Part shown: positions 1 through 64,000 of the stretch, one piece after another
Layout of the letters: each line of letters opens with the position of its first letter
How positions within the stretch are numbered: the stretch's first letter is position 1
DNA from: Propionispira raffinosivorans DSM 20765
Lineage (GTDB): Bacteria > Bacillota > Negativicutes > Selenomonadales > Selenomonadaceae
Reading direction: 5' to 3'
Assembly: GCF_000381065.1 (NCBI RefSeq)
Contig: NZ_KB905848.1
Span: 62,001 to 126,000, forward strand
Length of the DNA stretch: 64,000 nucleotides
The notes under the pieces: model-generated
Told to the model about the DNA's origin: nothing
The model's database searches: none
Seen by the model: the letters and a program-made list of their open reading frames with translations, nothing else
Made by a program: the position numbers and the translations under genes

Positions 1-657
1 TACATCAGCAGACAAGCCCGCATGTGATAAAATAATCTGAATATCTGATTGGGCTTGCACTTCAGGCAGTAATTTTTGAGCTGCTTCTACTGGATTTTCA
101 ACCACCTTATTGACTGCCTGTGGATAGTTTTTCACCTTTATTGATGAAACACCCAAAATGCCAATGTTTAAGCCTTGTATATGTTTTATCGTATAAGGTT
201 TTACACCTGGCAAGTATTGATCATCCGCTGTTTTAATACTGGAACATAAGGTAGGAAACTGTGCCTGCTTTACCAAATTATAAAGTTTCTGATCTGCAAT
301 AACAGGATCTGGATCGCCTTTAAATTCATTATTGCCAAGTTCCCAGGCATCATAGTGCATAGCATTATAAGCTGCCATTTCCATCTCACCATAAAAAATT
401 TTATGATAAGGTCCGCGCGTATAAAGATCACCTGCATCTACAAGCAAAACATTATCAGCCTCAGCTCGTATCTGCTTAATAAGCGTTGCTTTTCTAGCCA
501 AAGCATACGGATCATAATCATGAAAATCATTGGTATGGATAATGGTAAGATGATAAAATTGCGGTTGTTCCTTGGCAAAAGAGACTTGAGTTGATAAACT
601 CATCAGAATAATTGTCCCTACCAGTAAAATAATTTGTTTCATATTAAAATATCGCAT
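1..657 (-). CDS. 5'-nucleotidase-like metallophosphoesterase (partial, runs off left edge)
   Basis: The minus-strand frame stays open from an ATG at 657 to the window edge, giving 219 N-terminal residues. It starts with a hydrophobic signal peptide ending near VSFA. The segment IIHTNDFHDYDP then matches the first metal-binding motif of the UshA/YfkN 5'-nucleotidase family, and VDAGDLYTRGP and GNNEF follow as the next metal motifs. A GGGGG purine run about 9 nt upstream supports the start at 657; an in-frame ATG at 642 is an alternative. Family members hydrolyse nucleotides or related phosphoesters outside the cytoplasmic membrane. The C-terminal substrate domain is outside the window, so specificity is unknown. 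Confidence 0.82.
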   Translation of the reverse strand, partial: MRYFNMKQIILLVGTIILMSLSTQVSFAKEQPQFYHLTIIHTNDFHDYDPYALARKATLIKQIRAEADNVLLVDAGDLYTRGPYHKIFYGEMEMAAYNAMHYDAWELGNNEFKGDPDPVIADQKLYNLVKQAQFPTLCSSIKTADDQYLPGVKPYTIKHIQGLNIGILGVSSIKVKNYPQAVNKVVENPVEAAQKLLPEVQAQSDIQIILSHAGLSADV

Positions 658-806
658 TTTCCAGACCCCCTTATTTATTATAAAAAGCTTACCATTTTTA
701 TAATGATTTTTGTGTTATTATTTTATTAAATTTACGTAAAACTAAAAGAATGAAAGTTGTATAACTTTATAGCAAACATTCAAAAGTTAAACTTTTAGAA
801 AAACAC

Positions 807-837
807 TTGCATTAGAGTTAACTCCAAGTATTATTAT
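807..837 (+). promoter_or_regulatory. MerR-type promoter/operator
   Basis: A TTGCAT -35 box and a TATTAT -10 box are separated by 19 nt. The spacer carries the dyad AGAGTTAACTCC. Long 19-nt spacers with a central palindrome are the hallmark of MerR-family regulated promoters. It faces the phosphoesterase gene at 949. No MerR regulator is encoded nearby, so it would act in trans. The roughly 110-nt leader also holds an inverted repeat (ATAAGGTTGC / GCAACTTAT). Confidence 0.5.
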
Positions 838-948
838 ATATAATGTATTAAAGAAATTACGACTAACGTATAAGGTTGCCAGGAATAGTTAGTGCAACTT
901 ATATAATATAAGAATGTAGTTTGGTTATTAAGGAGTGATCGTTTATCC

Positions 949-2046
949 ATGAAACATCGTTTTAGTTTTTTTATATTTATTGGCATAATTGGTATGGCAG
1001 GAGGTCTTGGCGAATGGTTTATGTACCGACAAGGGTTATCATTGTTACAACCTGCCTGGACACTCGCTATTTTTTTGCTAGCACCTTTAACTTTCGTTGT
1101 GCCAAACGTTGCTGAAAAACATTTACCACGGTTACTAACGAAACTGCTATCTATTATTGGCGGTTATTGGTTTATTTTTTGCTACTATTCATTGGGATTT
1201 TTGCTGCTATATTTTATTTTCTCTGGAGTAAGCTTATTATTCCTGCAAGCAATGGATTGGAAAATAGTTTTGCCTTACTTTTCTATTGGATCGTTTCTCT
1301 TCATTGTAGTCGTTATTAGTCTGGGCACATGGAATGCGTTTCATCCAGTTTATCGAAAAGCCACATTGCTTACGAACAAGCCTTTACCTAAAAATATCCG
1401 TATTGCCTTTATTAGTGATATACATCTCGGAACTATTTTAGGTAAAAACTTCAGCAACAAACTCGCTGAAAAAATCAATACCATGCAGCCTGATATCGTG
1501 ATTTTAGGTGGAGACATTATTGATGGTAATCTTGAATTCGTTCTAAAAGACAAAAGCTATGAAAATCTAAAAAAAATCAAGTCTGCCTTGGGAACCTATG
1601 CCGTATATGGCAACCACGATTATTATGGCGGCGATATAAACAAAGAACAACAAATTCTGGCTCCTACTATTCAATTTTTGAAAGACAAATCTGTTTTGAT
1701 TGAAGGTATGATCCAAATTATTGGTTTAGATGATTTCATTTTCAATCCTAGAAATAAAGTTCCTCTACAAGATAATAAAGTTCTTAATATCCTTGTAGAT
1801 CATGAACCATGGCGAATTCGTGAAGCCGCTGCTGCTGGTTACGATCTTTATTTGGCTGGTCATACCCATGCCGGACAATTTTTTCCGAATCGCATGATTA
1901 CAAAAAAAATATATGACTTAGATTACGGCAGTAAAATGTTTGGCAATATGTTAACGATTGTTTCAAACGGCTACGGCTTTTGGGGAATTCCGGTGCGAAT
2001 AGGACCTGCTCCTGAAATTGTAATCATCGAGATAAAAAACAATTAA
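949..2046 (+). CDS. membrane-anchored metallophosphoesterase (YkuE/YaeI type)
   Basis: A 365-residue protein with about four hydrophobic segments in the first 130 residues, followed by a cytoplasmic-type calcineurin-like phosphoesterase domain. The metal motifs are all present in order: FISDIHLG, LGGDIID, GNHDYYG, a DHEPW segment and AGHTHAGQ. Family members such as YkuE and LpxH-like or YaeI proteins hydrolyse phosphoesters, including lipid-linked ones, at the membrane. The AAGGAG ribosome site lies about 12 nt before the ATG. A MerR-type promoter lies upstream, and a terminator hairpin overlaps the stop codon. Substrate cannot be inferred from sequence. Confidence 0.88.
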   Translation: MKHRFSFFIFIGIIGMAGGLGEWFMYRQGLSLLQPAWTLAIFLLAPLTFVVPNVAEKHLPRLLTKLLSIIGGYWFIFCYYSLGFLLLYFIFSGVSLLFLQAMDWKIVLPYFSIGSFLFIVVVISLGTWNAFHPVYRKATLLTNKPLPKNIRIAFISDIHLGTILGKNFSNKLAEKINTMQPDIVILGGDIIDGNLEFVLKDKSYENLKKIKSALGTYAVYGNHDYYGGDINKEQQILAPTIQFLKDKSVLIEGMIQIIGLDDFIFNPRNKVPLQDNKVLNILVDHEPWRIREAAAAGYDLYLAGHTHAGQFFPNRMITKKIYDLDYGSKMFGNMLTIVSNGYGFWGIPVRIGPAPEIVIIEIKNN

Positions 2047-2095
2047 AAATCGGTCTATGCTAGGAAATGAAACTCACTATCATAGACCGATTTTT
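2045..2095. terminator. bidirectional terminator
   Basis: AAAAATCGGTCTATG and CATAGACCGATTTTT form a 15-bp stem with A and T flanks on both sides. It sits between the convergent phosphoesterase and glucosaminidase-like genes. Confidence 0.85.
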
Positions 2096-2723
2096 ACATT
2101 CGTTTTGCTTCCTCTAACATACTTAAAATTTCCTGACCATAATTTTTGCCTGGAACAGCCCATTTACCATTTAAACCGACCCATGTATTTACCTTGCCAA
2201 AAATCTCCGGATGTTTGTCTTTAATTAATACATACCGAGGATCTACAAGTTTTTTTCGCGGTGAACGAGTTGTTGCATAAGCCAAAAGATGTTGGATATG
2301 AGCACGTATGCCATCTTGAGGTGTTACAAAAAAAGCACCTTGTACTCCGCCACCGGTCGTCCCTAAACCGCAATAATTATTCTGCTGGGGAATAACATCT
2401 TTGCCATAGGCAAAACAACCAGTTTCCTTTATAGCTTGGCAAAGTGCCAAATCAGCACGCACACCTTCCGTTTTACCTTCTTCATAATAAAGACAAACCA
2501 GTTCTTCAATACTACAATTTAGTTTTGCTCCCGGATTCTTTTTTTGGATATAGGCGATCATTTTTTCGGGCGACACTTCTGTTTCTCCTAAAATCGTAAT
2601 TTCATCCTGAATTTTGGGCTGTTCACTTGGTTTTTCATTTATTTGCCAATAAATGATTCCTAAAACAGCAGCCAAAAGCAAGACAATCGCCCCGATAAAT
2701 TTCTTTTTTTGTATCAACCTCAT
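2094..2723 (-). CDS. glucosaminidase-domain cell-wall hydrolase
   Basis: About 209 residues with an N-terminal membrane anchor (IGAIVLLLAAVLGIIYW), then a glucosaminidase (GH73/Bax-like) domain. Visible family features are the catalytic-region glutamate in CQAIKETGCF, the NNYCGLG segment, GVRAHIQHL-type spacing (here DGIRAHIQHLLAY) and the tail motif KWAVPGKNYGQEI. Such enzymes cut N-acetylglucosaminyl bonds in peptidoglycan. The ATG at 2723 is preferred over 2747 because GGTGGAG lies 7 nt before it. Confidence 0.8.
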   Translation of the reverse strand: MRLIQKKKFIGAIVLLLAAVLGIIYWQINEKPSEQPKIQDEITILGETEVSPEKMIAYIQKKNPGAKLNCSIEELVCLYYEEGKTEGVRADLALCQAIKETGCFAYGKDVIPQQNNYCGLGTTGGGVQGAFFVTPQDGIRAHIQHLLAYATTRSPRKKLVDPRYVLIKDKHPEIFGKVNTWVGLNGKWAVPGKNYGQEILSMLEEAKRM

Positions 2724-2770
2724 ACATATACTCCACCCTATCATCAAAAGTCACCTATTATAAGAAGCAG

Positions 2771-2842
2771 GGGGCTTTGATTTTTATTGTATTTAAATCC
2801 TATCACAAGACAGTATTTAAATACAATAAAAATCAAAGCCCC
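2771..2842. repeat. perfect 28-bp inverted repeat
   Basis: Two 28-nt arms (2771-2798 and 2815-2842) are exact reverse complements around a 16-nt loop. The arms begin GGGGCTTTG and end ATTTAAAT at the loop. It lies between the hydrolase gene and tRNA-Ala. It could be a terminator, a structured RNA or a small palindromic repeat element. There is no T-tract directly after the GC-rich end. Confidence 0.75.
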
Positions 2843-2975
2843 ATAACTTATTTGCTATACAAATAACCCTGTTCTCTTAGAAAAAATAACCTTCAATTCG
2901 GAAATTTCTTCCAAAATCAACTTGTAAATTTCCAAAAACAGGAGTAAACTATAAAAGTATTCTAGTTTATCCAAC

Positions 2976-3051
2976 GGGGACGTAGCTCAGCTGGGAGAGC
3001 ACCAGGTTCGCAATCTGGGGGTCGAGAGTTCAATCCTCTTCGTCTCCACCA
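2976..3051 (+). tRNA. tRNA-Ala (anticodon CGC)
   Basis: A full cloverleaf is visible. The acceptor GGGGACG pairs with CGTCTCC and includes the G3:U70 pair diagnostic for alanine tRNA. The D arm is GCTCAG...GAGAGC, the anticodon stem CCAGG/TCTGG holds loop TTCGCAA with anticodon CGC, the T loop is GTTCAATC, and ACCA is encoded at the 3' end. Confidence 0.95.
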
Positions 3052-3087
3052 ACTTAAAACACAAATCAATCATAAATATATACAAAA

Positions 3088-3122
3088 AGAAGCATCCTGT
3101 ATTTAGCAGGATGCTTTTTTTG
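3088..3122. terminator. terminator after tRNA-Ala and after the DJ-1 gene
   Basis: AGCATCCTG and CAGGATGCT form a stem with a 6-nt loop, followed by a T7 tract on the plus strand and an AAAAAGA flank on the other side. It can serve both the tRNA and the convergent DJ-1/PfpI gene. Confidence 0.85.
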
Positions 3123-3162
3123 TATATATGCAATTATCTCGAATTTTTATCATACGTTTCGT

Positions 3163-3828
3163 TTAAGCGTTTAACTCTTTAATAATCGTTTTTGCAAACA
3201 AGGTACTAGACTGTGGATTTTGCCCAGTAATTAAATTGCCATCCACAACTACATATTCCTGCCACATATCTTTTTTGCTATAACTTGCCCCCAGTTTTTT
3301 CAATTGATCTTCCAATAAAAATGGCACTAATTTATCCAATTGTACGGCAACTTCTTCTTCATTACTAAAACCTGTAACTTTTTTACCAGCCAAAATGGAT
3401 GTCCCATCAGCTAAAGCTGCCCGAACCAGTGCTGCCGGGCCATGACATACAGCGGCAATAAGTTTATTTTTTTCCATAAAATCTTGTAATGTGCTGGCCA
3501 AAAGATCATCCGTTGCCAGATCAAACATTGGACCATGCCCACCTGGAATAATCAACGCTTGATATTCATCTTTAACAGCATCGGATAAATTTTCCGTAGT
3601 TTCAAGAATTTCCTTTAGGGACTGCCAAGCAGCGGGAATTTCTTCAACAAGACTATTTGGATCCAATGGGCTTTTTCCACCCAACGGACTGGCAACCGTA
3701 ATTTCATAACCTGCATTCGTAAATTCAATATATGGTACAGCAAATTCTTCCAGCCATAAACCTGTAGCATGTACCCCCTTCATTGAATCAATATTTGTAA
3801 CTACCATTAACACTTTTTTCTTTCTCAT
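3163..3828 (-). CDS. DJ-1/PfpI family protein (Hsp31-like)
   Basis: 221 residues of the class-I glutamine amidotransferase-like superfamily. The nucleophile elbow is AAVCHGPAAL, with the reactive cysteine, and the acidic partner region is LIIPGGHGPMFD. The N-terminus VLMVVTNIDS...HATGLWLEE is typical of the Hsp31/YhbO-like group of glyoxalase III, chaperone and general-stress proteins. The start at 3828 is supported by GAGG 9 nt upstream; the ATG at 3843 lacks such a site. It lies directly downstream of a TetR-family gene in the same direction, so co-regulation is likely. Confidence 0.85.
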   Translation of the reverse strand: MRKKKVLMVVTNIDSMKGVHATGLWLEEFAVPYIEFTNAGYEITVASPLGGKSPLDPNSLVEEIPAAWQSLKEILETTENLSDAVKDEYQALIIPGGHGPMFDLATDDLLASTLQDFMEKNKLIAAVCHGPAALVRAALADGTSILAGKKVTGFSNEEEVAVQLDKLVPFLLEDQLKKLGASYSKKDMWQEYVVVDGNLITGQNPQSSTLFAKTIIKELNA

Positions 3829-3999
3829 ATAAACCATCCTCATTTTCTTTAGCTATGATTTACTGGAACCATCTTATTTTCCACTAAAACATGCTTGATA
3901 TTTTTTCTATATAAGTTGTCTTAAATTTCTATATCCCAGCACTGGCAGACTTATAGTTTAGCTGTAATTTATTTAATGCCTTCGCATCCTGTCTTTTGC

Positions 4000-4608
4000 C
4001 TAAGGTCGCAGCAAATTATTAAAAACAATTTCTAAATTCTCCTGAACCGGCTCAACTGATTTTATAACCTTCATTCGAAGTAAACTTCCCTGCCAAGAAT
4101 CCCAGACAAAAGCCGCTAAACGGTGTGCCTCAATATCTTTTCGCACAGAACCAGTCTGTTGTCCTAAAAGAATCTGCTCAGACAAAACCGTTTTAAACTC
4201 ACTAATTGACTCTTGCAACGCAAGTCGGCAGCCTTCACTAGCCTCACTAATTTCGGCTGCCAATGTACCAAGCAAACAGCCTTTCTTTAACGTCGCACAA
4301 CGATATTTTTCAGTTGCTGCTAAAAATGAACTGTACAGAGCCTTCCTAGTGTCATTATTCCCGTTTTCTTCTTTTAAAAACCCCAACCATTCGCCAAGCG
4401 TTTTCTTTGCATAGTAACGTATAACGTCTACAGCAAAATCTTCTTTACTCGAAAAATAATTATAAAAAGAACCTTTTGGTATCTGTGCAACTGTCGCAAT
4501 TTCCTGTATACCTGTGGCATTATAACCATGCTCTTGCAATAATAAAATGCCCTGTTCCAATAAAATTTGTCGAGTTTTCTCCATATCAGCACTCGATCTT
4601 CTCGCCAT
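4000..4608 (-). CDS. TetR/AcrR-family transcriptional regulator
   Basis: 202 residues. The N-terminal TetR helix-turn-helix is clear: TRQILLEQGILLL, then TGIQEIATVAQIPKGSFYNYFSSKEDF. The C-terminal ligand domain resembles the YxaF/LmrA group, with conserved cysteine region CATLKKGCLLGTLAAE. It is followed after about 170 nt by the DJ-1/PfpI gene. The likely role is repression of itself and that gene in response to an electrophile or hydrophobic compound; this is inference from context. Confidence 0.87.
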   Translation of the reverse strand: MARRSSADMEKTRQILLEQGILLLQEHGYNATGIQEIATVAQIPKGSFYNYFSSKEDFAVDVIRYYAKKTLGEWLGFLKEENGNNDTRKALYSSFLAATEKYRCATLKKGCLLGTLAAEISEASEGCRLALQESISEFKTVLSEQILLGQQTGSVRKDIEAHRLAAFVWDSWQGSLLRMKVIKSVEPVQENLEIVFNNLLRP

Positions 4609-5191
4609 ACATTGTGCCTTCTTTCTTTGTTACGAAATAAATTATCTGTTATGTACGTCTCTATATCCATATAATACGACCAGTCATCTTTAATGTCAAT
4701 AAGAATTTTACAGCCTTGCAGCTTTCGTTTATAAATACACGTTTCATAAAATAAATTTATTTAATTCACCCAACAGACTATAAAACGCTTATTACTCCTA
4801 ATAAATCTAACTTCTTCACCATATAAAATCTGCATTCAACCATCTATTAATTGTATTAAATAAAATGACAAAAAAAAAGCAATGTGATATTATAGGATTA
4901 TATTCCTATTATTAATTCAATTTATTTCGTTAGAATAATTTTAAGTATGCCTTCTATATCTCACGCAAGTGGAAAATATAAATTCAAGAATAAAAGCATA
5001 TACTATTTTATAGTATCACAATTCCATTCAGAAAGGGATACTATCCGATAATGTCTTAGCAATCTTGATTTTCATTTGTAATGATTAGGTCATTTAACCT
5101 ACAACTATTTGATTTCGTATTTTCAATGATTTTTTTACTACAAAAATAAAAAACTCACCCTATCCTTTAAGGTGAGAGAAGGAATGTAATT
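4609..5191. other. 583-nt non-coding stretch
   Basis: Very AT-rich, with no open frame that looks coding and no recognisable RNA gene. Near its right end CTCACC and GGTGAG (about 5154-5176) form a small hairpin just before the ribosome site of the next gene. Confidence 0.6.
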
Positions 5192-5407
5192 ATGAACTTA
5201 AACGAACCAAATGAAGCTTTATTAAACAGCCTGAACAATATGACAGTTCAAATAAGCCAATTAGATGAAAACAGGAAACAATTCCTATTAAAAGAATTGT
5301 TTAAACATGCAAAACTCTCCCCTGAACTCGCTTTGCAGCTAAATAATTTACCCCTAAAGCAAAAAGAAACCAGCATTAAACAAATTATAGATTCCTTTAT
5401 AAAGTAA
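5192..5407 (+). CDS. small hypothetical protein (71 aa)
   Basis: A 71-residue, Leu/Lys/Asn-rich, probably all-helical protein. The start is supported by AGAAGGA 9 nt upstream. A small hairpin overlaps the leader. The sequence shows no signal peptide, membrane segment or motif I recognise. It is too long and too well served by a ribosome site to dismiss, but function is unknown. Confidence 0.55.
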   Translation: MNLNEPNEALLNSLNNMTVQISQLDENRKQFLLKELFKHAKLSPELALQLNNLPLKQKETSIKQIIDSFIK

Positions 5408-5471
5408 GAAAATATTTTATTTTACTGTATTTTAAAATAGAAAGTCACTCTATAGAAATATTTTAATTTTT

Positions 5472-5687
5472 TCATTCAACTTTTATATTAAGATCTACAA
5501 TTACTCCCGGCTTCATACCATATCCATGATTCGTATCCATAAGAGTCGTCTGAACATACTCTCGGGGAACAATTATTTTATATTTCTCAACTTTAGTTTG
5601 ATCTATCGTAGCAATGCAAGAGCCTGTCAGTAAATACTGTTCAAAATCCTGTATATTCGTATACAATTCAACATAGCCCTGAACCAT
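5472..5687 (-). CDS. small hypothetical protein (71 aa)
   Basis: A 71-residue protein with a strong AAGGAG ribosome site. It has an alternating beta-strand pattern (YVELYTNI, CIATIDQ, YKIIVPREYV, GVIVDLNIKV) suggesting a small beta-barrel or sandwich. It is transcribed divergently from the hypothetical gene at 5931. No family is recognised. Confidence 0.55.
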   Translation of the reverse strand: MVQGYVELYTNIQDFEQYLLTGSCIATIDQTKVEKYKIIVPREYVQTTLMDTNHGYGMKPGVIVDLNIKVE

Positions 5688-5850
5688 ATGACCATCTCCT
5701 TAATAATAACTAATAATGAAATATTTCGCTATAACTATGTTTTTTCCTCTAAAAACTATAATTCTTTTATTCAGATATGATTTTCACCTTTTCAAAATCA
5801 GGGCTAAATTCACCCTAACAGTTAAATACAAATTTTGGAATAATTGTCCA

Positions 5851-5879
5851 TTGACATTGTACACTATACGGACTAAACT
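5851..5879 (+). promoter_or_regulatory. sigma-70-type promoter
   Basis: TTGACA at 5851-5856 and TAACT-like TAAACT at 5874-5879 are separated by 17 nt, about 50 nt before the gene at 5931. Confidence 0.6.
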
Positions 5880-5930
5880 GAAAATGGACTTGGAACCACA
5901 GAGTCCAACAAAATAAAAGGAGATGTTTTG

Positions 5931-6224
5931 ATGGAATTGCAAGGTAAAATCAGTCAATCGTTTATGTACACGCGTGTCGGAAAAACTCTCGGTCATTTTG
6001 TTATGATTCCAGAAAGTGGTCATTATCAAGGACAAACAGTAGGGGTCAGCATTACAGAACACACGAAAGAACAACCTGACCCTATGGATTTCAAGGAATC
6101 TCAAGAGGTTACTGTCCATACGCTGAGTGTACCAGAAGAAATAAACCCCGAACCATCAACGTGGACTGCGGACTGCAAATATTTCGCAACAGCAAAAGAC
6201 TGCAAGATGCTTGTGCATCACTGA
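5931..6224 (+). CDS. small hypothetical protein (97 aa)
   Basis: A 97-residue soluble protein. AAGGAG lies about 9 nt before the ATG at 5931. A TTG at 5928 would be in frame but is worse placed. The sequence is rich in Thr/Glu/Pro with a short Cys-containing tail (CKYFATAKDCK). It has its own promoter and terminator. No family is recognised. Confidence 0.6.
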   Translation: MELQGKISQSFMYTRVGKTLGHFVMIPESGHYQGQTVGVSITEHTKEQPDPMDFKESQEVTVHTLSVPEEINPEPSTWTADCKYFATAKDCKMLVHH

Positions 6225-6234
6225 TACGATTAAC

Positions 6235-6271
6235 CAAAGCCATTGGATGAATGAATCCAATGGCTTTTATA
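6235..6271 (+). terminator. intrinsic terminator
   Basis: AAGCCATTGGAT and ATCCAATGGCTT form a 12-bp stem followed by a T-rich tract, just after the 97-aa gene. Confidence 0.85.
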
Positions 6272-6422
6272 TTTTTACGGCACGTACCTGATTCAGGAAA
6301 ATCTTCATGAATTTGTCATCAAATTGTCACAAAAATGCTTTATTATAAAACTTGAGATTAGTAATCCACATCTATTAATCTTATGTTTCTGGACTCCAAA
6401 GTTTCAATTTTAACTCCTTTTT

Positions 6423-6453
6423 AAATCGCACAGATTTTTCTGTGCGATTTTTT
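6423..6453 (+). terminator. intrinsic terminator, no gene directly before it
   Basis: AAATCGCACAG and CTGTGCGATTT enclose a T-rich loop and are followed by a T-tract. It ends a 150-nt gap that starts with TTGTCA-type promoter-like sequence near 6311-6345. It may terminate a short untranslated RNA or act as an attenuator before ppsA. Confidence 0.65.
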
Positions 6454-6470
6454 ATATTTAAATTATATTG

Positions 6471-6527
6471 CTATTTACTCCTATTAGTGTATACTAATAG
6501 GAGTAAATAGTTTAATTAGTATACACT
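6471..6527 (+). promoter_or_regulatory. palindromic operator before ppsA
   Basis: 6471-6510 is a near-perfect palindrome: 18-bp arms (CTATTTACTCCTATTAGT and its complement) around GTAT. The inner core TTAGTGTATACTAA recurs as ATTAGTATACAC at 6515-6527. The two related sites lie 20-75 nt before the ppsA start. The CcpN-like repressor gene at 9073 is the obvious candidate binder: CcpN of Bacillus binds tandem sites at gluconeogenic promoters. The assignment is inference. Confidence 0.55.
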
Positions 6528-6547
6528 TTAAATAATGGAGGTATCTC

Positions 6548-8938
6548 ATGGAAAAGGAAAATGCTTTGTTACTTTGGTTTGAAACAATTAATCGAAACGA
6601 TGTGGATGTTGTAGGAGGAAAATCTGCTTCTCTCGGTGAAATGACCTCACAAACAGCTGTACCAGTTCCCTATGGTTTTGCCACAACGGCATATGCTTAT
6701 CGTTATTTTATGAAAAAAAGTGGCTTAGATAAAAAAATATCCGATCTTTTAAATCAATTAACTGATGTAGAAAATGGGCCGCAGCTCCGCCAGATCAGCC
6801 AAAAAATCCGAACTGCAATTATGGCAGAAGAAATGCCAGCGGATCTAGCCGATATTATCGATAAAGCCTATCATGACTTAGGTGAAAAAAAAGGTGAAGC
6901 CACACCATTTGTGGCAGTACGATCCAGTGCAACAGCCGAAGATTTACCTGATGCAAGTTTTGCTGGTCAACAAGAAACGTACTTAAATGTTTGTGGTGCT
7001 GAGGATGTTATAGCAAAAGTAAAAGAATGTTATGCTTCAACTTTTACGGATCGTGCCGTATACTATCGGACTAAACAAGGTTTTGATCATTTAGAAGTAG
7101 CCTTGAGTGCCGTCATTCAAATGATGGTTTTTTCAAAAGCAGCCGGTGTTATGTTTACGGTAAATGTGGCCACTGGCGATGATACTCATATATTAATCGA
7201 AGCTGCCTGGGGACTTGGTGAATATGTAGTTCAAGGTATGGTTACACCCGATAGTTATCTAATTGATAAAAAAACATTACGTATTGACAAACATACGATT
7301 AACGAGAAAAAGATTCAATTCGTCCGCATGCCAGATGGCGGCTGCGAAGAAAAACTTGTTCCTACCGATTTAATTGATGCTGCTGTTCTTACGCCCAAGC
7401 AGGTATGTGAGTTAGCTGAATATGCACTAGCGATTGAAAAACACTATGGCTGTTATATGGATATTGAATGGGGAATAGATGAACGAACAAATCAATTGTG
7501 GATTTTGCAGGCCAGACCTGAAACCGTTTGGTCATGGCGAAACAAGGAAACGATACAAAAAGCAGCAAAAGAACTAGAATCAAACAGTAAAAAACGTGAA
7601 GTGCTGGTCAAGGGCATGCCAGCAAGTCCCGGACTCATATCAGGTATTGCTCGTGTAATTTGCCATCCATCGATGATCGACCAATTTAAAGATGGTGAAA
7701 TTCTCGTCACTGAAATGACAGCCCCGGACTGGGTGCCTGTCATGAAAAAAGCGAAAGCAATTATTACCGACGCCGGTGGTATGACTTGCCATGCATCGAT
7801 CGTCAGCCGGGAACTTGGTATTCCTTGCGTTGTTGGCACAAAAAGCTGTGGCATTGCCGGTACACTAGGCATAAAAAACAATACCGTCATCACAGTTGAT
7901 GCAGCTCATGGCATTGTTTATGCTGGTAACTTAATAAAATCAGATGAACAAACTGAAAAGACGGTACAGCAAAATGTTACACCGTCAGAAACATTTCCCG
8001 TTACTGGAACTAAAATCTATATGAACCTCGGCGACCCCGATTTAGCCGAAAAATATAGTACACTTCCTTGTGATGGTATTGGTCTGATGCGAGAAGAATT
8101 TATCTGGACTACATATATTCATGAGCATCCCTTATATATGATTGAAGACGGTCGAGCGCAAGAAGCGATTGATAAACTTGCCGAAGGAATGCAGAAGGTT
8201 TGTCAGGCTATGTCGCCCCGCCCTGTAACCTTGCGGTTTAGTGACTTCAAATCCAGTGAATATCGTGACCTGAAAGGCGGTGACAAGTATGAGCCACACG
8301 AACCAAGTGCCTTACTCGGTTGGAGGGGTGCTTCCCGCTATTACGACCCAAAGTATACGGAGGCTTTTAAGCTGGAAATCAAAGCAATAAAAAAAGTACG
8401 TGAAGAATATGGCTTAACAAACTTGCATGTGATGATTCCGTTTTGCCGTTCTGTCGAAGAGGCTAGAAAAGTCACAGCCCTCATGGCTGCAGAAGGATTG
8501 CAACGAGGTCTTGATTTCAAAGTATGGCTGATGGCGGAGATCCCGGCCAACATCATCCTTGCCGATCAATTTAATCAATTCGTCGATGGATATTCGATCG
8601 GATCAAATGATCTTACGATGCTGGTATTGGGCTGTGACCGTGACAACGATACAATTTCACATCTATTTGATGAACGTAATTTAGCCGTTAAACGTGCCAT
8701 TCGTCATCTGATTGATATAGCTCACAAAGATGGAAAAACAGTTTCGCTTTGTGGTCAGGCACCCAGTGTATATCCTGATTTTACAGAATTTTTAATTCAT
8801 AGTGGCATTGATTCCATTTCGGTCAATCCTGACATGGTTGGCCAAACCAAGAAAAATGTCGCCCAGCTCGAGCAGCGCATTATACTTGAATCACTCACGG
8901 GGCGAGGTCGTATTGATAAAGAAGATTATACTTGGTAA
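6548..8938 (+). CDS. ppsA: phosphoenolpyruvate synthase
   Basis: 796 residues, full length for PpsA. The N-terminal ATP/pyruvate-binding domain is residues ~1-340 (VGGKSASLGEM, VRSSATAEDLPDASFAGQ). The swivelling phosphohistidine domain is ~370-460, with the catalytic motif GGMTCHASIVSRELG. The C-terminal PEP-binding TIM barrel is ~490-790 (GIGLMREEF, SIGSNDLTML, SLCGQAPS with the active-site Cys). It converts pyruvate, ATP and water to PEP, AMP and phosphate, the entry step of gluconeogenesis. A ribosome site GGAGG precedes the ATG. The CcpN-like regulator and the PpsR-like modifying enzyme follow immediately, which fits transcriptional plus post-translational control. Confidence 0.96.
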   Translation: MEKENALLLWFETINRNDVDVVGGKSASLGEMTSQTAVPVPYGFATTAYAYRYFMKKSGLDKKISDLLNQLTDVENGPQLRQISQKIRTAIMAEEMPADLADIIDKAYHDLGEKKGEATPFVAVRSSATAEDLPDASFAGQQETYLNVCGAEDVIAKVKECYASTFTDRAVYYRTKQGFDHLEVALSAVIQMMVFSKAAGVMFTVNVATGDDTHILIEAAWGLGEYVVQGMVTPDSYLIDKKTLRIDKHTINEKKIQFVRMPDGGCEEKLVPTDLIDAAVLTPKQVCELAEYALAIEKHYGCYMDIEWGIDERTNQLWILQARPETVWSWRNKETIQKAAKELESNSKKREVLVKGMPASPGLISGIARVICHPSMIDQFKDGEILVTEMTAPDWVPVMKKAKAIITDAGGMTCHASIVSRELGIPCVVGTKSCGIAGTLGIKNNTVITVDAAHGIVYAGNLIKSDEQTEKTVQQNVTPSETFPVTGTKIYMNLGDPDLAEKYSTLPCDGIGLMREEFIWTTYIHEHPLYMIEDGRAQEAIDKLAEGMQKVCQAMSPRPVTLRFSDFKSSEYRDLKGGDKYEPHEPSALLGWRGASRYYDPKYTEAFKLEIKAIKKVREEYGLTNLHVMIPFCRSVEEARKVTALMAAEGLQRGLDFKVWLMAEIPANIILADQFNQFVDGYSIGSNDLTMLVLGCDRDNDTISHLFDERNLAVKRAIRHLIDIAHKDGKTVSLCGQAPSVYPDFTEFLIHSGIDSISVNPDMVGQTKKNVAQLEQRIILESLTGRGRIDKEDYTW

Positions 8939-8964
8939 AGCAATAATTTTATAAACTCATCACG

Positions 8965-8999
8965 CCCGTTGCCAGAGATTTACTTTGCAACGGGTTTTT
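8965..8999 (+). terminator. intrinsic terminator after ppsA
   Basis: CCCGTTGC and GCAACGGG stem with a T5 tract directly after. Confidence 0.85.
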
Positions 9000-9072
9000 G
9001 AGAACTTTTCAGCAAAATATGTTATGATAAAAGTACTTACTGAAAATCCCCGTATGAAAGGAGTGGCTAAAC

Positions 9073-9723
9073 ATTTCATTAACAGAAAGGCAACGTGCAA
9101 TTGTTGAAATTGCTAAAAACGAAGGTCCTGTGACCGGAGAACAAATCGCCGAACGAACCCATGTCACCCGTGCTGCACTACGTGCGGATCTGGCAATTTT
9201 AGTTATGAGCGGCCTACTCGACTCACGTTCCAAAGTAGGTTATTTTTATACTGGAAAAAGTTTACTATCTTTTTTTACCGAAGAATTAAATACTATAAAA
9301 GTACATGAAATCCAATCTGTACCCGTTGTTCTTCCAACAACAGCAAATGCTTATGATGCTGTTGTTACTATGTTTTTAGAAGATGTCGGCAGTGTTTTTA
9401 TTGTCGAAGGACAAGGAATTTTAACTGGCGTTGTTTCACGTAAAGACTTATTGAAAGCCGCGCTTGGTCCTGGTGACGATTTAGCAAAAATACCGGTCAA
9501 AATGGTCATGACACCGCTGGCAAAATTGATCGTAACCACATCCGATGAATCGGTTGTTTCAGCCGCCCGAAAAATCATTGAAAATGAAGTGGATTCACTG
9601 CCTGTTGTCCAACTTTCACCAGAAGGCGGTCGAGCTTATAAAATCGTCGGACGTTTGACCAAAACAAATCTGACACGGGTCCTTGTTGATCTAGCGGAAG
9701 GAAAAAGGAGTGATTTATCATAG
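9073..9723 (+). CDS. CcpN-like HTH-CBS transcriptional repressor, apparent ATT start
   Basis: About 216 residues. An N-terminal DeoR-like helix-turn-helix (QRAIVEIAKNEGPVTGEQI, VTRAALRADLAIL) is followed by two CBS domains (~70-125 and ~140-200; TGVVSRKDLLKA, KIVGRLTKTNL). The architecture is that of CcpN, which represses gluconeogenic genes and senses adenylates. The frame is closed by TGA at 9055. Between it and the HTH no ATG, GTG or TTG fits: AAAGGAG (9057-9063) places an ATT codon at 9073 at the ideal 9 nt. The first GTG (9130) would delete half of the HTH. The stop overlaps the start region of the next gene. Confidence 0.85.
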   Translation: MSLTERQRAIVEIAKNEGPVTGEQIAERTHVTRAALRADLAILVMSGLLDSRSKVGYFYTGKSLLSFFTEELNTIKVHEIQSVPVVLPTTANAYDAVVTMFLEDVGSVFIVEGQGILTGVVSRKDLLKAALGPGDDLAKIPVKMVMTPLAKLIVTTSDESVVSAARKIIENEVDSLPVVQLSPEGGRAYKIVGRLTKTNLTRVLVDLAEGKRSDLS

Positions 9724-10547
9724 CTGCATTACCTATTATTTATGTCATATCCGATTCAATTGGTGAAACAGCTGACACGGTAGTTCGGGCAACCATTAGT
9801 CAATTTGGGTTAGGAAATTTTGATATTGTACGTGTTCCCTATATTGATTCCGTGGAGCAAATTGATAGTACACTGCAAGAAGTTTCCATACAAAAAGCCT
9901 TAACTTGCCATACCCTCGTTTCGCCAAATCTACGCGAGGCTTTCAATCAACTCGCTCAAAAATATAATGTCGAAACGATAGATATTTTAGGACCCATGCT
10001 GCAGGCAGTACAAAAACTTTCCGGACTTGAACCAAAAAATCAACCAGGATTAATGCATTCACTCAATCAAGAATATTTTAAACGAATTGAAGCAATTGAA
10101 TTTGCCGTAAAATATGATGACGGCAAAAGTCCTTTGGGTTTACGCAAGGCTGACATCGTATTAATCGGTGTATCACGAACTTCAAAAACACCACTCAGCA
10201 TGTACTTGGCACATAAACGGCTTAAAGTTGCCAACGTACCTTTGATTCCTGGCATCACACCACCTGAAGAATTATTTCGCGTGCCGCCGCATAAAATTGT
10301 CGGTTTAATTGTCGATCCAGGTAAACTCAATGAAATTCGTACTGAGCGCCTAAAGGCCATTGGTTTAATGTCTGATGCAAGCTATGCGAAAATAGCTTGC
10401 ATCTCCGAAGAAATCGAATATTCAAAATCTATCATGCATCAAATGCACTGTTTAGTAATTAACGTTTCAAATCGTGCGATTGAAGAAACAGCCCATATGA
10501 TCTTAGAGCATTATGCCAAATTTGCCGAAGAACGAAAACTAAACTAA
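9720..10547 (+). CDS. ppsR: PEP synthase/PPDK regulatory protein (bifunctional kinase/pyrophosphorylase, DUF299), non-canonical start
   Basis: About 275 residues, the normal PSRP length. The family N-terminus PIIYVISDSIGETADTVVRA is intact, as are the P-loop-like segment IVLIGVSRTSKTPLSMYLA and VDPGKLNEIRTERL. These enzymes phosphorylate (using ADP) and dephosphorylate the catalytic-domain Thr of PEP synthase or PPDK. Gene order ppsA / CcpN-like / this gene matches that role. An in-frame TGA at 9711 means translation must begin after it, yet no ATG, GTG or TTG is available before the conserved N-terminus. AAGGAG (9705-9710) points to ATA at 9720 (overlapping the previous TAG) or ATC at 9717. 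Confidence 0.9.
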   Translation: MAALPIIYVISDSIGETADTVVRATISQFGLGNFDIVRVPYIDSVEQIDSTLQEVSIQKALTCHTLVSPNLREAFNQLAQKYNVETIDILGPMLQAVQKLSGLEPKNQPGLMHSLNQEYFKRIEAIEFAVKYDDGKSPLGLRKADIVLIGVSRTSKTPLSMYLAHKRLKVANVPLIPGITPPEELFRVPPHKIVGLIVDPGKLNEIRTERLKAIGLMSDASYAKIACISEEIEYSKSIMHQMHCLVINVSNRAIEETAHMILEHYAKFAEERKLN

Positions 10548-10555
10548 TTGTACAT

Positions 10556-10604
10556 AAATAGCAAGGGGCAAACAGCATAAACCTGTTTGCCCCTTGCTAT
10601 TTAC
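10556..10604. terminator. bidirectional terminator
   Basis: A 20-bp perfect stem (AAATAGCAAGGGGCAAACAG and complement, 7-nt loop) lies between the convergent ppsR and MmcQ/YjbR genes. Confidence 0.9.
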
Positions 10605-10620
10605 TGAAAAATTTTTGATT

Positions 10621-10983
10621 TTAAAAATCCGTAACATATTCTGCTTTCACCTTACGGGAAAGTGATTTAAAAACCAAATTATAGGAATGATCGATCAAAG
10701 CTATAATCTCTTTTTCTGGAATGCTGCCATCCAGAATTAATGTATTCCAGCATCGCTTATTTAAATGGTACCCTGGCGTAATACTTGCATACTGTTGACG
10801 TAGTATCGATGAATAGTCTATATCACATTTCAATGAAAGAACATTTTGATTATTCCTCCGAGCCATAAGTGCAAACATTTTAGCACCAATCTTAAAAACA
10901 ATTACATCCGGTCCAAAAGGATAATCCTCCACAGCACCCAGTTTCGTCAAGCAATATGCATAAAAAACTTTAGATGATTGCAT
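10621..10983 (-). CDS. MmcQ/YjbR family protein
   Basis: 120 residues from the ATG at 10983 (AGGTGAG upstream; the ATG at 11004 has no ribosome site). The sequence fits the MmcQ/YjbR fold: GAVEDYPFGPDVIVFKIGAKMFAL, then LSLKCDID, the PGYHLNKRCWNTLILDG core and a C-terminal helix. Proteins of this CyaY-like fold are thought to bind DNA or metal but have no firm biochemical role. It lies 40 nt downstream of dtd in the same direction. Confidence 0.8.
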   Translation of the reverse strand: MQSSKVFYAYCLTKLGAVEDYPFGPDVIVFKIGAKMFALMARRNNQNVLSLKCDIDYSSILRQQYASITPGYHLNKRCWNTLILDGSIPEKEIIALIDHSYNLVFKSLSRKVKAEYVTDF

Positions 10984-11025
10984 ATTCTCACCTTTCTCAA
11001 ACATACTTTAACAGTAGTCTAAAAT

Positions 11026-11469
11026 TTACAAATGATCCGTATCAAACAAAAGTGTAACAGGACCATCATTTATTGACGATACTTTCATATCTGCACCAAA
11101 TTCACCATGTTCAACATGAAAACCTTTGCTTTGACATTCTTTTATAAATTGTTCATATAACGGAATGGCAATACTCGGTTTAGCAGCCGCAGAAAATCCA
11201 GGTCTTCTACTCTTTAAATCAGCAAAAAGCGTAAACTGCGAAACAATCAAAAGTTCGCCGCCCACAGTTTCAAGATTCAAATTCATTTTACCATTTTCAT
11301 CTTCAAAAACCCTTGTGCCACAAATTTTATCTGCCAGCTTAATGGCCTCTTTTTCTGTATCTTCTGGCGCAATCCCCAATAAAATTAAAAAACCTTGCTT
11401 AATTTGTCCATTAACAATTCCATCAATAACAACAGCTGCTTCTTGGACTCTTGTAACTACTGCACGCAC
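11026..11469 (-). CDS. dtd: D-aminoacyl-tRNA deacylase
   Basis: 147 residues from a GTG at 11469, which makes the N-terminus VRAVVTRVQEA, the family start. AAAGGGG lies 8 nt before that GTG. An upstream TTG/ATG extension would add residues not seen in the family. Active-site motifs are present: the LLIVSQFTLFAD segment (SQxT) and the C-terminal MKVSSINDGPVTLLFDT (NxGPVT, here with Asp-Gly-Pro). It removes D-amino acids and glycine mischarged on tRNA. The Asn of NxGP appears as N-D-G-P, as in many homologues. Confidence 0.92.
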   Translation of the reverse strand: MRAVVTRVQEAAVVIDGIVNGQIKQGFLILLGIAPEDTEKEAIKLADKICGTRVFEDENGKMNLNLETVGGELLIVSQFTLFADLKSRRPGFSAAAKPSIAIPLYEQFIKECQSKGFHVEHGEFGADMKVSSINDGPVTLLFDTDHL

Positions 11470-11628
11470 GCTTATTTCCCCTTTATTGCATATTTCCATT
11501 GCCATTCTTGAAGCTATTTACTCTTGACAATTCTCTGTATAGTATAACAGATTTTATATTTGTACATGAAGTACTTTAATATATTTTTTACACTTAACCT
11601 TTTACATAATCCCTAAAAAGAAATAATA

Positions 11629-11692
11629 AAAAAATAGCCGCCGTTGATTTATACTTGTAAAACGAATATATATCAACAGCGGCTGTTTTTAT
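11629..11692 (-). terminator. terminator of the chemoreceptor gene
   Basis: On the minus strand AACAGCCGCTGTTGAT pairs with ATCAACGGCGGCTATT (minor mismatches), followed by a T-tract, about 75 nt past the chemoreceptor stop. Confidence 0.75.
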
Positions 11693-11767
11693 ATTTTTAA
11701 AAAGAATAAATTTTATTCCTTAGTATATTATTACCTATTTAATAAAATACAGCTTTCTTTTTATAAA

Positions 11768-13732
11768 CTAGAGTTTAAACCGTTTAACTGCATCTTGTAA
11801 TCCTTCAGCCATTTTCACTAAAGACTGACTAGCATTCGAAATCTCCTGCATAGATGCCGACTGTTCTTCTGTTGTAGCAGATACAGTTTGTGTATGTCCG
11901 GCAGCAGCTTTGCTAATACGGTCAATATCGCATACGGAGTTTACAATCGTTTCGCTCTCATTGGCCATTTCCTGCATAGCAGATGAAATCCCCTTAACTT
12001 GACTAGAAACACGCTCTACAAGCCCCACAATTTCAGTAAACGCTTTTCCTGCGGTATCTACTACTTCACTGCCTATCTTGACTTCCCGCGTGCCATTATT
12101 CATGGCCTCCACCGCTTTTTCAGTCTCATTTTGCACTTCAATAATCAATTCTGCTATTTGCTTGGCCGCTTCTTGAGATTGTTCCGCTAATTTGCGTACT
12201 TCTTCAGCCACTACAGCAAACCCTCGGCCTTGTTCTCCAGCACGCGCAGCCTCAATTGCCGCGTTCAGCGCCAACAAATTTGTCTGTCCAGCAATACCAG
12301 ATATGGTTTCCACAATCTGACCAATCATTTGCGAACGCTCACCGAGCTTACTAACAGCTCGGGCTGAAGCTTCCACCGTTTCTTCGATCGTATTCATCTG
12401 TGTCATAACTGCTTCTACCGATTTCCCACCGCCGCTTGCCGACGTCGCGGCCTGCTCAGAAATAGTGGTCATCGTCGTAGCATTGGCAGACACTTCCTCT
12501 ATTCCTGCAGACATTCGTTCTACAACAGAGGATGCCGTTTCGATTGTGCTTACTTGTTTATCAGCACCGTGTGCTAATTCACTAATCGTATCAGCTAATA
12601 AACCAATTGCCTGTGTTGACTGCTCTGTTGTAGCTGTAAGTTCTTCCGATGCGGCTGACACTTGATCGGACGAACTCATTATTCCTTGAATAATATGTCG
12701 CAAATCTTGACGCATCCGCTCCAGCGATACAGCAAGTTGATTAACTTCTTCCACGCCAGTCACTTGAATTTTTTGATTTAAATCACCTTCAGCGATTTTA
12801 ACAGCCCCATTAACAAGCTCATTCAGTGGACGTGCTATACCTTTGGCTGTAAATATAGCTGCTGCGACCGCAATTAGCAAGACTAAAAATACTAAAATTG
12901 CCATAACCATTACACTGTGATAAATCACACTATTAATTTCACTTTTAGGCAGATAGGAAATTACGCCCCAATTGTAATTGTTGATGGGAGCATAGGCAAT
13001 TAATGAGGAAATACCTGTCGAAGACATTCCTTCTTGAACTCCGGATTTTCCATTTATTACTGCTTGTGCATACGCTTCGGTCGCAATGCTTTCCTGCTTT
13101 TTCACCTTTTCCTCATCACGATGTGCCAAAAGCACTCCTTTTTGGTCAACAACATCTATATACCCTGTTTTACCAATTACAATTTTTTGAGCAAGTTCTC
13201 CAATTGATTTCAAGCTAACATCGCCTGCCAATACACCGACAATATTCCCATTCACATCCTTAATAGGGGTAGAAATCGTAATCGTTGGTGCATTTGTTAA
13301 TTGAGAAATATATGAATTTGTTATATAGGTCTGCCCTTGAATCGCATTTGTAAAGTAATCCTTATCGGCTTTATTGTTCAATGAGCTATTCGTAGTTTTC
13401 GCAATTTGCATACCACTTTGATTCATCACATACATAGTTTCAAATTCCGGACTCTTTTTTTGAGCCACAACAATCATTTCACGAAACTTAGCCGCATCCA
13501 TTGAATAAGCTGTCGGCGATAATGCCAACGTTTCTATTAAAGTTTTATCACTACTAACAAACTGTTCAATTTCCTTAGCAATTTGACCCGTAATATTTTC
13601 ATTACTGCTAAATATGTTTTGCGTGGTAGCAGCAGCATTCATATATGTACTTACACTACCCACTACCAATGCAGCAAAAAAAGAAAAGACTGCTATTAAA
13701 ATTGTCAAACGAATTTGCAACGTGTTTTTCAT
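11768..13732 (-). CDS. methyl-accepting chemotaxis protein with dCache-type sensor
   Basis: 654 residues. TM1 is near 8-30; an extracellular double-Cache-like sensor is ~35-275 ([36 protein letters not shown]); TM2 is ~280-302; HAMP is ~303-355; the cytoplasmic signalling domain is ~370-650. The hairpin tip [20 protein letters not shown] is intact. Cache sensors bind small organic ligands such as amino acids or carboxylates and signal to CheA. It is a stand-alone gene with its own terminator. No CheW-binding pentapeptide-type methyltransferase tail is obvious. Confidence 0.93.
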
Positions 13733-13836
13733 ACTGAAGCCTCTCTCTCATAAAATAAAGCATCCTATATGTTTTTAATTTTCAACAAAAACTTGTCATC
13801 TCTTATCCATACTACTATTTTGTAAAAATTTTCCTT

Positions 13837-15003
13837 TTATAGCATATTTACAGATTTCTCTATTTGATTAAGTGCTTTAACTAATCTTGCGCGCGGGCAG
13901 GCAATATTCATTCTCATAAACCCAGCACCACCATCGCCAAATGTAGAACCTTCATTCATGGCTACCTTAGCTTCTTCAATAAAGAATTTCTGCAGCTTCG
14001 CTGGCTCCATATTCAGGTCTTTGCAATTCAGCCAAATTAAATATGTAGCTTGCGGGTGACCAATTTTTATTTTCGGTATTTTTTCTGCAAGAAACTTTTG
14101 AAGATATTCAAGATTACCTTCCAGATATTCAAGTAATTGATCAGCATAATAGTCACATTCATTATAGCTGATTTCGATTGGCAGCGTACCGAAGATTGTC
14201 CTGCCATATGCTTTGAGATTTTCAAGTGGTGCATAAAATAAATCATGATTACGACGATTTGGTATTACAGCTGCGCCTGTTCTTACACCCGCTATATTAA
14301 AAGTTTTACTGGGATTGACACAAACCACACAGTTATCAGCAGCTTCTTGTGAAAGACTCCCAAAAGGAATATGTTTACTTCCTTTATAAATTATATCTGA
14401 ATGTATCTCATCGGAAACAACGAATACATTATGTTTCAAACAAAGTTCAGAAATTTTATTCAATTCCTCTCTGGTAAAACATTTTCCTGTCGGATTATGC
14501 GGACTGCACAAAAGAAACATAGTCGTTCGTTTTTGACTGAGCAGCGATTCCAGATTTTCAAAATCAATTTCATAACTACCATCTTCCTGTAAAATAAGGT
14601 TATTACCAAGAATATGTCTACCATTGTTCGGAATAATAGCATGGAACGGATGATACGCTGGCATCTGAATAACAATATTGTCGCCTGGATTTGTAAAAGC
14701 ATAAATTGCATATACAATAGCAGGAATAACGGCAGGCGTATATTCTACCCACTCCGCTTCGATCTTCCAGCCAAATCTTTTTTTCTGCCAATTAACGATG
14801 GCTTCTTCAAAATTTTTATCATTGACAGGATATCCATAAATACCATGCTCCGCTCTTTTTACCATAGCATCAATAACCGGCTGTGGACACTTAAAATCAG
14901 TATCTGCAATCCACATAGGAATTACATCATCTGCATAAGTATCCCATTTTTTACATTCAGTACCTTTACGGTTAATCAATTCATCAAAATTATGCTTTAT
15001 CAT
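13837..15003 (-). CDS. patB: PatB/MalY-type PLP C-S lyase (cystathionine beta-lyase)
   Basis: 388 residues, class-II aminotransferase fold. The MalY/PatB start is typical: FDELINRKGTECKKWD, then PMWIADTDFKCP. The PLP-lysine segment is VNPSKTFNIAGVRTGAAVI, and the HNPTGKCFTREEL and DEIHSDIIYKG motifs are conserved. Family members cleave C-S bonds of cystathionine, cystine or related thioethers, giving sulfide or a thiol plus ammonia and an oxoacid. It is the last gene of the gntR-dcuC-DUF1847 operon. Substrate is not determinable here, but the enzyme is another potential sulfur-releasing activity in this window. Confidence 0.88.
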   Translation of the reverse strand: MIKHNFDELINRKGTECKKWDTYADDVIPMWIADTDFKCPQPVIDAMVKRAEHGIYGYPVNDKNFEEAIVNWQKKRFGWKIEAEWVEYTPAVIPAIVYAIYAFTNPGDNIVIQMPAYHPFHAIIPNNGRHILGNNLILQEDGSYEIDFENLESLLSQKRTTMFLLCSPHNPTGKCFTREELNKISELCLKHNVFVVSDEIHSDIIYKGSKHIPFGSLSQEAADNCVVCVNPSKTFNIAGVRTGAAVIPNRRNHDLFYAPLENLKAYGRTIFGTLPIEISYNECDYYADQLLEYLEGNLEYLQKFLAEKIPKIKIGHPQATYLIWLNCKDLNMEPAKLQKFFIEEAKVAMNEGSTFGDGGAGFMRMNIACPRARLVKALNQIEKSVNML

Positions 15004-15036
15004 ATATCTTCTCTCCTGTCTTTATTTAGTGATTTA

Positions 15037-15630
15037 CTATACTTCATCATCTAATGGAATGCCAAGTTTTTTCCGCCAGTAACGAGAGTACACAGCCCCA
15101 AGCGGATTATGCGCGAGTACGCGATCTTTCGCGACAAGACAAGATACAGGAACAGTTGCCGCTCCTGTAAAAAGTGCATCATGTCCAACACAAAGACCTA
15201 CTGTAATAAAAAATTCTACCTCTTTATTTTTGAGCAGTTCGGCTTGCATTAATGGATTACACATCGTTTCACGGGCACCTTTTTTAATTTGCTCTAAATT
15301 TAAATTTTCTTTGGCAACACCACAAACTTTACAACAAACAGAATATACTTCAAATGTTTTAGCAAGATATTCTTCTATCAGTTTGGCTTCCTTATTAAGT
15401 CCTATGCAAAAAGCTATGCCTATTTTCTTATAGTCCATTAATTTACAGAACTCTTTCGTTTCTTCTAACCGAGTTAGATTATTATAAAAGCGCCCCTCCG
15501 TACAGGCAGCTGCCTTCATAATATCCAACTGCTGACCAGTATAAGCATCTTTTACATCATCAACCGTAATTTTAGTACAATTTTGTCCTTCCAAATAGCA
15601 TTTTTTTTGAATACATTTTGCACATTTCAA
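15037..15630 (-). CDS. DUF1847 metal-binding protein
   Basis: 197 residues, cysteine-rich. An N-terminal CAKCIQKKCYLEGQNC cluster is followed by SVCCKVCGV, the ETMCNPLMQAELLN-type segment (here AELLKNKEVEFF), LCVGHDALF and the conserved tail LAHNPLGAVYSRYWRKKLG. These match DUF1847, a family common in anaerobic Firmicutes and usually annotated metal-binding. Function is unknown. It sits between dcuC (14 nt) and the C-S lyase gene (33 nt), so it is probably co-transcribed. Confidence 0.87.
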   Translation of the reverse strand: MKCAKCIQKKCYLEGQNCTKITVDDVKDAYTGQQLDIMKAAACTEGRFYNNLTRLEETKEFCKLMDYKKIGIAFCIGLNKEAKLIEEYLAKTFEVYSVCCKVCGVAKENLNLEQIKKGARETMCNPLMQAELLKNKEVEFFITVGLCVGHDALFTGAATVPVSCLVAKDRVLAHNPLGAVYSRYWRKKLGIPLDDEV

Positions 15631-15644
15631 TTAAAACATCTCCT

Positions 15645-17003
15645 CTATAAATTAATAAATATAAACACCACATTTATAAGTGCGGCTACTGCCATAGGAA
15701 TTGCTGTTCGTTTAACAACTTGTACAGGTGATACGTCGGCGACTCCGGCAATGGCAACAATTGCCGCTGTGATTGGTGATACAACACGGCCAAAGCTTGT
15801 CATAATCTGCATTGGCAATACCAACGTAATAACATCAATGTGCATTACAGCGGCAATCTTAGGAGCAAGAGCCGCAAATGAGAAAAATGCTGCATTTCCT
15901 GATCCCATTAAAAAAGCACAACCAGCAATAACTATACAAAATAAAATAATTAAACTATGTATACCAAAACCTAAGTTTTGCACGCTCGATGTCAGTATGT
16001 CAACAGCACCAATTTTAGTTAACCCAGCAGCAAATACTTCGCCAGCAACAATCAAGCTGACTACAGTAGCAAAACTTTTTCCCATCCCATCGTATAAGTA
16101 CTGCAAACTTTTCAAAACAGATCGGAAATCTTTGCTTCTTACATACTCAAAAACCATACTAATAAACGTACTTAAAAACATTGCAGTAACAACATCCATT
16201 TTAATCTTACTATAAAAGATCGGACTAAAACCCAAGATAAGAATCATCGGAATAATTGGTAGAACAGCATAAACAAGTGGTGGGCAGTTTTCATCTTGTT
16301 CCGTAATCTCAGTTAGATATTCATGTCCACAAAACCCTTCTTTTTTATCCCACCATTTTTGCACAAAAAAATGTGTAATACCAATAATTAAGGTTGTTAT
16401 AAAAAAAATGGGAAGTTGATGATTTACAAAATATACAGATGGCTCTAACCCGCAGATATTTGCTGCCAGTATTGCATTACCCGAACCCGGGCCCACATCC
16501 ATATATTGTGCACAGCCAATTACGCCCAATGCAGAAAGTTTACTGACACCAGATCGTATTAATATCGGGTACAGCATCACCATAAGCAGCAAACCAAGTC
16601 CTGCATGACTTGGTATAAACACAACCAAAAACTGACTGATAAAAAAACTGAATACCAATAAGATATATGGTGATTTGATATGTTTTATAGGCAATGCAAC
16701 CAAAGTAAACAGAGACTTACTTGCACCAATATGTTCCATATACTTGGCAAAACCTGCAATAGACATAATCGTGAGCCCCAAACCAGCCACTCGCGAACTA
16801 AGCAAAACACTTATCGTATTAAAAATATCAAAAAAATCAGAACCACAAGACTGCTTTCCTTCCATAATCGGCGTATGCCCTAATAAACAGGCTGCAAAAA
16901 GAAGAACCATACCTGCTGTTAAGAGTACTGCTTGAGGATAAAACTTTTTAATAATCATATAAACGACCCAGGCAACAACTACTATTGCGATACTTATAGC
17001 CAT
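15645..17003 (-). CDS. DcuC-family C4-dicarboxylate transporter
   Basis: 452 residues with about 11-12 membrane segments, including VFIPSHAGLGLLLMVMLYP and GSGNAAFFSFAALAP, which are typical of the DcuC family of anaerobic C4-dicarboxylate carriers. The first gene after gntR (11-nt gap). Members exchange succinate, fumarate, malate or aspartate, and some relatives carry other small acids. Pairing with a PLP lyase suggests uptake of an amino-acid or dicarboxylate substrate; this is inference. Confidence 0.85.
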   Translation of the reverse strand: MAISIAIVVVAWVVYMIIKKFYPQAVLLTAGMVLLFAACLLGHTPIMEGKQSCGSDFFDIFNTISVLLSSRVAGLGLTIMSIAGFAKYMEHIGASKSLFTLVALPIKHIKSPYILLVFSFFISQFLVVFIPSHAGLGLLLMVMLYPILIRSGVSKLSALGVIGCAQYMDVGPGSGNAILAANICGLEPSVYFVNHQLPIFFITTLIIGITHFFVQKWWDKKEGFCGHEYLTEITEQDENCPPLVYAVLPIIPMILILGFSPIFYSKIKMDVVTAMFLSTFISMVFEYVRSKDFRSVLKSLQYLYDGMGKSFATVVSLIVAGEVFAAGLTKIGAVDILTSSVQNLGFGIHSLIILFCIVIAGCAFLMGSGNAAFFSFAALAPKIAAVMHIDVITLVLPMQIMTSFGRVVSPITAAIVAIAGVADVSPVQVVKRTAIPMAVAALINVVFIFINL

Positions 17004-17014
17004 ATTAACACCAT

Positions 17015-17743
17015 CTACTTTCCATGATTATTGCTATTTTTTTCATTGTCAATCACTAGACTTGCCTTATATAAATGCTCAGCCATTAACTTTCCTGCTT
17101 CTTCTGCCTGCTGCTCTCGAATTTTATTTAATAACTGTTTATGAAAATCCAAAGCGACTTCACTATGGCCTTTCACTGACAATGATTTTTGACGAGACAG
17201 CTTTAATAGACCCGAAAGATTATCATGAATACGATATAATACCCGATTATGTGAAGCTTTTATAATGGCTACATGAAATCTATAAGAAGATGTACTGGCA
17301 TCACGATTCAATAACAAATCGCGTTCCATATCTAATACAGCCTCCAACATTTCTTCAAGTTCCTCTTCCGTTCTACGCAAAGCAGCTAACTGCGTCGCCT
17401 TCACTTCTATAGCGGTCCTCGCCTCAAAAAGATCTGGTAATAAATCACTGTCATCCTGCACAGCAAATTCAACATTTTCCAATAAATTTTTTGCTTGTAT
17501 ATTTTGAATATATACTCCATCACCACGAATACTTTGTACAATCCCCAAAAACTCTAGTGTCTTTAAGGCTTCACGTATTGGAACACGACTAACTCCATAC
17601 AGTTCTGCTAAATCGCGCTCCGAAGGCAATTTGTCGCCTACCTTTAGTTTTCCATTTAATACAAGATTGCGAATATTATCTATAACTTGATGATATAAGC
17701 TGCCATCACCCTTCATATTCACTTTATTCAAAGGTTGGTACAT
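17015..17743 (-). CDS. FadR-type GntR regulator
   Basis: 242 residues from the ATG at 17743 (AAGGAG upstream). The winged-helix domain is ~15-80 (LKVGDKLPSERDLAELYGVSRVPIREALKTLEFLG), followed by an all-helical FCD ligand domain (RFHVAIIKASHN, conserved His). It is the first gene of the dcuC operon and probably controls it. A 22-bp perfect palindrome with TGGTATACCA halves lies 25 nt upstream, a plausible autoregulatory operator. The ligand is likely a carboxylic acid linked to the transporter. Confidence 0.9.
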   Translation of the reverse strand: MYQPLNKVNMKGDGSLYHQVIDNIRNLVLNGKLKVGDKLPSERDLAELYGVSRVPIREALKTLEFLGIVQSIRGDGVYIQNIQAKNLLENVEFAVQDDSDLLPDLFEARTAIEVKATQLAALRRTEEELEEMLEAVLDMERDLLLNRDASTSSYRFHVAIIKASHNRVLYRIHDNLSGLLKLSRQKSLSVKGHSEVALDFHKQLLNKIREQQAEEAGKLMAEHLYKASLVIDNEKNSNNHGK

Positions 17744-17767
17744 AGTTTTACTCCTTTCTTTTGCCTT

Positions 17768-17789
17768 ATTGGTATACCGGTATACCAAT
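17768..17789. promoter_or_regulatory. GntR-type palindromic operator
   Basis: A perfect 22-bp palindrome: ATTGGTATACC followed by its complement GGTATACCAAT. It lies between a leader hairpin and the gntR start. Confidence 0.7.
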
Positions 17790-17806
17790 AAGGGTGAAAT
17801 ACAAAA

Positions 17807-17852
17807 AGATGACCTAGGAACTAAATTAAAAGAATTCAGTTTCAGGTCACCT
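17807..17852 (-). terminator. terminator/attenuator before gntR
   Basis: Minus-strand AGGTGACCT...AACTGAATT / AATTTAGTT...AGGTCATCT hairpin followed by T5. It lies downstream of the hydrolase gene, and also downstream of a good promoter (17885-17913), so it may either end the hydrolase transcript or attenuate the gntR operon. Confidence 0.65.
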
Positions 17853-17884
17853 TTGCCCGCTGTTTGAATTATCAAACTTATTAC

Positions 17885-17913
17885 ATGTTAACAGTTTTTA
17901 TTTTATATGTCAA
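17885..17913 (-). promoter_or_regulatory. sigma-70-type promoter
   Basis: Minus-strand TTGACA, 17-nt spacer, TAACAT. It precedes the leader hairpin and the GntR operator. Confidence 0.55.
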
Positions 17914-17970
17914 GTTTTTACAATAATAAAATACCTTTGATTTTCGATAAACTTCTTTGTTCCATTCCCC

Positions 17971-18924
17971 CTAATATCCACCATTTTTATAAATATATTG
18001 ATCAATAAAAGAAAAAACTTTTTTATAGTAAGCGACTGGATCGACGTTCCGTGCATCGGCATGTCCTGCCTCGGCAATTTCTAATTTTTCCTTTTCACAA
18101 TTCGCTGCCTCATATAACTGCAGCATCATGCTAAAAGGTGCCAGTCCATCCTTTCCGCCATGGATAAATAACATAGGTATACGGTTTTTATGGATAACAG
18201 CAAGCGGATTTGCGTCAGATAAATAATAACCTGTTTTAATTCTACATAAAACATTAACAAAATCCATAATTGGAAAAGCGGGTAAACCATAAAGCTTCTT
18301 CAACTGCAATGAAAACATTGTATAGGCACTCGTATAGCCGCAATCTTCTATAACCACTTTAACATTGTCTGGTAAAGGTTTTGATGCTGTCTGTATAACC
18401 GTCGCGGCTCCCATGGATACACCATGTAAAACAATGTCTGCTTTAGGATCGGATGGAACGATCTGGTCAATCCATAATTTCACATCATCACTTTCAAAAT
18501 AACCCATACTAAGATAAATGCCTTCACTCTCACCAGAGGCTCGTAAATCTGGCATAAGCACATGATACCCATTTTTTAAATATTGATTGGCAATATCCAA
18601 AACACTATTTTGTGATCGGCCATAACCATGTACTACAACCACCCATTTATCGCTCTTCTCTTTCGGACTAAAATGAGAAGCGGTTAACTTGAGCCCATCA
18701 AACGAAATTTCCTGCCATATTTCTTTTCTAAAATCCAGAGCTGCCTGCGGCTTTACATTCGGATCTAATATTTTTTGACAGGCTGCCGGAATAGCCAATG
18801 GATCATCCGCATTGCCTCTTTTTAACGCAAAATCAACAAAATAATCTCCAATATAAGCTCCCCCTGCACTTAATAAAATAAAGAAAAGCAACAGCACTGC
18901 TACTATAGATTTTTTGTTTTGCAA
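17971..18924 (-). CDS. membrane-anchored alpha/beta hydrolase
   Basis: 317 residues. An N-terminal signal-anchor (VAVLLLFFILLSAGGAYIG) is followed by an alpha/beta-hydrolase domain of the YqkD/BAAT-like type. Visible catalytic parts are the oxyanion region VVVHGYGRSQNS, the nucleophile elbow GVSMGAA, an acid region FIHGGKDGLAP and the His in AGHADA. Substrate is unknown. The gene has no clear operon partners. Confidence 0.85.
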   Translation of the reverse strand: MQNKKSIVAVLLLFFILLSAGGAYIGDYFVDFALKRGNADDPLAIPAACQKILDPNVKPQAALDFRKEIWQEISFDGLKLTASHFSPKEKSDKWVVVVHGYGRSQNSVLDIANQYLKNGYHVLMPDLRASGESEGIYLSMGYFESDDVKLWIDQIVPSDPKADIVLHGVSMGAATVIQTASKPLPDNVKVVIEDCGYTSAYTMFSLQLKKLYGLPAFPIMDFVNVLCRIKTGYYLSDANPLAVIHKNRIPMLFIHGGKDGLAPFSMMLQLYEAANCEKEKLEIAEAGHADARNVDPVAYYKKVFSFIDQYIYKNGGY

Positions 18925-19027
18925 CAGATCCCCTCCTATAACCTTCTATATAAGTATAACAAATTTCGCCCTTGCATCACGGACTCTTTAATCCGTAATG
19001 GTCTGAAATTCATGCTCAATATAAGAA

Positions 19028-19060
19028 AAAATGGCTCGCATTTGCAAACGAACCATCATT
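19028..19060 (-). terminator. terminator of the CAT-like gene
   Basis: Minus-strand ATGGTTCG and CGAGCCAT stem followed by T6. Confidence 0.75.
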
Positions 19061-19073
19061 TCTTTCGCACTTC

Positions 19074-19730
19074 TTAATCACATTGTCGCAAAAATGCTTC
19101 TATTTCTTTTTCTAGCAGCAAAAACACCTTGGCCAAAAGATAGCCATCCGCCGTCGCGTGGTTCAACCGCACGCTAACAGGCATCATAAGACGTCCATTC
19201 TCCTCGCGATATCTGCCCCAGTTCACGATCGGCAAAAAATAAAGGTAACCATCCGGCAGTTCCAAATTCAAAGAATCATAAAACAGCCATGAGATATAGG
19301 AGGCATCGAAGTAGTTTGGATGGTTCGCCATATCAAGACTATATTCCCGTGATTCTTTTGCCTGTACAATATCTGCCATACAACGTTCGTAAAAATTCTG
19401 ATATTCGGGGAAATATTCCGTATACACGGGCGTACAGGTTTCCGTATCCTCATGGAAAATATACTGTGTTGGATTGATCTTATCATAAACGATGACCTGA
19501 CCTGTTTCATACAAATATCCCAATCGGTAATCCTCACGCGAATTCAGTACCTTCGCGAGAATATACAAAAAATCAATATAAAACTTGGTTCCTTTTTGTT
19601 TTGAATAGACAACAAGTTCTGTAACATCCAATCGACTACTGATAGACACCGAACACTTACAATCCTCGGAAAAATGGTGAAATACACCACGTCGATAGTA
19701 TTTATCCATATCTATTATTTTATAATTCAT
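19074..19730 (-). CDS. chloramphenicol acetyltransferase-like (type A CAT fold)
   Basis: 218 residues, the usual CAT length. It has N-terminal MDKYYRRGVFHHF, core YLFPIVNWGRY-like segment (here YLYFLPIVNWGRY), and the catalytic motif NHATADGYLLAKVF, which keeps the His-x3-Asp-Gly of CAT although the usual double His is Asn-His. Type A CATs acetylate chloramphenicol, but many genomic homologues act on other or unknown acceptors, so resistance should not be assumed. Confidence 0.82.
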   Translation of the reverse strand: MNYKIIDMDKYYRRGVFHHFSEDCKCSVSISSRLDVTELVVYSKQKGTKFYIDFLYILAKVLNSREDYRLGYLYETGQVIVYDKINPTQYIFHEDTETCTPVYTEYFPEYQNFYERCMADIVQAKESREYSLDMANHPNYFDASYISWLFYDSLNLELPDGYLYFLPIVNWGRYREENGRLMMPVSVRLNHATADGYLLAKVFLLLEKEIEAFLRQCD

Positions 19731-19804
19731 TTTTCCAGCCTTCTTTACTTAAAAATTTATCATCAATTTTTAAAAGTAAAACCGGCATAATCGACGACTA
19801 TTTT

Positions 19805-19854
19805 AATGCTTCATGCAACTATCGTCTAGTTTAACCGGCTTTGCATGAAGCATT
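19805..19854. repeat. 14-bp inverted repeat hairpin
   Basis: AATGCTTCATGCAA (19805-19818) and TTGCATGAAGCATT (19841-19854) are exact reverse complements. AACCGGC occurs twice nearby as a direct repeat. It lies between the AlbA-type gene and the CAT-like gene. It may be a weak terminator. Confidence 0.55.
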
Positions 19855-19944
19855 TACAATGCATAAAATCATAAGCTATCCCGCCCTTTTGTTCAATCAT
19901 AGACAAAATTCAATGTCCGCGATGCTTTTCCCTGTGTTTTTATC

Positions 19945-21369
19945 TTAATGGACAATCCATCGGCCTTTCTTTGTTGAGCCCGTTCTTTCAAGAAATCCTT
20001 TTCCCTTCAATATGAGCACGTTCTTTTTTATTGCTCCCAAAGACAAATTCAATGCCAACGCTATGTCCTGCTGCCTCAGAATTTCATCTTCTTTCATCAT
20101 ATGCAACATCGAAATCTGTGTCGCATTCAAATCTTGATATGAATTCTCCACCACAGTTTCTTGGCTACTTTCTTGGCTACTTTCTTGGCTACTTTCTTGT
20201 TTCCGAAAAATATTAACCCGAAAACTATCTCCAATCTCAAGAAACTCAGGATCTGGAAGATGGTAATCCCGGCAGCCAGCTATGATCCGACTAATCCCGG
20301 TTCCCCACTCTTCAATGATCTTCATACGATTGAAAACTTCCGCAACGCCTTTGTTGCGGATTTTTGATTTTCCCTGCTTTATTGTCTCGATACTCAAATC
20401 ACCATATAGCATGCCCGGTGAAGTAATCTCCACTCGGTCATCAAATACAGCAATCTGGATACAAGAATTTTCCATATAATTTCTATGGGTAACTGCATTC
20501 ACAATGCTTTCGCGGATACTTTCCACTGGGAGCTCATAAATATCCTTGCGAACCAGACCGTCTATTTGAGCTCCGAGGTTAATATGCTTCAAGACGAACT
20601 GATATGTTTCTTCAACCTGCTCATACAAAGGACCTGTAAATTCTCTCTTATCGATAAATACAACTCTTTCCGTTCCTTTAAACCGAGCGCATTGTATGCG
20701 TGAAAAGCGAAATTTATCACTTGTCAGCAATACAAAAGCATTTGTAGCGAGAAGTTTGCCCTCTATCCGCTTCACAAGGCCCCAATTTTCAAGATGAAGC
20801 AACGTGACTTGCTTTATCACCTTTTTGGCTTCATCCGTAACGGCATCTTCCAGCATGTATTTACGGATATCACCGCACAATTTTTGCACTGCTTCACCCG
20901 TGATTTCATATCCTATACAGATCATTTCATCATACGACAGGTTCGATCCCTGCAACTCGAGTTCTTTAATGCGGAAAGCATCTGCTGGCCTTGTAGTTCC
21001 TGCAAAACGAATATATGTACCTTTATCCCGCCCCTGCGAGAGGATGTAATACGGCCGATTCGAGCCTGGATATATTTCAATGATCACGATGCACTTATGA
21101 TTGATCGTTTGAAAGGAAATGTCCGGTACAATTTGTGGCTCGCACATATCCGCCACCGCATTGGCGATAGCATCCATAATTTGAAAAACGGAGGATTCTT
21201 CTACGCCAATCACGTATCTAGACACATCATCTATCCCGACAATAAGCTTGCCGCCAGCCGTATTGGCAAAGGCAATTATCGTCTTGATGTATTTTTCGCT
21301 TTTCTCTGGCAACTGCCGCTTAAATTCGATATTTTTACCTTCGCCTTTTAACAGTTCCTCGATTGTCAT
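19945..21369 (-). CDS. AlbA_2-domain putative transcriptional regulator (RecG-like C-terminal ATPase-type fold)
   Basis: 474 residues from the ATG at 21369 (GGAGGGG upstream). The N-terminal AlbA_2 DNA-binding domain is clear (NIEFKRQLPEKSEKYIKTIIAFANTAG, IVGIDD). The middle HATPase_c_4-like region (ESIRESIVNAVTHRNY, EITSPGMLYGDLSI, NKGVAEVFNRMKIIEEWGTGI) is typical of this family. A C-terminal winged helix (LRQQDIALALNLSLGAIKKNV) follows a (SSQE)n linker. Function in the cell is unknown; many members sit near defence or accessory genes. Confidence 0.87.
   Translation of the reverse strand: MTIEELLKGEGKNIEFKRQLPEKSEKYIKTIIAFANTAGGKLIVGIDDVSRYVIGVEESSVFQIMDAIANAVADMCEPQIVPDISFQTINHKCIVIIEIYPGSNRPYYILSQGRDKGTYIRFAGTTRPADAFRIKELELQGSNLSYDEMICIGYEITGEAVQKLCGDIRKYMLEDAVTDEAKKVIKQVTLLHLENWGLVKRIEGKLLATNAFVLLTSDKFRFSRIQCARFKGTERVVFIDKREFTGPLYEQVEETYQFVLKHINLGAQIDGLVRKDIYELPVESIRESIVNAVTHRNYMENSCIQIAVFDDRVEITSPGMLYGDLSIETIKQGKSKIRNKGVAEVFNRMKIIEEWGTGISRIIAGCRDYHLPDPEFLEIGDSFRVNIFRKQESSQESSQESSQETVVENSYQDLNATQISMLHMMKEDEILRQQDIALALNLSLGAIKKNVLILKGKGFLERTGSTKKGRWIVH
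20161..20199. repeat. three tandem 12-nt repeats inside the AlbA-type gene
   Basis: TTGGCTACTTTC is repeated three times exactly, encoding tandem Ser-Ser-Gln-Glu units between the ATPase-like region and the winged helix. Changes in copy number would keep the frame. Confidence 0.9.
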
Positions 21370-21893
21370 ACGATCCCCTCCGTTCATTGCAACATTTGAT
21401 TGAATTACCAACTATACCTTTATTGTAATCAAATTCAACCAAGATAGCAACTCTCTGTTCTCTTAAATATGCCGTTCTGCCTTTACCTCTGGCTTCTACA
21501 TCTGACCGCTATTAATCTTGAGCACATCGACATTTCTGCCAGCAAACATTTGAATATTAACTGAACCATATTGCTTGCGTATCTATTACTGGTTTCAATA
21601 ATTTTCTCTGCAGATGTTTCCAAAACATCTTTTCACTGACAGGAGATACTCTTCCGGCTATAATTTTTGATATGATTGAACTCTACGAATTTCGTATAGT
21701 TCGCTGCACTTTCATCGTTTTTCGCTCTGTATAAAAATTTTTTCACCTGACAATTTTTCCGAGCAAAAAATCATCTTCTTTTTATTTGTCCCCCTATATT
21801 CATTTTCACAAATCAAATTTTTGGATTGGCAAGATTGTTTATGCGCTACCATTTTCTTCAGGTAATTTATTGGCAAATTGTCGTCAAAAGGCA
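21370..21893. other. non-coding stretch between the AlbA-type gene and tRNA-Val
   Basis: About 520 nt with no convincing open frame. The small minus-strand frame at 21712-21978 runs through the tRNA and is not accepted. No repeat or RNA was recognised apart from the tRNA terminator at its end. Confidence 0.6.
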
Positions 21894-21896
21894 AAC

Positions 21897-21926
21897 AAAA
21901 AAGGCTCCGCAATGAGCGAAACCTTG
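21897..21926 (-). terminator. terminator after tRNA-Val
   Basis: Minus-strand AGGTTTCGC and GCGGAGCCT stem, 5-nt loop, followed by T6. Confidence 0.75.
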
Positions 21927-21933
21927 AATTTAT

Positions 21934-22010
21934 TGGTGGGATTAACAGAACTCGAATCTGTGACCTCTTCGATGTCAACGAAGCACTCTAACCAACTGAG
22001 CTATAACCCC
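21934..22010 (-). tRNA. tRNA-Val (anticodon GAC)
   Basis: Minus-strand cloverleaf: acceptor GGGGTTA / TAATCCC, D arm GCTCAGTTGGTTAGAG, anticodon stem CTTCG / CGAAG with loop TTGACAT (anticodon GAC), T arm with GATTCGAGTTC, and encoded CCA. Confidence 0.93.
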
Positions 22011-22125
22011 AATTATGTACCTTAGATACATGTGCTATTTTAGCATATTATCTACTATTTTGTAAATACTTAAATTTGTAATATGCTCCCAGCAATATTT
22101 TCAATCAATAACGTTAAGCTAGCAA

Positions 22126-24525
22126 TTAAACTTCACTATGATCTGCTAAAAATTTCAATGCCGCTGCTTCTACGATGGGACAGCTAAAGATATAGCCTTG
22201 GATAATGTCACAATCCTTATCTAATAAATATTCCAGTTGTGCCTCGGTCTCCACACCTTCAGCGACAACTTTCATATTAATCGCATGTGCCATATTGATA
22301 ACAGAGGCAATGATTTTTGCTCCTTGCACATCGCTTGTTATCATATCAATAAAAGACTTATCTATTTTAACTGTTTCGACGGGTAATTGCCTCAAATACG
22401 TCAAAGACGAAAAACCTGTACCAAAATCATCCAAAGATAGCTTTACACCAAATTCTTTAAGATGGGCCAGCTTACCAATAGCATCCTCCATCGACTGAAT
22501 CAATACGCTTTCGGTTATTTCAAGTTCAAGCTGTTGCGGGTCAATCCCTGCTGCATTAACAGCATTGCAAACACCAACAATAAAATCATCAACAGCGATT
22601 TGTTTTGAAGATATATTTACCGCAACACGTATATCCGATCCGCCTTGCTCTGATAAGCGTCTAGCAAATTGGCAAGACTCACGCAGCACCCACATTCCAA
22701 TGCTGTTTATCAGACCCGATTGCTCTGCCAGCGGAATAAATTGCATCGGCGGCACATTCCCGTATTCAGGACTATTCCAACGTAAAAGCACCTCAAAACC
22801 AATCAATTTTCGATCAATCGCAGAAATTTGTGGCTGATAAACAAGTGAAAATTCATTTCGCTCCAATGCATGCCGCAAACTACCAGTCAACCGCATTTTT
22901 TCATAGGCATCTTTTTGCATTTTCTCTGTATAAAAACGCCAGCAGTCCTTGCTTTCTTTTTTTGCTGCATACATTGCATTGTCTGCATTTTTAATGAGTT
23001 CTTCTGCGGTATCGCCATCATCAGGATAAAAAGCTATCCCAATACTGGCAGTCATATGAAATTGTCCGCCGAAAATTTCTTGTTCTTTCCCGATAGATTT
23101 ACTAATCTGTTGGACAAGTTTTCGCACATTTTCTCGATCATACGCCCCTGGCAAAATCACAACGAATTCATCGCCGCCAATACGGGAAACAAATGCATTT
23201 TTACCCGCTCTATCACGTATCCGAGTTCCCGCGGTATAAATAATCTTATCTCCATAAGAGTGGCCATACGTATCATTTATCATCTTTAAATCATCTAAAT
23301 CAATGAACAAAATAGAACCAACCGCACTGCCTGAGCGAGCTCCTTCCATTTCATTTTTCAACCATTCATTTAAAGAGTGTCGATTTGCCAGACCTGTCAA
23401 TGAATCAAAATAAGCCATATGCTTAATAGTTTTCGCCTGCTTTTTCCGTTCCGCATCAACTTGCAGCACTTCGGTTATATCTTGATTTGTACCATAGAGT
23501 TTTATGATTTCCCCCTTCGCATCTTTGATATTATTGCGCCGAACAAGAATGTTTCGCACGATACCATCCCTGCGAATAATACGATGTTCTACGTCTTTAA
23601 GCGGGACTTTGCCATCAGAAAAATAGACTTGTCGTTCCTCTTCAAACATCCAGATATCTTCTGGATGTACAAACTCTCTAACATAAGTATCAAACGACAT
23701 AAATTGTCCTTCACGAGCTACATTCGTACCATAAACAGCATAAAACTCATCGTTGAAATGATAAAGTTTTGTCTCTAAATCATATTCCCATACACCCAAG
23801 TTAGCCAAACCAGCCGCCAAAATCATCATATTTCTACTATCTAATAACACTGTCTCCAGCTGCTTACGTTCTACAATTTCAGTGTGTAAAGAAGCTAATA
23901 ACAATGCATTGCCTAAAGCGAACGATGCCAGATCCGCGAAACGTTGAAACAAAGATAGTTCCTCTTCCGACAAAATCCGCTCCGGCTCGGAAAAAGCCAG
24001 TCCGATTGCTCCAATCATTTTATCTTTGTTTTTTAATGGAACTAATGCAACGTAATATATCGTATCAAAGATAGGATTCGCTAAACGCTCCGGCCAGCTA
24101 TTATAATTTTTCACTGTGGCAACGGTTCCAGTTCGATAGGCTTGCCCAACAAGACCTTTCGTAAGAATACCTTCTTTGTCTAACTCGTTAAAAACACCCG
24201 TCCCGATTGTTACTGTATAAGTTCGTATTTCTGCATCCACAAAGTATACGAACCTATTTGGAGCACCGAAAAGATCTCGCACCCCATCCATTATTTTCTG
24301 CAATACATCATCATGCTTTAGGTCAGACATAAGATTGATAGCTATATCGTGTAGTAGATTGAGCACCGTATTTTGTTGATAAATTGCTTCTTCTTTTACT
24401 AATAATTCATCAAATTGTTGATGCAGCTCTTCTTCGGAAGCCGTAAGTTCCTCATACGCGGTCAAGAGTTCTTCATTCAACAAATCATTCGTTACTACCT
24501 CATTTGTTTCCTTTGCCTTACACAT
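22126..24525 (-). CDS. GAF-PAS-GGDEF-EAL cyclic-di-GMP signalling protein
   Basis: About 799 residues from the ATG at 24525 (24549 is possible but has no ribosome site). A short coiled coil (TAYEELTASEEELHQQFDELL) precedes a GAF domain (~45-205), a PAS/PAC domain (~225-345), GGDEF (~360-525; RIGGDEFVVILPG, intact) and EAL (~540-795; EVLLRW, NISSKQ, DDFGTGFSSL, VKIDKSFI, EGVE). Both catalytic sites look competent, so it may make or degrade c-di-GMP depending on the GAF/PAS input. It lacks membrane segments. Confidence 0.94.
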   Translation of the reverse strand: MCKAKETNEVVTNDLLNEELLTAYEELTASEEELHQQFDELLVKEEAIYQQNTVLNLLHDIAINLMSDLKHDDVLQKIMDGVRDLFGAPNRFVYFVDAEIRTYTVTIGTGVFNELDKEGILTKGLVGQAYRTGTVATVKNYNSWPERLANPIFDTIYYVALVPLKNKDKMIGAIGLAFSEPERILSEEELSLFQRFADLASFALGNALLLASLHTEIVERKQLETVLLDSRNMMILAAGLANLGVWEYDLETKLYHFNDEFYAVYGTNVAREGQFMSFDTYVREFVHPEDIWMFEEERQVYFSDGKVPLKDVEHRIIRRDGIVRNILVRRNNIKDAKGEIIKLYGTNQDITEVLQVDAERKKQAKTIKHMAYFDSLTGLANRHSLNEWLKNEMEGARSGSAVGSILFIDLDDLKMINDTYGHSYGDKIIYTAGTRIRDRAGKNAFVSRIGGDEFVVILPGAYDRENVRKLVQQISKSIGKEQEIFGGQFHMTASIGIAFYPDDGDTAEELIKNADNAMYAAKKESKDCWRFYTEKMQKDAYEKMRLTGSLRHALERNEFSLVYQPQISAIDRKLIGFEVLLRWNSPEYGNVPPMQFIPLAEQSGLINSIGMWVLRESCQFARRLSEQGGSDIRVAVNISSKQIAVDDFIVGVCNAVNAAGIDPQQLELEITESVLIQSMEDAIGKLAHLKEFGVKLSLDDFGTGFSSLTYLRQLPVETVKIDKSFIDMITSDVQGAKIIASVINMAHAINMKVVAEGVETEAQLEYLLDKDCDIIQGYIFSCPIVEAAALKFLADHSEV

Positions 24526-24735
24526 TGTTATCACATCCCATTGGTTCACGGTACTTTCTCTTATGATATTGAATCTTTATTGTCCATATTTTCCATGAAG
24601 ATTATATCTATAATAAATATCTAAAGACATCTAAATCTTACAGGGGCAAGAAGCAATTGTCAATCTGTAAATATAATGAAGAGTATCAATTAAAGTTACG
24701 GTCAAAAAAATCATTTGATGTTTATAATTATTCAC

Positions 24736-26250
24736 TCATCGACCTAGTTTATGCAATAAATCTTTTTGTTTTTCTGACTGTTGCTTGTAAATTTCAAAAT
24801 TTTCTTGTTTAGGAATGTATGTATTGGTTATTTTCAAATTATTAGTAAGCATCTCCATCAAATCTCGGTTTTCATCCACGGCACAAGCCGCAATGATAGC
24901 ATTTGTTCGTACCGCACCACTAGCAGTCTCCAACGTAATTGTCTCACTATTCATAACATCCGCTTTGATCTGGTTCCAAAGGGGGTCCCGGCTACCACCT
25001 TCCGTAATGGTAATTCGATCAATTTTGATTCCAGATTGACGATATGTATCGGTAATTTCTCGATAATCGTAAGCAATCGCTTCTAGAACTGCCCGCCATA
25101 AGACAAATTGATTGGTATCAAGTGTCATGTTTAGAAAACAGCCTTTGACACTCGAAAATTCATCATAACCACCCGTCAAATACGGCAAAAAAATCACATC
25201 ATTGCAGCCCGGAGTCACCTTAGCCGCCCCTTGACTTAACGTTTCATAATAATGGTCATTTCCAGCTTGTTGACAGATACTGTCCTTAAACCAACGCAGT
25301 GCCAGCCCCCCCGTCCTGACAAATCCCCAATAAAAATAGGTGTTTTCTAGTGTACCGCTATTAAAAATCAGACCACTGCCCTTACGGCTTAATTCTGGAA
25401 TAATTCCATTCGTCGAAACACAGAACATCGCACAGGTTCCCGCAACATCCACCGCTTTATTTGCTTCAAAAACACCGCTGCCAAGCATGGACTGCATCGT
25501 ATCACCAGCTCCAGCACAAATAGATATCCCTTCCGGCAGCCCAGTTTCACAAGCTGCTTCAGCCGATAAAGTACCAATAATGTCCCAAGGTTTTACAATT
25601 TTAGGCATATAAATTTTGTTAATTTCCAATATAGATAACTGTGCATCGGACCATTCTTTTTCATATACGTTATAGCCCAACCCCCAGCCTGACATAGACC
25701 CCCAATCAATAAAAGCGTCGGCACTCTTAAGACCAGCTAAATTGAGCAATATATAGGGGGCATTATGAACAAACTTCCTGCCTTTAGTCTGAAATTCTTT
25801 ATTATGAGTCAATAACCACCGGGCATGCAATGCTGGAAACATGCATAAGGGTTCAGCATTTCCCGTTTCTTTACCCCAAATTTCAAATTTCAGATCTTGC
25901 AGCATTGCCGCATCACTTTGCGTCCTTGAGTCTAAATAATTGATGTAAGGTGTAATAGCCTGACCGTTCTCATCAATACCAACAATTCCACAAATAATTC
26001 CATCCCCCATAATAACCTTAATGAGCCCCGGATCAATCCCGCGTTCATTTAATTGCCGCACGCACTGTTTCATACCCAATTTTGTCAAAGCAAGATATTC
26101 ATTCGCATTCATATCAACCCAGCCAGCTTGTGGATAGGTCAAAGTTGTTTGATTGGATACCTGCACGATGCATTCCATATTTTCATCATATACTGCTACT
26201 TTTACACTTTGTGTTCCTGCATCAAAACTGAGATAATATTGTTTTGTCAT
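24736..26250 (-). CDS. FGGY-family carbohydrate kinase
   Basis: 504 residues from the ATG at 26250, with GGGGG upstream. The N-terminal phosphate loop YLSFDAGTQSVKVAVYD, the catalytic-side segment WVDMNANEYL, the ATP-site region DVAGTCAMFCVS and the FGGY signature region ITEGGSRDPLWNQIKADVMN are all present. It is closest in style to the xylulokinase/YgcE group. No sugar transporter or metabolic partner lies nearby, so the substrate is unknown. Confidence 0.87.
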   Translation of the reverse strand: MTKQYYLSFDAGTQSVKVAVYDENMECIVQVSNQTTLTYPQAGWVDMNANEYLALTKLGMKQCVRQLNERGIDPGLIKVIMGDGIICGIVGIDENGQAITPYINYLDSRTQSDAAMLQDLKFEIWGKETGNAEPLCMFPALHARWLLTHNKEFQTKGRKFVHNAPYILLNLAGLKSADAFIDWGSMSGWGLGYNVYEKEWSDAQLSILEINKIYMPKIVKPWDIIGTLSAEAACETGLPEGISICAGAGDTMQSMLGSGVFEANKAVDVAGTCAMFCVSTNGIIPELSRKGSGLIFNSGTLENTYFYWGFVRTGGLALRWFKDSICQQAGNDHYYETLSQGAAKVTPGCNDVIFLPYLTGGYDEFSSVKGCFLNMTLDTNQFVLWRAVLEAIAYDYREITDTYRQSGIKIDRITITEGGSRDPLWNQIKADVMNSETITLETASGAVRTNAIIAACAVDENRDLMEMLTNNLKITNTYIPKQENFEIYKQQSEKQKDLLHKLGR

Positions 26251-26360
26251 TTGCCAAGCCCCCAACTCTTTATAACAAAAATTTCTTCATGATTATCTAA
26301 AATCTATTACATAAATTCGCCAAAACAGGTTTATATTCCTATCTGGTCTCCGTTAAATAT

Positions 26361-26640
26361 GTTTTCAAAAACTTCCATAAATGACGATAGCACTAGATCA
26401 AATTGAACACGCACTGTCGTTTTAAGGCATAAAAAAACGCCCCATATTAAAATGAAGCGCCTATTTTGAAGAAGTTACCTCTAAAATTTTAAGCATATCA
26501 AGAAAATGCTACTCACTATCCCATCGCCAGCATACAACCACTCCGAATGCAATCTACTATATACCCTTAAATCTTCCTGAGTTTTTCTATCCCCTGCAAT
26601 CGTTCTACGGCATCACGCAACGTAGATAGTTTTTTGCAAA
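26361..26640. repeat. ~275-bp duplicated segment, copy 1
   Basis: This segment matches 52418-52690 in the same orientation with only scattered differences. It holds the last 20 or so codons of the aminotransferase gene, its stop codon and the downstream terminator. Copy 1 belongs to the intact gene. Confidence 0.92.
26431..26462 (-). terminator. terminator of the aminotransferase operon
   Basis: Minus-strand GGCGCTTCA...TATGGGGCG stem followed by T7. It is the end of the transcription unit that starts at 35.89 kb. It is copied at about 52.49-52.52 kb. Confidence 0.75.
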
Positions 26641-27760
26641 ATGCAAAACGCAGCCATACCGACTCCGCTGAATATATATGATAGAATCCTGATAAAGGCA
26701 CAGCAGCTACACCCAACTTAGCTATGAGTTCTTTTACAAATTCAACATCATTTTTCCAACCTAAATAAGAAAAGTCCGCTAATAAAAAATACCCCCCCTG
26801 ACTTTTTAAGAAAGGGATTCCAATATTTCTAAAAGCATTGGTTAGATAATTACGACGCTCGGTATAATCTTTACGAAGATCCTCATAGTACGCAACCGGA
26901 GCAGTTACGCCCTGTATAATGCCTTGTTGCAGCGGTGCAGGACTACTGATAGTAAGGTAATTATGTGCCATCCGGATTCCTTCTGTAAGCCAGTCTGGAG
27001 CAATAATATAGCCTAATCGCCAGCCAGTAACACTATATGTTTTAGAAAATCCATTGATTGCAATCACTTGATTCTCCATTTCCGGCTGTAACCAGATTCT
27101 TGGCAAAGGACGGTTGTCAAAACAAATTTCATCATATATTTCATCTGTAATTACCAGAAGATTATATCGTTTGCAAATATCAACAATACTGTCTACCTCT
27201 TCTTGATCAAAAATACGACCCGTTGGATTATGCGGTGAATTAAATATAATGGCTTTTGTTTTATTTGTTATAGCACTTTCAATTTCTTTTTTATTAATGC
27301 GAAAATCAGGAAATGTGAGCGATACGTAGACTGGCTTCCCACCAAACAGCTCCACATCCGGTCCATAAATCGTAAATGCTGGTTCGATTATAATCACTTC
27401 ATCACCAGGATTCAATATAGCCAATAGCGTCGCAGCCATCGCCTCGGTAGCACCGCAACAAACGGTAATTTCTGTTTCCGGATTATAATGCACGCCATGT
27501 TTCTTATAGATTTTTTTTGAAATTTCTGTTCGCAGCTCTTCATTTCCCTGCATCAGTGCATATTGATTGCATCCTTCTTGAATGGCTTTAATCGCTGCCT
27601 CTTTTATACAGGCAGGTGCCGAAAAATCGGGCACTCCACCTGCTAAATCAATCGCATCATAACGCTTAACCAAAGGGGCAATCTTTCTAAAAACAGGTAA
27701 TTGCAAACCAGTAATTTTATTTGATAGAATACCTTCTATTTTCTGTGTAACCGCAGTCAT
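26567..27760 (-). CDS. class I PLP aminotransferase (methionine/aspartate type)
   Basis: 397 residues from the ATG at 27760 (TTGGAGGC upstream; an upstream frame extension overlaps the next gene). Fold-type I motifs are intact: DLAGGVPDF, CCGATEAMAATLLAI, FNSPHNPTGRIF, ITDEIYDEI, and PLP lysine in NGFSKTYSVTGWRLGY. This resembles the YbdL/KAT III group, which transaminates methionine, aromatic amino acids or 2-oxo-4-methylthiobutanoate. It ends the operon encoding the D1/K1 reductase, the Ssu-type transporter and a 2-hydroxyacid oxidase. Formation of an amino acid from a scavenged sulfur-containing oxoacid is plausible but inferred. Confidence 0.88.
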   Translation of the reverse strand: MTAVTQKIEGILSNKITGLQLPVFRKIAPLVKRYDAIDLAGGVPDFSAPACIKEAAIKAIQEGCNQYALMQGNEELRTEISKKIYKKHGVHYNPETEITVCCGATEAMAATLLAILNPGDEVIIIEPAFTIYGPDVELFGGKPVYVSLTFPDFRINKKEIESAITNKTKAIIFNSPHNPTGRIFDQEEVDSIVDICKRYNLLVITDEIYDEICFDNRPLPRIWLQPEMENQVIAINGFSKTYSVTGWRLGYIIAPDWLTEGIRMAHNYLTISSPAPLQQGIIQGVTAPVAYYEDLRKDYTERRNYLTNAFRNIGIPFLKSQGGYFLLADFSYLGWKNDVEFVKELIAKLGVAAVPLSGFYHIYSAESVWLRFAFCKKLSTLRDAVERLQGIEKLRKI

Positions 27761-27807
27761 ATTTCGCCTCCAAAATTGTTTTTTCAATACGCTAGCCACC
27801 AATTATT

Positions 27808-28824
27808 TCATTTATCAGAAATCGGTAATTCTTTATCATATTCATGACTCCAAAACGAACTAACATCAATATTCGTTTTAAGCACGCCCACTTCCAAAAA
27901 TTGCTTTGCAATATCTTGCTGAGAATCGATTGCTTTTTGTGAAACAGCCACAACTTTATCCGGTGACTGTGCCATACCTTCTTTAAAAGTAGCCAATGCT
28001 TGATCATAAGGTTGATGTGTATTGTCTGCAATAATCTGCGCCCATTTTTCTGGATTATTACGAGTCCATTCATACGCTTTGTTGATTCTTGTTAAATAAT
28101 CTGCAATTGCCGCTCGCTTTCCAGTATCACTTAAGGCCGAAATTGAGGCCTCTACGGGGAAATTACCTGATAAAATATCCTTCGCACTCACTAAAGTAAC
28201 CGCACCTTGTTGATGAGCTGAAATAATTGCATTTCCATAACTAGCTAAAGCTGCAATTTTCCCACCTGAAAAGGCAGTCAGCCCATCCGATGTAGATAAT
28301 TGAACCGGATTTACATCTTCCCACTTCATACCAGCTTGAGATAACATTTTCAGTAAAAAATAATGTGCAGTTGTATTATTTACATAAGCTATTTTTTGAC
28401 CTCTTAAATCTTTTATGCTCGTGACACCAGAATCTTTTGGCACAACTAATTCTTGATTTAACGTAGTAGATTGTGATACTGCAATAATTTTAAAATTCCC
28501 CTGATTTGCAGATTGTGCTGAAAAAATTGGTGGTATTTCGCTAGTCAAGGTAAAATCCAAATTGTCACTCGCCATCGCTTCCAAGCATAGATTTCCCCCT
28601 TGAAAAACTTTATAGTCAACCTTATAAGGTGTATCTGCAATCCCCGCTGCTTTTAGCATTAACTCGAAATTACTCCACCCCGTTTGACCAACACGAATCG
28701 TCACTTTGCTCAAATCATCAGTATCACCACTGCCTATTTGAGCATTGTTTGTTTGGTTGCCGGCACACCCTGCAAAGCCTATGCTGAGCCCAACTATAAG
28801 TAAAAACCATAAGACCTTTCTCAT
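27808..28824 (-). CDS. sulfonate/nitrate-type ABC substrate-binding lipoprotein (SsuA-like)
   Basis: 338 residues. A lipoprotein signal (LSIGFAGCAGN, lipobox Cys) is followed by an NMT1/SsuA-like binding domain (IRVGQTGWSNFELMLKAAG, DFTLTSEIPPIFSAQSANQG, IKDLRGQKIAYVNNTTAHYFL). The matching permease and ATPase are separated from it by the GlcD-like oxidase gene (36-nt gap), so the four genes appear to form one unit. Relatives bind aliphatic sulfonates, taurine, nitrate or thiamine precursors. The nearby sulfur genes favour an organosulfur substrate. Confidence 0.88.
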   Translation of the reverse strand: MRKVLWFLLIVGLSIGFAGCAGNQTNNAQIGSGDTDDLSKVTIRVGQTGWSNFELMLKAAGIADTPYKVDYKVFQGGNLCLEAMASDNLDFTLTSEIPPIFSAQSANQGNFKIIAVSQSTTLNQELVVPKDSGVTSIKDLRGQKIAYVNNTTAHYFLLKMLSQAGMKWEDVNPVQLSTSDGLTAFSGGKIAALASYGNAIISAHQQGAVTLVSAKDILSGNFPVEASISALSDTGKRAAIADYLTRINKAYEWTRNNPEKWAQIIADNTHQPYDQALATFKEGMAQSPDKVVAVSQKAIDSQQDIAKQFLEVGVLKTNIDVSSFWSHEYDKELPISDK

Positions 28825-28860
28825 AAATTACCTCCCGTGATTTCATTCTTAAATAAATTT

Positions 28861-30270
28861 TTATACAGTATCCATATCAAAAATTTTACCCGGATTTAAA
28901 ATAGCATTGGGATCAAATGCCGTTTTGATGGCTTTCATCAATAGGAGTTCAATTGGATCAGCTAGTGTTTCCAGCGTCTGCTTTCGCTTAAAACCAATTC
29001 CATGTTCACCGGAAAGACGTCCACCGATTTGATACGTCTGGGCATAAAGTTCCTGACGTAATAACGGCAGTGCAGCTTCCCAATTCGTATTTTCTGGTTG
29101 AGGTATGATTGCCAGGTGCATATTTCCATCTCCAGCATGACCAGCTATACGAAATTCAAAAGTCCATTTCTGAGAAAGATCTTCCAATATATCAATAAAT
29201 TTATTGATTTTATCAACAGGAACCACCAAATCTTCTGAAAAACGAATTGGATTTTTTGCTTCGATTGCCTTACCCCAAATGCGGCGAGCTGGCCAGATAA
29301 TATCTCCAGCGATTTCTTTGACAACAAGACTCCCCTGTTTTTGCGCTATTTCATCAAGCCGTTTTTTTCTGATAGAAATTTCATCTTCAGAATAAGCTTC
29401 CCATTGAATAATCAAACAATCACCTACTGGATGATCAAAGACAGGGTAGTTTTGATAGGCTTCAATATCTTTTGCAGTTTTAATATCAATTAATTCCAAA
29501 GACAACGGATCTAGTAATGGATCGGCTAACACCTGTTTCACTAAAGCAACAACCCCCTGCAAGTCTGGCATAACAACCAGATAGTTCGGATTAAATGGTG
29601 CTAGTGGCTGCAGCTTCAAAGTGGCTTTAGTAACAATGCCTAACGTTCCTTCAGACCCTGCCAATAAGCGAGGTAAATTATAACCCGTAGCATTTTTCTT
29701 AAGACGGCTTCCGATTGTAACAATTTCGCCCAGGGGAGTCACAATTTCCAAAGAATAAACTTGATCTGCCGTCACCCCATATTTTACTGCACGGTTTCCA
29801 CCCGCATTGGTTGCTATATTGCCAGCAATGACGCATTGATCATTACTGCAGGGATCTCCGGCATATAAAAAGCCCTGTTGATAGGCTGCCGTCTGAATAT
29901 CACTCGTCCGTACGGACGGTTCAACAACTATGTATTGTGCTTCACGATCTAAATGGATAATTTTATTCATTCGCGCCAAATCTAGTAAGATACCACCATA
30001 TAATGCCACAGCACCACCTGCTAGACCGCTGCCTCCACCACGAGGTGTCACCGGAATTAAATATTGATTGGCTAATTTGATGATCTTCGCTATTTCTTCT
30101 GCATTTTTCGGCAAAATCACAATCTCTGGATACTGTGGCTTATCATTTTTCGTAGCTGCATCATGACCGTATTCCTCTGTAATCTGTTGATGAATTAAGG
30201 TATATTCTTCTCCGACAGTTTGTTGTAACTGTTCAAGGATAAATGGCGTAATTAGATTATATTTTGTCAT
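28861..30270 (-). CDS. GlcD-like FAD-linked 2-hydroxyacid oxidase/dehydrogenase
   Basis: 469 residues with an FAD-binding PCMH domain (TPRGGGSGLAGGAVALYGGILLD split over residues ~75-100; NIATNAGGNRAVKYG; LAGSEGTLGIVTKA) and a C-terminal FAD-oxidase domain (AGHAGDGNMHLAI, GRLSGEHGIGFKRK). Relatives oxidise D-lactate, glycolate or other D-2-hydroxyacids to oxoacids. It lies between the permease/ATPase and binding-protein genes of the Ssu-type transporter. Combined with the next-gene aminotransferase, it could turn an imported 2-hydroxyacid into an amino acid. Confidence 0.9.
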   Translation of the reverse strand: MTKYNLITPFILEQLQQTVGEEYTLIHQQITEEYGHDAATKNDKPQYPEIVILPKNAEEIAKIIKLANQYLIPVTPRGGGSGLAGGAVALYGGILLDLARMNKIIHLDREAQYIVVEPSVRTSDIQTAAYQQGFLYAGDPCSNDQCVIAGNIATNAGGNRAVKYGVTADQVYSLEIVTPLGEIVTIGSRLKKNATGYNLPRLLAGSEGTLGIVTKATLKLQPLAPFNPNYLVVMPDLQGVVALVKQVLADPLLDPLSLELIDIKTAKDIEAYQNYPVFDHPVGDCLIIQWEAYSEDEISIRKKRLDEIAQKQGSLVVKEIAGDIIWPARRIWGKAIEAKNPIRFSEDLVVPVDKINKFIDILEDLSQKWTFEFRIAGHAGDGNMHLAIIPQPENTNWEAALPLLRQELYAQTYQIGGRLSGEHGIGFKRKQTLETLADPIELLLMKAIKTAFDPNAILNPGKIFDMDTV

Positions 30271-30327
30271 GTGTTATTCTCCCTTATAAATTTTCTGTCT
30301 ATCTCTATAGATTCGGTTCATTCAAAT

Positions 30328-31098
30328 TTATATTGCATATTCTAATTTTTTAGTATCCCCGATGGCAGACTCTGCATTGCCCATTACTTTATTTAATATT
30401 TTCTTCTCATAATACGTAAAATCATTATTGCGATGACGCGGGCGCGACAATTGAATAGCAATATCCATTGCAATTTTCCCATGATCAATAAAAACAACCC
30501 GATTTGCTAATGCAACGGCTTCACTAACATCATGTGTTACTAAGATAGCCGTAAATTTTTTAGCGAGCCACAGTTTTTCAATCAGTTGTTGCATTTCAAT
30601 CCGGGTTAATGCATCTAATGCGCCTAATGGTTCGTCAAGAAGAAGCACTTCCGGCTCAGCAACAAGTGCTCTTGCCAAGGCTACCCGCTGTTGCTGCCCC
30701 CCCGATAGAATATCTGGCCATTTATCATTGTGCTCTTCAAGTCCAACATCGTGTATTACCTGCTTGGCAATGCTTGTATTTTCTTTTTGCATACCAAGTT
30801 TCACATTATCGATCACCCTTTTCCACGGAAGAAGCCGTGCCTCTTGGAAAAGGACTCGGATCTTTTTATTTATTCCACAGAGTTCTTCTCCCTGCATTTT
30901 AATTGACCCTTTTGTTGGTGTTTCTAGCCCTGAAATCAATCGTAATAACGTACTTTTTCCACAACCACTGCGCCCAACAATTGCTACAAATTCCCCCTGT
31001 TTTATATGCAAATTAATTCCATGCAATACCTTCGTTTCACCAAAAGATTTGTTTACATCTTCAATATTTAAATATTCTTGTGCTTCGTTGATTAGCAT
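30328..31098 (-). CDS. sulfonate/nitrate-type ABC ATPase (SsuB-like)
   Basis: 256 residues from the ATG at 31098 (GGGAG upstream; the GTG at 31107 is too close). Walker A VGRSGCGKSTLLRLI, Q-loop LFQEARLLPWKRV (the LLPW signature of the SsuB/TauB group), signature [15 protein letters not shown], Walker B LLLDEPLGALD and H-loop VTHDVSEA are intact. It energises the adjacent permease (12-nt gap). Confidence 0.92.
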   Translation of the reverse strand: MLINEAQEYLNIEDVNKSFGETKVLHGINLHIKQGEFVAIVGRSGCGKSTLLRLISGLETPTKGSIKMQGEELCGINKKIRVLFQEARLLPWKRVIDNVKLGMQKENTSIAKQVIHDVGLEEHNDKWPDILSGGQQQRVALARALVAEPEVLLLDEPLGALDALTRIEMQQLIEKLWLAKKFTAILVTHDVSEAVALANRVVFIDHGKIAMDIAIQLSRPRHRNNDFTYYEKKILNKVMGNAESAIGDTKKLEYAI

Positions 31099-31110
31099 AT
31101 CTATCACTCC

Positions 31111-31887
31111 CTACAATTTTTCAGTTTGCCACTTCAACCATTTTCTTTCTAAGTAACAGGCAATACTATCTGACAATTTTCCTAGTAACGCATATACAAG
31201 AATGCTCAATACAATTACATCCATTTGCATAAATTCTCTTGCATTCATTGCCATATAACCAATACCTGAATTTGCTGCTACGGTTTCAGCTACAATTAAA
31301 GTCAGCCACATAATTCCTAAACCATAACGTACACCAACTAATATCGAGGATAGTGACCCTGGTAATATAATATTCCAAAACAATGCTGCTCCATGTAATC
31401 CATAAACTTTTCCCATTTCAATAAGACGTGTATCTATCCTACGAATGCCATGAAACGTGTTTAGATAAATAGGAAAAAACACACCGAGTGATACAAGAAC
31501 TAATTTAATCTCTTCACCAATACCAAACCAAAGAATCAATAACGGAATTAATGCCAAATGAGGTATGTTTCGAATCATCTGAATAGACGCGTCAAGAAAT
31601 TGTGCCGATGTTCTGGATAATCCATTTGAAAGCCCTAATAGGAACCCAATACCACCGCCTATAATAAACCCGCTAAAAGCACGCTGTGTACTAGACCCTA
31701 TGTATCGTATCAATTCACCATTACTTATCAATTTAATAAAAGTATCAATTACCTTTATGGGCTGTGGTAAAATTTTATTAGATACAATACCATCACTTGT
31801 TGCAAATTGCCAAAATAGCAATAATATAGCAGGAATTATCCATGGAATTATTTTGTTTAACACATAGGCTTTTTTCAATACAAGCAT
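31111..31887 (-). CDS. sulfonate/nitrate-type ABC permease (SsuC-like)
   Basis: 258 residues with six membrane segments and the inner-membrane coupling loop EMGKVYGLHGAALFWNIILPGSL, which is characteristic of SsuC/TauC permeases. AAGGAG lies well placed before the ATG. It is the first gene after two tandem terminator/antiterminator elements that separate it from the D1/K1 genes. The whole transporter would bring an anionic, probably sulfur-containing, compound into the cytoplasm. Confidence 0.9.
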   Translation of the reverse strand: MLVLKKAYVLNKIIPWIIPAILLLFWQFATSDGIVSNKILPQPIKVIDTFIKLISNGELIRYIGSSTQRAFSGFIIGGGIGFLLGLSNGLSRTSAQFLDASIQMIRNIPHLALIPLLILWFGIGEEIKLVLVSLGVFFPIYLNTFHGIRRIDTRLIEMGKVYGLHGAALFWNIILPGSLSSILVGVRYGLGIMWLTLIVAETVAANSGIGYMAMNAREFMQMDVIVLSILVYALLGKLSDSIACYLERKWLKWQTEKL

Positions 31888-31987
31888 GATGCCAGTTCAC
31901 TCCTTATATTTTTTATATAAAATAAACTGCAAGTATTTATTGTCAGCACTATATCATCGCAGCATCGTTATCAAAGCCTGAATTACG

Positions 31988-32060
31988 TAAAAAAGCAAAG
32001 ACCCATACTAACTTTTTACAAGTCATAGTATTGGCCTTTGCTTTTGCAATCAGCTTTAAT
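31988..32060 (-). promoter_or_regulatory. RNA element D: antiterminator/terminator switch
   Basis: Minus strand: P1 (ATTAAAGC) - TGA - hairpin TTGC-AAAA-GCAA - AG - P1' (GCCAAT), with GCAAAGGCC forming the 5' arm of a long terminator (arms 31995-32041) ending in T6. This is the same design as elements A, B, C, E and F. P1 is the weakest of the six, with an internal loop. It lies directly downstream of element C, before the Ssu-type permease gene. Confidence 0.7.
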
Positions 32061-32082
32061 ATAATCATTATTTATATACGAA

Positions 32083-32146
32083 TAAAAAAGGCTAAGGACG
32101 GTATAAATACACATCCTTAGCCTTTAGATTTTCTAATCAACTAAGA
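32083..32146 (-). promoter_or_regulatory. RNA element C: antiterminator/terminator switch
   Basis: Minus strand: CTTAGT - TGA - hairpin TTAG-AAAAT-CTAA - AG - GCTAAG; the last strand is also the 5' arm of the terminator AAAGGCTAAGGATG ... TCCTTAGCCTTT followed by T6. It begins only about 45 nt after the K1 stop codon, so it controls read-through from D1/K1 into the transporter genes, in tandem with element D. Confidence 0.8.
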
Positions 32147-32187
32147 TAATATAAAGGGAGTACAACATTTGTGTGCAATTGAATTTA

Positions 32188-33552
32188 TCAAGCACTCTTG
32201 CTGATGGCGGCTGTAAAAATATTTTCCAAAAGCGTCAAAGCACCACGATAGCCAATATATGTCTTATTCAAAACCACCTCATACGATGCCGGAAAACCAA
32301 TCTCAACAATATTTCCATTTAGAGCTTTCGCCGTATCTCGTTCCCAAGTTGTACCAAAAATAATTGGTGGTTTATGCCCAAAATCTGTTTTTCTCAAGAT
32401 TTCTCCCACAATATAGCCATCTTCCACAAACTCCACCGTCGTCGCTACATCTTCCGCCAAATGTGCATATTCCTTGGCAATCGCCTCACGATATTTTTCC
32501 GGAGCTTTATCGGTAATAATCTGTTTACCTGGAATAAGCCCCAACTGATTGACCAAAAATTTATTGATTGCCAAATTATAAATGCTATCCCCAACTACTG
32601 CATACGTTGCCGGCAGGCCCCACCAATATTCAGCATAAAAATCAGTAAAATGCTCCAGATAATAATAATATTCTTTTTCTTCTTGTTTGATGAATGCATC
32701 TACATGTGTGATATCTAAACCAGCAAAGTCAACAATTTTGTGTAAAAACTCTGCTGTTTGCCCAGCCCCAATCGGGAGCACCGGAATATGCAAATATGGC
32801 TGATTATATTTTTTTTCTAAATATTTTGCTGTACTTAAACCCATCCAAGGTGAAACCACCAAATTAAATTGTGCATTTGGTATAGTTTTCCATTCTGCAA
32901 TTCCTTTTGAACCATTGCCAAATAAAATATTAACTTGAAACCCAGCTCCTTCAATGACACGTTTTAATTCTACCAAGTCACCACGCCAAAAGGTATTTTG
33001 AAAAGGTAATTCTGACCATACATTAATTAAGCCCTTGATTTTTTTATCTTTATTTACTGCATATTTATCAACATATTGTTCAATGATTGCCTCGGTAATA
33101 ATTTCATGTCCAATAAAATTATTACCTTTAAATCCTCCTGTTTCAGCGTATACAATCGGCACATTTTTTTCTTGGAACTTACTAACGACCGAAAATACAT
33201 CATCACCCACGATTTCGCCAATGCAGCCATTAAGCACTACAAATAAATCCGCTTCCATAATTTTAAGCGTTGCCGAAATCAATTCGCTCAATTTCTTTTC
33301 ACCGCCAAAAATAACTTCATTTTCTCCAAGATTATCGCTCGGTGTAACCGAACCGCCAGCATAGCCGCCCCCTTGGAATCCATTATAAAAGGCTAAACTT
33401 GTATATTGCTTGTCAACACAGCCTGGTCCGCAATGCGCAATCGGCATTGCTCCCGGAATCGCCGTCACGGAATGCAATGCTCCAAGTGCGCAGCCATAAC
33501 GAACCTGATTGATGGAATTCGTCTGTCCATTTTTATCCTTATTTATCGCCAT
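32188..33552 (-). CDS. nitrogenase-like component 1 beta subunit, K1 (NifK-like)
   Basis: 454 residues, shorter than NifK because it lacks the N-terminal extension. The three P-cluster cysteines are in place: C21 (YGCALGA), C45 (HCGPGC) and C110 (LNGCIGEIVGDD). The three-domain NifK fold continues through SPWMGLSTAKYLEKK, the Tyr-rich EEKEYYYYLEHF helix and the C-terminal YIGYRGALTLLENI. It would pair with D1, encoded 15 nt upstream, to hold the P-cluster. Such K subunits do not bind the active-site cofactor. It is related to K3 (same Tyr-rich helix) more than to K2. It is likely a subunit of a Mar-type reductase, not of nitrogenase. Confidence 0.9.
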   Translation of the reverse strand: MAINKDKNGQTNSINQVRYGCALGALHSVTAIPGAMPIAHCGPGCVDKQYTSLAFYNGFQGGGYAGGSVTPSDNLGENEVIFGGEKKLSELISATLKIMEADLFVVLNGCIGEIVGDDVFSVVSKFQEKNVPIVYAETGGFKGNNFIGHEIITEAIIEQYVDKYAVNKDKKIKGLINVWSELPFQNTFWRGDLVELKRVIEGAGFQVNILFGNGSKGIAEWKTIPNAQFNLVVSPWMGLSTAKYLEKKYNQPYLHIPVLPIGAGQTAEFLHKIVDFAGLDITHVDAFIKQEEKEYYYYLEHFTDFYAEYWWGLPATYAVVGDSIYNLAINKFLVNQLGLIPGKQIITDKAPEKYREAIAKEYAHLAEDVATTVEFVEDGYIVGEILRKTDFGHKPPIIFGTTWERDTAKALNGNIVEIGFPASYEVVLNKTYIGYRGALTLLENIFTAAISKSA

Positions 33553-33567
33553 AATTTTTCGACTCCC

Positions 33568-35088
33568 TTACCCATTGATGACTTCTGGATGTTTTGCTAA
33601 CAGATATGGATCTTTTTGTTCAAGCCACCATTTTTTATATGGCAGTTTCGTATGTGCTTTAATATCATCATGGAATTTTTTATGTGCCAAAACATCTAAA
33701 ATCGATTCACCCAAATTTACAATACCATCATAACCAATGGCGATATGTTCATCGCCAAGTGGTGCTGCCGGAATCCCCATTCTGGACGCAAGCGGCGCCA
33801 GCCCATTATGACGAATCAAGATAAAATCAGGGTTCACTTCCTTAAGTAAACCATAAAATTGATACTGCTGCCGGTTACTCACATTAAAGGAGCCAACATC
33901 CCCATAATTTTCAATTAAATGTCCTAAAGAATCTTCCCGCGGGTCACCACTATCATAAACAGGGTCATGATGAAATACAAGCGATCCATTAACTTCAACA
34001 TCCAGCTCACGCAGGACCTGAATCAACCCATGTGCATAGGCTGATCCAGTTGCCACGTACCCTTTGATTCCTTTGAGCTTTTGCTTAAGCTGGGCAATTC
34101 GTGGTGCAACACGTTTGTGTTCAGCCTCAATGAATTGTTCTACCAGATCTTCGCGATGTGTGACTTTAGCAATTTCACGAAGCCAGGCATCCGTACCCGC
34201 AAATCCATATGGCATTGGAGCTTTTACTTCTGGAACACCAAAATGCTGCTCTAAGGCTGCTGCCATATAGGAAGACAATGTATAACAAAAGCCTACCGTC
34301 GCCGCCGCTTCCGAAAGCTGTGCCAAATCATCAACCGAAGCTAAATCAACAACATAATTCACCCGCAAATTAAGATTTGCCAACATTGGCGTAAACACAT
34401 CGGAACCCCAAAGATTGATAACATTCACCAAATCTTCTTGTTTTTTGGGATTACGCTTTACAAGCTGTCGTAAAATCCCATGCTGCGTAGCATCGAAACC
34501 AGTACTCCAATGTTTCGAACGAAAGCCTTCGCAGGCAATTGGAATAACTGGAATTTTAAGCTCCGCTTCTTTTTCCCGAGCAATACTTTCCATATCTTCA
34601 CCAATAATTCCCGTTGCACACGACGTAGCAATAAATATTGCTTTAGGTTGATAACGTTCCCAGGCATCATCGATCGATTGTTTCAATTTTTCCGCAGCGC
34701 CAAAAACCATATCGCTTTCGATTAAGTTCGTATTGATGATACGAATATTTTCAACTTTATGATGACGCATCGCTAATCCATTTCGATAAATGGAATTATA
34801 CGGAACCTGTCCTGCCCCGCAGCCAATCGGTGAATGTTGAATAAGAACTGCATCCCGGACATTACCGGCCTGACATTCTACCATCTGTTCACTGCAAACT
34901 GAGCCTTGTGTAAAAGGACCTTTGACTTCACAAAGCCGGCAGCCGTCTTTCTTCTTGCCGCAGGCACGACTTTCATAACCAGACTCTCTATGCAAATCAC
35001 TTGCTTTGCCATCCCAGGCAATAATAGTCCCCAACCGATGTTCCCGACTTTCCACTTCGGCAATGTCCAAATTGATTTTCTTTGGCAT
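33568..35088 (-). CDS. nitrogenase-like component 1 alpha subunit, D1 (NifD-like)
   Basis: 506 residues. P-cluster-type cysteines are C65 (SVCSEQ), C90 (SPIGCGAG) and C157 (TSCATGIIGED). C268 in GFCYTLSSYM lies where NifD has the Cys ligand of its cofactor (same 19-residue spacing to the following G-V-P). At the NifD His-442 position there is no His; the segment is GDEHIAIGYDG with H448 six residues later. An extra N-terminal cluster C43/C50/C53 is present. These traits imply a metallocluster-containing catalytic subunit with an altered second ligand. It is encoded with K1, behind RNA element B, downstream of the YezD-like gene. Confidence 0.9.
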   Translation of the reverse strand: MPKKINLDIAEVESREHRLGTIIAWDGKASDLHRESGYESRACGKKKDGCRLCEVKGPFTQGSVCSEQMVECQAGNVRDAVLIQHSPIGCGAGQVPYNSIYRNGLAMRHHKVENIRIINTNLIESDMVFGAAEKLKQSIDDAWERYQPKAIFIATSCATGIIGEDMESIAREKEAELKIPVIPIACEGFRSKHWSTGFDATQHGILRQLVKRNPKKQEDLVNVINLWGSDVFTPMLANLNLRVNYVVDLASVDDLAQLSEAAATVGFCYTLSSYMAAALEQHFGVPEVKAPMPYGFAGTDAWLREIAKVTHREDLVEQFIEAEHKRVAPRIAQLKQKLKGIKGYVATGSAYAHGLIQVLRELDVEVNGSLVFHHDPVYDSGDPREDSLGHLIENYGDVGSFNVSNRQQYQFYGLLKEVNPDFILIRHNGLAPLASRMGIPAAPLGDEHIAIGYDGIVNLGESILDVLAHKKFHDDIKAHTKLPYKKWWLEQKDPYLLAKHPEVING

Positions 35089-35124
35089 AGTTTTTCACCC
35101 CATTATAAAATATCTATATTTTTC

Positions 35125-35195
35125 ATAAAAAAAAGCAAAGGATACAGAAAATAAATTCCTATAACCTTTGCCTTCAATTTTCATGATCAGCAAAC
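35125..35195 (-). promoter_or_regulatory. RNA element B: antiterminator/terminator switch
   Basis: Minus strand: TTTGC - TGA - hairpin TCA-TGAAAAT-TGA - AG - GCAAA; GCAAAGG is also the 5' arm of the terminator GCAAAGGTTATAG ... CTGTATCCTTTGC followed by T8. It lies between the YezD-like gene and D1, so the reductase genes are behind a conditional terminator. Confidence 0.82.
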
Positions 35196-35234
35196 GATTG
35201 GGCTGGATTATATAAAATAAATAATAACCTCACC

Positions 35235-35609
35235 TCAAATACCTTCGCCATCCAATCCAGTAAACTCTTGGAAGCGATGTTTTTCGGTACGTTCAATTTG
35301 AATGATTTTCCCTTCCTTGATTACAATGACAATTTGTCCATATTCTAAATCACCAAATTCTTTTTGAATCTTTTTACCAATTTGCGTATAATCTGACTTT
35401 TTCTCTACATTCAATTTCTGATCGCGAGTAATCATATCACATGGCCGTATTTTCTCATTGCGCTCAATCTGGACCAGACGAAAATTCTGTGTGACAAGAG
35501 TTACATTACCATGAAAGGTTGTTTTTAAAACATCTACAATCTGTTCCATTAAATGTTTTGAAATCGCTGAATTTGGATTTGTCCCAATCTGTATTTTTCT
35601 TACAGCCAT
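35235..35609 (-). CDS. tandem YezD/DUF2292-like protein
   Basis: 124 residues made of two YezD-like repeats: one around residues 25-55 (HGNVTLVTQNFRLVQIERNEK) and a closer match around 85-118 (EYGQIVIVIKEGKIIQIERTEKHRF). YezD/DUF2292 proteins are normally single-domain (about 50-60 aa) and are found in sulfur-assimilation operons, with unknown function. The doubled form here sits between NifH and D1 and is flanked by RNA elements A and B. It supports a sulfur role for the locus. Recognition rests on the G-x-V-x-I-x-x-x-x-V-Q-I-E-x-T-E-K pattern. Confidence 0.78.
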   Translation of the reverse strand: MAVRKIQIGTNPNSAISKHLMEQIVDVLKTTFHGNVTLVTQNFRLVQIERNEKIRPCDMITRDQKLNVEKKSDYTQIGKKIQKEFGDLEYGQIVIVIKEGKIIQIERTEKHRFQEFTGLDGEGI

Positions 35610-35643
35610 TAAATCCCCTCCTAATAATAACTACCAAAATAAA

Positions 35644-35697
35644 GAAAAACTAAGCATGCCTCAACATGCTTAGCCTTCATTTTTTGATCAGCTAAAC
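35644..35697 (-). promoter_or_regulatory. RNA element A: antiterminator/terminator switch
   Basis: Minus strand: GTTTAGC - TGA - hairpin TCA-AAAAA-TGA - AG - GCTAAGC; the last strand is also the 5' arm of the terminator CTAAGCATG / CATGCTTAG followed by T5. It lies 160 nt into the leader that starts at the 35.89 kb promoter and 35 nt before the YezD-like gene. Confidence 0.82.
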
Positions 35698-35835
35698 TTT
35701 AACAGTTCTAGAGAAATAGCAGATCTTTTGTTTTACGCTCAAAAAATTTCTAAAAAAACTCATCTTAGAAACTATCATTAAATGCAGCAAAAGTCTGGTT
35801 AATATTACTATCACACATTCTTCCCATATTTCAAA

Positions 35836-35892
35836 TTAACCATATATGATTAATATGTTTATAATTATAGTTTGAGCAACTCAACTTGTCAA
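35836..35892 (-). promoter_or_regulatory. promoter with AT-rich box before the YezD-like/D1K1 unit
   Basis: Minus-strand TTGACA (35887-35892), 17-nt spacer, TATAAT (35864-35869). Immediately downstream is AACATATTAATCATATATGG (35836-35860 region), an imperfect dyad closely similar to boxes at the 52.4 kb and 56.9 kb promoters. A common regulator may bind there; no dedicated regulator gene is visible in the locus. Confidence 0.7.
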
Positions 35893-35938
35893 TGTTTTTC
35901 ATGCTAAAAATATAGTATTACTTGATGCGGTTTATGTA

Positions 35939-36799
<861 letters not shown>

Positions 36800-36872
36800 T
36801 TAATCTCCTTTTATTTTTTATAATGTTAATTTGGCACTTGTTATTTCGATCAACTAGAAATTTATGTTACGT

Positions 36873-37841
36873 TCAATACCAGATTGTACTTTTTTCCTGA
36901 GGAATTTTATTAAATAAAACTGTCGACAAATAACGTTCTCCCGTATCTGGAAGAATAGCAACAATCGTTTTACCTTTATTTTCAGATCGTTTGGCAATTT
37001 TTGCTGCAGCAAAGGCTGCTGCTCCCGAAGAAATTCCCACCAATAAGCCTTCAACCCTTGCCAAAACGCGAGCCGTATCAACTGCCTCTTCATTTCGCAC
37101 CTTATAGATTTCATCCACAAGATTCAAATCTAAAACTTTAGGCACAAACCCAGGACCAATACCTTGGATTTGATGAGCTCCCGGTTTACCACCGGATAAA
37201 ACTGGTGATGAAGCTGGTTCAACGGCCACGATTTTGATGTAAGGATTTTTCTCCTTTAACGCAGCTGCTATTCCAGTTATGGTCCCCCCCGTCCCAACAC
37301 CAGCAACTAAGATATCAACCTTCCCTTCTGTAGCTTCCCAAATCTCAATTCCTGTTGTTTTTTTGTGTATTTGGGGATTTGCCGGATTTTCAAATTGCTG
37401 CAAAATAATGCTGTTTACAATCTGTCCATTCAATTCTTCCGCCTTGCTGATTGCCCCTTTCATGCCTTTTTCCCCTGGAGTCAAAACCAATTCTGCACCT
37501 AGAGCTGTCAAGAGTGTTCTACGTTCCACACTCATTGAATCAGGCATTGTAATAATCAGTCGATACCCTTTTGCTGCCGCAACAAACGCCAGCCCGACAC
37601 CGGTATTACCGCTAGTCGGTTCAATAATGACAAAATCTTTTGTAAGCGTGCCTTTCGCTTCTGCATCTTGAATCATCGCATAAGCCAGCCGATCTTTGAT
37701 ACTGCCGAGCGGATTAAAATATTCTAATTTGAATAAAAGTTCGCTTTCTTCCACTTTTGCTAATTTCGCAAATGATTTTGATCTCAGCATTGGTGTATTC
37801 CCGATAAGTTCGACTAAATTATCTACTATAATATTAGACAT
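36873..37841 (-). CDS. cysK: cysteine synthase (O-acetylserine sulfhydrylase), copy 1
   Basis: 322 residues of PLP fold-type II. PLP lysine is in [11 protein letters not shown]; the substrate loop is [12 protein letters not shown]; the phosphate loop is [10 protein letters not shown]; the C-terminal [19 protein letters not shown] is CysK-specific. It joins sulfide to O-acetylserine to make cysteine. It lies between the NifB-like and NifH-like genes. The presence of CysK, rather than a MetY-type O-acetylhomoserine sulfhydrylase, suggests that the sulfur released by the reductases is used as sulfide or a small thiol. Confidence 0.93.
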
Positions 37842-37895
37842 TTATTTTCCCCCTGCAAACACATATGATTTTCTGCCAATCCCAGCTGGTATGTT

Positions 37896-38762
37896 TCAAC
37901 CATGTGAAAACGTTTCCTTAACTACAAGCTGCCCCAGATAAACCTGCTCACTGAAATTACTTTCCCCTGGAACCCCTACAGCATCCGCACGGCATCTCTG
38001 GCAATGACGGAAAACATCTATATATTTTTCTGCTTCACGCCTTACTCCATCAATATCATTACAACCTGGTTCTACACAATCTTTTAATTTGTGCTGTGGA
38101 ATCAGCGGAATAATATTATATAAAGTTGCCCCAGCTGCTTTGACTTGTCTCGCTACTTCCTTTATATGGAACCGATTAATTTCATTTATTAGTACCGTAT
38201 TAATTTTTATGGTAATGCCCGCATCGGCTATTTTTCGGATTCCTGCTAATTGATTTTTGATCAAAATATCAGCTGCTTCCATTCCTTCATAGCGTTTACC
38301 ATGATAAACAATTCCTGATATAATTTTAGCCTGTATCTCTGGATCCACCGCATTGACTGTTACCGTCAACGTATCAATCCCCACATCAATAATTTCTTCA
38401 GCTCTTTCATTTAGCAATAAGCCATTCGTACTCATACATTTTAAAAGTTGCGGGAATTTATCATGAATCAACCGAAATGTTGACAATGCATTATCGGTCG
38501 CCAGTGTATCTCCCGGACCGGCAATACCAGCCACTGTTATATCAGGGCAAAGTTTCAAACCGCGTTCAATCGCCGCAATCGCCTGTTCCGGTTTTAAAAT
38601 AGAAGCTGTTACCCCCGGTCGATTTTCTGTTGTATTTATTTTTCTATCACAAAAATTGCACTCAATATTGCACCCTGGGCATACCGGCAGATGCATCCTG
38701 CCTTTATTTTGTTTGGCACCAAAACATGGATGTATTTCTCTTATTCTTGCCTTATCGATCAT
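37896..38762 (-). CDS. minimal NifB-like radical SAM protein
   Basis: 288 residues, corresponding to the radical SAM part of NifB without the C-terminal NifX domain. The start HPCFGAKQNKGRMHLPVCPG is followed by the SAM-cluster motif C31-x3-C35-x2-C38. NRPGVT-type segment (here ENRPGVTASILKPEQA) and the C-terminal HCQRCRADAVG ligand motif are also NifB-specific. NifB builds the 8Fe-9S-C core (NifB-co) of nitrogenase cofactors. With no NifE/N or NifV in the window, that core may be used directly by the D subunits, as in methylthio-alkane reductase. Confidence 0.93.
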   Translation of the reverse strand: MIDKARIREIHPCFGAKQNKGRMHLPVCPGCNIECNFCDRKINTTENRPGVTASILKPEQAIAAIERGLKLCPDITVAGIAGPGDTLATDNALSTFRLIHDKFPQLLKCMSTNGLLLNERAEEIIDVGIDTLTVTVNAVDPEIQAKIISGIVYHGKRYEGMEAADILIKNQLAGIRKIADAGITIKINTVLINEINRFHIKEVARQVKAAGATLYNIIPLIPQHKLKDCVEPGCNDIDGVRREAEKYIDVFRHCQRCRADAVGVPGESNFSEQVYLGQLVVKETFSHG

Positions 38763-38804
38763 TTTTCTGCCTTCTTTCCTTTTTATGCCTTAATCCTCTC
38801 CTCG

Positions 38805-39176
38805 CTAAAGGACAGATTCAACTTCTTCCTTGTATTTATATTGTTTTACATCATAAGCAATAAGCTTCTGCATTGCATTTTCAATAAAATCTCGGACTGC
38901 AATAGCCTGTATCCCCTGTATTTCCAGTACACGTTCTGCACCACCACCGATCTGAGCACATAAAACATAACGGCAGTCAACCACAGCCAGCACAGCTTTC
39001 TCCAGTGCAGACTCATCATGCCCACCTGTGCTGCACGGTGCTTCTATCAATCTTTCTTCAAAAAAATGATACTGTTTATTTTCGTCTACCTGAATAATAC
39101 TGAAATTTTCAGTATGTCCAAAATGTTGATTCACGACCTTCCCATCGCTCGAAGAAATTGCTACTTTATATGTCAT
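38805..39176 (-). CDS. NifX-like (dinitrogenase iron-molybdenum cofactor-binding) protein 1
   Basis: 123 residues of the NifX/NafY/VnfX-like fold: KVAISSSDGKVVNQHFGHTENFSIIQVD, then a central ALEKAVLAVVDCRYVLCAQIGGGAERVLE and a final IQAIAVRDFIENAMQKLIAY. The family binds NifB-co-type clusters or apo-component 1 during cofactor insertion. It is the first gene after RNA element E, directly before the NifB-like gene, so a cofactor-carrier role is likely. Confidence 0.9.
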   Translation of the reverse strand: MTYKVAISSSDGKVVNQHFGHTENFSIIQVDENKQYHFFEERLIEAPCSTGGHDESALEKAVLAVVDCRYVLCAQIGGGAERVLEIQGIQAIAVRDFIENAMQKLIAYDVKQYKYKEEVESVL

Positions 39177-39251
39177 AAAAACGCCCCCACTTATTTAGCT
39201 AAAACAGGACCCCACTAGTTAAAAACATTGTTCTAGTTCTTAGACATAGAA

Positions 39252-39327
39252 CAAAAAAGCCTGTCAAATGTATCACACACTTTTATGTGATACATTTGAC
39301 AGGCTTTAGCATTCTAATCACCAGTCA
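39252..39327 (-). promoter_or_regulatory. RNA element E: antiterminator/terminator switch
   Basis: Minus strand: TGACTGG - TGA - hairpin TTAG-AATG-CTAA - AG - CCTGTCA (one T.T mismatch in P1). P1' is part of the 5' arm of a strong terminator (GCCTGTCAAATGTATCAC and complement, arms 39259-39304), followed by T6. It lies in the leader before NifX1, between the 39.45 kb promoter and the operon. Confidence 0.82.
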
Positions 39328-39427
39328 GATAGATTCTATTTTACAAAGCTTACCATGGAAAAAACATCGCATAGAAAAATCTCCAATAGCATACTTTCCG
39401 TATATGTTTACTTTTAACTGTATGAGT

Positions 39428-39458
39428 ATTATATTAACATACATTTTTTATTTGTCAA
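39428..39458 (-). promoter_or_regulatory. promoter of the NifX1-NifB-cysK-NifH operon
   Basis: Minus-strand TTGACA (39453-39458) and TATAAT (39428-39433) with a long 19-nt spacer; a shifted -10 (AATATA) would give 17 nt. The leader contains AAACATATACGG, a weak partial match to the AT-rich box seen at the other promoters. The stretch 39459-39634 upstream shows nothing else recognisable. Confidence 0.55.
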
Positions 39459-39634
39459 TACAAATTAACCTCTTAGTGTAAAATTTGTGATCGATATATG
39501 ATAATGTCTTACTATAGTGTGATTCCTTTCTGTGGTAAATTAATTATATTACAGTTTGAAGCCACTATGGATTTTTCATTAGTTCAATTTCATTTTACAA
39601 TGAGTCTATTTTTAATAATTTTAAACCATCACTT

Positions 39635-39814
39635 TTAAAAATCAAGATCATTTTTTAAGATTACGGCTTGTGCAGCAATCACATCGTTTCCATTAAAAGT
39701 AAGTGCTGGCGATCCACAAATTTCATAACCGTCCTCTAATAATGCTGAAATTCTTTCGCAAAAAGATGCATCATCTTTCCCGGTAATTAAGCGATAACGA
39801 AGTTTCTTTTCCAT
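39635..39814 (-). CDS. DUF1737 small protein (59 aa)
   Basis: A 59-residue protein, M-E-K-K-L-R-Y-R-L-I-T-G start, then DDASFCERISALLEDGYEIC, GSPALTFNG and AAQAVILKND. This is the DUF1737 pattern (YRLITG...F...V...GYxLxGSP). GGAGAG precedes the ATG. It is encoded just downstream of a GNAT acetyltransferase. Function is unknown. Confidence 0.82.
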   Translation of the reverse strand: MEKKLRYRLITGKDDASFCERISALLEDGYEICGSPALTFNGNDVIAAQAVILKNDLDF

Positions 39815-39848
39815 AGTAAAACTCTCCTTTTTTTATAAAATAAAATAA

Positions 39849-40367
39849 TCAACATAAATCCTTACGCAAAAGCCAATCAACTTGTGACGTTTTCCCCATA
39901 ACGAACGCATGCTCACCAATTTTGTAAAAGCCATTTTTTTGATAAAAGTGAAAAGCTCTTTGATTGTTTTCCCAAACACCAAGCCAAATATACTGTTTTT
40001 TATATGATTTTGCCATTTCAATTGCTTTATTCATTAAAATTGCCCCGAATTTTCGACCATGCAGCTCTTTGCAAACATAGATTCTTTCAATTTCTAAAGA
40101 AAAATCATCTTTTATATCCGTTTGTGCTGCCCCAATATTTAATTTTAAATAGCCCACGACTTTTCGATCTGTAACAATAAAATAAAAGAAAGTATTCTTG
40201 TTTAAAATTTCTTTCTCTAACTTCACACGATCATAGGCTTTTTGTAGATAGTCTTCCATATCTGCCACTGTACTTGCAGTAGAAAATGTATCTTGATAGG
40301 TTTGCCGGGAAATTTCCTGTAAAACGGTTACATCATCTTTCGTACATTGTCGAATAATAAACTCCAT
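39849..40367 (-). CDS. GNAT-family N-acetyltransferase
   Basis: 172 residues: RQCTKDDVTVLQEISRQTY start, beta-4 region VVGYLKLNIG, acetyl-CoA loop region VCKELHGRKFGAILMNKAIE (R/Q-x-x-G-x-G/A variant) and the ENNQRAFHFYQKNGF motif. It resembles YkkB/PaiA-type acetyltransferases. GGCGGAG lies before the ATG. It stands, with the DUF1737 gene, between the two nitrogenase-like operons and may be unrelated to them. Confidence 0.87.
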   Translation of the reverse strand: MEFIIRQCTKDDVTVLQEISRQTYQDTFSTASTVADMEDYLQKAYDRVKLEKEILNKNTFFYFIVTDRKVVGYLKLNIGAAQTDIKDDFSLEIERIYVCKELHGRKFGAILMNKAIEMAKSYKKQYIWLGVWENNQRAFHFYQKNGFYKIGEHAFVMGKTSQVDWLLRKDLC

Positions 40368-40437
40368 AAACTCCGCCTTTTTTCAAATAATGTATTTTTA
40401 TATTCTAGCACGAAAGACAACCTGCGTCACTGTCTAC

Positions 40438-40498
40438 AAAAAGTAGAAAGCAAACTTATTGAAACAACTAGTTCCCACAAGTTTGCTTTCTACTTTTT
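40438..40498. terminator. strong bidirectional terminator ending the NifX2 operon
   Basis: AAAAAGTAGAAAGCAAACTT and its complement flank a ~20-nt loop, with T5 after the stem on the minus strand. It ends the 52.4-40.5 kb transcription unit and separates it from the GNAT gene. Confidence 0.85.
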
Positions 40499-40500
40499 AT

Positions 40501-40953
40501 TCAGGCTTTTCGTAGTGAAATATGCTGGTCAATTTTACGGTAATAGTCAATAATTTTTTTCAAAGCTGCTTCGATTTTATAATCGACTTCAAAAACGGCA
40601 ATTGATTTTTTTTCTAATTGTTTTTTAACACCAGCACCAACTTTTTTACATAACAAACAACGGCAATCAAGAATTTGAACAATTTTTTCATTTATTTTCG
40701 TTTCATCATGACTACCACCGCAGCCAACACCTTGACTTTTACAAGAACTCCCCGAACCGCAAGATGAAGTATCTTGTCCTAATGCAGGATGTTCCGCGGC
40801 TTGGTGCAGCAAAACAGTCGCAGGTTTTGTTCTGCCTAGCTGTTGAAAACTCCCATCATCGTCAATAAGAACAATCAAAAACGTTTCTGTGCTCCCAAAA
40901 TGAGCATTGATTTCCACACCATCCGTAGAAGCAATTGCTATTTTGTATGCCAT
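40501..40953 (-). CDS. NifX-like protein 2 with Cys-rich insertion
   Basis: 150 residues from the ATG at 40953 (AAAGGATC upstream); a longer frame would overlap the porin gene. It starts YKIAIASTDGVEINAHFGSTETF, clearly related to NifX1, and has the same LDCRCLLCKKVGAGVKKQLE core. Between them lies an inserted Cys/Gly/Ser-rich loop (SSCGSGSSCKSQGVGCGGSHD) absent from NifX1. The loop could bind a metal or cluster. As the last gene of the D2K2/D3K3 operon, it may deliver cofactor to those subunits. Confidence 0.87.
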   Translation of the reverse strand: MAYKIAIASTDGVEINAHFGSTETFLIVLIDDDGSFQQLGRTKPATVLLHQAAEHPALGQDTSSCGSGSSCKSQGVGCGGSHDETKINEKIVQILDCRCLLCKKVGAGVKKQLEKKSIAVFEVDYKIEAALKKIIDYYRKIDQHISLRKA

Positions 40954-41003
40954 AAACTGATCCTTTCTGCCACATGATTCGTCTTCATATTCTTTCGCTT
41001 TGT

Positions 41004-42281
41004 TTAAAAGAAAAACCACAGGCGGCTATAATAATATTTAGTGGTTGAACTATTATCTACGGTAGATTTCCCATCGATGAATTCATTTCTCCAAACAACA
41101 TTTTTCCAAGGAACATACTCGGTACCAATTTCATACCCCTTAAAACCACCATCACCAACACCAGCAACATCATAGGTTGTGCTTATTGTGCTATTTGCTT
41201 CCATACGACGATATTGTGTATATAGTTTATACGATCCAATTTGTGATACATCTGTTTTTTTATAACTAATTTGCAGCGAATATGCTTTATTCTCTTGATT
41301 CGCATTTGACTTTGCATAATCTAAGCTAGCCGAAAAATCCGGACTGATTGGAAAAGTTGCATAACCCTGCCAAACATTTTTACCGGTGCCAGCCACCGGA
41401 CTAGAAAAATTATGATAGGCTAAACCAAGTTGTGCTGGACCAATATTTTTTGTAAGTTCCAGACTTCCATACGTGTTCGTATCATTGTTGGCATTAACTG
41501 GAGTCGAAATTTCCGTTCCATAACGACCTGTTATTTGGAAATTATTTGCAAGTTTATAATTTGTTAAGATTCCTTTAAAAGCTCCATCATAAACGAGACC
41601 ATCAAGTACAGTTGCATGACGACCTTGGCGACCAATTGATGTCGTACCACCAAAAATCTTACCAGTAACATAAGCTTCATTTAAAGAAGTCCCGGTACCA
41701 TTTTTACCTAAAGTGCCCGTTTCATATTGGTCGGACTTATTTAAGGTACTCGTATTTTGCAAGCGTGTTGTGAAGCTCCATTGATCGTCAATTTTATATG
41801 TTGTATAGATTCTTGTCCTCGTCGCAAATGGATTGCTTTTTGTTTTTACACCATGAGAATCCGTATCTTGATTTTGATATTGAAAATAATGTTCTCCCGA
41901 AAAAGAAATCCGGTCAGCAAGGTTTTGAGCCGCAGGTTTTTCGTTTGCCAGATGAACCCCTAAAGCCTTAAGTTCTGGCGAATACTCCGTCTGTAATTTC
42001 TCCAAAAGAGCTTTATCCTCCGTATTGGCTTTATCAAAATTCGCTGTGGCCTTAGCCACAATGACCGCAATTTCATAGCGCGTTAAAACTGTATTTGGTT
42101 TAAACTGTTTGTCTTCATCTTCAAAAATCCCATCCTTTTCTAATTGTTGGATGTTGCTATATTCCCAGTTTCCCAAAGGAACTTTTTGAAATGGATTTGC
42201 TGTAGCGGCTCCAGCAAATACGGTTTGAGTCGACCCTGCCACCAATAAAATATTTAAAATAAGTGCTAAACTTTTTCTCAT
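41004..42281 (-). CDS. SLH-domain outer-membrane porin
   Basis: 425 residues from the ATG at 42281 (GGGG 8 nt upstream). A signal peptide ends at VFA-GAA; an SLH domain is ~30-85 (NWEYSNIQQLEKDGIFEDED, LTRYEIAVIVAKAT); a short coiled region is followed by a predicted 14- to 16-strand beta-barrel ending in aromatic Y-S-R-L-W-F-F-F. The terminal Phe and SLH anchor are typical of major porins of Negativicutes. It is co-directional and embedded between cysK2 and NifX2, suggesting a dedicated outer-membrane pore for the operon's substrate. Confidence 0.9.
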   Translation of the reverse strand: MRKSLALILNILLVAGSTQTVFAGAATANPFQKVPLGNWEYSNIQQLEKDGIFEDEDKQFKPNTVLTRYEIAVIVAKATANFDKANTEDKALLEKLQTEYSPELKALGVHLANEKPAAQNLADRISFSGEHYFQYQNQDTDSHGVKTKSNPFATRTRIYTTYKIDDQWSFTTRLQNTSTLNKSDQYETGTLGKNGTGTSLNEAYVTGKIFGGTTSIGRQGRHATVLDGLVYDGAFKGILTNYKLANNFQITGRYGTEISTPVNANNDTNTYGSLELTKNIGPAQLGLAYHNFSSPVAGTGKNVWQGYATFPISPDFSASLDYAKSNANQENKAYSLQISYKKTDVSQIGSYKLYTQYRRMEANSTISTTYDVAGVGDGGFKGYEIGTEYVPWKNVVWRNEFIDGKSTVDNSSTTKYYYSRLWFFF

Positions 42282-42395
42282 GTTTTTCCCCAACTTTCTA
42301 GCTATTGTTTATAAACAATAGTTTCTAAATGATCATCTCGATTCGTAAACTATAGTGGTTTTTCTAAACCCCAAAATGTAGATTAACTTTTTCAG

Positions 42396-43379
42396 CTAAA
42401 TAAATAAATTCGTTGATAAATAACGAAGACCCGTATCCGCTGCAATAACAACAATTCGTTTGCCACTATTTTCCGGGCGTTTTGCCAGTTCAGTTGCTAC
42501 ATGGATAGCTGCACCAGAGGATGTTCCCAATAAAACTCCATCGGATTTCGCAACGGCTCGAGCCGCTTCATAGGCATGAATTGTTTCAACTTCAAAAGCT
42601 TCATCATAAATATCCGTATCCATTGTCTCCGGCACACGTTCTTTGGCAACACCGAAAAATGGATGGACACCCGTAATCTCTTCCGGTTTGGGATTGCTAT
42701 CATTTGGCAGGGAATTAGGTCCAGGCTGTATCGCAACAATTTGCAAGTTCGGATTTTTAGACTTCAAAAAAGCGCCTGCACCAGATATGGTTCCACCAGT
42801 CCCCACCGTTGCAACCAGAATATCAATTTTCCCAGCTGTATCTTCCCAAATTTCAGGACCCGTTGTCCGTTTATGTATGTCTGGATTTATGGGATTTGCA
42901 ATCTGATTAACAAAAAAGATATCTTTTTGCTTCGATAATACATTTTCTTCTAAGGATTTAATAGCGGCTACAAAATCGCCTTTGGTTTCAGCCAGCACGC
43001 TAGCTACTGCAGGTTCTTCTGACAGCTTGATTGTTTCTCCGCCAAAAGCCTGAATTACTTTGAATCTTTCCTGACTGACCTGGTCTTGGATATAGACACG
43101 GAATTTATACCCTTTAGCCGCAGCGATAGCGGCTAAGCCAATCCCCGTATTGCCACTTGTCGTTTCGACAATCGTATATCCTTTTTTGAGTAATCCCTTT
43201 TGTTCAGCATCTTCAATCATCGCCAAAGCAATTCTATCCTTTATGCTTTGGTTAGGATTAAAATATTCAAGCTTTACCACCACCTCCGCTTTTAATTGAT
43301 TCTGCTGTTCATAATTAACAAGTTCCAGCAACGGCGTATGCCCCACTAATTCTGTAATGGATTTATTTATTTTACCCAT
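42396..43379 (-). CDS. cysteine synthase-like PLP enzyme, copy 2
   Basis: 327 residues from the ATG at 43379 (GGAGG upstream). It has PLP lysine in NPNQSIKDRIA, loop ETTSGNTGIGLA and phosphate loop TVGTGGTISG. It differs from copy 1 in the substrate region (PNDSNPKPEEITGVHPFFG in place of [15 protein letters not shown]) and carries an insertion near residues 100-130, so it may have another acceptor or donor. It lies 32 nt downstream of K3 in the same operon. It could use thiol or sulfide formed by the D2/D3 reductases. Confidence 0.9.
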   Translation of the reverse strand: MGKINKSITELVGHTPLLELVNYEQQNQLKAEVVVKLEYFNPNQSIKDRIALAMIEDAEQKGLLKKGYTIVETTSGNTGIGLAAIAAAKGYKFRVYIQDQVSQERFKVIQAFGGETIKLSEEPAVASVLAETKGDFVAAIKSLEENVLSKQKDIFFVNQIANPINPDIHKRTTGPEIWEDTAGKIDILVATVGTGGTISGAGAFLKSKNPNLQIVAIQPGPNSLPNDSNPKPEEITGVHPFFGVAKERVPETMDTDIYDEAFEVETIHAYEAARAVAKSDGVLLGTSSGAAIHVATELAKRPENSGKRIVVIAADTGLRYLSTNLFI

Positions 43380-43410
43380 AAAATGGACCTCCTCCACAAT
43401 CATAACCGGC

Positions 43411-44709
43411 TTAGTTAAATCTGGTTTTCACAACTGAATAAATGTCTTCAATCAATTTTAAGCCGCCATCATAACCGACATAATAACTGTTCATCACTAA
43501 ACGTTCATTCACCGGCCAGGAAACATTCAAAAAATGTGCATTTGTTTTCGCCGCAATATCTTTTTCCCAATAACCACCAAGCAGCAATGGATAGCCATGA
43601 TAATCCGTATTTTCTATCTCTTGTTGAATTTTATAACCATCCACGCCAAACTCCACAGCTGCTTCGATATTGTAATTCAAATCTTTAAAATATCCTTCAA
43701 TGTCATTTCGATATTGTTTTGGCGTATCATCAACAATATATTGTTTAGCTGGAAACAACCCCATATCATTGACCAAAAATTTTGTAATTCCCAATACATA
43801 TTGTGCATCAGCTACTATAGAGAATTTTTTCGACATAACACGAGTTTCCAAGAACAGATCCGCAAAACGTTCGATATAGTAGTAGTAATAGGCTTCCTTT
43901 TCGCTGATCAAGTTTTCAATTTTTCCTTGATCGACTCCCGCAAAGCTGCCGACTGCCCGCAGAAATTTACTTGTTTCAAAAGCACCGATTGGCAGAGTTG
44001 GATAATGTAAATATGGTGTGCCAAATTTTGCTTGCATCCGTTTTACATTTTCCAGTCCAACCCAAGGTGAAACCAATAAATTAAACTGTGCTTCCGGAAT
44101 TTTTTTTATATTTTCAATGCCGCGTTTATACCCGAAAATAGTATTCGGAATCAGGCCAAGTTCTGCTACAAGTTTTTCCAGTTCACGTAAATTCCCCAGC
44201 CAAAATTCATCTTGATAGGGTACATCAGCCCATATATTGACTAAGCCTGGTGTCTTTTTTTCCTTGGGGCTTAAATATTGCTCAACAATTGCATCAACGA
44301 CCCATTCATGACCCTGATAATTATTGCCTTTAAAGCCGGGTGTCGAAGCAAAAATAACGGGTTTTTTCGCATCTTTAAAATCAGCTACGATTTCCTCGAC
44401 ATTATCACCAACAATTTCCGGTGTGCAACCAGTAAGTACCACATATAAATCCGCATCAATAACTTTCAGAGAATTTTCAATCGTGGAGTGCAGTTTTTTT
44501 TCGCCGCCAAACACGACATCCTGCTCATTGATACTTGTACACGGAAAAATATTGGGTGAAAAGTATCCGCTGCTGCCGGATGAATTTGATAGCTTTTGTG
44601 CACATCCCGCCCCTGAATGAAGAACCGGAATTGCCCGTTCAATTGCCTGTACCGTAGACATTGCCCCCATAGCACATTTATATCGCTGCTTATCTAATAT
44701 CTTTGCCAT
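43411..44709 (-). CDS. nitrogenase-like component 1 beta subunit, K3 (NifK-like)
   Basis: 432 residues. P-cluster ligands are C12 (YKCAMGAM), C36 (HSGAGC) and C95 (LTGCTPEIVGDN). It shares with K1 the segment SPWVGLENVKRMQAKFGTPYLHYP and a Tyr-rich helix (KEAYYYYYIERF), so K1 and K3 look like sisters. It is encoded 57 nt downstream of its partner D3. The N-terminal NifK extension is missing. It is predicted to form a heterotetramer with D3 and receive electrons from the single NifH-like protein. Confidence 0.9.
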   Translation of the reverse strand: MAKILDKQRYKCAMGAMSTVQAIERAIPVLHSGAGCAQKLSNSSGSSGYFSPNIFPCTSINEQDVVFGGEKKLHSTIENSLKVIDADLYVVLTGCTPEIVGDNVEEIVADFKDAKKPVIFASTPGFKGNNYQGHEWVVDAIVEQYLSPKEKKTPGLVNIWADVPYQDEFWLGNLRELEKLVAELGLIPNTIFGYKRGIENIKKIPEAQFNLLVSPWVGLENVKRMQAKFGTPYLHYPTLPIGAFETSKFLRAVGSFAGVDQGKIENLISEKEAYYYYYIERFADLFLETRVMSKKFSIVADAQYVLGITKFLVNDMGLFPAKQYIVDDTPKQYRNDIEGYFKDLNYNIEAAVEFGVDGYKIQQEIENTDYHGYPLLLGGYWEKDIAAKTNAHFLNVSWPVNERLVMNSYYVGYDGGLKLIEDIYSVVKTRFN

Positions 44710-44765
44710 AATCTAACGAGACCTCCATTTTTACTTTGCACTTTCGATAAACGTGCTGCCAAAAA

Positions 44766-46226
44766 TTATTTTGTTTTTTCAAGAAACAAATCTAATTTTT
44801 GTTTATACCACCAGTCTGTATAAGGCAGTTTAACCATCTTAGCCAGATTTTTTTCAAAGCTTCGATTGCGAATCGTATCTAAAACCGTATGCGCAAATTC
44901 CAACGTTCTTTTATAACCAAATATCATGTACTCATCCGCTACGTAAACGGCAGGATAACCTTGTTTAATTGCCCAAACAGTAGAACCCGGATGCCGTGAC
45001 AGATATAGATTTGGCTTATATGTGTTTAAAATATTAAGAATCTCAAAATTTTGCTGATCAGCTACACTGACCTCAAAATTCGGTGTATTTTTAAGCAGAT
45101 AATCCATTGCTGGCGGAATTTCGCCATTTTCATAACGTTTGTCATAATGCCAGGCGGCTGCCCAAACGACTTCCATACCAAGTTCTTGTAAAACTCTTGA
45201 TACTTCAAAGGTATAGCCAGGTCCCATGCCCAAAACAGCCCGCAAGCCTTTCAATTCTTTCTTAACTTCTTCAATTTGCGGTAAATATTTGATTCGTTCG
45301 GCTTGTATATATTGTTCGACTTCCGTTTCTTTATGAATTGTTTTTCCAATTTCTCTAAGCCAAGTCTCAAAACCAACAACGCCCAAAGGATTAATAGTTC
45401 TTATATAAGGAACCCCATATTTTTCTTCCAAACCATTTCCTAAATAATTCCCTAAAGTCCCACAAATACATACAGTAGCCAAAGATTCAGAGATATGCGA
45501 AAGTTCTTCTACTGTCGCATTGGCATACAAAAATACCGGCTCCACGTCAAAATTTTTAAATAACGCAATAATATCATCGCGAGCACTTTCATAAAAGTTT
45601 TTAAAATTAATCTTGTTGCGTTTCTGTTTTGGTTCTTTTACAATCGTTGTCAAAACAGCATGATCGGAAAGATCAAAGCCACTTGCCCATATTCTTGATT
45701 TAAACCCTTCGCAATGAATGGCTGCAATTGGTACATCAATTTCATCTTTGAGTTCAGCAACAATACTATCAATATCTTCGCCAATAATTCCTGTTGCACA
45801 AGAACTGCTGACAAAAATAGCTTTGGGTTTATATCTCCGATTTGTTTCCATAACAATATCATGCAAGGAATCGCCTGCACCAAAAATTGTATCTTCTTCA
45901 CTCATATCTGTTCCGATATAGACTGTGTTATTTACCACACCTCTTTTTTTCGCAACCTGTTTCGTAACCGTATAGATCTGCGCTCCCGTTACCGAGCAAC
46001 CTGCTGGTCCATGATGAATGACCGCGACATCACGAATACCCGATAATTGTCCGAGTGCACAACCAGAAAGGCATGTACTGGATTGTGAAAAGCAGCGCAC
46101 CCCACCTTTTAGCGATCCGCAATTACTTTGGTTTGCTAAATCTTTTAAATCACCTACATATCCAGTAATTGATCCAAGTCTATTTTCTCTTGTCCCAATA
46201 TCAGAAATATCGAGTTGCATTGCCAT
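44766..46226 (-). CDS. nitrogenase-like component 1 alpha subunit, D3 (NifD-like)
   Basis: 486 residues. Candidate P-cluster ligands are C52 or C56 (TCLSGCALG), C77 (GPAGCSVTG) and C143 (SSCATGIIGED). C255 (CICGTLGNYL) aligns with the cofactor Cys of NifD, with the usual 19 residues to G-V-P. At the second-ligand region the sequence is ADEYMIFGYKR, with Tyr 433 where D1 has His 448, so no His is seen. Five N-terminal cysteines (C36, C45, C52, C56, C77) are more than the family needs. It is similar in order and motifs to D1, with a RH-x-G motif near residue 412. Confidence 0.9.
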   Translation of the reverse strand: MAMQLDISDIGTRENRLGSITGYVGDLKDLANQSNCGSLKGGVRCFSQSSTCLSGCALGQLSGIRDVAVIHHGPAGCSVTGAQIYTVTKQVAKKRGVVNNTVYIGTDMSEEDTIFGAGDSLHDIVMETNRRYKPKAIFVSSSCATGIIGEDIDSIVAELKDEIDVPIAAIHCEGFKSRIWASGFDLSDHAVLTTIVKEPKQKRNKINFKNFYESARDDIIALFKNFDVEPVFLYANATVEELSHISESLATVCICGTLGNYLGNGLEEKYGVPYIRTINPLGVVGFETWLREIGKTIHKETEVEQYIQAERIKYLPQIEEVKKELKGLRAVLGMGPGYTFEVSRVLQELGMEVVWAAAWHYDKRYENGEIPPAMDYLLKNTPNFEVSVADQQNFEILNILNTYKPNLYLSRHPGSTVWAIKQGYPAVYVADEYMIFGYKRTLEFAHTVLDTIRNRSFEKNLAKMVKLPYTDWWYKQKLDLFLEKTK

Positions 46227-46262
46227 TTGACTTACCTCCTGCTTTTATGTGCTTCGTTCGAT

Positions 46263-47549
46263 TTATAAATTATCATACAAATCTTCGGTTAATGTTAAAC
46301 TGCCCCGATACCCGGCATAGGTACGATTGAATATCAAGCGATCCGTAATTGGAAAAGAAATTACACTACACTGAATATCTTTTTGTAAACCTATTTCCCG
46401 TTCATTTGTACTACCGATTAATAACGTAATCTCTTCATTTTCAGCTAAAGCTTTTGCGATATGATATTGATCTGACTCAAATAAAACCTGTGGCGGCTTT
46501 GCATACTCAAGTGAGGTCAAACGATTTTTTATCCGCTCCTTATCCTCCTCACGAAACATCGGCTCGGTAATAATGGTTAAAAGCGGCGTAAAACTATAAT
46601 CATTTGCTAAATATCGCGTTAAACCGATTGCCATATTGGAATCACCCACAATCGCAAAACGCTTCCAGCTGAGTGCCCCGATTGCTGTTTCGAGATAATT
46701 ATAGACATACTCTTCTTCTTCGGCGATAACCGCTTCAACCCGCACTGGATCAAGTTTCAGCGCTGCTGCAACCTGCCTGATAAAGTCTGTCGTATCGGTC
46801 GCACCAATTGGCAGCCCTTCAATACGAAGGCTTGGCACAGCAAACTCGACTTCATATTGCTCAGCAGCATCCTTTAACAGCCAAGGGTTTACGATAATAT
46901 TTAACGCTGCGGCTCCAGAATTTTTAATTTCATCCATACCTTGATGCTGGGTAAAAAATGTATTGACCTCTAAACCCAGTTTATTTAAAATACGAGTCAA
47001 TTCTTCAAAGTTCCCACTCCAGAAAGGATCGTGATTGGGGATAATACCCAATAAATTCACTAGATTTTCCTGCTTGGTTCTTCCCTTTTCTACGATCTGG
47101 TCCAAAAAAACCTTGAAAACAGTTTCATAACCATAATCACTATTACCGGCAAATCCCGGTGTTTCTATCGCATAAATCGGATGACCTTTGGCGCGAAATT
47201 CATCAACAACACTTACAATATCATCACCAATAATTCCAGCCGTGCAGCCAGTCAATACAAAATAAGCTTTTGCATCAATGACCTCAATCGTTCCTTGAAT
47301 CGTACTGCGAAGTTTGTCCTCACCACCAAAGACGACTTCTTTTTCTAACATATTTGAAGAGGGAATCGACACACTCGATACAAAAAATGGTGTCTTACCT
47401 CCAGCCTGCCCCGACTCACCGGCACTTGTCTGCATGCAGCAGCCAGGTCCTGCATGAAAGATAGGACATGCCCTGTCAATGGCGCCTAATACTGCATTGA
47501 TTCCCCCAAGGACACAATTGCCTCTTGGATTTTCCGTTACTTTTGACAT
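46263..47549 (-). CDS. nitrogenase-like component 1 beta subunit, K2 (NifK-like)
   Basis: 428 residues. P-cluster-type cysteines are C12 (GNCVLGG), C37/C38 (HAGPGCC, doubled) and C102 (LTGCTAGIIGDD). It lacks the Tyr-rich helix of K1/K3 and instead has EEEEYVYNYLETAIG, so it is the most divergent of the three K subunits. The gene overlaps in spacing with D2 (11-nt gap) and is followed by D3 after 36 nt. The extra adjacent Cys at the second ligand is unusual. Confidence 0.9.
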   Translation of the reverse strand: MSKVTENPRGNCVLGGINAVLGAIDRACPIFHAGPGCCMQTSAGESGQAGGKTPFFVSSVSIPSSNMLEKEVVFGGEDKLRSTIQGTIEVIDAKAYFVLTGCTAGIIGDDIVSVVDEFRAKGHPIYAIETPGFAGNSDYGYETVFKVFLDQIVEKGRTKQENLVNLLGIIPNHDPFWSGNFEELTRILNKLGLEVNTFFTQHQGMDEIKNSGAAALNIIVNPWLLKDAAEQYEVEFAVPSLRIEGLPIGATDTTDFIRQVAAALKLDPVRVEAVIAEEEEYVYNYLETAIGALSWKRFAIVGDSNMAIGLTRYLANDYSFTPLLTIITEPMFREEDKERIKNRLTSLEYAKPPQVLFESDQYHIAKALAENEEITLLIGSTNEREIGLQKDIQCSVISFPITDRLIFNRTYAGYRGSLTLTEDLYDNL

Positions 47550-47560
47550 GGTTTAAACTC

Positions 47561-49000
47561 CTATCCTTCGATATATTTAAATGGATTTTCTGTGTACCAG
47601 TTTTCTCTATAAGGCAGTCTGGCATGTTTGGCAAGTTTCACATTGAATCCTGGATTATCTACCTGATCGGCAATTTTATTGCCCAAATACAAAATACCAT
47701 CATACCCCATCGTTGGTCGTTTCATATCTAAAACATGCGTAGTTGGAATACCAAGGCGTGCCGCCCAGGTTGGCACGCCAATAAATACATCGGGCTTCAA
47801 GCGTTTGACAAGATTAATCTGCTCAAATGGTTGCATATTGGCAATATCCACCACAAAATTCTTATGAATTCCATTTAAATATTCAATATCAATCTGCGCA
47901 TCAACATCATATGTAGGTGTTTCCAAACCAACCAGTTCCATGCCAAAGTCCTCTAATAAAGCCGCAGCCGCAAACGATCGTCCTGTACCACCGCAAATAA
48001 AAACTTTTTTACCTTGGAGCCGCTTTTTGATCTTAGCAATTTCCGGCAAAACCCGAGCATGCTCTTGTTCAATGATTTTTTCTGCTTCACTGGCTTTGCC
48101 AACAATTTTCGCGATGCCACGAAACCACTTATCGGTATTTCTTACACCAATTGGCATTACCGTATGAGAAAACGGAATATCATAAACATCGGCAAGTTCT
48201 TGCATAAACTCATCGGCAAAAACTTTACAAATGGAAGTTGACGCCACCGCTGCCGGTATTTTCTTTATTTTTTCTAGAGAACTGTAAAATGGTATATAAT
48301 TTGCTTCTACCCCCAATGTCGCCAGCATTCTTTCAATTTCCAGCTGGTCTTTATAACTTACGGTTGTTGGTGCAAATAAATTGATCAAATTTGGTATCTT
48401 TTCGGTTTTTTCTTTATTTAAAATATACTTTGCTATCGAAATAAAGGCCGCATCAAAACCAGATGCACAAACTTTTGATTTAAAGCCTTCACAATGAATC
48501 GGTATCAATAAGGCTTTATTCGTTTGTTGTAAATCTCGAATGACTGCATCAACATCATCACCAATAATGCCAGATGCACATGAGGTGAAAATAAAGATCA
48601 ATTTGGGATTATAACGTTCCCCGGCATAGACAATCGCTTCCTGAAGTTTTTTTTCACCCCCGAAAACAACATCATTTTGATCGATATTACTCACAATAAT
48701 CCGTGGATTTTTTATCAGTTTCACACCACGATGAGCCTGACCTACACGAAAACCATCGGTTGCCATTGTAGTACAACCTATGCAGCCTTGCGGCGAATGA
48801 GCAATAAACACGGAATCATCCAACGACATCAATGCTGCCATACTGTTAATCTGTTGGCATTGCAGTCCCTGTGCGAAACTGCGATCCGCCTTTTTCAAAC
48901 AACCCTTGTTAAAATCCTGTTCTAAATTTTGGCTGGTATCGCCTAAATCATTAAATGTATGGGGTCTGCTTTCACGAATCCCCGAATATATTTCACCCAC
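47561..49000 (-). CDS. nitrogenase-like component 1 alpha subunit, D2 (NifD-like), GTG start
   Basis: 479 residues from a GTG at 49000 with GGAGGAAG upstream. P-cluster-type cysteines are C48 (GLQCQQ), C73/C76 (GCIGC) and C141 (TSCASGIIGDD). Both cofactor ligand positions of NifD are filled: C258 (TSICKVFADEF, 19 residues before the next I-P) and H422 (GIPTTHVLDMKRPTMGYDG), which sits exactly 13 residues before the D-G pair as in NifD. It is therefore the most nitrogenase-like of the three D subunits at the active site. It follows the ABC ATPase gene after 78 nt. Confidence 0.92.
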   Translation of the reverse strand: MGEIYSGIRESRPHTFNDLGDTSQNLEQDFNKGCLKKADRSFAQGLQCQQINSMAALMSLDDSVFIAHSPQGCIGCTTMATDGFRVGQAHRGVKLIKNPRIIVSNIDQNDVVFGGEKKLQEAIVYAGERYNPKLIFIFTSCASGIIGDDVDAVIRDLQQTNKALLIPIHCEGFKSKVCASGFDAAFISIAKYILNKEKTEKIPNLINLFAPTTVSYKDQLEIERMLATLGVEANYIPFYSSLEKIKKIPAAVASTSICKVFADEFMQELADVYDIPFSHTVMPIGVRNTDKWFRGIAKIVGKASEAEKIIEQEHARVLPEIAKIKKRLQGKKVFICGGTGRSFAAAALLEDFGMELVGLETPTYDVDAQIDIEYLNGIHKNFVVDIANMQPFEQINLVKRLKPDVFIGVPTWAARLGIPTTHVLDMKRPTMGYDGILYLGNKIADQVDNPGFNVKLAKHARLPYRENWYTENPFKYIEG

Positions 49001-49078
49001 GCAGCTTCCTCCTCATTGAAAAGCTCATAACTCGGTTAGCTTAAAGCCACCCGACATCAGCCTATTTCATTCACGATA

Positions 49079-49834
49079 TTAAATATAATACATATTTTCT
49101 GCCGAAATAATCCGTGCCAAAAACTGTTTCGTTCGTTCTTCTTTGGGATGTCGGAAAATTTCTGCCGGAGTACCCGCTTCGACAATAAAACCACCATCCA
49201 TAAAGACAACTTTGCTCGCGACATCTTGCGCAAAAGACATTTCATGCGTGACAACAATCATCGTAATACCACGCTCAGCTACACTTTTTATAACCGCGAG
49301 TGTTTCACCAACCAGTTCAGGGTCCAGTGCTGAGGTTGGCTCATCAAATAAGATAACCTCAGGATCTAAGACCACAGCTCTGGCAATCCCAACACGCTGC
49401 TGCTGTCCCCCTGATAACTGGCATGGGTAGGCATCTTTTTTTGCCAATAACCCCACCCAAGCCAATGTATCTTCTGCTTTTTTTTTCGCATCCCCATATG
49501 GTACATGCCGTGCTGTAATCAGTCCTTCCATAACATTTTCTAAGGCTGTTTTATTATGAAACAAGCTATAATTTTGAAAAACGAACGCTGTTTTGCGTCT
49601 AATTTCCAAAATTTCTTTGCTTGAAGCTTTTTTCAAATCTACCGTTTGCTCACCAATTGTCAATGTACCGGCATCGGCTTTTTCCAAAAAATTAATGCAG
49701 CGCAGTAAAGTTGTTTTTCCTGAACCACTTGGTCCAAGTATTACAATGACATCGCCTTTGTTAACCTGAATAGAAACATCGTGTAATATCTCATTTTTCC
49801 CAAACGACTTTTTTGCATTTTTAATTTCGATCAT
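49079..49834 (-). CDS. polar amino acid-type ABC ATPase, system 2
   Basis: 251 residues. Walker [15 protein letters not shown], signature [15 protein letters not shown], Walker [15 protein letters not shown] and H-loop VTHEMSFA are intact and typical of GlnQ/TcyN-type importers. It overlaps the upstream permease gene by 4 nt and precedes D2, which places the transporter in the same operon as the D2K2 and D3K3 reductases. Confidence 0.93.
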
Positions 49835-50538
49835 ACTAAATTCCTCCTGTATTTATCACCCCGTTTTTCAATACGCCTGGCAAATTTTTCGACAAGGATT
49901 GTAAAAATCCAATAAATCAAAGCAGCAGCGATATAGCCTTCAAAAAAAGCATATGTTTTTGAAGCTGGAATAACAGAACCTGCCAGCACTTCTGTTATTC
50001 CAATAACCATAACAATCGAAGAACCTTTAATGGTACCCACAATATTATTCGTCAGCATCGGCAATGCTACTGGAATAACCTGGGGAATAATAATCCGTCG
50101 CAACGTTTGCAGCCTCGTCAAGCCTACTGAATACCCTGCCTCATACTGCCCTTGGTCAACGGAGAAAAACGCACCTTTTATGGATTCTTCCATATAGCAG
50201 GTCGCATGCAGTGATAAAGCAAAAATACCAATCCAAATCGTATTAATGTCAGCCATGCTGATGCTTAAATGTAAAACCGCTGCAAAATTATTGAATGTAG
50301 CCATAAACAAAAGATGATAAATCATCAAGGCTACGACAAGCGGTATACCCTGATATAACGTAATCAAAAAAGCCAATAGCGGGGCGAAAAAGGGAATTCT
50401 ATAAACCCGAATTACAGCGATCAATATTCCCAAACATAAGCCAACCAATATTGGAATAAAGGTCAGTTCAAAGGTATTCGGCAGATACTCGATACCCGAT
50501 CGCACAGAGTCATAAAAATAAATAAAATTAAAACCCAT
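49831..50538 (-). CDS. polar amino acid-type ABC permease, system 2 (second)
   Basis: 235 residues with five membrane segments and the HisM/GlnP coupling loop [28 protein letters not shown]. It is encoded between permease 1 (9-nt gap) and the ATPase (4-nt overlap). The pair would form a heterodimeric channel. Confidence 0.9.
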
Positions 50539-50547
50539 CGTATCTCC

Positions 50548-51234
50548 TTATCTGCCATAGGCTAATTTTTTATCTAAAAGATAAAACGCACCTTTGACCA
50601 GCAAACTGATAATAATAAAAAATATCGCAATAAAAACATACGCTTCTAATACATGTTTTGTAGCTGTCCCAATCGTTTTTGCTCTGCCCATAATGTCTAC
50701 AACACCAATTAAAAATGCCAATGATGTATTTTGAAACAACCCGATAAAGTCAGAGCCAAAACTCGGAACCGCTACCCGCACTGCCTGAGGCAGGATAATC
50801 CGCCGAAAAGCTTGAAATTGTGTCAATCCAACAGAGTAAGCCGCTTCCAGTTGTCCAGTCGGTATCGCTAAAATGGAGCACCTAAAGATTTCCGATAAAA
50901 AAGCTCCCTGATTGAGTATATATGTAATATATACAAAAATAATTTTATCCCAACGATTTACATTAATATTGAACAATTGCTGCATCACGATCGGAATCCC
51001 GTAAAAGACAACCAACAATTGAACCAACATTGGAGTACCACGCATAAAAGATACATAAATCCCCGCCACCTGATGAAGAATCGGTATTTTTTTTATCCGG
51101 ATCACGGCAACCAGCATAGCCAAAATGACACCAAACAACGTAGCATAAAAAACAATTTTAAAAGTAACCGGTAGATACGCTACAATTTGGGGTATATTTG
51201 TAAAAAACCTGTCCCAATCAAACAAATCCACCAT
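50548..51234 (-). CDS. polar amino acid-type ABC permease, system 2 (first)
   Basis: 228 residues, five membrane segments, loop EAAYSVGLTQFQAFRRIILPQAVRVAVP typical of the PAAT family (cystine/glutamine/histidine importers). Only 6 nt separate it from the binding-protein gene. Confidence 0.9.
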   Translation of the reverse strand: MVDLFDWDRFFTNIPQIVAYLPVTFKIVFYATLFGVILAMLVAVIRIKKIPILHQVAGIYVSFMRGTPMLVQLLVVFYGIPIVMQQLFNINVNRWDKIIFVYITYILNQGAFLSEIFRCSILAIPTGQLEAAYSVGLTQFQAFRRIILPQAVRVAVPSFGSDFIGLFQNTSLAFLIGVVDIMGRAKTIGTATKHVLEAYVFIAIFFIIISLLVKGAFYLLDKKLAYGR

Positions 51235-51240
51235 CGCTAT

Positions 51241-52056
51241 TTACTCACTTTCTGTGTAATTACCGCCAATTACTTTCGTAGAAATCTCAGCTAATTTACC
51301 TGATTCTTTTAATTTCTTCAAAGCTCCATCAATTGCCGTCTGCAATTCCGTATTACCTTTCGCAAACACAAAGTAAGTCTTGGATGTAGCAACAGGTTCC
51401 CCCACTTGTTTGAGAACAGACTGCCCGTTACCATATGCTTTATTGAATTTATCCGCATCACGTTTTGTTACAATGACTGCATCCCAGACCCCATTATTAA
51501 TGCCAACAACCGTTTCTTCATCGGTACTATTATCGGCATAAGCCAAAATGATTGGATTATCTTTGTGCGTTTCATTGAATTTTTCCAAAAGATACGTTGA
51601 ATTACTGCCAGTTGAAGTCTTGACCTTCTTACCCTGTAAATCACTTAAAGAATGAATCGTTTCATTTTTTGCCGCTACTGTAACATACGTTGTATACGTC
51701 GTATAGCTTTCTTGTCCGAATAAATATTTTTTCTGACGTTCTTCATTTGATTCATACTGATGTGCACCAATATCAATTTTGCCAGCATCTAATGAAATAA
51801 GCACATTCGCAAAATCATACGTTTGAAATTCAAATTTATACTGCGGCAATAATTCATTGACTGCCTTTAATACCTCATATTCATAACCACTTAAATTCCC
51901 GTCCTTATCTAAATAGCAATATGGTTCATAATTATTGCCTGTACCAACAATAATTGTCTTTACATTTGTATCACTATTGGTTGTGCCGCATGCCGTAAGC
52001 AGGACAATACTTACTAAACTCATCATTACTACGGTAATAATTTTGCTAATTTTCAT
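51241..52056 (-). CDS. cystine/amino acid-type ABC substrate-binding lipoprotein, system 2
   Basis: 271 residues from the ATG at 52056 (AGGTGGAA upstream); the frame is open further to 52308 but that stretch contains RNA element F and has no family similarity. A lipobox lies in VLLTACGTT. The bilobal SBP_bac_3 fold is visible: YEPYCYLDKDGNLSGYEYEVLKAV, DIGAHQYESNEERQKKYLF, DLQGKKVKTSTGSNS. It resembles TcyA/K-type sulfur amino acid binders. It is the first gene after the 52.4 kb promoter. Confidence 0.9.
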   Translation of the reverse strand: MKISKIITVVMMSLVSIVLLTACGTTNSDTNVKTIIVGTGNNYEPYCYLDKDGNLSGYEYEVLKAVNELLPQYKFEFQTYDFANVLISLDAGKIDIGAHQYESNEERQKKYLFGQESYTTYTTYVTVAAKNETIHSLSDLQGKKVKTSTGSNSTYLLEKFNETHKDNPIILAYADNSTDEETVVGINNGVWDAVIVTKRDADKFNKAYGNGQSVLKQVGEPVATSKTYFVFAKGNTELQTAIDGALKKLKESGKLAEISTKVIGGNYTESE

Positions 52057-52168
52057 AATTTCCACCTTTGACCTCTCAAAATTTATAATATAATTTCTTA
52101 TATTGCATATATAACAGCATGGTATTAAACCTACTACTATCATATAGTTAGCAATCGCTGGATTGGCA

Positions 52169-52239
52169 TAAAAAAAGAGGTTATAAAATATGCACAGTGC
52201 AAATTTTATAACCTCTAGTTTTCTAGTCAGTTGATAAAC
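52169..52239 (-). promoter_or_regulatory. RNA element F: antiterminator/terminator switch
   Basis: Minus strand: TTTATcAAC - TGA - hairpin CTAG-AAAA-CTAG - AG - GTTATAAA (one bulged C in P1). P1' is part of the terminator arm AGAGGTTATAAAAT, which pairs with ATTTTATAACCTCT (52176-52216) and is followed by T7. It lies in the leader of the operon that encodes transporter 2, D2K2 and D3K3. Confidence 0.82.
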
Positions 52240-52348
52240 GGTATGTAATTTCCAAACTATCTGTAAAGGATAAAATGTATAACATAAACCTACAGATATT
52301 TTCGTCAAAGCAATATCATACTCTGGTTATATGAATACTATGAATATC

Positions 52349-52420
52349 ATTCTAGTATTTATATGAAACTTTGTCAACTATATTTTTTAAAAATGCTAAT
52401 CATGTGTGATTAATATATTT
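52349..52420 (-). promoter_or_regulatory. promoter with AT-rich box before transporter 2
   Basis: Minus-strand TTGACA (52372-52377), 17-nt spacer, TAGAAT (52349-52354). Just upstream of the -35 is AATATATTAATCACACATGA (52397-52420 region), which matches the box after the 35.89 kb promoter at about 19 of 24 positions. Its position differs (upstream rather than downstream), which would fit activation here and another mode there. Confidence 0.68.
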
Positions 52421-52690
52421 TCAAAAACTTCCATAAATGACGATAGCACTAGATCAAATTGAACACGCACTGTCATTTTAAGGCATAAAAAAACGCCCCA
52501 CATTAAAATGAAGCGTCTATTTTGAAGAATTTACCTCTAAAATTTTAAACATATTAAGAAGATGCTTACTCACTATTCCATAGCAGCATACAACCACCCC
52601 GAATACATTCTACTATATATCCTTAAATCTTCCTGAGTTTTTTTATCCCCTGCAATCGTTCTACGACATCACGCAACGTAGATAATTTAA
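52418..52690. repeat. ~275-bp duplicated segment, copy 2
   Basis: Same orientation and order as 26361-26640: aminotransferase 3' end, stop codon and terminator, with scattered base changes. Similarity ends abruptly on both sides. The left end abuts the AT-rich box of the promoter for transporter 2. Confidence 0.92.
52623..52690 (-). pseudogene. 3'-terminal remnant of an aminotransferase gene
   Basis: The last 22 or so codons, KLSTLRDVVERLQGIKKLRKI then stop (given here as KLSTLRDVVERL and QGIKKLRKI), match the end of the intact aminotransferase at 26567 except for two substitutions. No 5' part exists: upstream sequence runs into the ATPase gene of transporter 1. Confidence 0.88.
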
Positions 52691-52732
52691 TAGCAATTTG
52701 TCGGTGTAAATTTATGAAAATTGCCTCTCCGT

Positions 52733-53494
52733 TTATATATTATATTCTTCTTGCGGTAGGATGCGACGGAGAAACGTTTTCGTGCGTTCTTCTTTGGGTC
52801 TGAGAAATATTTCTTTGGGCGGTCCTTCTTCAACAATCTTGCCATCTGCCATGAACACGACATTTGTCGCAACATCAGCAGCAAATTTCATTTCATGCGT
52901 CACAATAACCATTGTTTTTCCTTCTTTTGCCAGCTGTTTAATAACAGCCAATACTTCTCCCACAAGTTCAGGATCAAGGGCTGAAGTTGGTTCATCAAAC
53001 AAAATAACATCCGGTTCCACAGCAATTGCTCTGGCAATACCTACTCGTTGCTGCTGTCCACCAGAAAGTTGAGACGGATAAAAAGAAGCCCGATCCGCAA
53101 GTCCGACTTTTTCTAAAGCCTTCATGCCAATTTCAACTGCTTTTGTTTTCACAATTCCTCTACCCACAATGAGACCCGTCGTTACATTCTCTAAAGCTGT
53201 TTTATTTTGAAATAAATTATAATTTTGGAAAACAAATGCTGTTTTTTGGCGAATTTTGCCAATTTCTTTGGAAGACACTTTATGCATGTCAATAGATATG
53301 GTGTCGAATTCCATCTCGCCCTGATCGGCTCGTTCTAAAAAATTCATGCAACGCAGTAAAGTTGTTTTTCCCGAACCGCTCGGTCCCAAAACAACAACGA
53401 CATCACCTTTTTCGACCGTGATATCAACACCTTTTAAAACTTCTTCTTGTTTATATTTTTTATATATATTTTTTACTTTCAACATTTTATCCAC
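52733..53494 (-). CDS. polar amino acid-type ABC ATPase, system 1
   Basis: 253 residues, closely similar in layout to the ATPase of system 2: Walker [15 protein letters not shown], signature [15 protein letters not shown], Walker [16 protein letters not shown]-loop VTHEMKFA. It is the last gene of transporter operon 1 and is adjacent (next base) to the permease gene. Confidence 0.93.
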
Positions 53495-54208
53495 CTACTT
53501 TTGTTTACTGAGACGATACCGTCCCATATGTGCTTCAGCAAAATGGAATAACACCTGTGCAATTGAACAGATGATAATATACCCCACAAAAACATCCAAA
53601 TAAGCCTCAATGTAATTGTACCCATAAGAAGCTGAAACTTTTGCCACTGCAGTCATATCTTTTACCGTCATCAAAAAAGCCAGTGATGTTCCTTTAATTA
53701 AATTCACCGTAAGATTACAAATATTCGGCATAGCAACAACCATTGCCTGTGGCAGTAAAATATGAATATATGCCTGCACCTTCGTTAATCCCGCACACTC
53801 GGCGGCTTCAAGCTGTCCTTTTTCAACACTACCAAACGCTGAACGCAGTACTTCGGATAAAAGCGCGATAATATTTAACGTAAATACAATATATGCATAA
53901 AAAATAGGGTCCCAGTCAAACACATTAATATCAAATGACCAGGCTTTCATCAGTGCGTTAAGCAGACTTGGCAACAAACTATAAATCATGAGAATCTGCA
54001 ATACGATCGGTGTACCTCGAACAAAAGTGACATAAGCACTCACAGGCACCTTCCAAAGGTTCTTGCCTTTTTGCAAGCGAATAAGAGCGATCACGAAAGC
54101 GAAAGGGGCTGCCGCCAAAAGAGGTATAATGGTAAGTTTAAGCGTAGTTGGCACAGCTGCCAAAACAATATAAAATGTATCGATTAAAAATTTATAATTG
54201 ATTTCCAT
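53495..54208 (-). CDS. polar amino acid-type ABC permease, system 1 (second)
   Basis: 237 residues, five membrane segments, coupling loop EAAECAGLTKVQAYIHILLPQAMVVAMP of the HisM/TcyL type. Adjacent to the ATPase gene and 17 nt downstream of the other permease gene. Confidence 0.9.
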   Translation of the reverse strand: MEINYKFLIDTFYIVLAAVPTTLKLTIIPLLAAAPFAFVIALIRLQKGKNLWKVPVSAYVTFVRGTPIVLQILMIYSLLPSLLNALMKAWSFDINVFDWDPIFYAYIVFTLNIIALLSEVLRSAFGSVEKGQLEAAECAGLTKVQAYIHILLPQAMVVAMPNICNLTVNLIKGTSLAFLMTVKDMTAVAKVSASYGYNYIEAYLDVFVGYIIICSIAQVLFHFAEAHMGRYRLSKQK

Positions 54209-54225
54209 TGCCTATTCCTCCCTTG

Positions 54226-54924
54226 TCAAGCTGCCTGTTTATGCCGAGAAAATCTTTGTTCAATCCAAAGGAATAGTTTTTCCATACCAATGGTAAGAAT
54301 CAGATAAATCAATGCCAAAGCCAAATATGTTTCCATTGCATAGGCACCATAATTCATTGATACAATAAGCTGCCCCTTACCGATAAGATCAATAAACCCG
54401 ATGGTATAGGCTAACGAGCCATCCTTCATTAAACTAATGACCGAGTTGCCAAAATTCGGCAAAGCTACGACGGTCGCCTGGGGTAAAACAATATGAAAAA
54501 ACGCCTGCCACGGACTAAGACCAATACTAACAGCTGCTTCATATTGTCCGTGATCAATCGCTTCATATGCAGACCGCATAACCTCAGAAACAGGTGCAGC
54601 AAAAAGAAAGGTGAAGCTTATAATTACAAAAAACAATTTGTCATAATCATTGATATTCGTATCTAATACTTCCAAACAAAATTTTGGTAAACCGTAAAAC
54701 ACAATAAACAAAAGTATGATCGGCGGCGTGCAGCGAATGATATACGTATAAGCTTGTGCCAATCGCCGAAAAAGCTGGTAAGAACCCTCTTTCGCCCAAG
54801 CCAATAACCCGCCAGCAATGGAACCGAAAAAAATCGTTCCCACTACCACAGCAAGCGTTGCTGACAAAAAGGGCAGCAATATTGGAAAAACATCAACTAA
54901 AAATTGTAGAGAAAATGGACGCAT
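54226..54924 (-). CDS. polar amino acid-type ABC permease, system 1 (first)
   Basis: 232 residues, five membrane segments, coupling loop EAAVSIGLSPWQAFFHIVLPQATVVALP. Encoded 22 nt downstream of the binding-protein gene. Confidence 0.9.
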   Translation of the reverse strand: MRPFSLQFLVDVFPILLPFLSATLAVVVGTIFFGSIAGGLLAWAKEGSYQLFRRLAQAYTYIIRCTPPIILLFIVFYGLPKFCLEVLDTNINDYDKLFFVIISFTFLFAAPVSEVMRSAYEAIDHGQYEAAVSIGLSPWQAFFHIVLPQATVVALPNFGNSVISLMKDGSLAYTIGFIDLIGKGQLIVSMNYGAYAMETYLALALIYLILTIGMEKLFLWIEQRFSRHKQAA

Positions 54925-54946
54925 AGGGATTCTCTCCTTTAAGCAA

Positions 54947-55810
54947 TCAGTCTTTTACATATTGGAAAAGATCTTCACCAAAATATTTATTTTCGAGTTC
55001 CTTAATCTTCCCACTATCTTTTAATTGTTGAATTGCTTTATCATAATCATCAGCCAATTGCTGATTCTTTTTATTGAAAACTGGATAGGTTGGAATCGCT
55101 TTATATCTTACAAATGAAAGTTTATCCGCTAAATTGTGGTAAGAACCGGTTTCTTTTTCCACATTGCTTTTGTAACTAAGTTCAATATCAATATAAGCAT
55201 CATAACGACCTTCTAAAACCCAGGTATATGCATCAGCAACCGTAAAAGCTTCCGAAGAAACCAACCTAATTGGCGTATCCGCATGCGTTTTATTAAAAGC
55301 TTCAATAACATTATATTGAGCATTTTGTGGTGCAATCGGTACTAGCTTGCCACTAAACTTGGCAAAGGATTCAATATCCTTAATCTGATCGGCATTGTCT
55401 TTACGATATACTAAACCGATAACACTTGCGCCCACTGGCTCTTTCGGGAAAATGAATTTTTCCTTACGAGCTTCGGTGAGCCATGCACCTTTTGTACCCA
55501 AATCGTATTTTCCCGACTCAACGCCAATTAAAAGATCATCATCTGAGGTTGGCACAAATTCAAATTTATACTGTGGCAAAAGTTTTTGTACTTCTTGTAA
55601 TACAGCAACTTCGAAGCCGTCGGATTCACCCTTATCATTCACAAAATCATAAGGTACATAAGCTTGTGTATGGGCAATACGAACAACTTTAGGTCCACCC
55701 TCGGCTGCACCGGAAGATTTATCAACTGTCTTGTTTGCACCGCCGCAGCCAGCTAACCCCAAAGCAAGACCAGCTATAATAAATAACCCAAAAACGTTTT
55801 TCAATTTCAT
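54947..55810 (-). CDS. cystine/amino acid-type ABC substrate-binding lipoprotein, system 1
   Basis: 287 residues from the ATG at 55810 (AAGGAG well placed). Lipobox LGLAGCGGA. SBP_bac_3 fold: YVPYDFVNDKGESDGFEVAVLQEV, LGTKGAWLTEARKEKFIFP, VLEGRYDAYIDIE. It shares with the system 2 binder the core LLPQYKFEF and the FNKTH/FNETH segment, so the two transporters are paralogues. It lies 35 nt downstream of the UroD-like gene in the same operon. Confidence 0.9.
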   Translation of the reverse strand: MKLKNVFGLFIIAGLALGLAGCGGANKTVDKSSGAAEGGPKVVRIAHTQAYVPYDFVNDKGESDGFEVAVLQEVQKLLPQYKFEFVPTSDDDLLIGVESGKYDLGTKGAWLTEARKEKFIFPKEPVGASVIGLVYRKDNADQIKDIESFAKFSGKLVPIAPQNAQYNVIEAFNKTHADTPIRLVSSEAFTVADAYTWVLEGRYDAYIDIELSYKSNVEKETGSYHNLADKLSFVRYKAIPTYPVFNKKNQQLADDYDKAIQQLKDSGKIKELENKYFGEDLFQYVKD

Positions 55811-55845
55811 AATTTCCATCTCCTTACAACTTTTATCAAATAAAT

Positions 55846-56841
55846 TTACTTTTTCCCTGCGTCACGTACCCATTCAAGACGTTCTAACGCTAACCCACGC
55901 GGTACAGTACAATCAGCTCCCAATAAGATGCCTTCACGACCTGCTTCTGCAAGCAAACGCTGTGTTTCCGCTTTGACGGCTGCTTCATCACCTTTAGCGA
56001 GAATGTCTTCTACCGTGTTGCCAAAGCCACCAATGACAGCCTTCCCACCAAAGATTTTTTTCCCTTCTGCCAAGGAAATATTTTCTACAATCGCCGCCCA
56101 ATTATATGCTTTTACCTCATAGTTAACATACCACGTCAAATCGTTATGGTGTCCATCATAACCACAAATATGCAAAACATTATTCAGGTTCGCACGATTT
56201 GCTGCTTGTAATATTTTTTGTTCACCTGGAGCAAAAACATCTAAATATACATCCTTTGTAATACGTGAATCATCAATATTCTGTACACTGAAATAAATTC
56301 CATCCGCACCACCTTCTTGTATGATTCGTTCCGCTAGCGTTGCGATATCTTGTGCAATGACGTCCAGCCCACGTTTAACAGCCGCTTTATCTTCCGCAAT
56401 AAAGTCACCAAGTAAGGTTTTATTATAATTCGGTAATGACCATTCGAGTACACGTGCTGGGGCAAAAATATTATAAAAGGTGAATACTTCTCGTTTAATA
56501 AATTTCTGTAATTCTTTGACTAAAGCAACCTGTTTTTCAATCCAAGGATGATCTTTACCAAGTGGCTCTAATTTGCCAAAATCTACTGCCGAATGAATAG
56601 CAGCGAACGCTGGATGCGGATAAATAAAATATCCATCACTCATCAGTTTCACAAAATCCGGTTTGAATGCCTCATAAAAAGCTCGATGCCCCTCAATATT
56701 TTTTTCAGAAAGTGTTGGATCGGTAAATGCATCCGCCTTATCTTCATTCTCTACAAAATGAAACCAAAATCCAACAGGTACTCGTTCTATTTTTTTATTT
56801 TCTAATGCCGCTTCCACAAGTTCTCTCTTTGTCTGTGTCAT
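55846..56841 (-). CDS. UroD/MtaA-like protein (cobalamin methyltransferase superfamily)
   Basis: 331 residues from the ATG at 56841 (GGTGA upstream). The uroporphyrinogen decarboxylase fold is visible: RELVEAALENKKIERVPVGFWFHF start, DFVKLMSDGYFIYPHP, GADGIYFSVQNI, HICGYDGHHND, and AVIGGFGNTVEDI. HxCG-type and C-terminal GADCTVP residues are as in the MtaA/MtbA/CmuA methyltransferase branch, which transfers methyl groups between corrinoid proteins, thiols and substrates using zinc, rather than as in heme-pathway HemE. It heads the operon for transporter 1, so it may act on the imported methylated compound. Confidence 0.85.
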   Translation of the reverse strand: MTQTKRELVEAALENKKIERVPVGFWFHFVENEDKADAFTDPTLSEKNIEGHRAFYEAFKPDFVKLMSDGYFIYPHPAFAAIHSAVDFGKLEPLGKDHPWIEKQVALVKELQKFIKREVFTFYNIFAPARVLEWSLPNYNKTLLGDFIAEDKAAVKRGLDVIAQDIATLAERIIQEGGADGIYFSVQNIDDSRITKDVYLDVFAPGEQKILQAANRANLNNVLHICGYDGHHNDLTWYVNYEVKAYNWAAIVENISLAEGKKIFGGKAVIGGFGNTVEDILAKGDEAAVKAETQRLLAEAGREGILLGADCTVPRGLALERLEWVRDAGKK

Positions 56842-56886
56842 AAAAAATTCACCATGCCTTCTCATTATTTTTAAAATAATTACGCT

Positions 56887-56952
56887 AAAACATATAATTA
56901 ATATATGTTTTATTTGTAATTATAATATTAGCATAGTTTATTTGTATGTCAA
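56887..56952 (-). promoter_or_regulatory. promoter with palindromic AT-rich box before the UroD-like gene
   Basis: Minus-strand TTGACA (56947-56952) and an extended -10 TGCTAATAT with a 16-nt spacer. Downstream at 56887-56911 is a 10-bp-arm palindrome (AAAACATATA / TATATGTTTT around TTAAT) related to the CATAT-TAAT boxes at 35.85 and 52.4 kb. Confidence 0.65.
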
Positions 56953-57021
56953 GTATGAAATTAAACTTTTATTCTATAAATGTTGTAATATTGTAATATA
57001 TATTTCTCTCATAAATAAAAA

Positions 57022-57053
57022 ACTGCACAGAGTATGTTCTCACTCCATGCAGT
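57022..57053 (-). terminator. intrinsic terminator
   Basis: Minus-strand ACTGCATGGAGT and ATACTCTGTGCAGT stem, followed by T6. It lies between nadD and the UroD-like gene, upstream of the latter's promoter. Another hairpin without a T-tract (GCACTAT / ATAGTGC, 57135-57154) lies closer to nadD. Confidence 0.8.
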
Positions 57054-57214
57054 AAACAATAAATCATATTCTTCTGTCACCATTCATTGACTCAATTTTA
57101 CTTTATATTTCTCAAAATCTGCCTTGTTTTGAAAGCACTATGTTAAATAGTGCCATCAAAACATCAACGCAGACAATCCTAAAAGTTTTTATACTACAAT
57201 ATTCCTATTCGAAT

Positions 57215-57835
57215 TTAGTAACTGCGATACAATTTTTCCTTATCAATATAATGTTCAACGCTTTCCGGTACAATATAGCGAATGGACTTACCTTCCCGTA
57301 CTTTTTCCCGGATATCAGTTGAAGATATCTCTAGTTCAGGAGTTTCCATCCGGAAAATCCGCCGTTTTCCTGCTTCTCCGAAATGATGAATCACCGCTTC
57401 GATGGCACCAATTGATCCTTGACGGGGCGCAACTATCACTTTGCACAAACACAGCAATTCGTCAATACCATACCAACTTGGCAAACTTCGAATGAGGTCA
57501 GACCCGATGATCAGATAGAGTTCCGTGTTCTCACCATAGTTTTTCTTCAAGGCTTTAATCGTGTCGATGGTGTAGGATGGACCTGGGCCATTGATTTCCA
57601 GGGGAGATGACACATTGAAATAAAGATTAGAATCTGTTGCCAGCAGTGCCATCCTATAACGATGCTGGATCGACGTGACCACCATCTGCTGTTTATGCGG
57701 CGGACAAGTATCCGGAATTAATACCACTTGATCCAGTCCATATTCCATTCGAGCCGCATCGGCTGTCACCAAATGCCCCATATGAATCGGGTCGAATGTT
57801 CCACTCATAATACCAATTCTTTGCCTTGCCTGCAT
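57215..57835 (-). CDS. nadD: nicotinate-nucleotide adenylyltransferase
   Basis: 206 residues. The nucleotidyltransferase HxGH signature is in GTFDPIHMGHLV; VVLIPDTCPPHK, the LIIGSDLIRSLPSWYG segment and the C-terminal ISSTDIREKVREGKSIRYIVPESVEHYI motif are complete. It adenylates nicotinate mononucleotide in NAD synthesis. Confidence 0.95.
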   Translation of the reverse strand: MQARQRIGIMSGTFDPIHMGHLVTADAARMEYGLDQVVLIPDTCPPHKQQMVVTSIQHRYRMALLATDSNLYFNVSSPLEINGPGPSYTIDTIKALKKNYGENTELYLIIGSDLIRSLPSWYGIDELLCLCKVIVAPRQGSIGAIEAVIHHFGEAGKRRIFRMETPELEISSTDIREKVREGKSIRYIVPESVEHYIDKEKLYRSY

Positions 57836-57998
57836 ACCATCACGTCCGTTTCTCTATCCATTTATACCTCAAAACTAACAGCGCAACTTGAGCTTGATTA
57901 ATCCTTGCTATGGCATCCAATGTTAAATATTTTACTTACATAAAGGTATTTCATATAGCGAATAAAATTCCATATTTTTCACTACATGCTCACTTCAC

Positions 57999-58535
57999 TT
58001 ATACATTTTTCCCCATTTCATAAGCTTCCTGTACGGCTTTAGTACCTTCGATCTCACCAAGATTCCAGGCACCAACTCCATAAACAATACCTTTTTCCTG
58101 TGCTCCATTAAGACAGTCGACAAAACCACGGAAGCATTCAATTGTACGTTGCATCATGGGAATGCTTGTATCCGCTGCTGTAATAATAAAATATAGTTCT
58201 TTGTCTGTAATCTCTGTATAACGTGCAACAGTTCGGTCAATAAGTGTCTTCATCTGTGCATCTAAAGAATAAAAATACACCGGTGATGACATAACAATGA
58301 CATCCGCTGCAATCATTTTTTCAAGTACTTCCGCCATATCGTCCTTATAGGCGCATTTACCTGTACCTCTGCAGGCATAACAGGCGATACAATAATTTAT
58401 TTTTTTATCTCTAATAAAAATTTTTTCAACTTCATTGCCGCCATCCTTACCACCTTGCATAAACTGGTCACAAAGAATATCTGAATTTCCACCTTTACGC
58501 GGACTGCCTGATAAAATCAACACTTTTTTACTCAT
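57999..58535 (-). CDS. flavodoxin-fold NAD(P)H-dependent FMN reductase / iron-sulfur flavoprotein
   Basis: 178 residues from the ATG at 58535 (GAGAGTGAG upstream). FMN-phosphate loop ILSGSPRKGGNSD is followed by CIACYACRGTGKCAYKDDM, a four-Cys motif as in iron-sulfur flavoproteins and DsbA-linked NADPH FMN reductases, then VIVMSSPVYFYSLDAQMKTLIDR. It probably reduces quinones or other electrophiles. The downstream region contains a decayed relative (58987-59154, upstream on this strand). Confidence 0.88.
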   Translation of the reverse strand: MSKKVLILSGSPRKGGNSDILCDQFMQGGKDGGNEVEKIFIRDKKINYCIACYACRGTGKCAYKDDMAEVLEKMIAADVIVMSSPVYFYSLDAQMKTLIDRTVARYTEITDKELYFIITAADTSIPMMQRTIECFRGFVDCLNGAQEKGIVYGVGAWNLGEIEGTKAVQEAYEMGKNV

Positions 58536-58632
58536 GTTATACTCACTCTCCCAAATATAATTTTTCCTGTTAAAATTCACCTTACCATATACAGTAAACT
58601 CGAAGTCAACAAATATGTTGACTGTCTACTTA

Positions 58633-58803
58633 CTATTCTATACAATCACAAGACTGTATACTCTGTTCCACCAATTCCTGACTTTGTCGAGCATATTCTT
58701 CTTCACTTATTGAAAAAGCATTATACCATATTGAAAAAGCAAAAAAACCTCCTGTTACTAAAAATATCAGCAAACTCAATATCAAAAATTTTTTTTGCTT
58801 CAT
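58633..58803 (-). CDS. small single-pass membrane protein (56 aa)
   Basis: 56 residues from the ATG at 58803 (GGGAGG 9 nt upstream). MKQKKFLILSLLIFLVTGG begins a single membrane segment; the rest is an acidic tail ending CDCIE. No family recognised. Confidence 0.6.
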   Translation of the reverse strand: MKQKKFLILSLLIFLVTGGFFAFSIWYNAFSISEEEYARQSQELVEQSIQSCDCIE

Positions 58804-58986
58804 CAGATAAATACCTCCCACTTTAATCTCTTCACCAAAGTCCGGGTTCACTCTTATGACGAACTAACTTGGCATGCAATTTACGCACGTCTTCCACTCT
58901 AAGTTCTATGTCTGCTACAAATAATTGATTTTATCTCATACTTACAAAAAGCCCTTTCAACGCTGAAAATGCCCTTTGCAAATGGT

Positions 58987-59154
58987 TTATTCGTGAATAA
59001 AGTTTGTAAAAATTCCTTGCTCTTTTTCCGGTAAAGCAACACCATTTTTCAAACCAGCTTCCTTACATTTGAGGAAAAATGCCATATTTCTCGCAAGAGT
59101 CCGCATCGTCTGCATATAAAACAGTCTCCCAGACTGTTTTATACATTTTTCCAT
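58987..59154 (-). pseudogene. C-terminal remnant of a flavodoxin-family oxidoreductase
   Basis: A 55-codon frame, of which TLARNMAFFLKCKEAGLKNG and LPEKEQGIFTNFIHE match the usual C-terminus of flavodoxin-type NAD(P)H oxidoreductases (RNMAWLLKC...AG...LP...TNFIR). The N-terminal 130 or so residues are missing. The first part of the frame is made by a perfect hairpin (ATAAAACAGTCT / AGACTGTTTTAT, 59113-59141), which may terminate the DUF362 gene. Confidence 0.65.
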
Positions 59155-59178
59155 TTAATTTTGATGACACAAGCTATC

Positions 59179-60219
59179 TTAGTCCAGAGAAATCAGTTCA
59201 TATTTATCATTGCCCATTTTCAGTTCACGCATAGCATCCAACTGATGCAGCCCATGACGGGATTCAATGCGTTCCACAAGATCATGTTTCTCTTTTGCTG
59301 GTTTTTCATAGACCATATCTACCGATGCTTGATCAATTGCCAGTATGTCTGTCGATGCCAAAATGCCGATATCGGAAATTGTTGGCTCTGCTGCACGCAC
59401 ACCAGCACAATCACAATCTACTGACATACGGCGTAAAACGTTGAGGTAAATGATATGTTTACCGAAATAATCAACCGTTGCTTTACCTGAATCCGCCATA
59501 TTTTCCATAAATAAATCTTTTGTGTCCATCTCGTTCCAATCCGCACCTTCTGGCGCCGTTGGTTTTTTAAATCCATGAACCATACGCTTGCCAATTTTTC
59601 CATCAGCACAGCCAATAGCAATATTCTTGAGCGATCCGCCAAATCCGCCCATAGCATGACCTTTAAAATGTGTAAGTACAATCATCGAATCGTAATTCAC
59701 GATATGGCTGCCCATTGATACTTCTTCAAGATGGAGTGCATTTCGAACTGGCAGCATAACTGCGCCGTCCTCGTCCATTATATCCACTGGACAAAATGTC
59801 CAGCCATTAACTTCTAACGTCCTACGATGCTTTTCTGTAGTATTTCGATCTCCGGTATACATGGTATTCGTTTCAACGATTGCACTATTAGGAACCTTCG
59901 CTTGAAAGGCTTTTACCATGTCACGTGGCAAAATATTAGGACCATGCTGCTCACCTGTATGCAATTTAATGGCAACTTTTCCATAGATGCCCTCGTCGAT
60001 CTTATCATACAAACGAATTAAATGGTCTGCATCAATCTGTTTTGTAAAATATACTTTTGCTGTAGAACCAACCGTACTTACACCACCCGTTACATCTGTA
60101 CTACCAATAACAGGTGCCTGCGCAAGCACTTTTTCCACTCCACCAATACTAGCAGATAGAGCTGCCCCAACAGCTGCCGAACCAGCCAATTTAACAAAAT
60201 CACGTCTTGAAATTCCCAT
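59179..60219 (-). CDS. Tat-exported DUF362 protein
   Basis: 346 residues from the ATG at 60219 (GGAGGGATG upstream). A twin-arginine signal (SRRDFVKLAGSAAVGAALSA) indicates export in folded, cofactor-bearing form. The DUF362 core is present: KVAIKLHTGEQHGPNILP, VETNTMYTGDR, VLTHFKGHAMGGFGGSLKNIAIGCA and DCDCAGV. DUF362 proteins often pair with ferredoxin domains, but no 4Fe-4S motif is seen here. Function is unknown. Confidence 0.87.
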   Translation of the reverse strand: MGISRRDFVKLAGSAAVGAALSASIGGVEKVLAQAPVIGSTDVTGGVSTVGSTAKVYFTKQIDADHLIRLYDKIDEGIYGKVAIKLHTGEQHGPNILPRDMVKAFQAKVPNSAIVETNTMYTGDRNTTEKHRRTLEVNGWTFCPVDIMDEDGAVMLPVRNALHLEEVSMGSHIVNYDSMIVLTHFKGHAMGGFGGSLKNIAIGCADGKIGKRMVHGFKKPTAPEGADWNEMDTKDLFMENMADSGKATVDYFGKHIIYLNVLRRMSVDCDCAGVRAAEPTISDIGILASTDILAIDQASVDMVYEKPAKEKHDLVERIESRHGLHQLDAMRELKMGNDKYELISLD

Positions 60220-60404
60220 AAAAAACATCCCTCCTAATTTGTTTGATATTATAAGTTCCTTTTTAGTGTACAACCTGCAGTTAACTCTAAGTCAAGAAAT
60301 TTGTTTATTTCTTTTCGTTCTTTATTTTTTTACTTCGATGACCTAATGGATCTTTACTAAAATAAATTTTTGTTGAAATTCTCGTTTTTTCTCTACCTAA
60401 AACA

Positions 60405-60545
60405 TTAATTTTTAATATCTGTCAAAACGGCTAATTTTTTCTGACTCTTATAATCTGCAATACGCTCTTCAAGTCGTTTGATCATTGCTTTGAGTGCCTG
60501 AAACCCAAGAAGCATAAGGAGTGGTGCCGGATTTAACACTCTCAC
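60405..60545 (-). other. possible 46-aa frame or gene remnant
   Basis: A GTG-start frame (MLLGFQALKAMIKRLEERI core, amphipathic helix) without a ribosome site. Together with 60220-60404, where nothing was recognised, this is low-information intergenic DNA. It may be a fragment of a lost gene. Confidence 0.2.
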
Positions 60546-60653
60546 TAATGCATTGCGCCATCTTCATGTCCTCATTACTGATTTTATTCCCCCCCCTGCA
60601 CAAACTAAGAGCAATTCACCTTTATGAATTTATCCATAAGAAAAACTTATAAA

Positions 60654-60690
60654 AAAAGACTGTACTCAATGTCTTGAATACAGTCTTTAA
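60654..60690 (-). terminator. terminator of the decayed lysR gene
   Basis: Minus-strand AAAGACTGTAtTCaAGACATTG...TACAGTCTTT hairpin followed by T7. Confidence 0.7.
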
Positions 60691-60704
60691 AATCATACGC
60701 TATT

Positions 60705-61224
60705 TTATTTTTCATTTGCGAATTCATCAACTTGCATAAATTTTTCTTTAAGCATCGCCGCAAATTCTTCATTAGGATTTTCATCATTACCGACGCGCCA
60801 AAAAGCATAATAGTCACGACTTATCTGCCTGCCATCGCGCAAAATCGCTACGCAACGGACAGTATACCAAGTGCCGGATATTTTCTATAAAATCGGCAAT
60901 GGCAAGCTGTAACTCACGTCCAGCATAATGTTTCAGATAGCTAATACGTAAATTTTTTTCCTTACCATGTTCAATGCGGGCAGTTTTCTGACATACTAGC
61001 TCAAAGTCATCGATAAAAGCCAAACTCTTCCGATAAAAGTATTCCCCCGCTGGTGTCAAAGAAAATTTACGTTTTTCACGATTAAGAAGCTTCACACCAA
61101 GTTCACGTTCTAAAGCCTGAATCTGCTGGGAAATTGCTGACTGTGAAATATAACAAACCTCTGCCGCTTCCGTAAAATTTTTGCAGCGAACAACTGCTTG
61201 AAAATAACGGATTTGTTTTATCAT
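60705..61224 (-). pseudogene. LysR-family regulator with internal deletion and frameshift
   Basis: Residues 1-115 are a normal LysR start: RYFQAVVRCKNFTEAAEVCY, ISQSAISQQIQALERELGVK and LTPAGEYFYRKSL, followed by the beginning of the effector domain. The frame then ends at 60814. A second frame downstream continues with LRDGRQISRDYYAFWRVGND and EEFAAMLKEKFMQVDEFANE to a stop at 60705, which looks like the C-terminus of the same type of protein. Most of the roughly 180-residue effector domain is missing. The truncated DNA-binding part could still be made. Confidence 0.72.
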
Positions 61225-61346
61225 ATTGACCCTCCGTACACATATCTGCTAACATCTATTATTTATTCTACCATTTTATGACAATGATACCAATGCCGAT
61301 TGTGCTAATTTTTCGCCATCAGGTAACTTTCTATTATATGCTTACC

Positions 61347-61961
61347 TCATAGCTTTCTCCCAATCATAATAAACAATGAATAGTTCAATATAACTCCCTC
61401 AATATTTTTTACATCTTTATAAAATGTACTCGAACGTAACCCTTTGTATCCAACTTTTACAAGAATTTGCTTTAATTCAGTTTGATTAAAACCATTATGC
61501 CCATTAAAATCAGTCTCTGCTTTATGAAAACTACCATCGTCTTCATCTAAATCCACAATGCATAGACATCCGTTTTGCTTTAGTAATTTATATAAGTTGG
61601 CCAACGTTGTATCAACATCGACAATATGATGTAACGCCATAGATGTATAGATTAAATCATATTTAGGTGTTAACAAGTAATCATCATTAATATTGTGTTG
61701 ATAAGCTGCCATATTCTTTACTTTATGCTGTTTTATTTTTGTGTTTAATGTATCGATCATACCTTTTGATGTATCAATGCAAACTATATCTTTAAGCTTG
61801 TCATAAAGATTAAAACTAACAAGCCCCGTTCCACAACCAAATTCTAAAGCACTATAAGACTTTTTAAGTTCAGTGGCAGAAGCTATTTCTGCCGCAATGA
61901 CCTTTGCTCTGTTTATTCTTTTTTCATTATCCCAACTTATAGATTGAACATTAAAATTCAT
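61347..61961 (-). CDS. class I SAM-dependent methyltransferase
   Basis: 204 residues of the Methyltransf_11/25 type. SAM motif I is ALEFGCGTGLVSFNL, motif II VCIDTSKGMIDTL, post-motif IYTSMALHHIVDVD and CLCIVDLDEDDGSFH. The acceptor is unknown. The gene is alone, upstream of the decayed lysR. Confidence 0.88.
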   Translation of the reverse strand: MNFNVQSISWDNEKRINRAKVIAAEIASATELKKSYSALEFGCGTGLVSFNLYDKLKDIVCIDTSKGMIDTLNTKIKQHKVKNMAAYQHNINDDYLLTPKYDLIYTSMALHHIVDVDTTLANLYKLLKQNGCLCIVDLDEDDGSFHKAETDFNGHNGFNQTELKQILVKVGYKGLRSSTFYKDVKNIEGVILNYSLFIMIGRKL

Positions 61962-62176
61962 TTTTTATCCTCTTATTATATTGAAGTCATAGCCTAGCAG
62001 GCTACGCTAAAAGAAAAATTTACCATCAATCCGTTCATCACTCATTCTATCAAAAATATCAGTATCAGAAAAGTAAAAAATGAATATTGGGCTGTTAATT
62101 CATTTTTTCTGCATATTTCCGCTTGCATTCACCGTTGAAATCGATATAATTAATAGATAAAGCTTATTTCCATTAG

Positions 62177-62198
62177 CTGACGGAGGAGCGTCCGTCAG
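62177..62198. repeat. small hairpin before the TPP riboswitch
   Basis: CTGACGGA and TCCGTCAG with a 6-nt loop. Followed by TTTATAAC, so a weak terminator is possible. Confidence 0.5.
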
Positions 62199-62214
62199 TT
62201 TATAACAAACAACT

Positions 62215-62300
62215 AAATAGCGAGGGAGTCCGTGTTTCGGACTGAGAGGAAGCTTCAGCTTCGACCGACCTGCTGGAATGTTCTGTAGGACTTGCTATTT
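62215..62300 (+). promoter_or_regulatory. TPP riboswitch (THI element)
   Basis: P1 is AAATAGC / GCTATTT. Inside are GGGAGTCC...GGACTGAGAGG (with the conserved CTGAGA), then CGACCGACCTGCTGGAATGT and TCTGTAGGACTTGC, matching the THI-box order including GACCTG and GTAGG. It is followed by a terminator and by thiW-thiM, both thiamine genes, so binding of thiamine pyrophosphate should cause termination. Confidence 0.88.
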
Positions 62301-62335
62301 TGTTTTGGTGAATATTATTCTTTTTGACAATATGC

Positions 62336-62376
62336 AGTCGCTGCCGAAACTTTCGGACAGCGGCTTTTTTGTTTTT
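62336..62376 (+). terminator. riboswitch-linked terminator
   Basis: GTCGCTGCCGAA and TTCGGACAGCGGC stem with a T6 tract, 35 nt after the THI element and 30 nt before thiW. Confidence 0.8.
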
Positions 62377-62407
62377 CAAAACTTTATGTCAAAGGGGTAT
62401 TTTTTTT

Positions 62408-62932
62408 ATGCAAAGAAACGCACATCTTTTTAAGCTTATTGTCTTATCGATGCTTGTTGCACTTGGCGTCGTTATCTCACCCATTCTTCGAATCGAAGGT
62501 ATGTGTCCAATGGCACATTTTATCAACATTACCTGTGCTGTGTTGCTGGGACCATGGTATGCACTTCTATGTGCGACCACGATTGGAGTACTGCGTATGC
62601 TGCTTATGGGAATTCCTCCCCTAGCACTGACAGGTGCTGTATTTGGTGCTGTATTATCCGGACTGCTCTATCGAGCATCAGGTGGCAAGCTCATCTGCGC
62701 TGTTATCGGTGAAGTCATTGGCACAGGTCTCATCGGTGCCATTGTATCTTATCCAGTTATGGCTTTGCTCTATGGAAAAACCGAACTCACTTGGATGTTC
62801 TATGTACCACTTTTCATCTCCGGCACACTGATTGGCGGCACAATTGCCTACTTCTTTCTCATTGCTATGCGTAAAAACGGTATGCTCAAGACAATGCAGC
62901 AAAAACTAGGAGCGAAAATCTATGATAAATAA
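62408..62932 (+). CDS. thiW: ThiW, thiazole transporter S component (ECF type)
   Basis: 174 residues from the ATG at 62408 (AAAGGGG upstream); an earlier frame start lies inside the terminator. Five or six membrane segments and the segments SPILRIEGMCPMAHFINI and GIPPLALTGAVFGAVLSGLL are typical of ThiW. It is thought to import the thiazole precursor hydroxyethylthiazole. It overlaps thiM by 11 nt and is under the TPP riboswitch. Confidence 0.9.
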   Translation: MQRNAHLFKLIVLSMLVALGVVISPILRIEGMCPMAHFINITCAVLLGPWYALLCATTIGVLRMLLMGIPPLALTGAVFGAVLSGLLYRASGGKLICAVIGEVIGTGLIGAIVSYPVMALLYGKTELTWMFYVPLFISGTLIGGTIAYFFLIAMRKNGMLKTMQQKLGAKIYDK

Positions 62933-63743
62933 AACAACTCTCACAGACGATCTTCTCAGTCTAAAACACAAAATTCGCCTTGCCGGTCCACTAATTCACT
63001 GCCTGACCAATCCCATCTCGATTAATGACTGCGCAAATATCGTACTTGCAGCCGGTGCCAGACCAATCATGGCTGAACATCCTGCCGAAGTTGCTCAGAT
63101 TACAGCTGCATCTGCTGCTTTGGCCGTAAATCTCGGCAATGTCACGGATGCACGCCTTGAATCTATGCTAATCTCTGGCAAAGTTGCCCATGAGAAATCG
63201 ATTCCCTCCATCATTGACCTTGTTGGCATTGCCTGCAGTGACTTTCGCCTAGAATTCGCCCAAAAATTCATTGCTGCGTGTCAGCCAAATGTTCTTAAAG
63301 GAAACCTCTCCGAGCTAAAAGCTCTCGCCGGTCTTAGTAATAATGCCTGCGGCATTGATGTCGGATCAGGCGATACGCTCTCCCCCGACATAATCACCAT
63401 ACTACAGATACTAGCCCGCAAAAACAAAGCGGTAATCATTGCAAGTGGTCCAACCGACATTATAACCGATGGAACCACTACCTTTCTCGGCAACAATGGC
63501 ACGACAGGACTCACTAATATAACAGGCACTGGATGCATGCTCAATGTACTCACTGCAGCTTGCATCTTTTCACAAAATATTTTCAACGGATGCCTATTAT
63601 CCATTACCAGTCTCGGTATTAGTGGTGAACTTGCTGCCGAAAACTCCACTGGTCCCGGAACCTTTCGGGCTGCCCTGCTCGATGCCGTATATAATATGAC
63701 AGATGAAGAATTTGCAAAACGAATAGATCTAAAAAAAGCTTAA
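62922..63743 (+). CDS. thiM: hydroxyethylthiazole kinase
   Basis: 273 residues. The ribokinase-like ThiM motifs are clear: PLIHCLTNPISINDCANIVLA (split), LNVLTAACIFS-type GTGCM segment (here ITGTGCMLNVLTAA with the catalytic Cys), KGNLSEL and DVGSGD. It phosphorylates the thiazole that ThiW imports, for thiamine salvage. A terminator follows. Confidence 0.94.
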   Translation: MINKTTLTDDLLSLKHKIRLAGPLIHCLTNPISINDCANIVLAAGARPIMAEHPAEVAQITAASAALAVNLGNVTDARLESMLISGKVAHEKSIPSIIDLVGIACSDFRLEFAQKFIAACQPNVLKGNLSELKALAGLSNNACGIDVGSGDTLSPDIITILQILARKNKAVIIASGPTDIITDGTTTFLGNNGTTGLTNITGTGCMLNVLTAACIFSQNIFNGCLLSITSLGISGELAAENSTGPGTFRAALLDAVYNMTDEEFAKRIDLKKA

Positions 63744-63763
63744 ACTCATGAAGGACACGCCTA

Positions 63764-63824
63764 AACAAGACCTGTACTGGAGGAGATAATTTACTTTATC
63801 CCGCCCCCTACAGATCTTGTTTTC
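63764..63824 (+). terminator. terminator after thiM
   Basis: AACAAGACCTGTA and TACAGATCTTGTT pair across a ~34-nt loop, followed by TTTC. Confidence 0.65.
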
Positions 63825-63866
63825 ATCAGCTGTATTATTTTATTTGAAGAATGTCATTTTTATAAT

Positions 63867-64000
63867 TTATTTAGCTCTTTTCTGAAGGTGCCTAGCCATA
63901 GCTAAATCTGCTTTAGCTAATTTTTTCTGACCTACTATCTTGTAGCAATTTACCCTCGCATATAAAGTGCTGACTGATCCGGTGCTAAAGCAATTGCCTT
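63867..64000 (-). pseudogene. TPR-repeat protein C-terminus, probably frameshifted (partial)
   Basis: From the window edge the frame AIALAPDQSALYMRG fits the start of a TPR motif, then meets a stop. One base shift gives NCYKIVGQKKLAKADLAMAR, which fits the rest of a TPR repeat, and runs to the stop at 63867. This suggests a frameshift, though the gene is cut by the window edge. Confidence 0.5.

Follow-up and report, generated by a model that had tools for sequence, protein, structure and literature searches.

A putative sulfur-scavenging locus in Propionispira raffinosivorans with one NifH-type Fe protein and three nitrogenase-like pairs

The DNA we analysed, referred to here as the window, is a 64,000-nucleotide stretch of the Propionispira raffinosivorans DSM 20765 genome. 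From position 26567 to 56865 its minus strand carries three intact D/K pairs alongside a single Fe-protein gene, together with a NifB-like gene, two NifX-like genes, two CysK genes and three importers, one Ssu-type and two amino-acid-type ABC. All the genes we name are intact open reading frames on that strand, and PF00148 matches six of them at 212 to 267 bits. At one end lie a class I/II aminotransferase (26567..27802; PF00155, 227 bits), an SsuA-like sulfonate-type binding protein (27808..28824; TIGR01728, 150 bits, below the cut-off of 163), a GlcD-type FAD 2-hydroxyacid dehydrogenase (28861..30270; TIGR00387, 321 bits, below 568) and an SsuB/SsuC-like ATPase plus permease (30328..31887; ABC_tran, with the SsuC model at 327 bits, below 347). 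At the other end are an amino-acid/cystine-type ABC importer (importer 1, 49079..52308), an amino-acid-type one (importer 2, 52733..55819) and a URO-D/MtaA-CmuA-like methyltransferase homologue (55846..56865; PF01208, 39 bits). A DUF2292 protein of YezD/OscA type (35235..35609; PF10055, 71 bits; OscA model 43 bits, below 85) sits among the reductase genes. A sequence-only reading of this DNA had already drawn up the inventory (NifH-like, three D/K, NifB-like, two NifX, two CysK, YezD-like, importers, oxidase, aminotransferase and UroD/MtaA), and profile matches bear it out.

Pair 1 has a known counterpart. K1 (32188..33552) scores 672 bits against Rhodospirillum rubrum MarK (9d9u_C/9fmg) at 64% identity and D1 (33568..35088) scores 849 bits against 9fmg_A at 75%. 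D1 shares a clade with R. rubrum MarD at 100/100, with D2 and D3 outside it, and the Arg428-His429 of MarD loop I is present in D1, as it is in D2 and D4. By these marks of sequence, pair 1 is the methylthio-alkane reductase MarDK, and would be expected to act on 2-methylthioethanol, DMS or ethyl methyl sulfide. The sequence-only reading had spoken of an expanded relative of Mar; the relationship, the sulfur role and the siting of several reductases by one donor are supported, with the correction that this pair is MarDK itself and not a mere relative. The search of the Propionispira genome turned up no Fe protein of MarH type (three strong matches of 409 to 434 bits are followed by one at 167), which would leave D1K1 dependent on one of NifH type. 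In the P. arboris genome, too, none of MarH type was found, the matches being 621, 492 and 410 bits only.

Pairs 2 and 3 represent two uncharacterised nitrogenase-like clades, distinct from each other. K2 (43411..44709; PF00148, 246 bits) is 40% identical to MarK; D2 (44766..46226), whose best solved relative is MarD at 293 bits, belongs to a clade of its own at 100/100. K3 (46263..47549) matches MarK at 252 bits and 35% identity, and D3 (47561..49000) likewise has its own clade. The tree divides the genome's own NifD, NifE and AnfD from a Mar side, where D2 and D3 each make a further clade; D1 to D4 are all separate from NifD, NifE and AnfD, and NCBIfam scores for the six window proteins and D4 are far below the cut-offs. 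The sequence-only reading had named trees with every pair inside nitrogenase or the tetrapyrrole reductases as evidence against it. The tree shows otherwise: D1 goes with MarD and D2 and D3 go to Mar-side clades of their own. Kinship with the tetrapyrrole reductases (BchNB, CfbD) was judged by model scores, outside the tree of D proteins. The best scores for the six window proteins were far below cut-off (BchB 106 of 490 bits, BchN 70 of 324, CfbD 56 of 268), which places them outside DPOR/COR and CfbCD and led us to reject a tetrapyrrole-reductase reading.

The six P-cluster cysteines and the cofactor cysteine (Cys270/275) are present in all four pairs in the alignment, with those of the K subunits read by eye; the P-cluster-type cysteines claimed from the sequence for the three pairs are thus there, matching the six ligands in D1 to D3 and K1 to K3. 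The Arg-His of MarD loop I is kept in 120 of the 120 D2 homologues among the matches listed. D3 lacks it, and so do 120 of 120 D3 homologues among the matches listed. Nitrogenase's alpha His442 ligand is absent from D1, D2 and D4. A histidine of D3 aligns with it, in all 120 listed homologues; two alignments agree on this and a wider one placed the gap otherwise. This histidine lies nine residues before a Gly-aromatic anchor, as in NifD. Nitrogenase Gln191 and His195 are replaced by Trp and Phe in D2 and by Cys and Phe in D3.

Between the pairs lie the genes that might serve them. NflH (35939..36796; PF00142) is 79% identical to the genome's own NifH, and passes the NCBI nifH equivalog cut-off of 394 (TIGR01287) at 464 bits, as do six homologues from other such loci at 456 to 464. 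That is a blunt test, since a MarH-type protein of locus L065 also passes, at 411. Against MarH, NflH scores only 283 bits, and in the tree it sits in a clade (96/91) beside the NifH proteins of nif clusters, grouped with NifH and not with MarH. NflH is a NifH-type protein and sister of clostridial NifH. NflB (37896..38762) is a NifB-type radical SAM core without a NifX domain (TIGR01290, 276 bits over residues 10-269, below the cut-off of 344); the only other TIGR01290 match in the genome is a NifB fused to nifN. NflX1 (38805..39176; PF02579, 72 bits) and NflX2 (40501..41019; PF02579, 45 bits) are NifX-like, the latter with a Gly/Cys-rich insert that holds 3 or more cysteines in 44 of 45 homologues. 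CysKa (36873..37841) is a cysteine synthase A by the cysK equivalog (TIGR01139, 445 bits, above 351) and CysKb (42396..43403) is cysteine synthase-like (TIGR01136, 320 bits, below 344). A hairpin 5' of NflX1 (39258-39305, 20 pairs plus a T run) was considered as an attenuator and set aside, P. arboris matching only the last 50 bases of the leader.

The rest of the genome widens the picture. Contig 27 carries a fourth such pair, which includes D4 (L010:8480-11312) and whose D4 clade takes in a Heliophilum protein (P0340, 73%). The genome also has nifHDKEN and anfHDGK with Fe proteins of their own; AnfD, AnfG, AnfK, NifE and NifB are named above NCBIfam cut-offs and NifD and NifK fall just below. 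Hence the earlier count of three component-1 pairs holds at the locus and becomes four for the genome. Similarly, the notion of a single Fe protein survives for the locus and the four non-nitrogenase pairs, and fails for the genome as a whole. NflH could even feed the nitrogenase too.

Much of this recurs elsewhere. A cassette of NflB-X1-H-CysK-D2K2-X2-D3K3 is found again in Lachnospiraceae, other Clostridia and Spirochaetes. Among 80 D3 loci, K3 was present in 78, X2 in 44, K2 in 42, D2 in 37 (three of these being frames under 400 aa), NflH and NflB in 29 each, CysKb in 27 and CysKa in 19; two of the 80, L043 and L079, have no D3 frame under the ORF filter used. A D2 orthologue occurs in 44 of 50 D3 genomes, with two of the 46 that passed on E-value (G069 and G086, 38% identity) left uncounted. 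In a family sample of 200 genomes, D2 was present in 8/8 D3 genomes (Fisher 2e-11), a ninth D3 match (G270, 45% identity) being excluded. No PF00148 gene above 300 bits, a threshold set here and our definition of lacking nitrogenase, was found in 41 of the 50 carriers, and 33 of those 41 nif-less carriers have a NifH-type gene. P. arboris shares the locus and also carries nif, anf, PF01077 and a member of the CysD/H family, which makes it less obvious why it would need the locus. No relative of the DUF2292 protein was seen in any of the 80 D3 loci. The URO-D/MtaA-like gene, which we had considered as part of an mlp cluster of the kind described in PMC10418091, occurs in 1/80, that of P. arboris. 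Riboswitch searches of the window and of 14 loci (13 containing D3, plus L010) gave tRNAs as the only hits above threshold.

The neighbours of D3 speak of sulfur. We counted them in the 36 of 80 loci that are at least 18 kb long, and compared these with 40 control windows, positioned manually at round coordinates of 15 carrier genomes ahead of any inspection. CysK was found in 23/36 loci against 0/40 controls (and in 9/15 loci of the genomes that supplied the controls), a PatB C-S lyase in 10 against 0, a CymR-like Rrf2 regulator in 12 against 1, and a binding protein homologous to that of importer 1 in 15 against 0. CysE (4 against 1) and SsuC (3/36 against 0/40) were not significant, and because of the latter we regard a sulfonate importer as weakly linked. 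Neighbours vary, and at least one of CysK, CGS, PatB and CysE is present in 28 of the 36 long loci. Siroheme reductase (PF01077) occurs in 5/41 nif-less carriers, and in the family sample in 1/13 D2 genomes against 95/187 others (p 0.003) and in 0/8 D3 genomes against 96/192 (p 0.007). The CysD/CysH family, at over 100 bits, is found in 3/41 nif-less carriers.

Gene content, clades, ligand residues, a recurring cassette, a sulfur neighbourhood and scarce sulfite reductase are the basis on which we read this as a likely locus for scavenging sulfur, where one NifH-type Fe protein and NifB would serve D1K1, D2K2 and D3K3, and C-S cleavage would yield sulfide for the two CysK enzymes. We put its probability at about 0.62. 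Against it count the variety among the neighbours, the riboswitch result, the fuller gene set of P. arboris and the chance that NflH also feeds nitrogenase. The substrates, the products, the sharing of the Fe protein and the type of cluster are all inferred. The Ssu-type and amino-acid-type importers would take up small organosulfur compounds. Going by homology, NflB would build a carbide-centred [Fe8S9C] cluster, which NflX1 and NflX2 may carry for insertion without NifEN. NflH and ATP would then supply electrons by way of the P-cluster. D1K1 would release methanethiol, a product reportedly shown in print for the R. rubrum Mar enzyme. The product of D2K2 and D3K3 might be sulfide itself or a thiol a single step removed from it, CysK would make cysteine, and methanethiol and sulfide would likely feed methionine and cysteine. 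A more elaborate version, for gut and rumen Clostridia and Spirochaetes, has D2K2 cutting the C-S bond of an imported organosulfur compound and D3K3, its cluster bound through a nitrogenase-type His, carrying out the final multi-electron step to sulfide in place of siroheme sulfite reductase; the shared Fe protein would be a recruited NifH that surveys record as gut nifH, and Propionispira would have plugged in MarDK. We find it doubtful in its entirety.

D3K3 need not be an enzyme at all. It could be a scaffold in the manner of NifEN, where the cluster of D2K2, and perhaps of D1K1, matures, as was proposed for linked NFL pairs in PMC3464626. D3 seldom occurs without D2 (0/8 in the family sample), and NifE is the best NCBIfam model for D3 and K3, far below cut-off (175.6 and 124.6 of 505), which weighs little given that D4 is also closest to NifE; we consider a scaffold unlikely. 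Scarce PF01077 invites another thought, that one of the new pairs takes over from the siroheme enzyme, turning sulfite released from imported sulfonates into sulfide. CysK needs sulfide, Ssu-type importers adjoin some loci and the cluster suits six-electron chemistry. Yet with sulfate activation so scarce (CysD/H in 3/41) the sulfite would need a sulfonate source, and the SsuC count makes that link a weak one; the idea strikes us as improbable.

The extra pairs might instead be alternative nitrogenases, as the literature argues for the group IV NfaDK of Endomicrobium and predicts for Heliophilum NflDK1. The Fe protein is NifH-type and above the nifH cut-off, the cofactor Cys is retained, a Heliophilum protein lies inside the D4 clade, and N2 fixation has been reported in the gut (PMC4995403). 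Against this, NifI, NifV, ModAB and AnfG were found near none of the 80 D3 genes, Gln191 and His195 are replaced in D2 and D3, the neighbours are sulfur genes, and the Propionispira genome already has nif and anf. We think it very unlikely. Least probable, and barely credible in our view, is that D2K2 and D3K3 are isethionate reductases or close kin. R. capsulatus, like our locus, has an Ssu-type importer and a radical SAM protein in the neighbourhood of its reductase (PMC11423573). By that account, however, IsrD retains a single one of the three P-cluster cysteines, Cys62 and Cys154 having no equivalents, and is also without the cofactor Cys275, whereas D1-D4 have them all; IsrB is not NifB-like and NflB is; and a sulfite product would require the sulfite reductase that is scarce among carriers.

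If the sulfur-scavenging reading is true, two widespread uncharacterised nitrogenase-like clades gain a job, and the 'pseudo-nifH' of anaerobic guts is accounted for in part, with a NifH-type gene in 33 of the 41 nif-less carriers. Genes from the gut that pass for markers of nitrogen fixation may then in some cases serve sulfur supply, and there is reason for caution in taking NifH in Butyrivibrio-type bacteria for a sign that they fix nitrogen. It also predicts that MarDK can be driven by an Fe protein of the nitrogenase lineage. The D3 clade, with no Arg-His and with a His that aligns with the nitrogenase ligand, bears on a question raised in PMC12552129, namely the way in which the cofactor was anchored in the ancestral enzyme.

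Several known systems resemble the locus in part. The pseudo-nifH (T3-nifH) of Clostridia (PMC8597730) are likewise nifH-like genes, abundant in the gut, in genomes without nifDK; the word sulfur is absent from the available text of that paper, whereas here we propose the Fe protein of a sulfur cassette. IsrBHDK (PMC11423573) is also an NFL system of sulfur assimilation adjoining an Ssu-type importer. As long ago as 2012, the available text of PMC3464626 linked Cys275-bearing homologues to CysK/OAH sulfhydrylase and proposed a sulfur role from gene context; none of the alpha-related sequences described there has His442, in contrast to the aligned His of D3. Three pairs under one Fe protein had seemed unusual from the sequence alone, a view now weakened by the nine pairs of Syntrophobotulus glycolicus (PMC3464626) and by Heliophilum fasciatum, for which PMC9147875 describes a lone NifH-like gene alongside five NflDK pairs. 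Heliophilum resembles Propionispira in having several NFL pairs (NflDK1-5), a single NflH, NifB and NifX; PMC9147875 predicts N2 fixation for its NflDK1 and groups its Fe protein with MarH, whereas Propionispira NflH groups with NifH in our tree. MarBHDK of R. rubrum (PDB 9fmg, 9d9u) shares with our locus the identity of D1K1, the Arg-His loop, the P-cluster and cofactor cysteines, a NifB-type helper and the lack of NifEN within the locus. The Propionispira locus differs in that its Fe protein is NifH-type and in having two more pairs, two NifX and two CysK.

The genes that keep company with D3, the alpha subunit of the third nitrogenase-like (NFL) pair in the window, point to sulfur and not to nitrogen. 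Our scan found 185 relatives of D3 in named genomes, the best 80 of which were kept as loci, and we compared the neighbours in the 36 loci of at least 18 kb with those in 40 control windows taken from 15 genomes with D3 (carriers). The cysteine synthase CysK stands in 23 of the 36 loci, an amino-acid-type binding protein in 15, the PatB C-S lyase in 10 and cystathionine gamma-synthase (CGS) in 6, each against 0/40 controls; a CymR-like Rrf2 gene is in 12/36 and 1/40, respectively. The differences for CysE (4/36 versus 1/40) and SsuC (3/36 versus 0/40) are not significant, and NifI, NifV, ModAB and AnfG were found in none of the 80 loci. The importers suggest that sulfur amino acids are brought in and, more weakly, sulfonates.

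The wider gene content of the carriers bears on what the enzymes might deliver. Among 50 carrier genomes chosen by hand, 41 have no gene of the nitrogenase component-1 family PF00148 above 300 bits, the threshold for a nitrogenase that we set from the source genome; the nif and anf sets we saw have at least one. Siroheme reductase (PF01077) occurs in 5 of these 41 nif-less carriers against 8 of the 9 nif genomes; three of the 41 have a CysD/CysH family gene above 100 bits. In a sample of 200 genomes from one family, 96 have PF01077, but it is present in just 1 of the 13 with D2 (p 0.003) and 0 of the 8 with D3 (p 0.007), p values that are optimistic because members of a single family share ancestry and some of these genomes are incomplete. 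With PF01077 and CysD/CysH so scarce, most carriers seem to lack the means of sulfate assimilation and would depend on sulfur in reduced or organic form, which argues that D2K2/D3K3-type enzymes would supply sulfide or a thiol and not sulfite.

Carriers among the best 80 of 185 are Lachnospiraceae, Ruminococcus and other Clostridia, and Treponema and its kin; many of their record titles name the rumen or gut. Around D3 in these loci, many of them short, lie K3 (78 of 80), the NifX-like NflX2 (44), K2 (42), D2 (37), the Fe protein NflH, the NifB-type NflB and the second NifX-like protein NflX1 (29 each), and the cysteine synthases CysKb (27) and CysKa (19), in the recurring order CysK-NflB-NflX1-NflH-CysK-D2K2-NflX2-D3K3 (for example, L071, L078, L082 and L091). 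A D2 orthologue (identity at least 67%) is present in 44 of the 50 hand-chosen carriers. The six misses are five MAGs, three with two PF00148 genes each (G065, G077, G081) and two with a different pair (G069, G086), and the isolate G063, whose Anaerocolumna locus L015 has D2 as a 99-residue ORF only (1862-2161), truncated or disrupted in that record, next to a K2 that is longer. Of 60 related genomes, with the source genome counted among them, only the two Propionispira have D3, which makes its horizontal acquisition likely. The individual genes of the locus are 91-100% identical to those of Propionispira arboris (L012, L107, L108), except for NflX1 at 76%. A perfect 20-pair hairpin with a T run (window 39258-39305), with no match in P. 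arboris, precedes NflX1, as does a GNAT gene. NflX2 (window 40501-41019) has a Gly/Cys-rich insert with at least three Cys in 44/45 homologues versus 7/29 for NflX1, and is possibly a cluster carrier.

The window covers positions 62001-126000 of contig 10 in a draft genome of 4.13 Mb. A profile search placed PF00148 in six ORFs of the window, forming three D/K pairs, and in 14 genes of the whole source genome: these six, nifDK, nifE and nifN fused to nifB on contig 9 and anfDK on contig 2 (named by NCBIfam models), and a fourth pair, D4/K4, on contig 27 (L010:8480-11312). By homology, D1K1 is the methylthio-alkane reductase MarDK: identity with the R. rubrum enzyme (9fmg) is 75% for D1 and 64% for K1, and D1 and MarD form one group (100/100) in a 62-row tree. 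There D4 is sister to D1/MarD, one long-branch row aside, D2 is its own clade joined to D1/MarD/D4 (100/100), and the D3 clade falls outside, in a deep branching order that is not firm because the tree program warned of long branches. Identity to MarD is 32% for both D2 and D3, and 29% between the two. In all four pairs, D and K keep their P-cluster cysteines, and the cofactor cysteine (Cys270 of MarD, Cys275 of NifD) is there as well. The proposed Mar step is based on the close homology of D1K1 with an enzyme already characterised, and the putative role of D2K2 and D3K3 on gene context and ligands.

D4, 73% identical to a Heliophilum homologue, is flanked with K4 by a MetNIQ-type importer and CBS/CysK, CGS and Ssu-type genes (named by eye), and no Fe-protein ORF was seen in the 19 kb around the pair. 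Another NFL clade adjoins CysK (L101:7487, L102:9787, L106:7320), its L101 protein combining the Mar-loop His with the nitrogenase-type His. At L105 (G062 contig 51), an anf-like cluster is accompanied by a further, divergent PF00148 pair (27% to D3) and by a NifB-like ORF. In Clostridium aminobutyricum (L100:8861-13400), two MarD-like genes flank one MarK-like gene, and a MarH-type gene and CGS-like genes are also present.

Strong matches to the Fe-protein family PF00142 in the source genome number three, adjoining nif, adjoining anf and in the window; the next scores 167 bits. NflH, the window protein, is 79% identical to the organism's own NifH and 66% to AnfH; its score is 479 bits against the 1cp2 Fe protein and 283 against MarH, the Fe protein of methylthio-alkane reductase. 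In a 39-row tree it and its locus homologues make up a clade (96/91) next to the NifH of clostridial nif clusters and distant from the MarH type. An H gene is present in 30 D3 loci: it is of the NifH type in 27 (80-84%), of the MarH type in two (L015 and L065; 51-52%) and a fragment in one (44%). The NCBI nifH model (cut-off 394) covers both types, giving 411 bits to the MarH-type gene of L065 and 456-464 to six of the NifH type. Searches of the source genome and P. arboris found no MarH-type gene, and so in both a NifH-type protein is most likely the electron donor of MarDK.

Our searches of the open-licence PMC literature turned up no description of the D2/D3 cassette as a unit. Its elements have precedents: Cys275-bearing homologues were already linked to CysK, and genomes with many pairs noted (PMC3464626); five pairs with one NifH-like gene were described (PMC9147875); group-IV nifD/nifK were reported to share an operon with a cysteine synthase in a termite spirochete (PMC13067680); and pseudo-nifH was shown in Clostridia and Negativicutes (PMC8597730). 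NifH of Lachnospira and Butyrivibrio relatives has been counted among candidate gut diazotrophs (PMC4995403). In the Butyrivibrio carriers L018, L027 and L034 the D3 locus includes a NifH-type gene, and no PF00148 gene exceeds 300 bits, hence no nitrogenase by our threshold; we infer that the NifH sequences of that survey would be the NifH-type gene of D3 loci.
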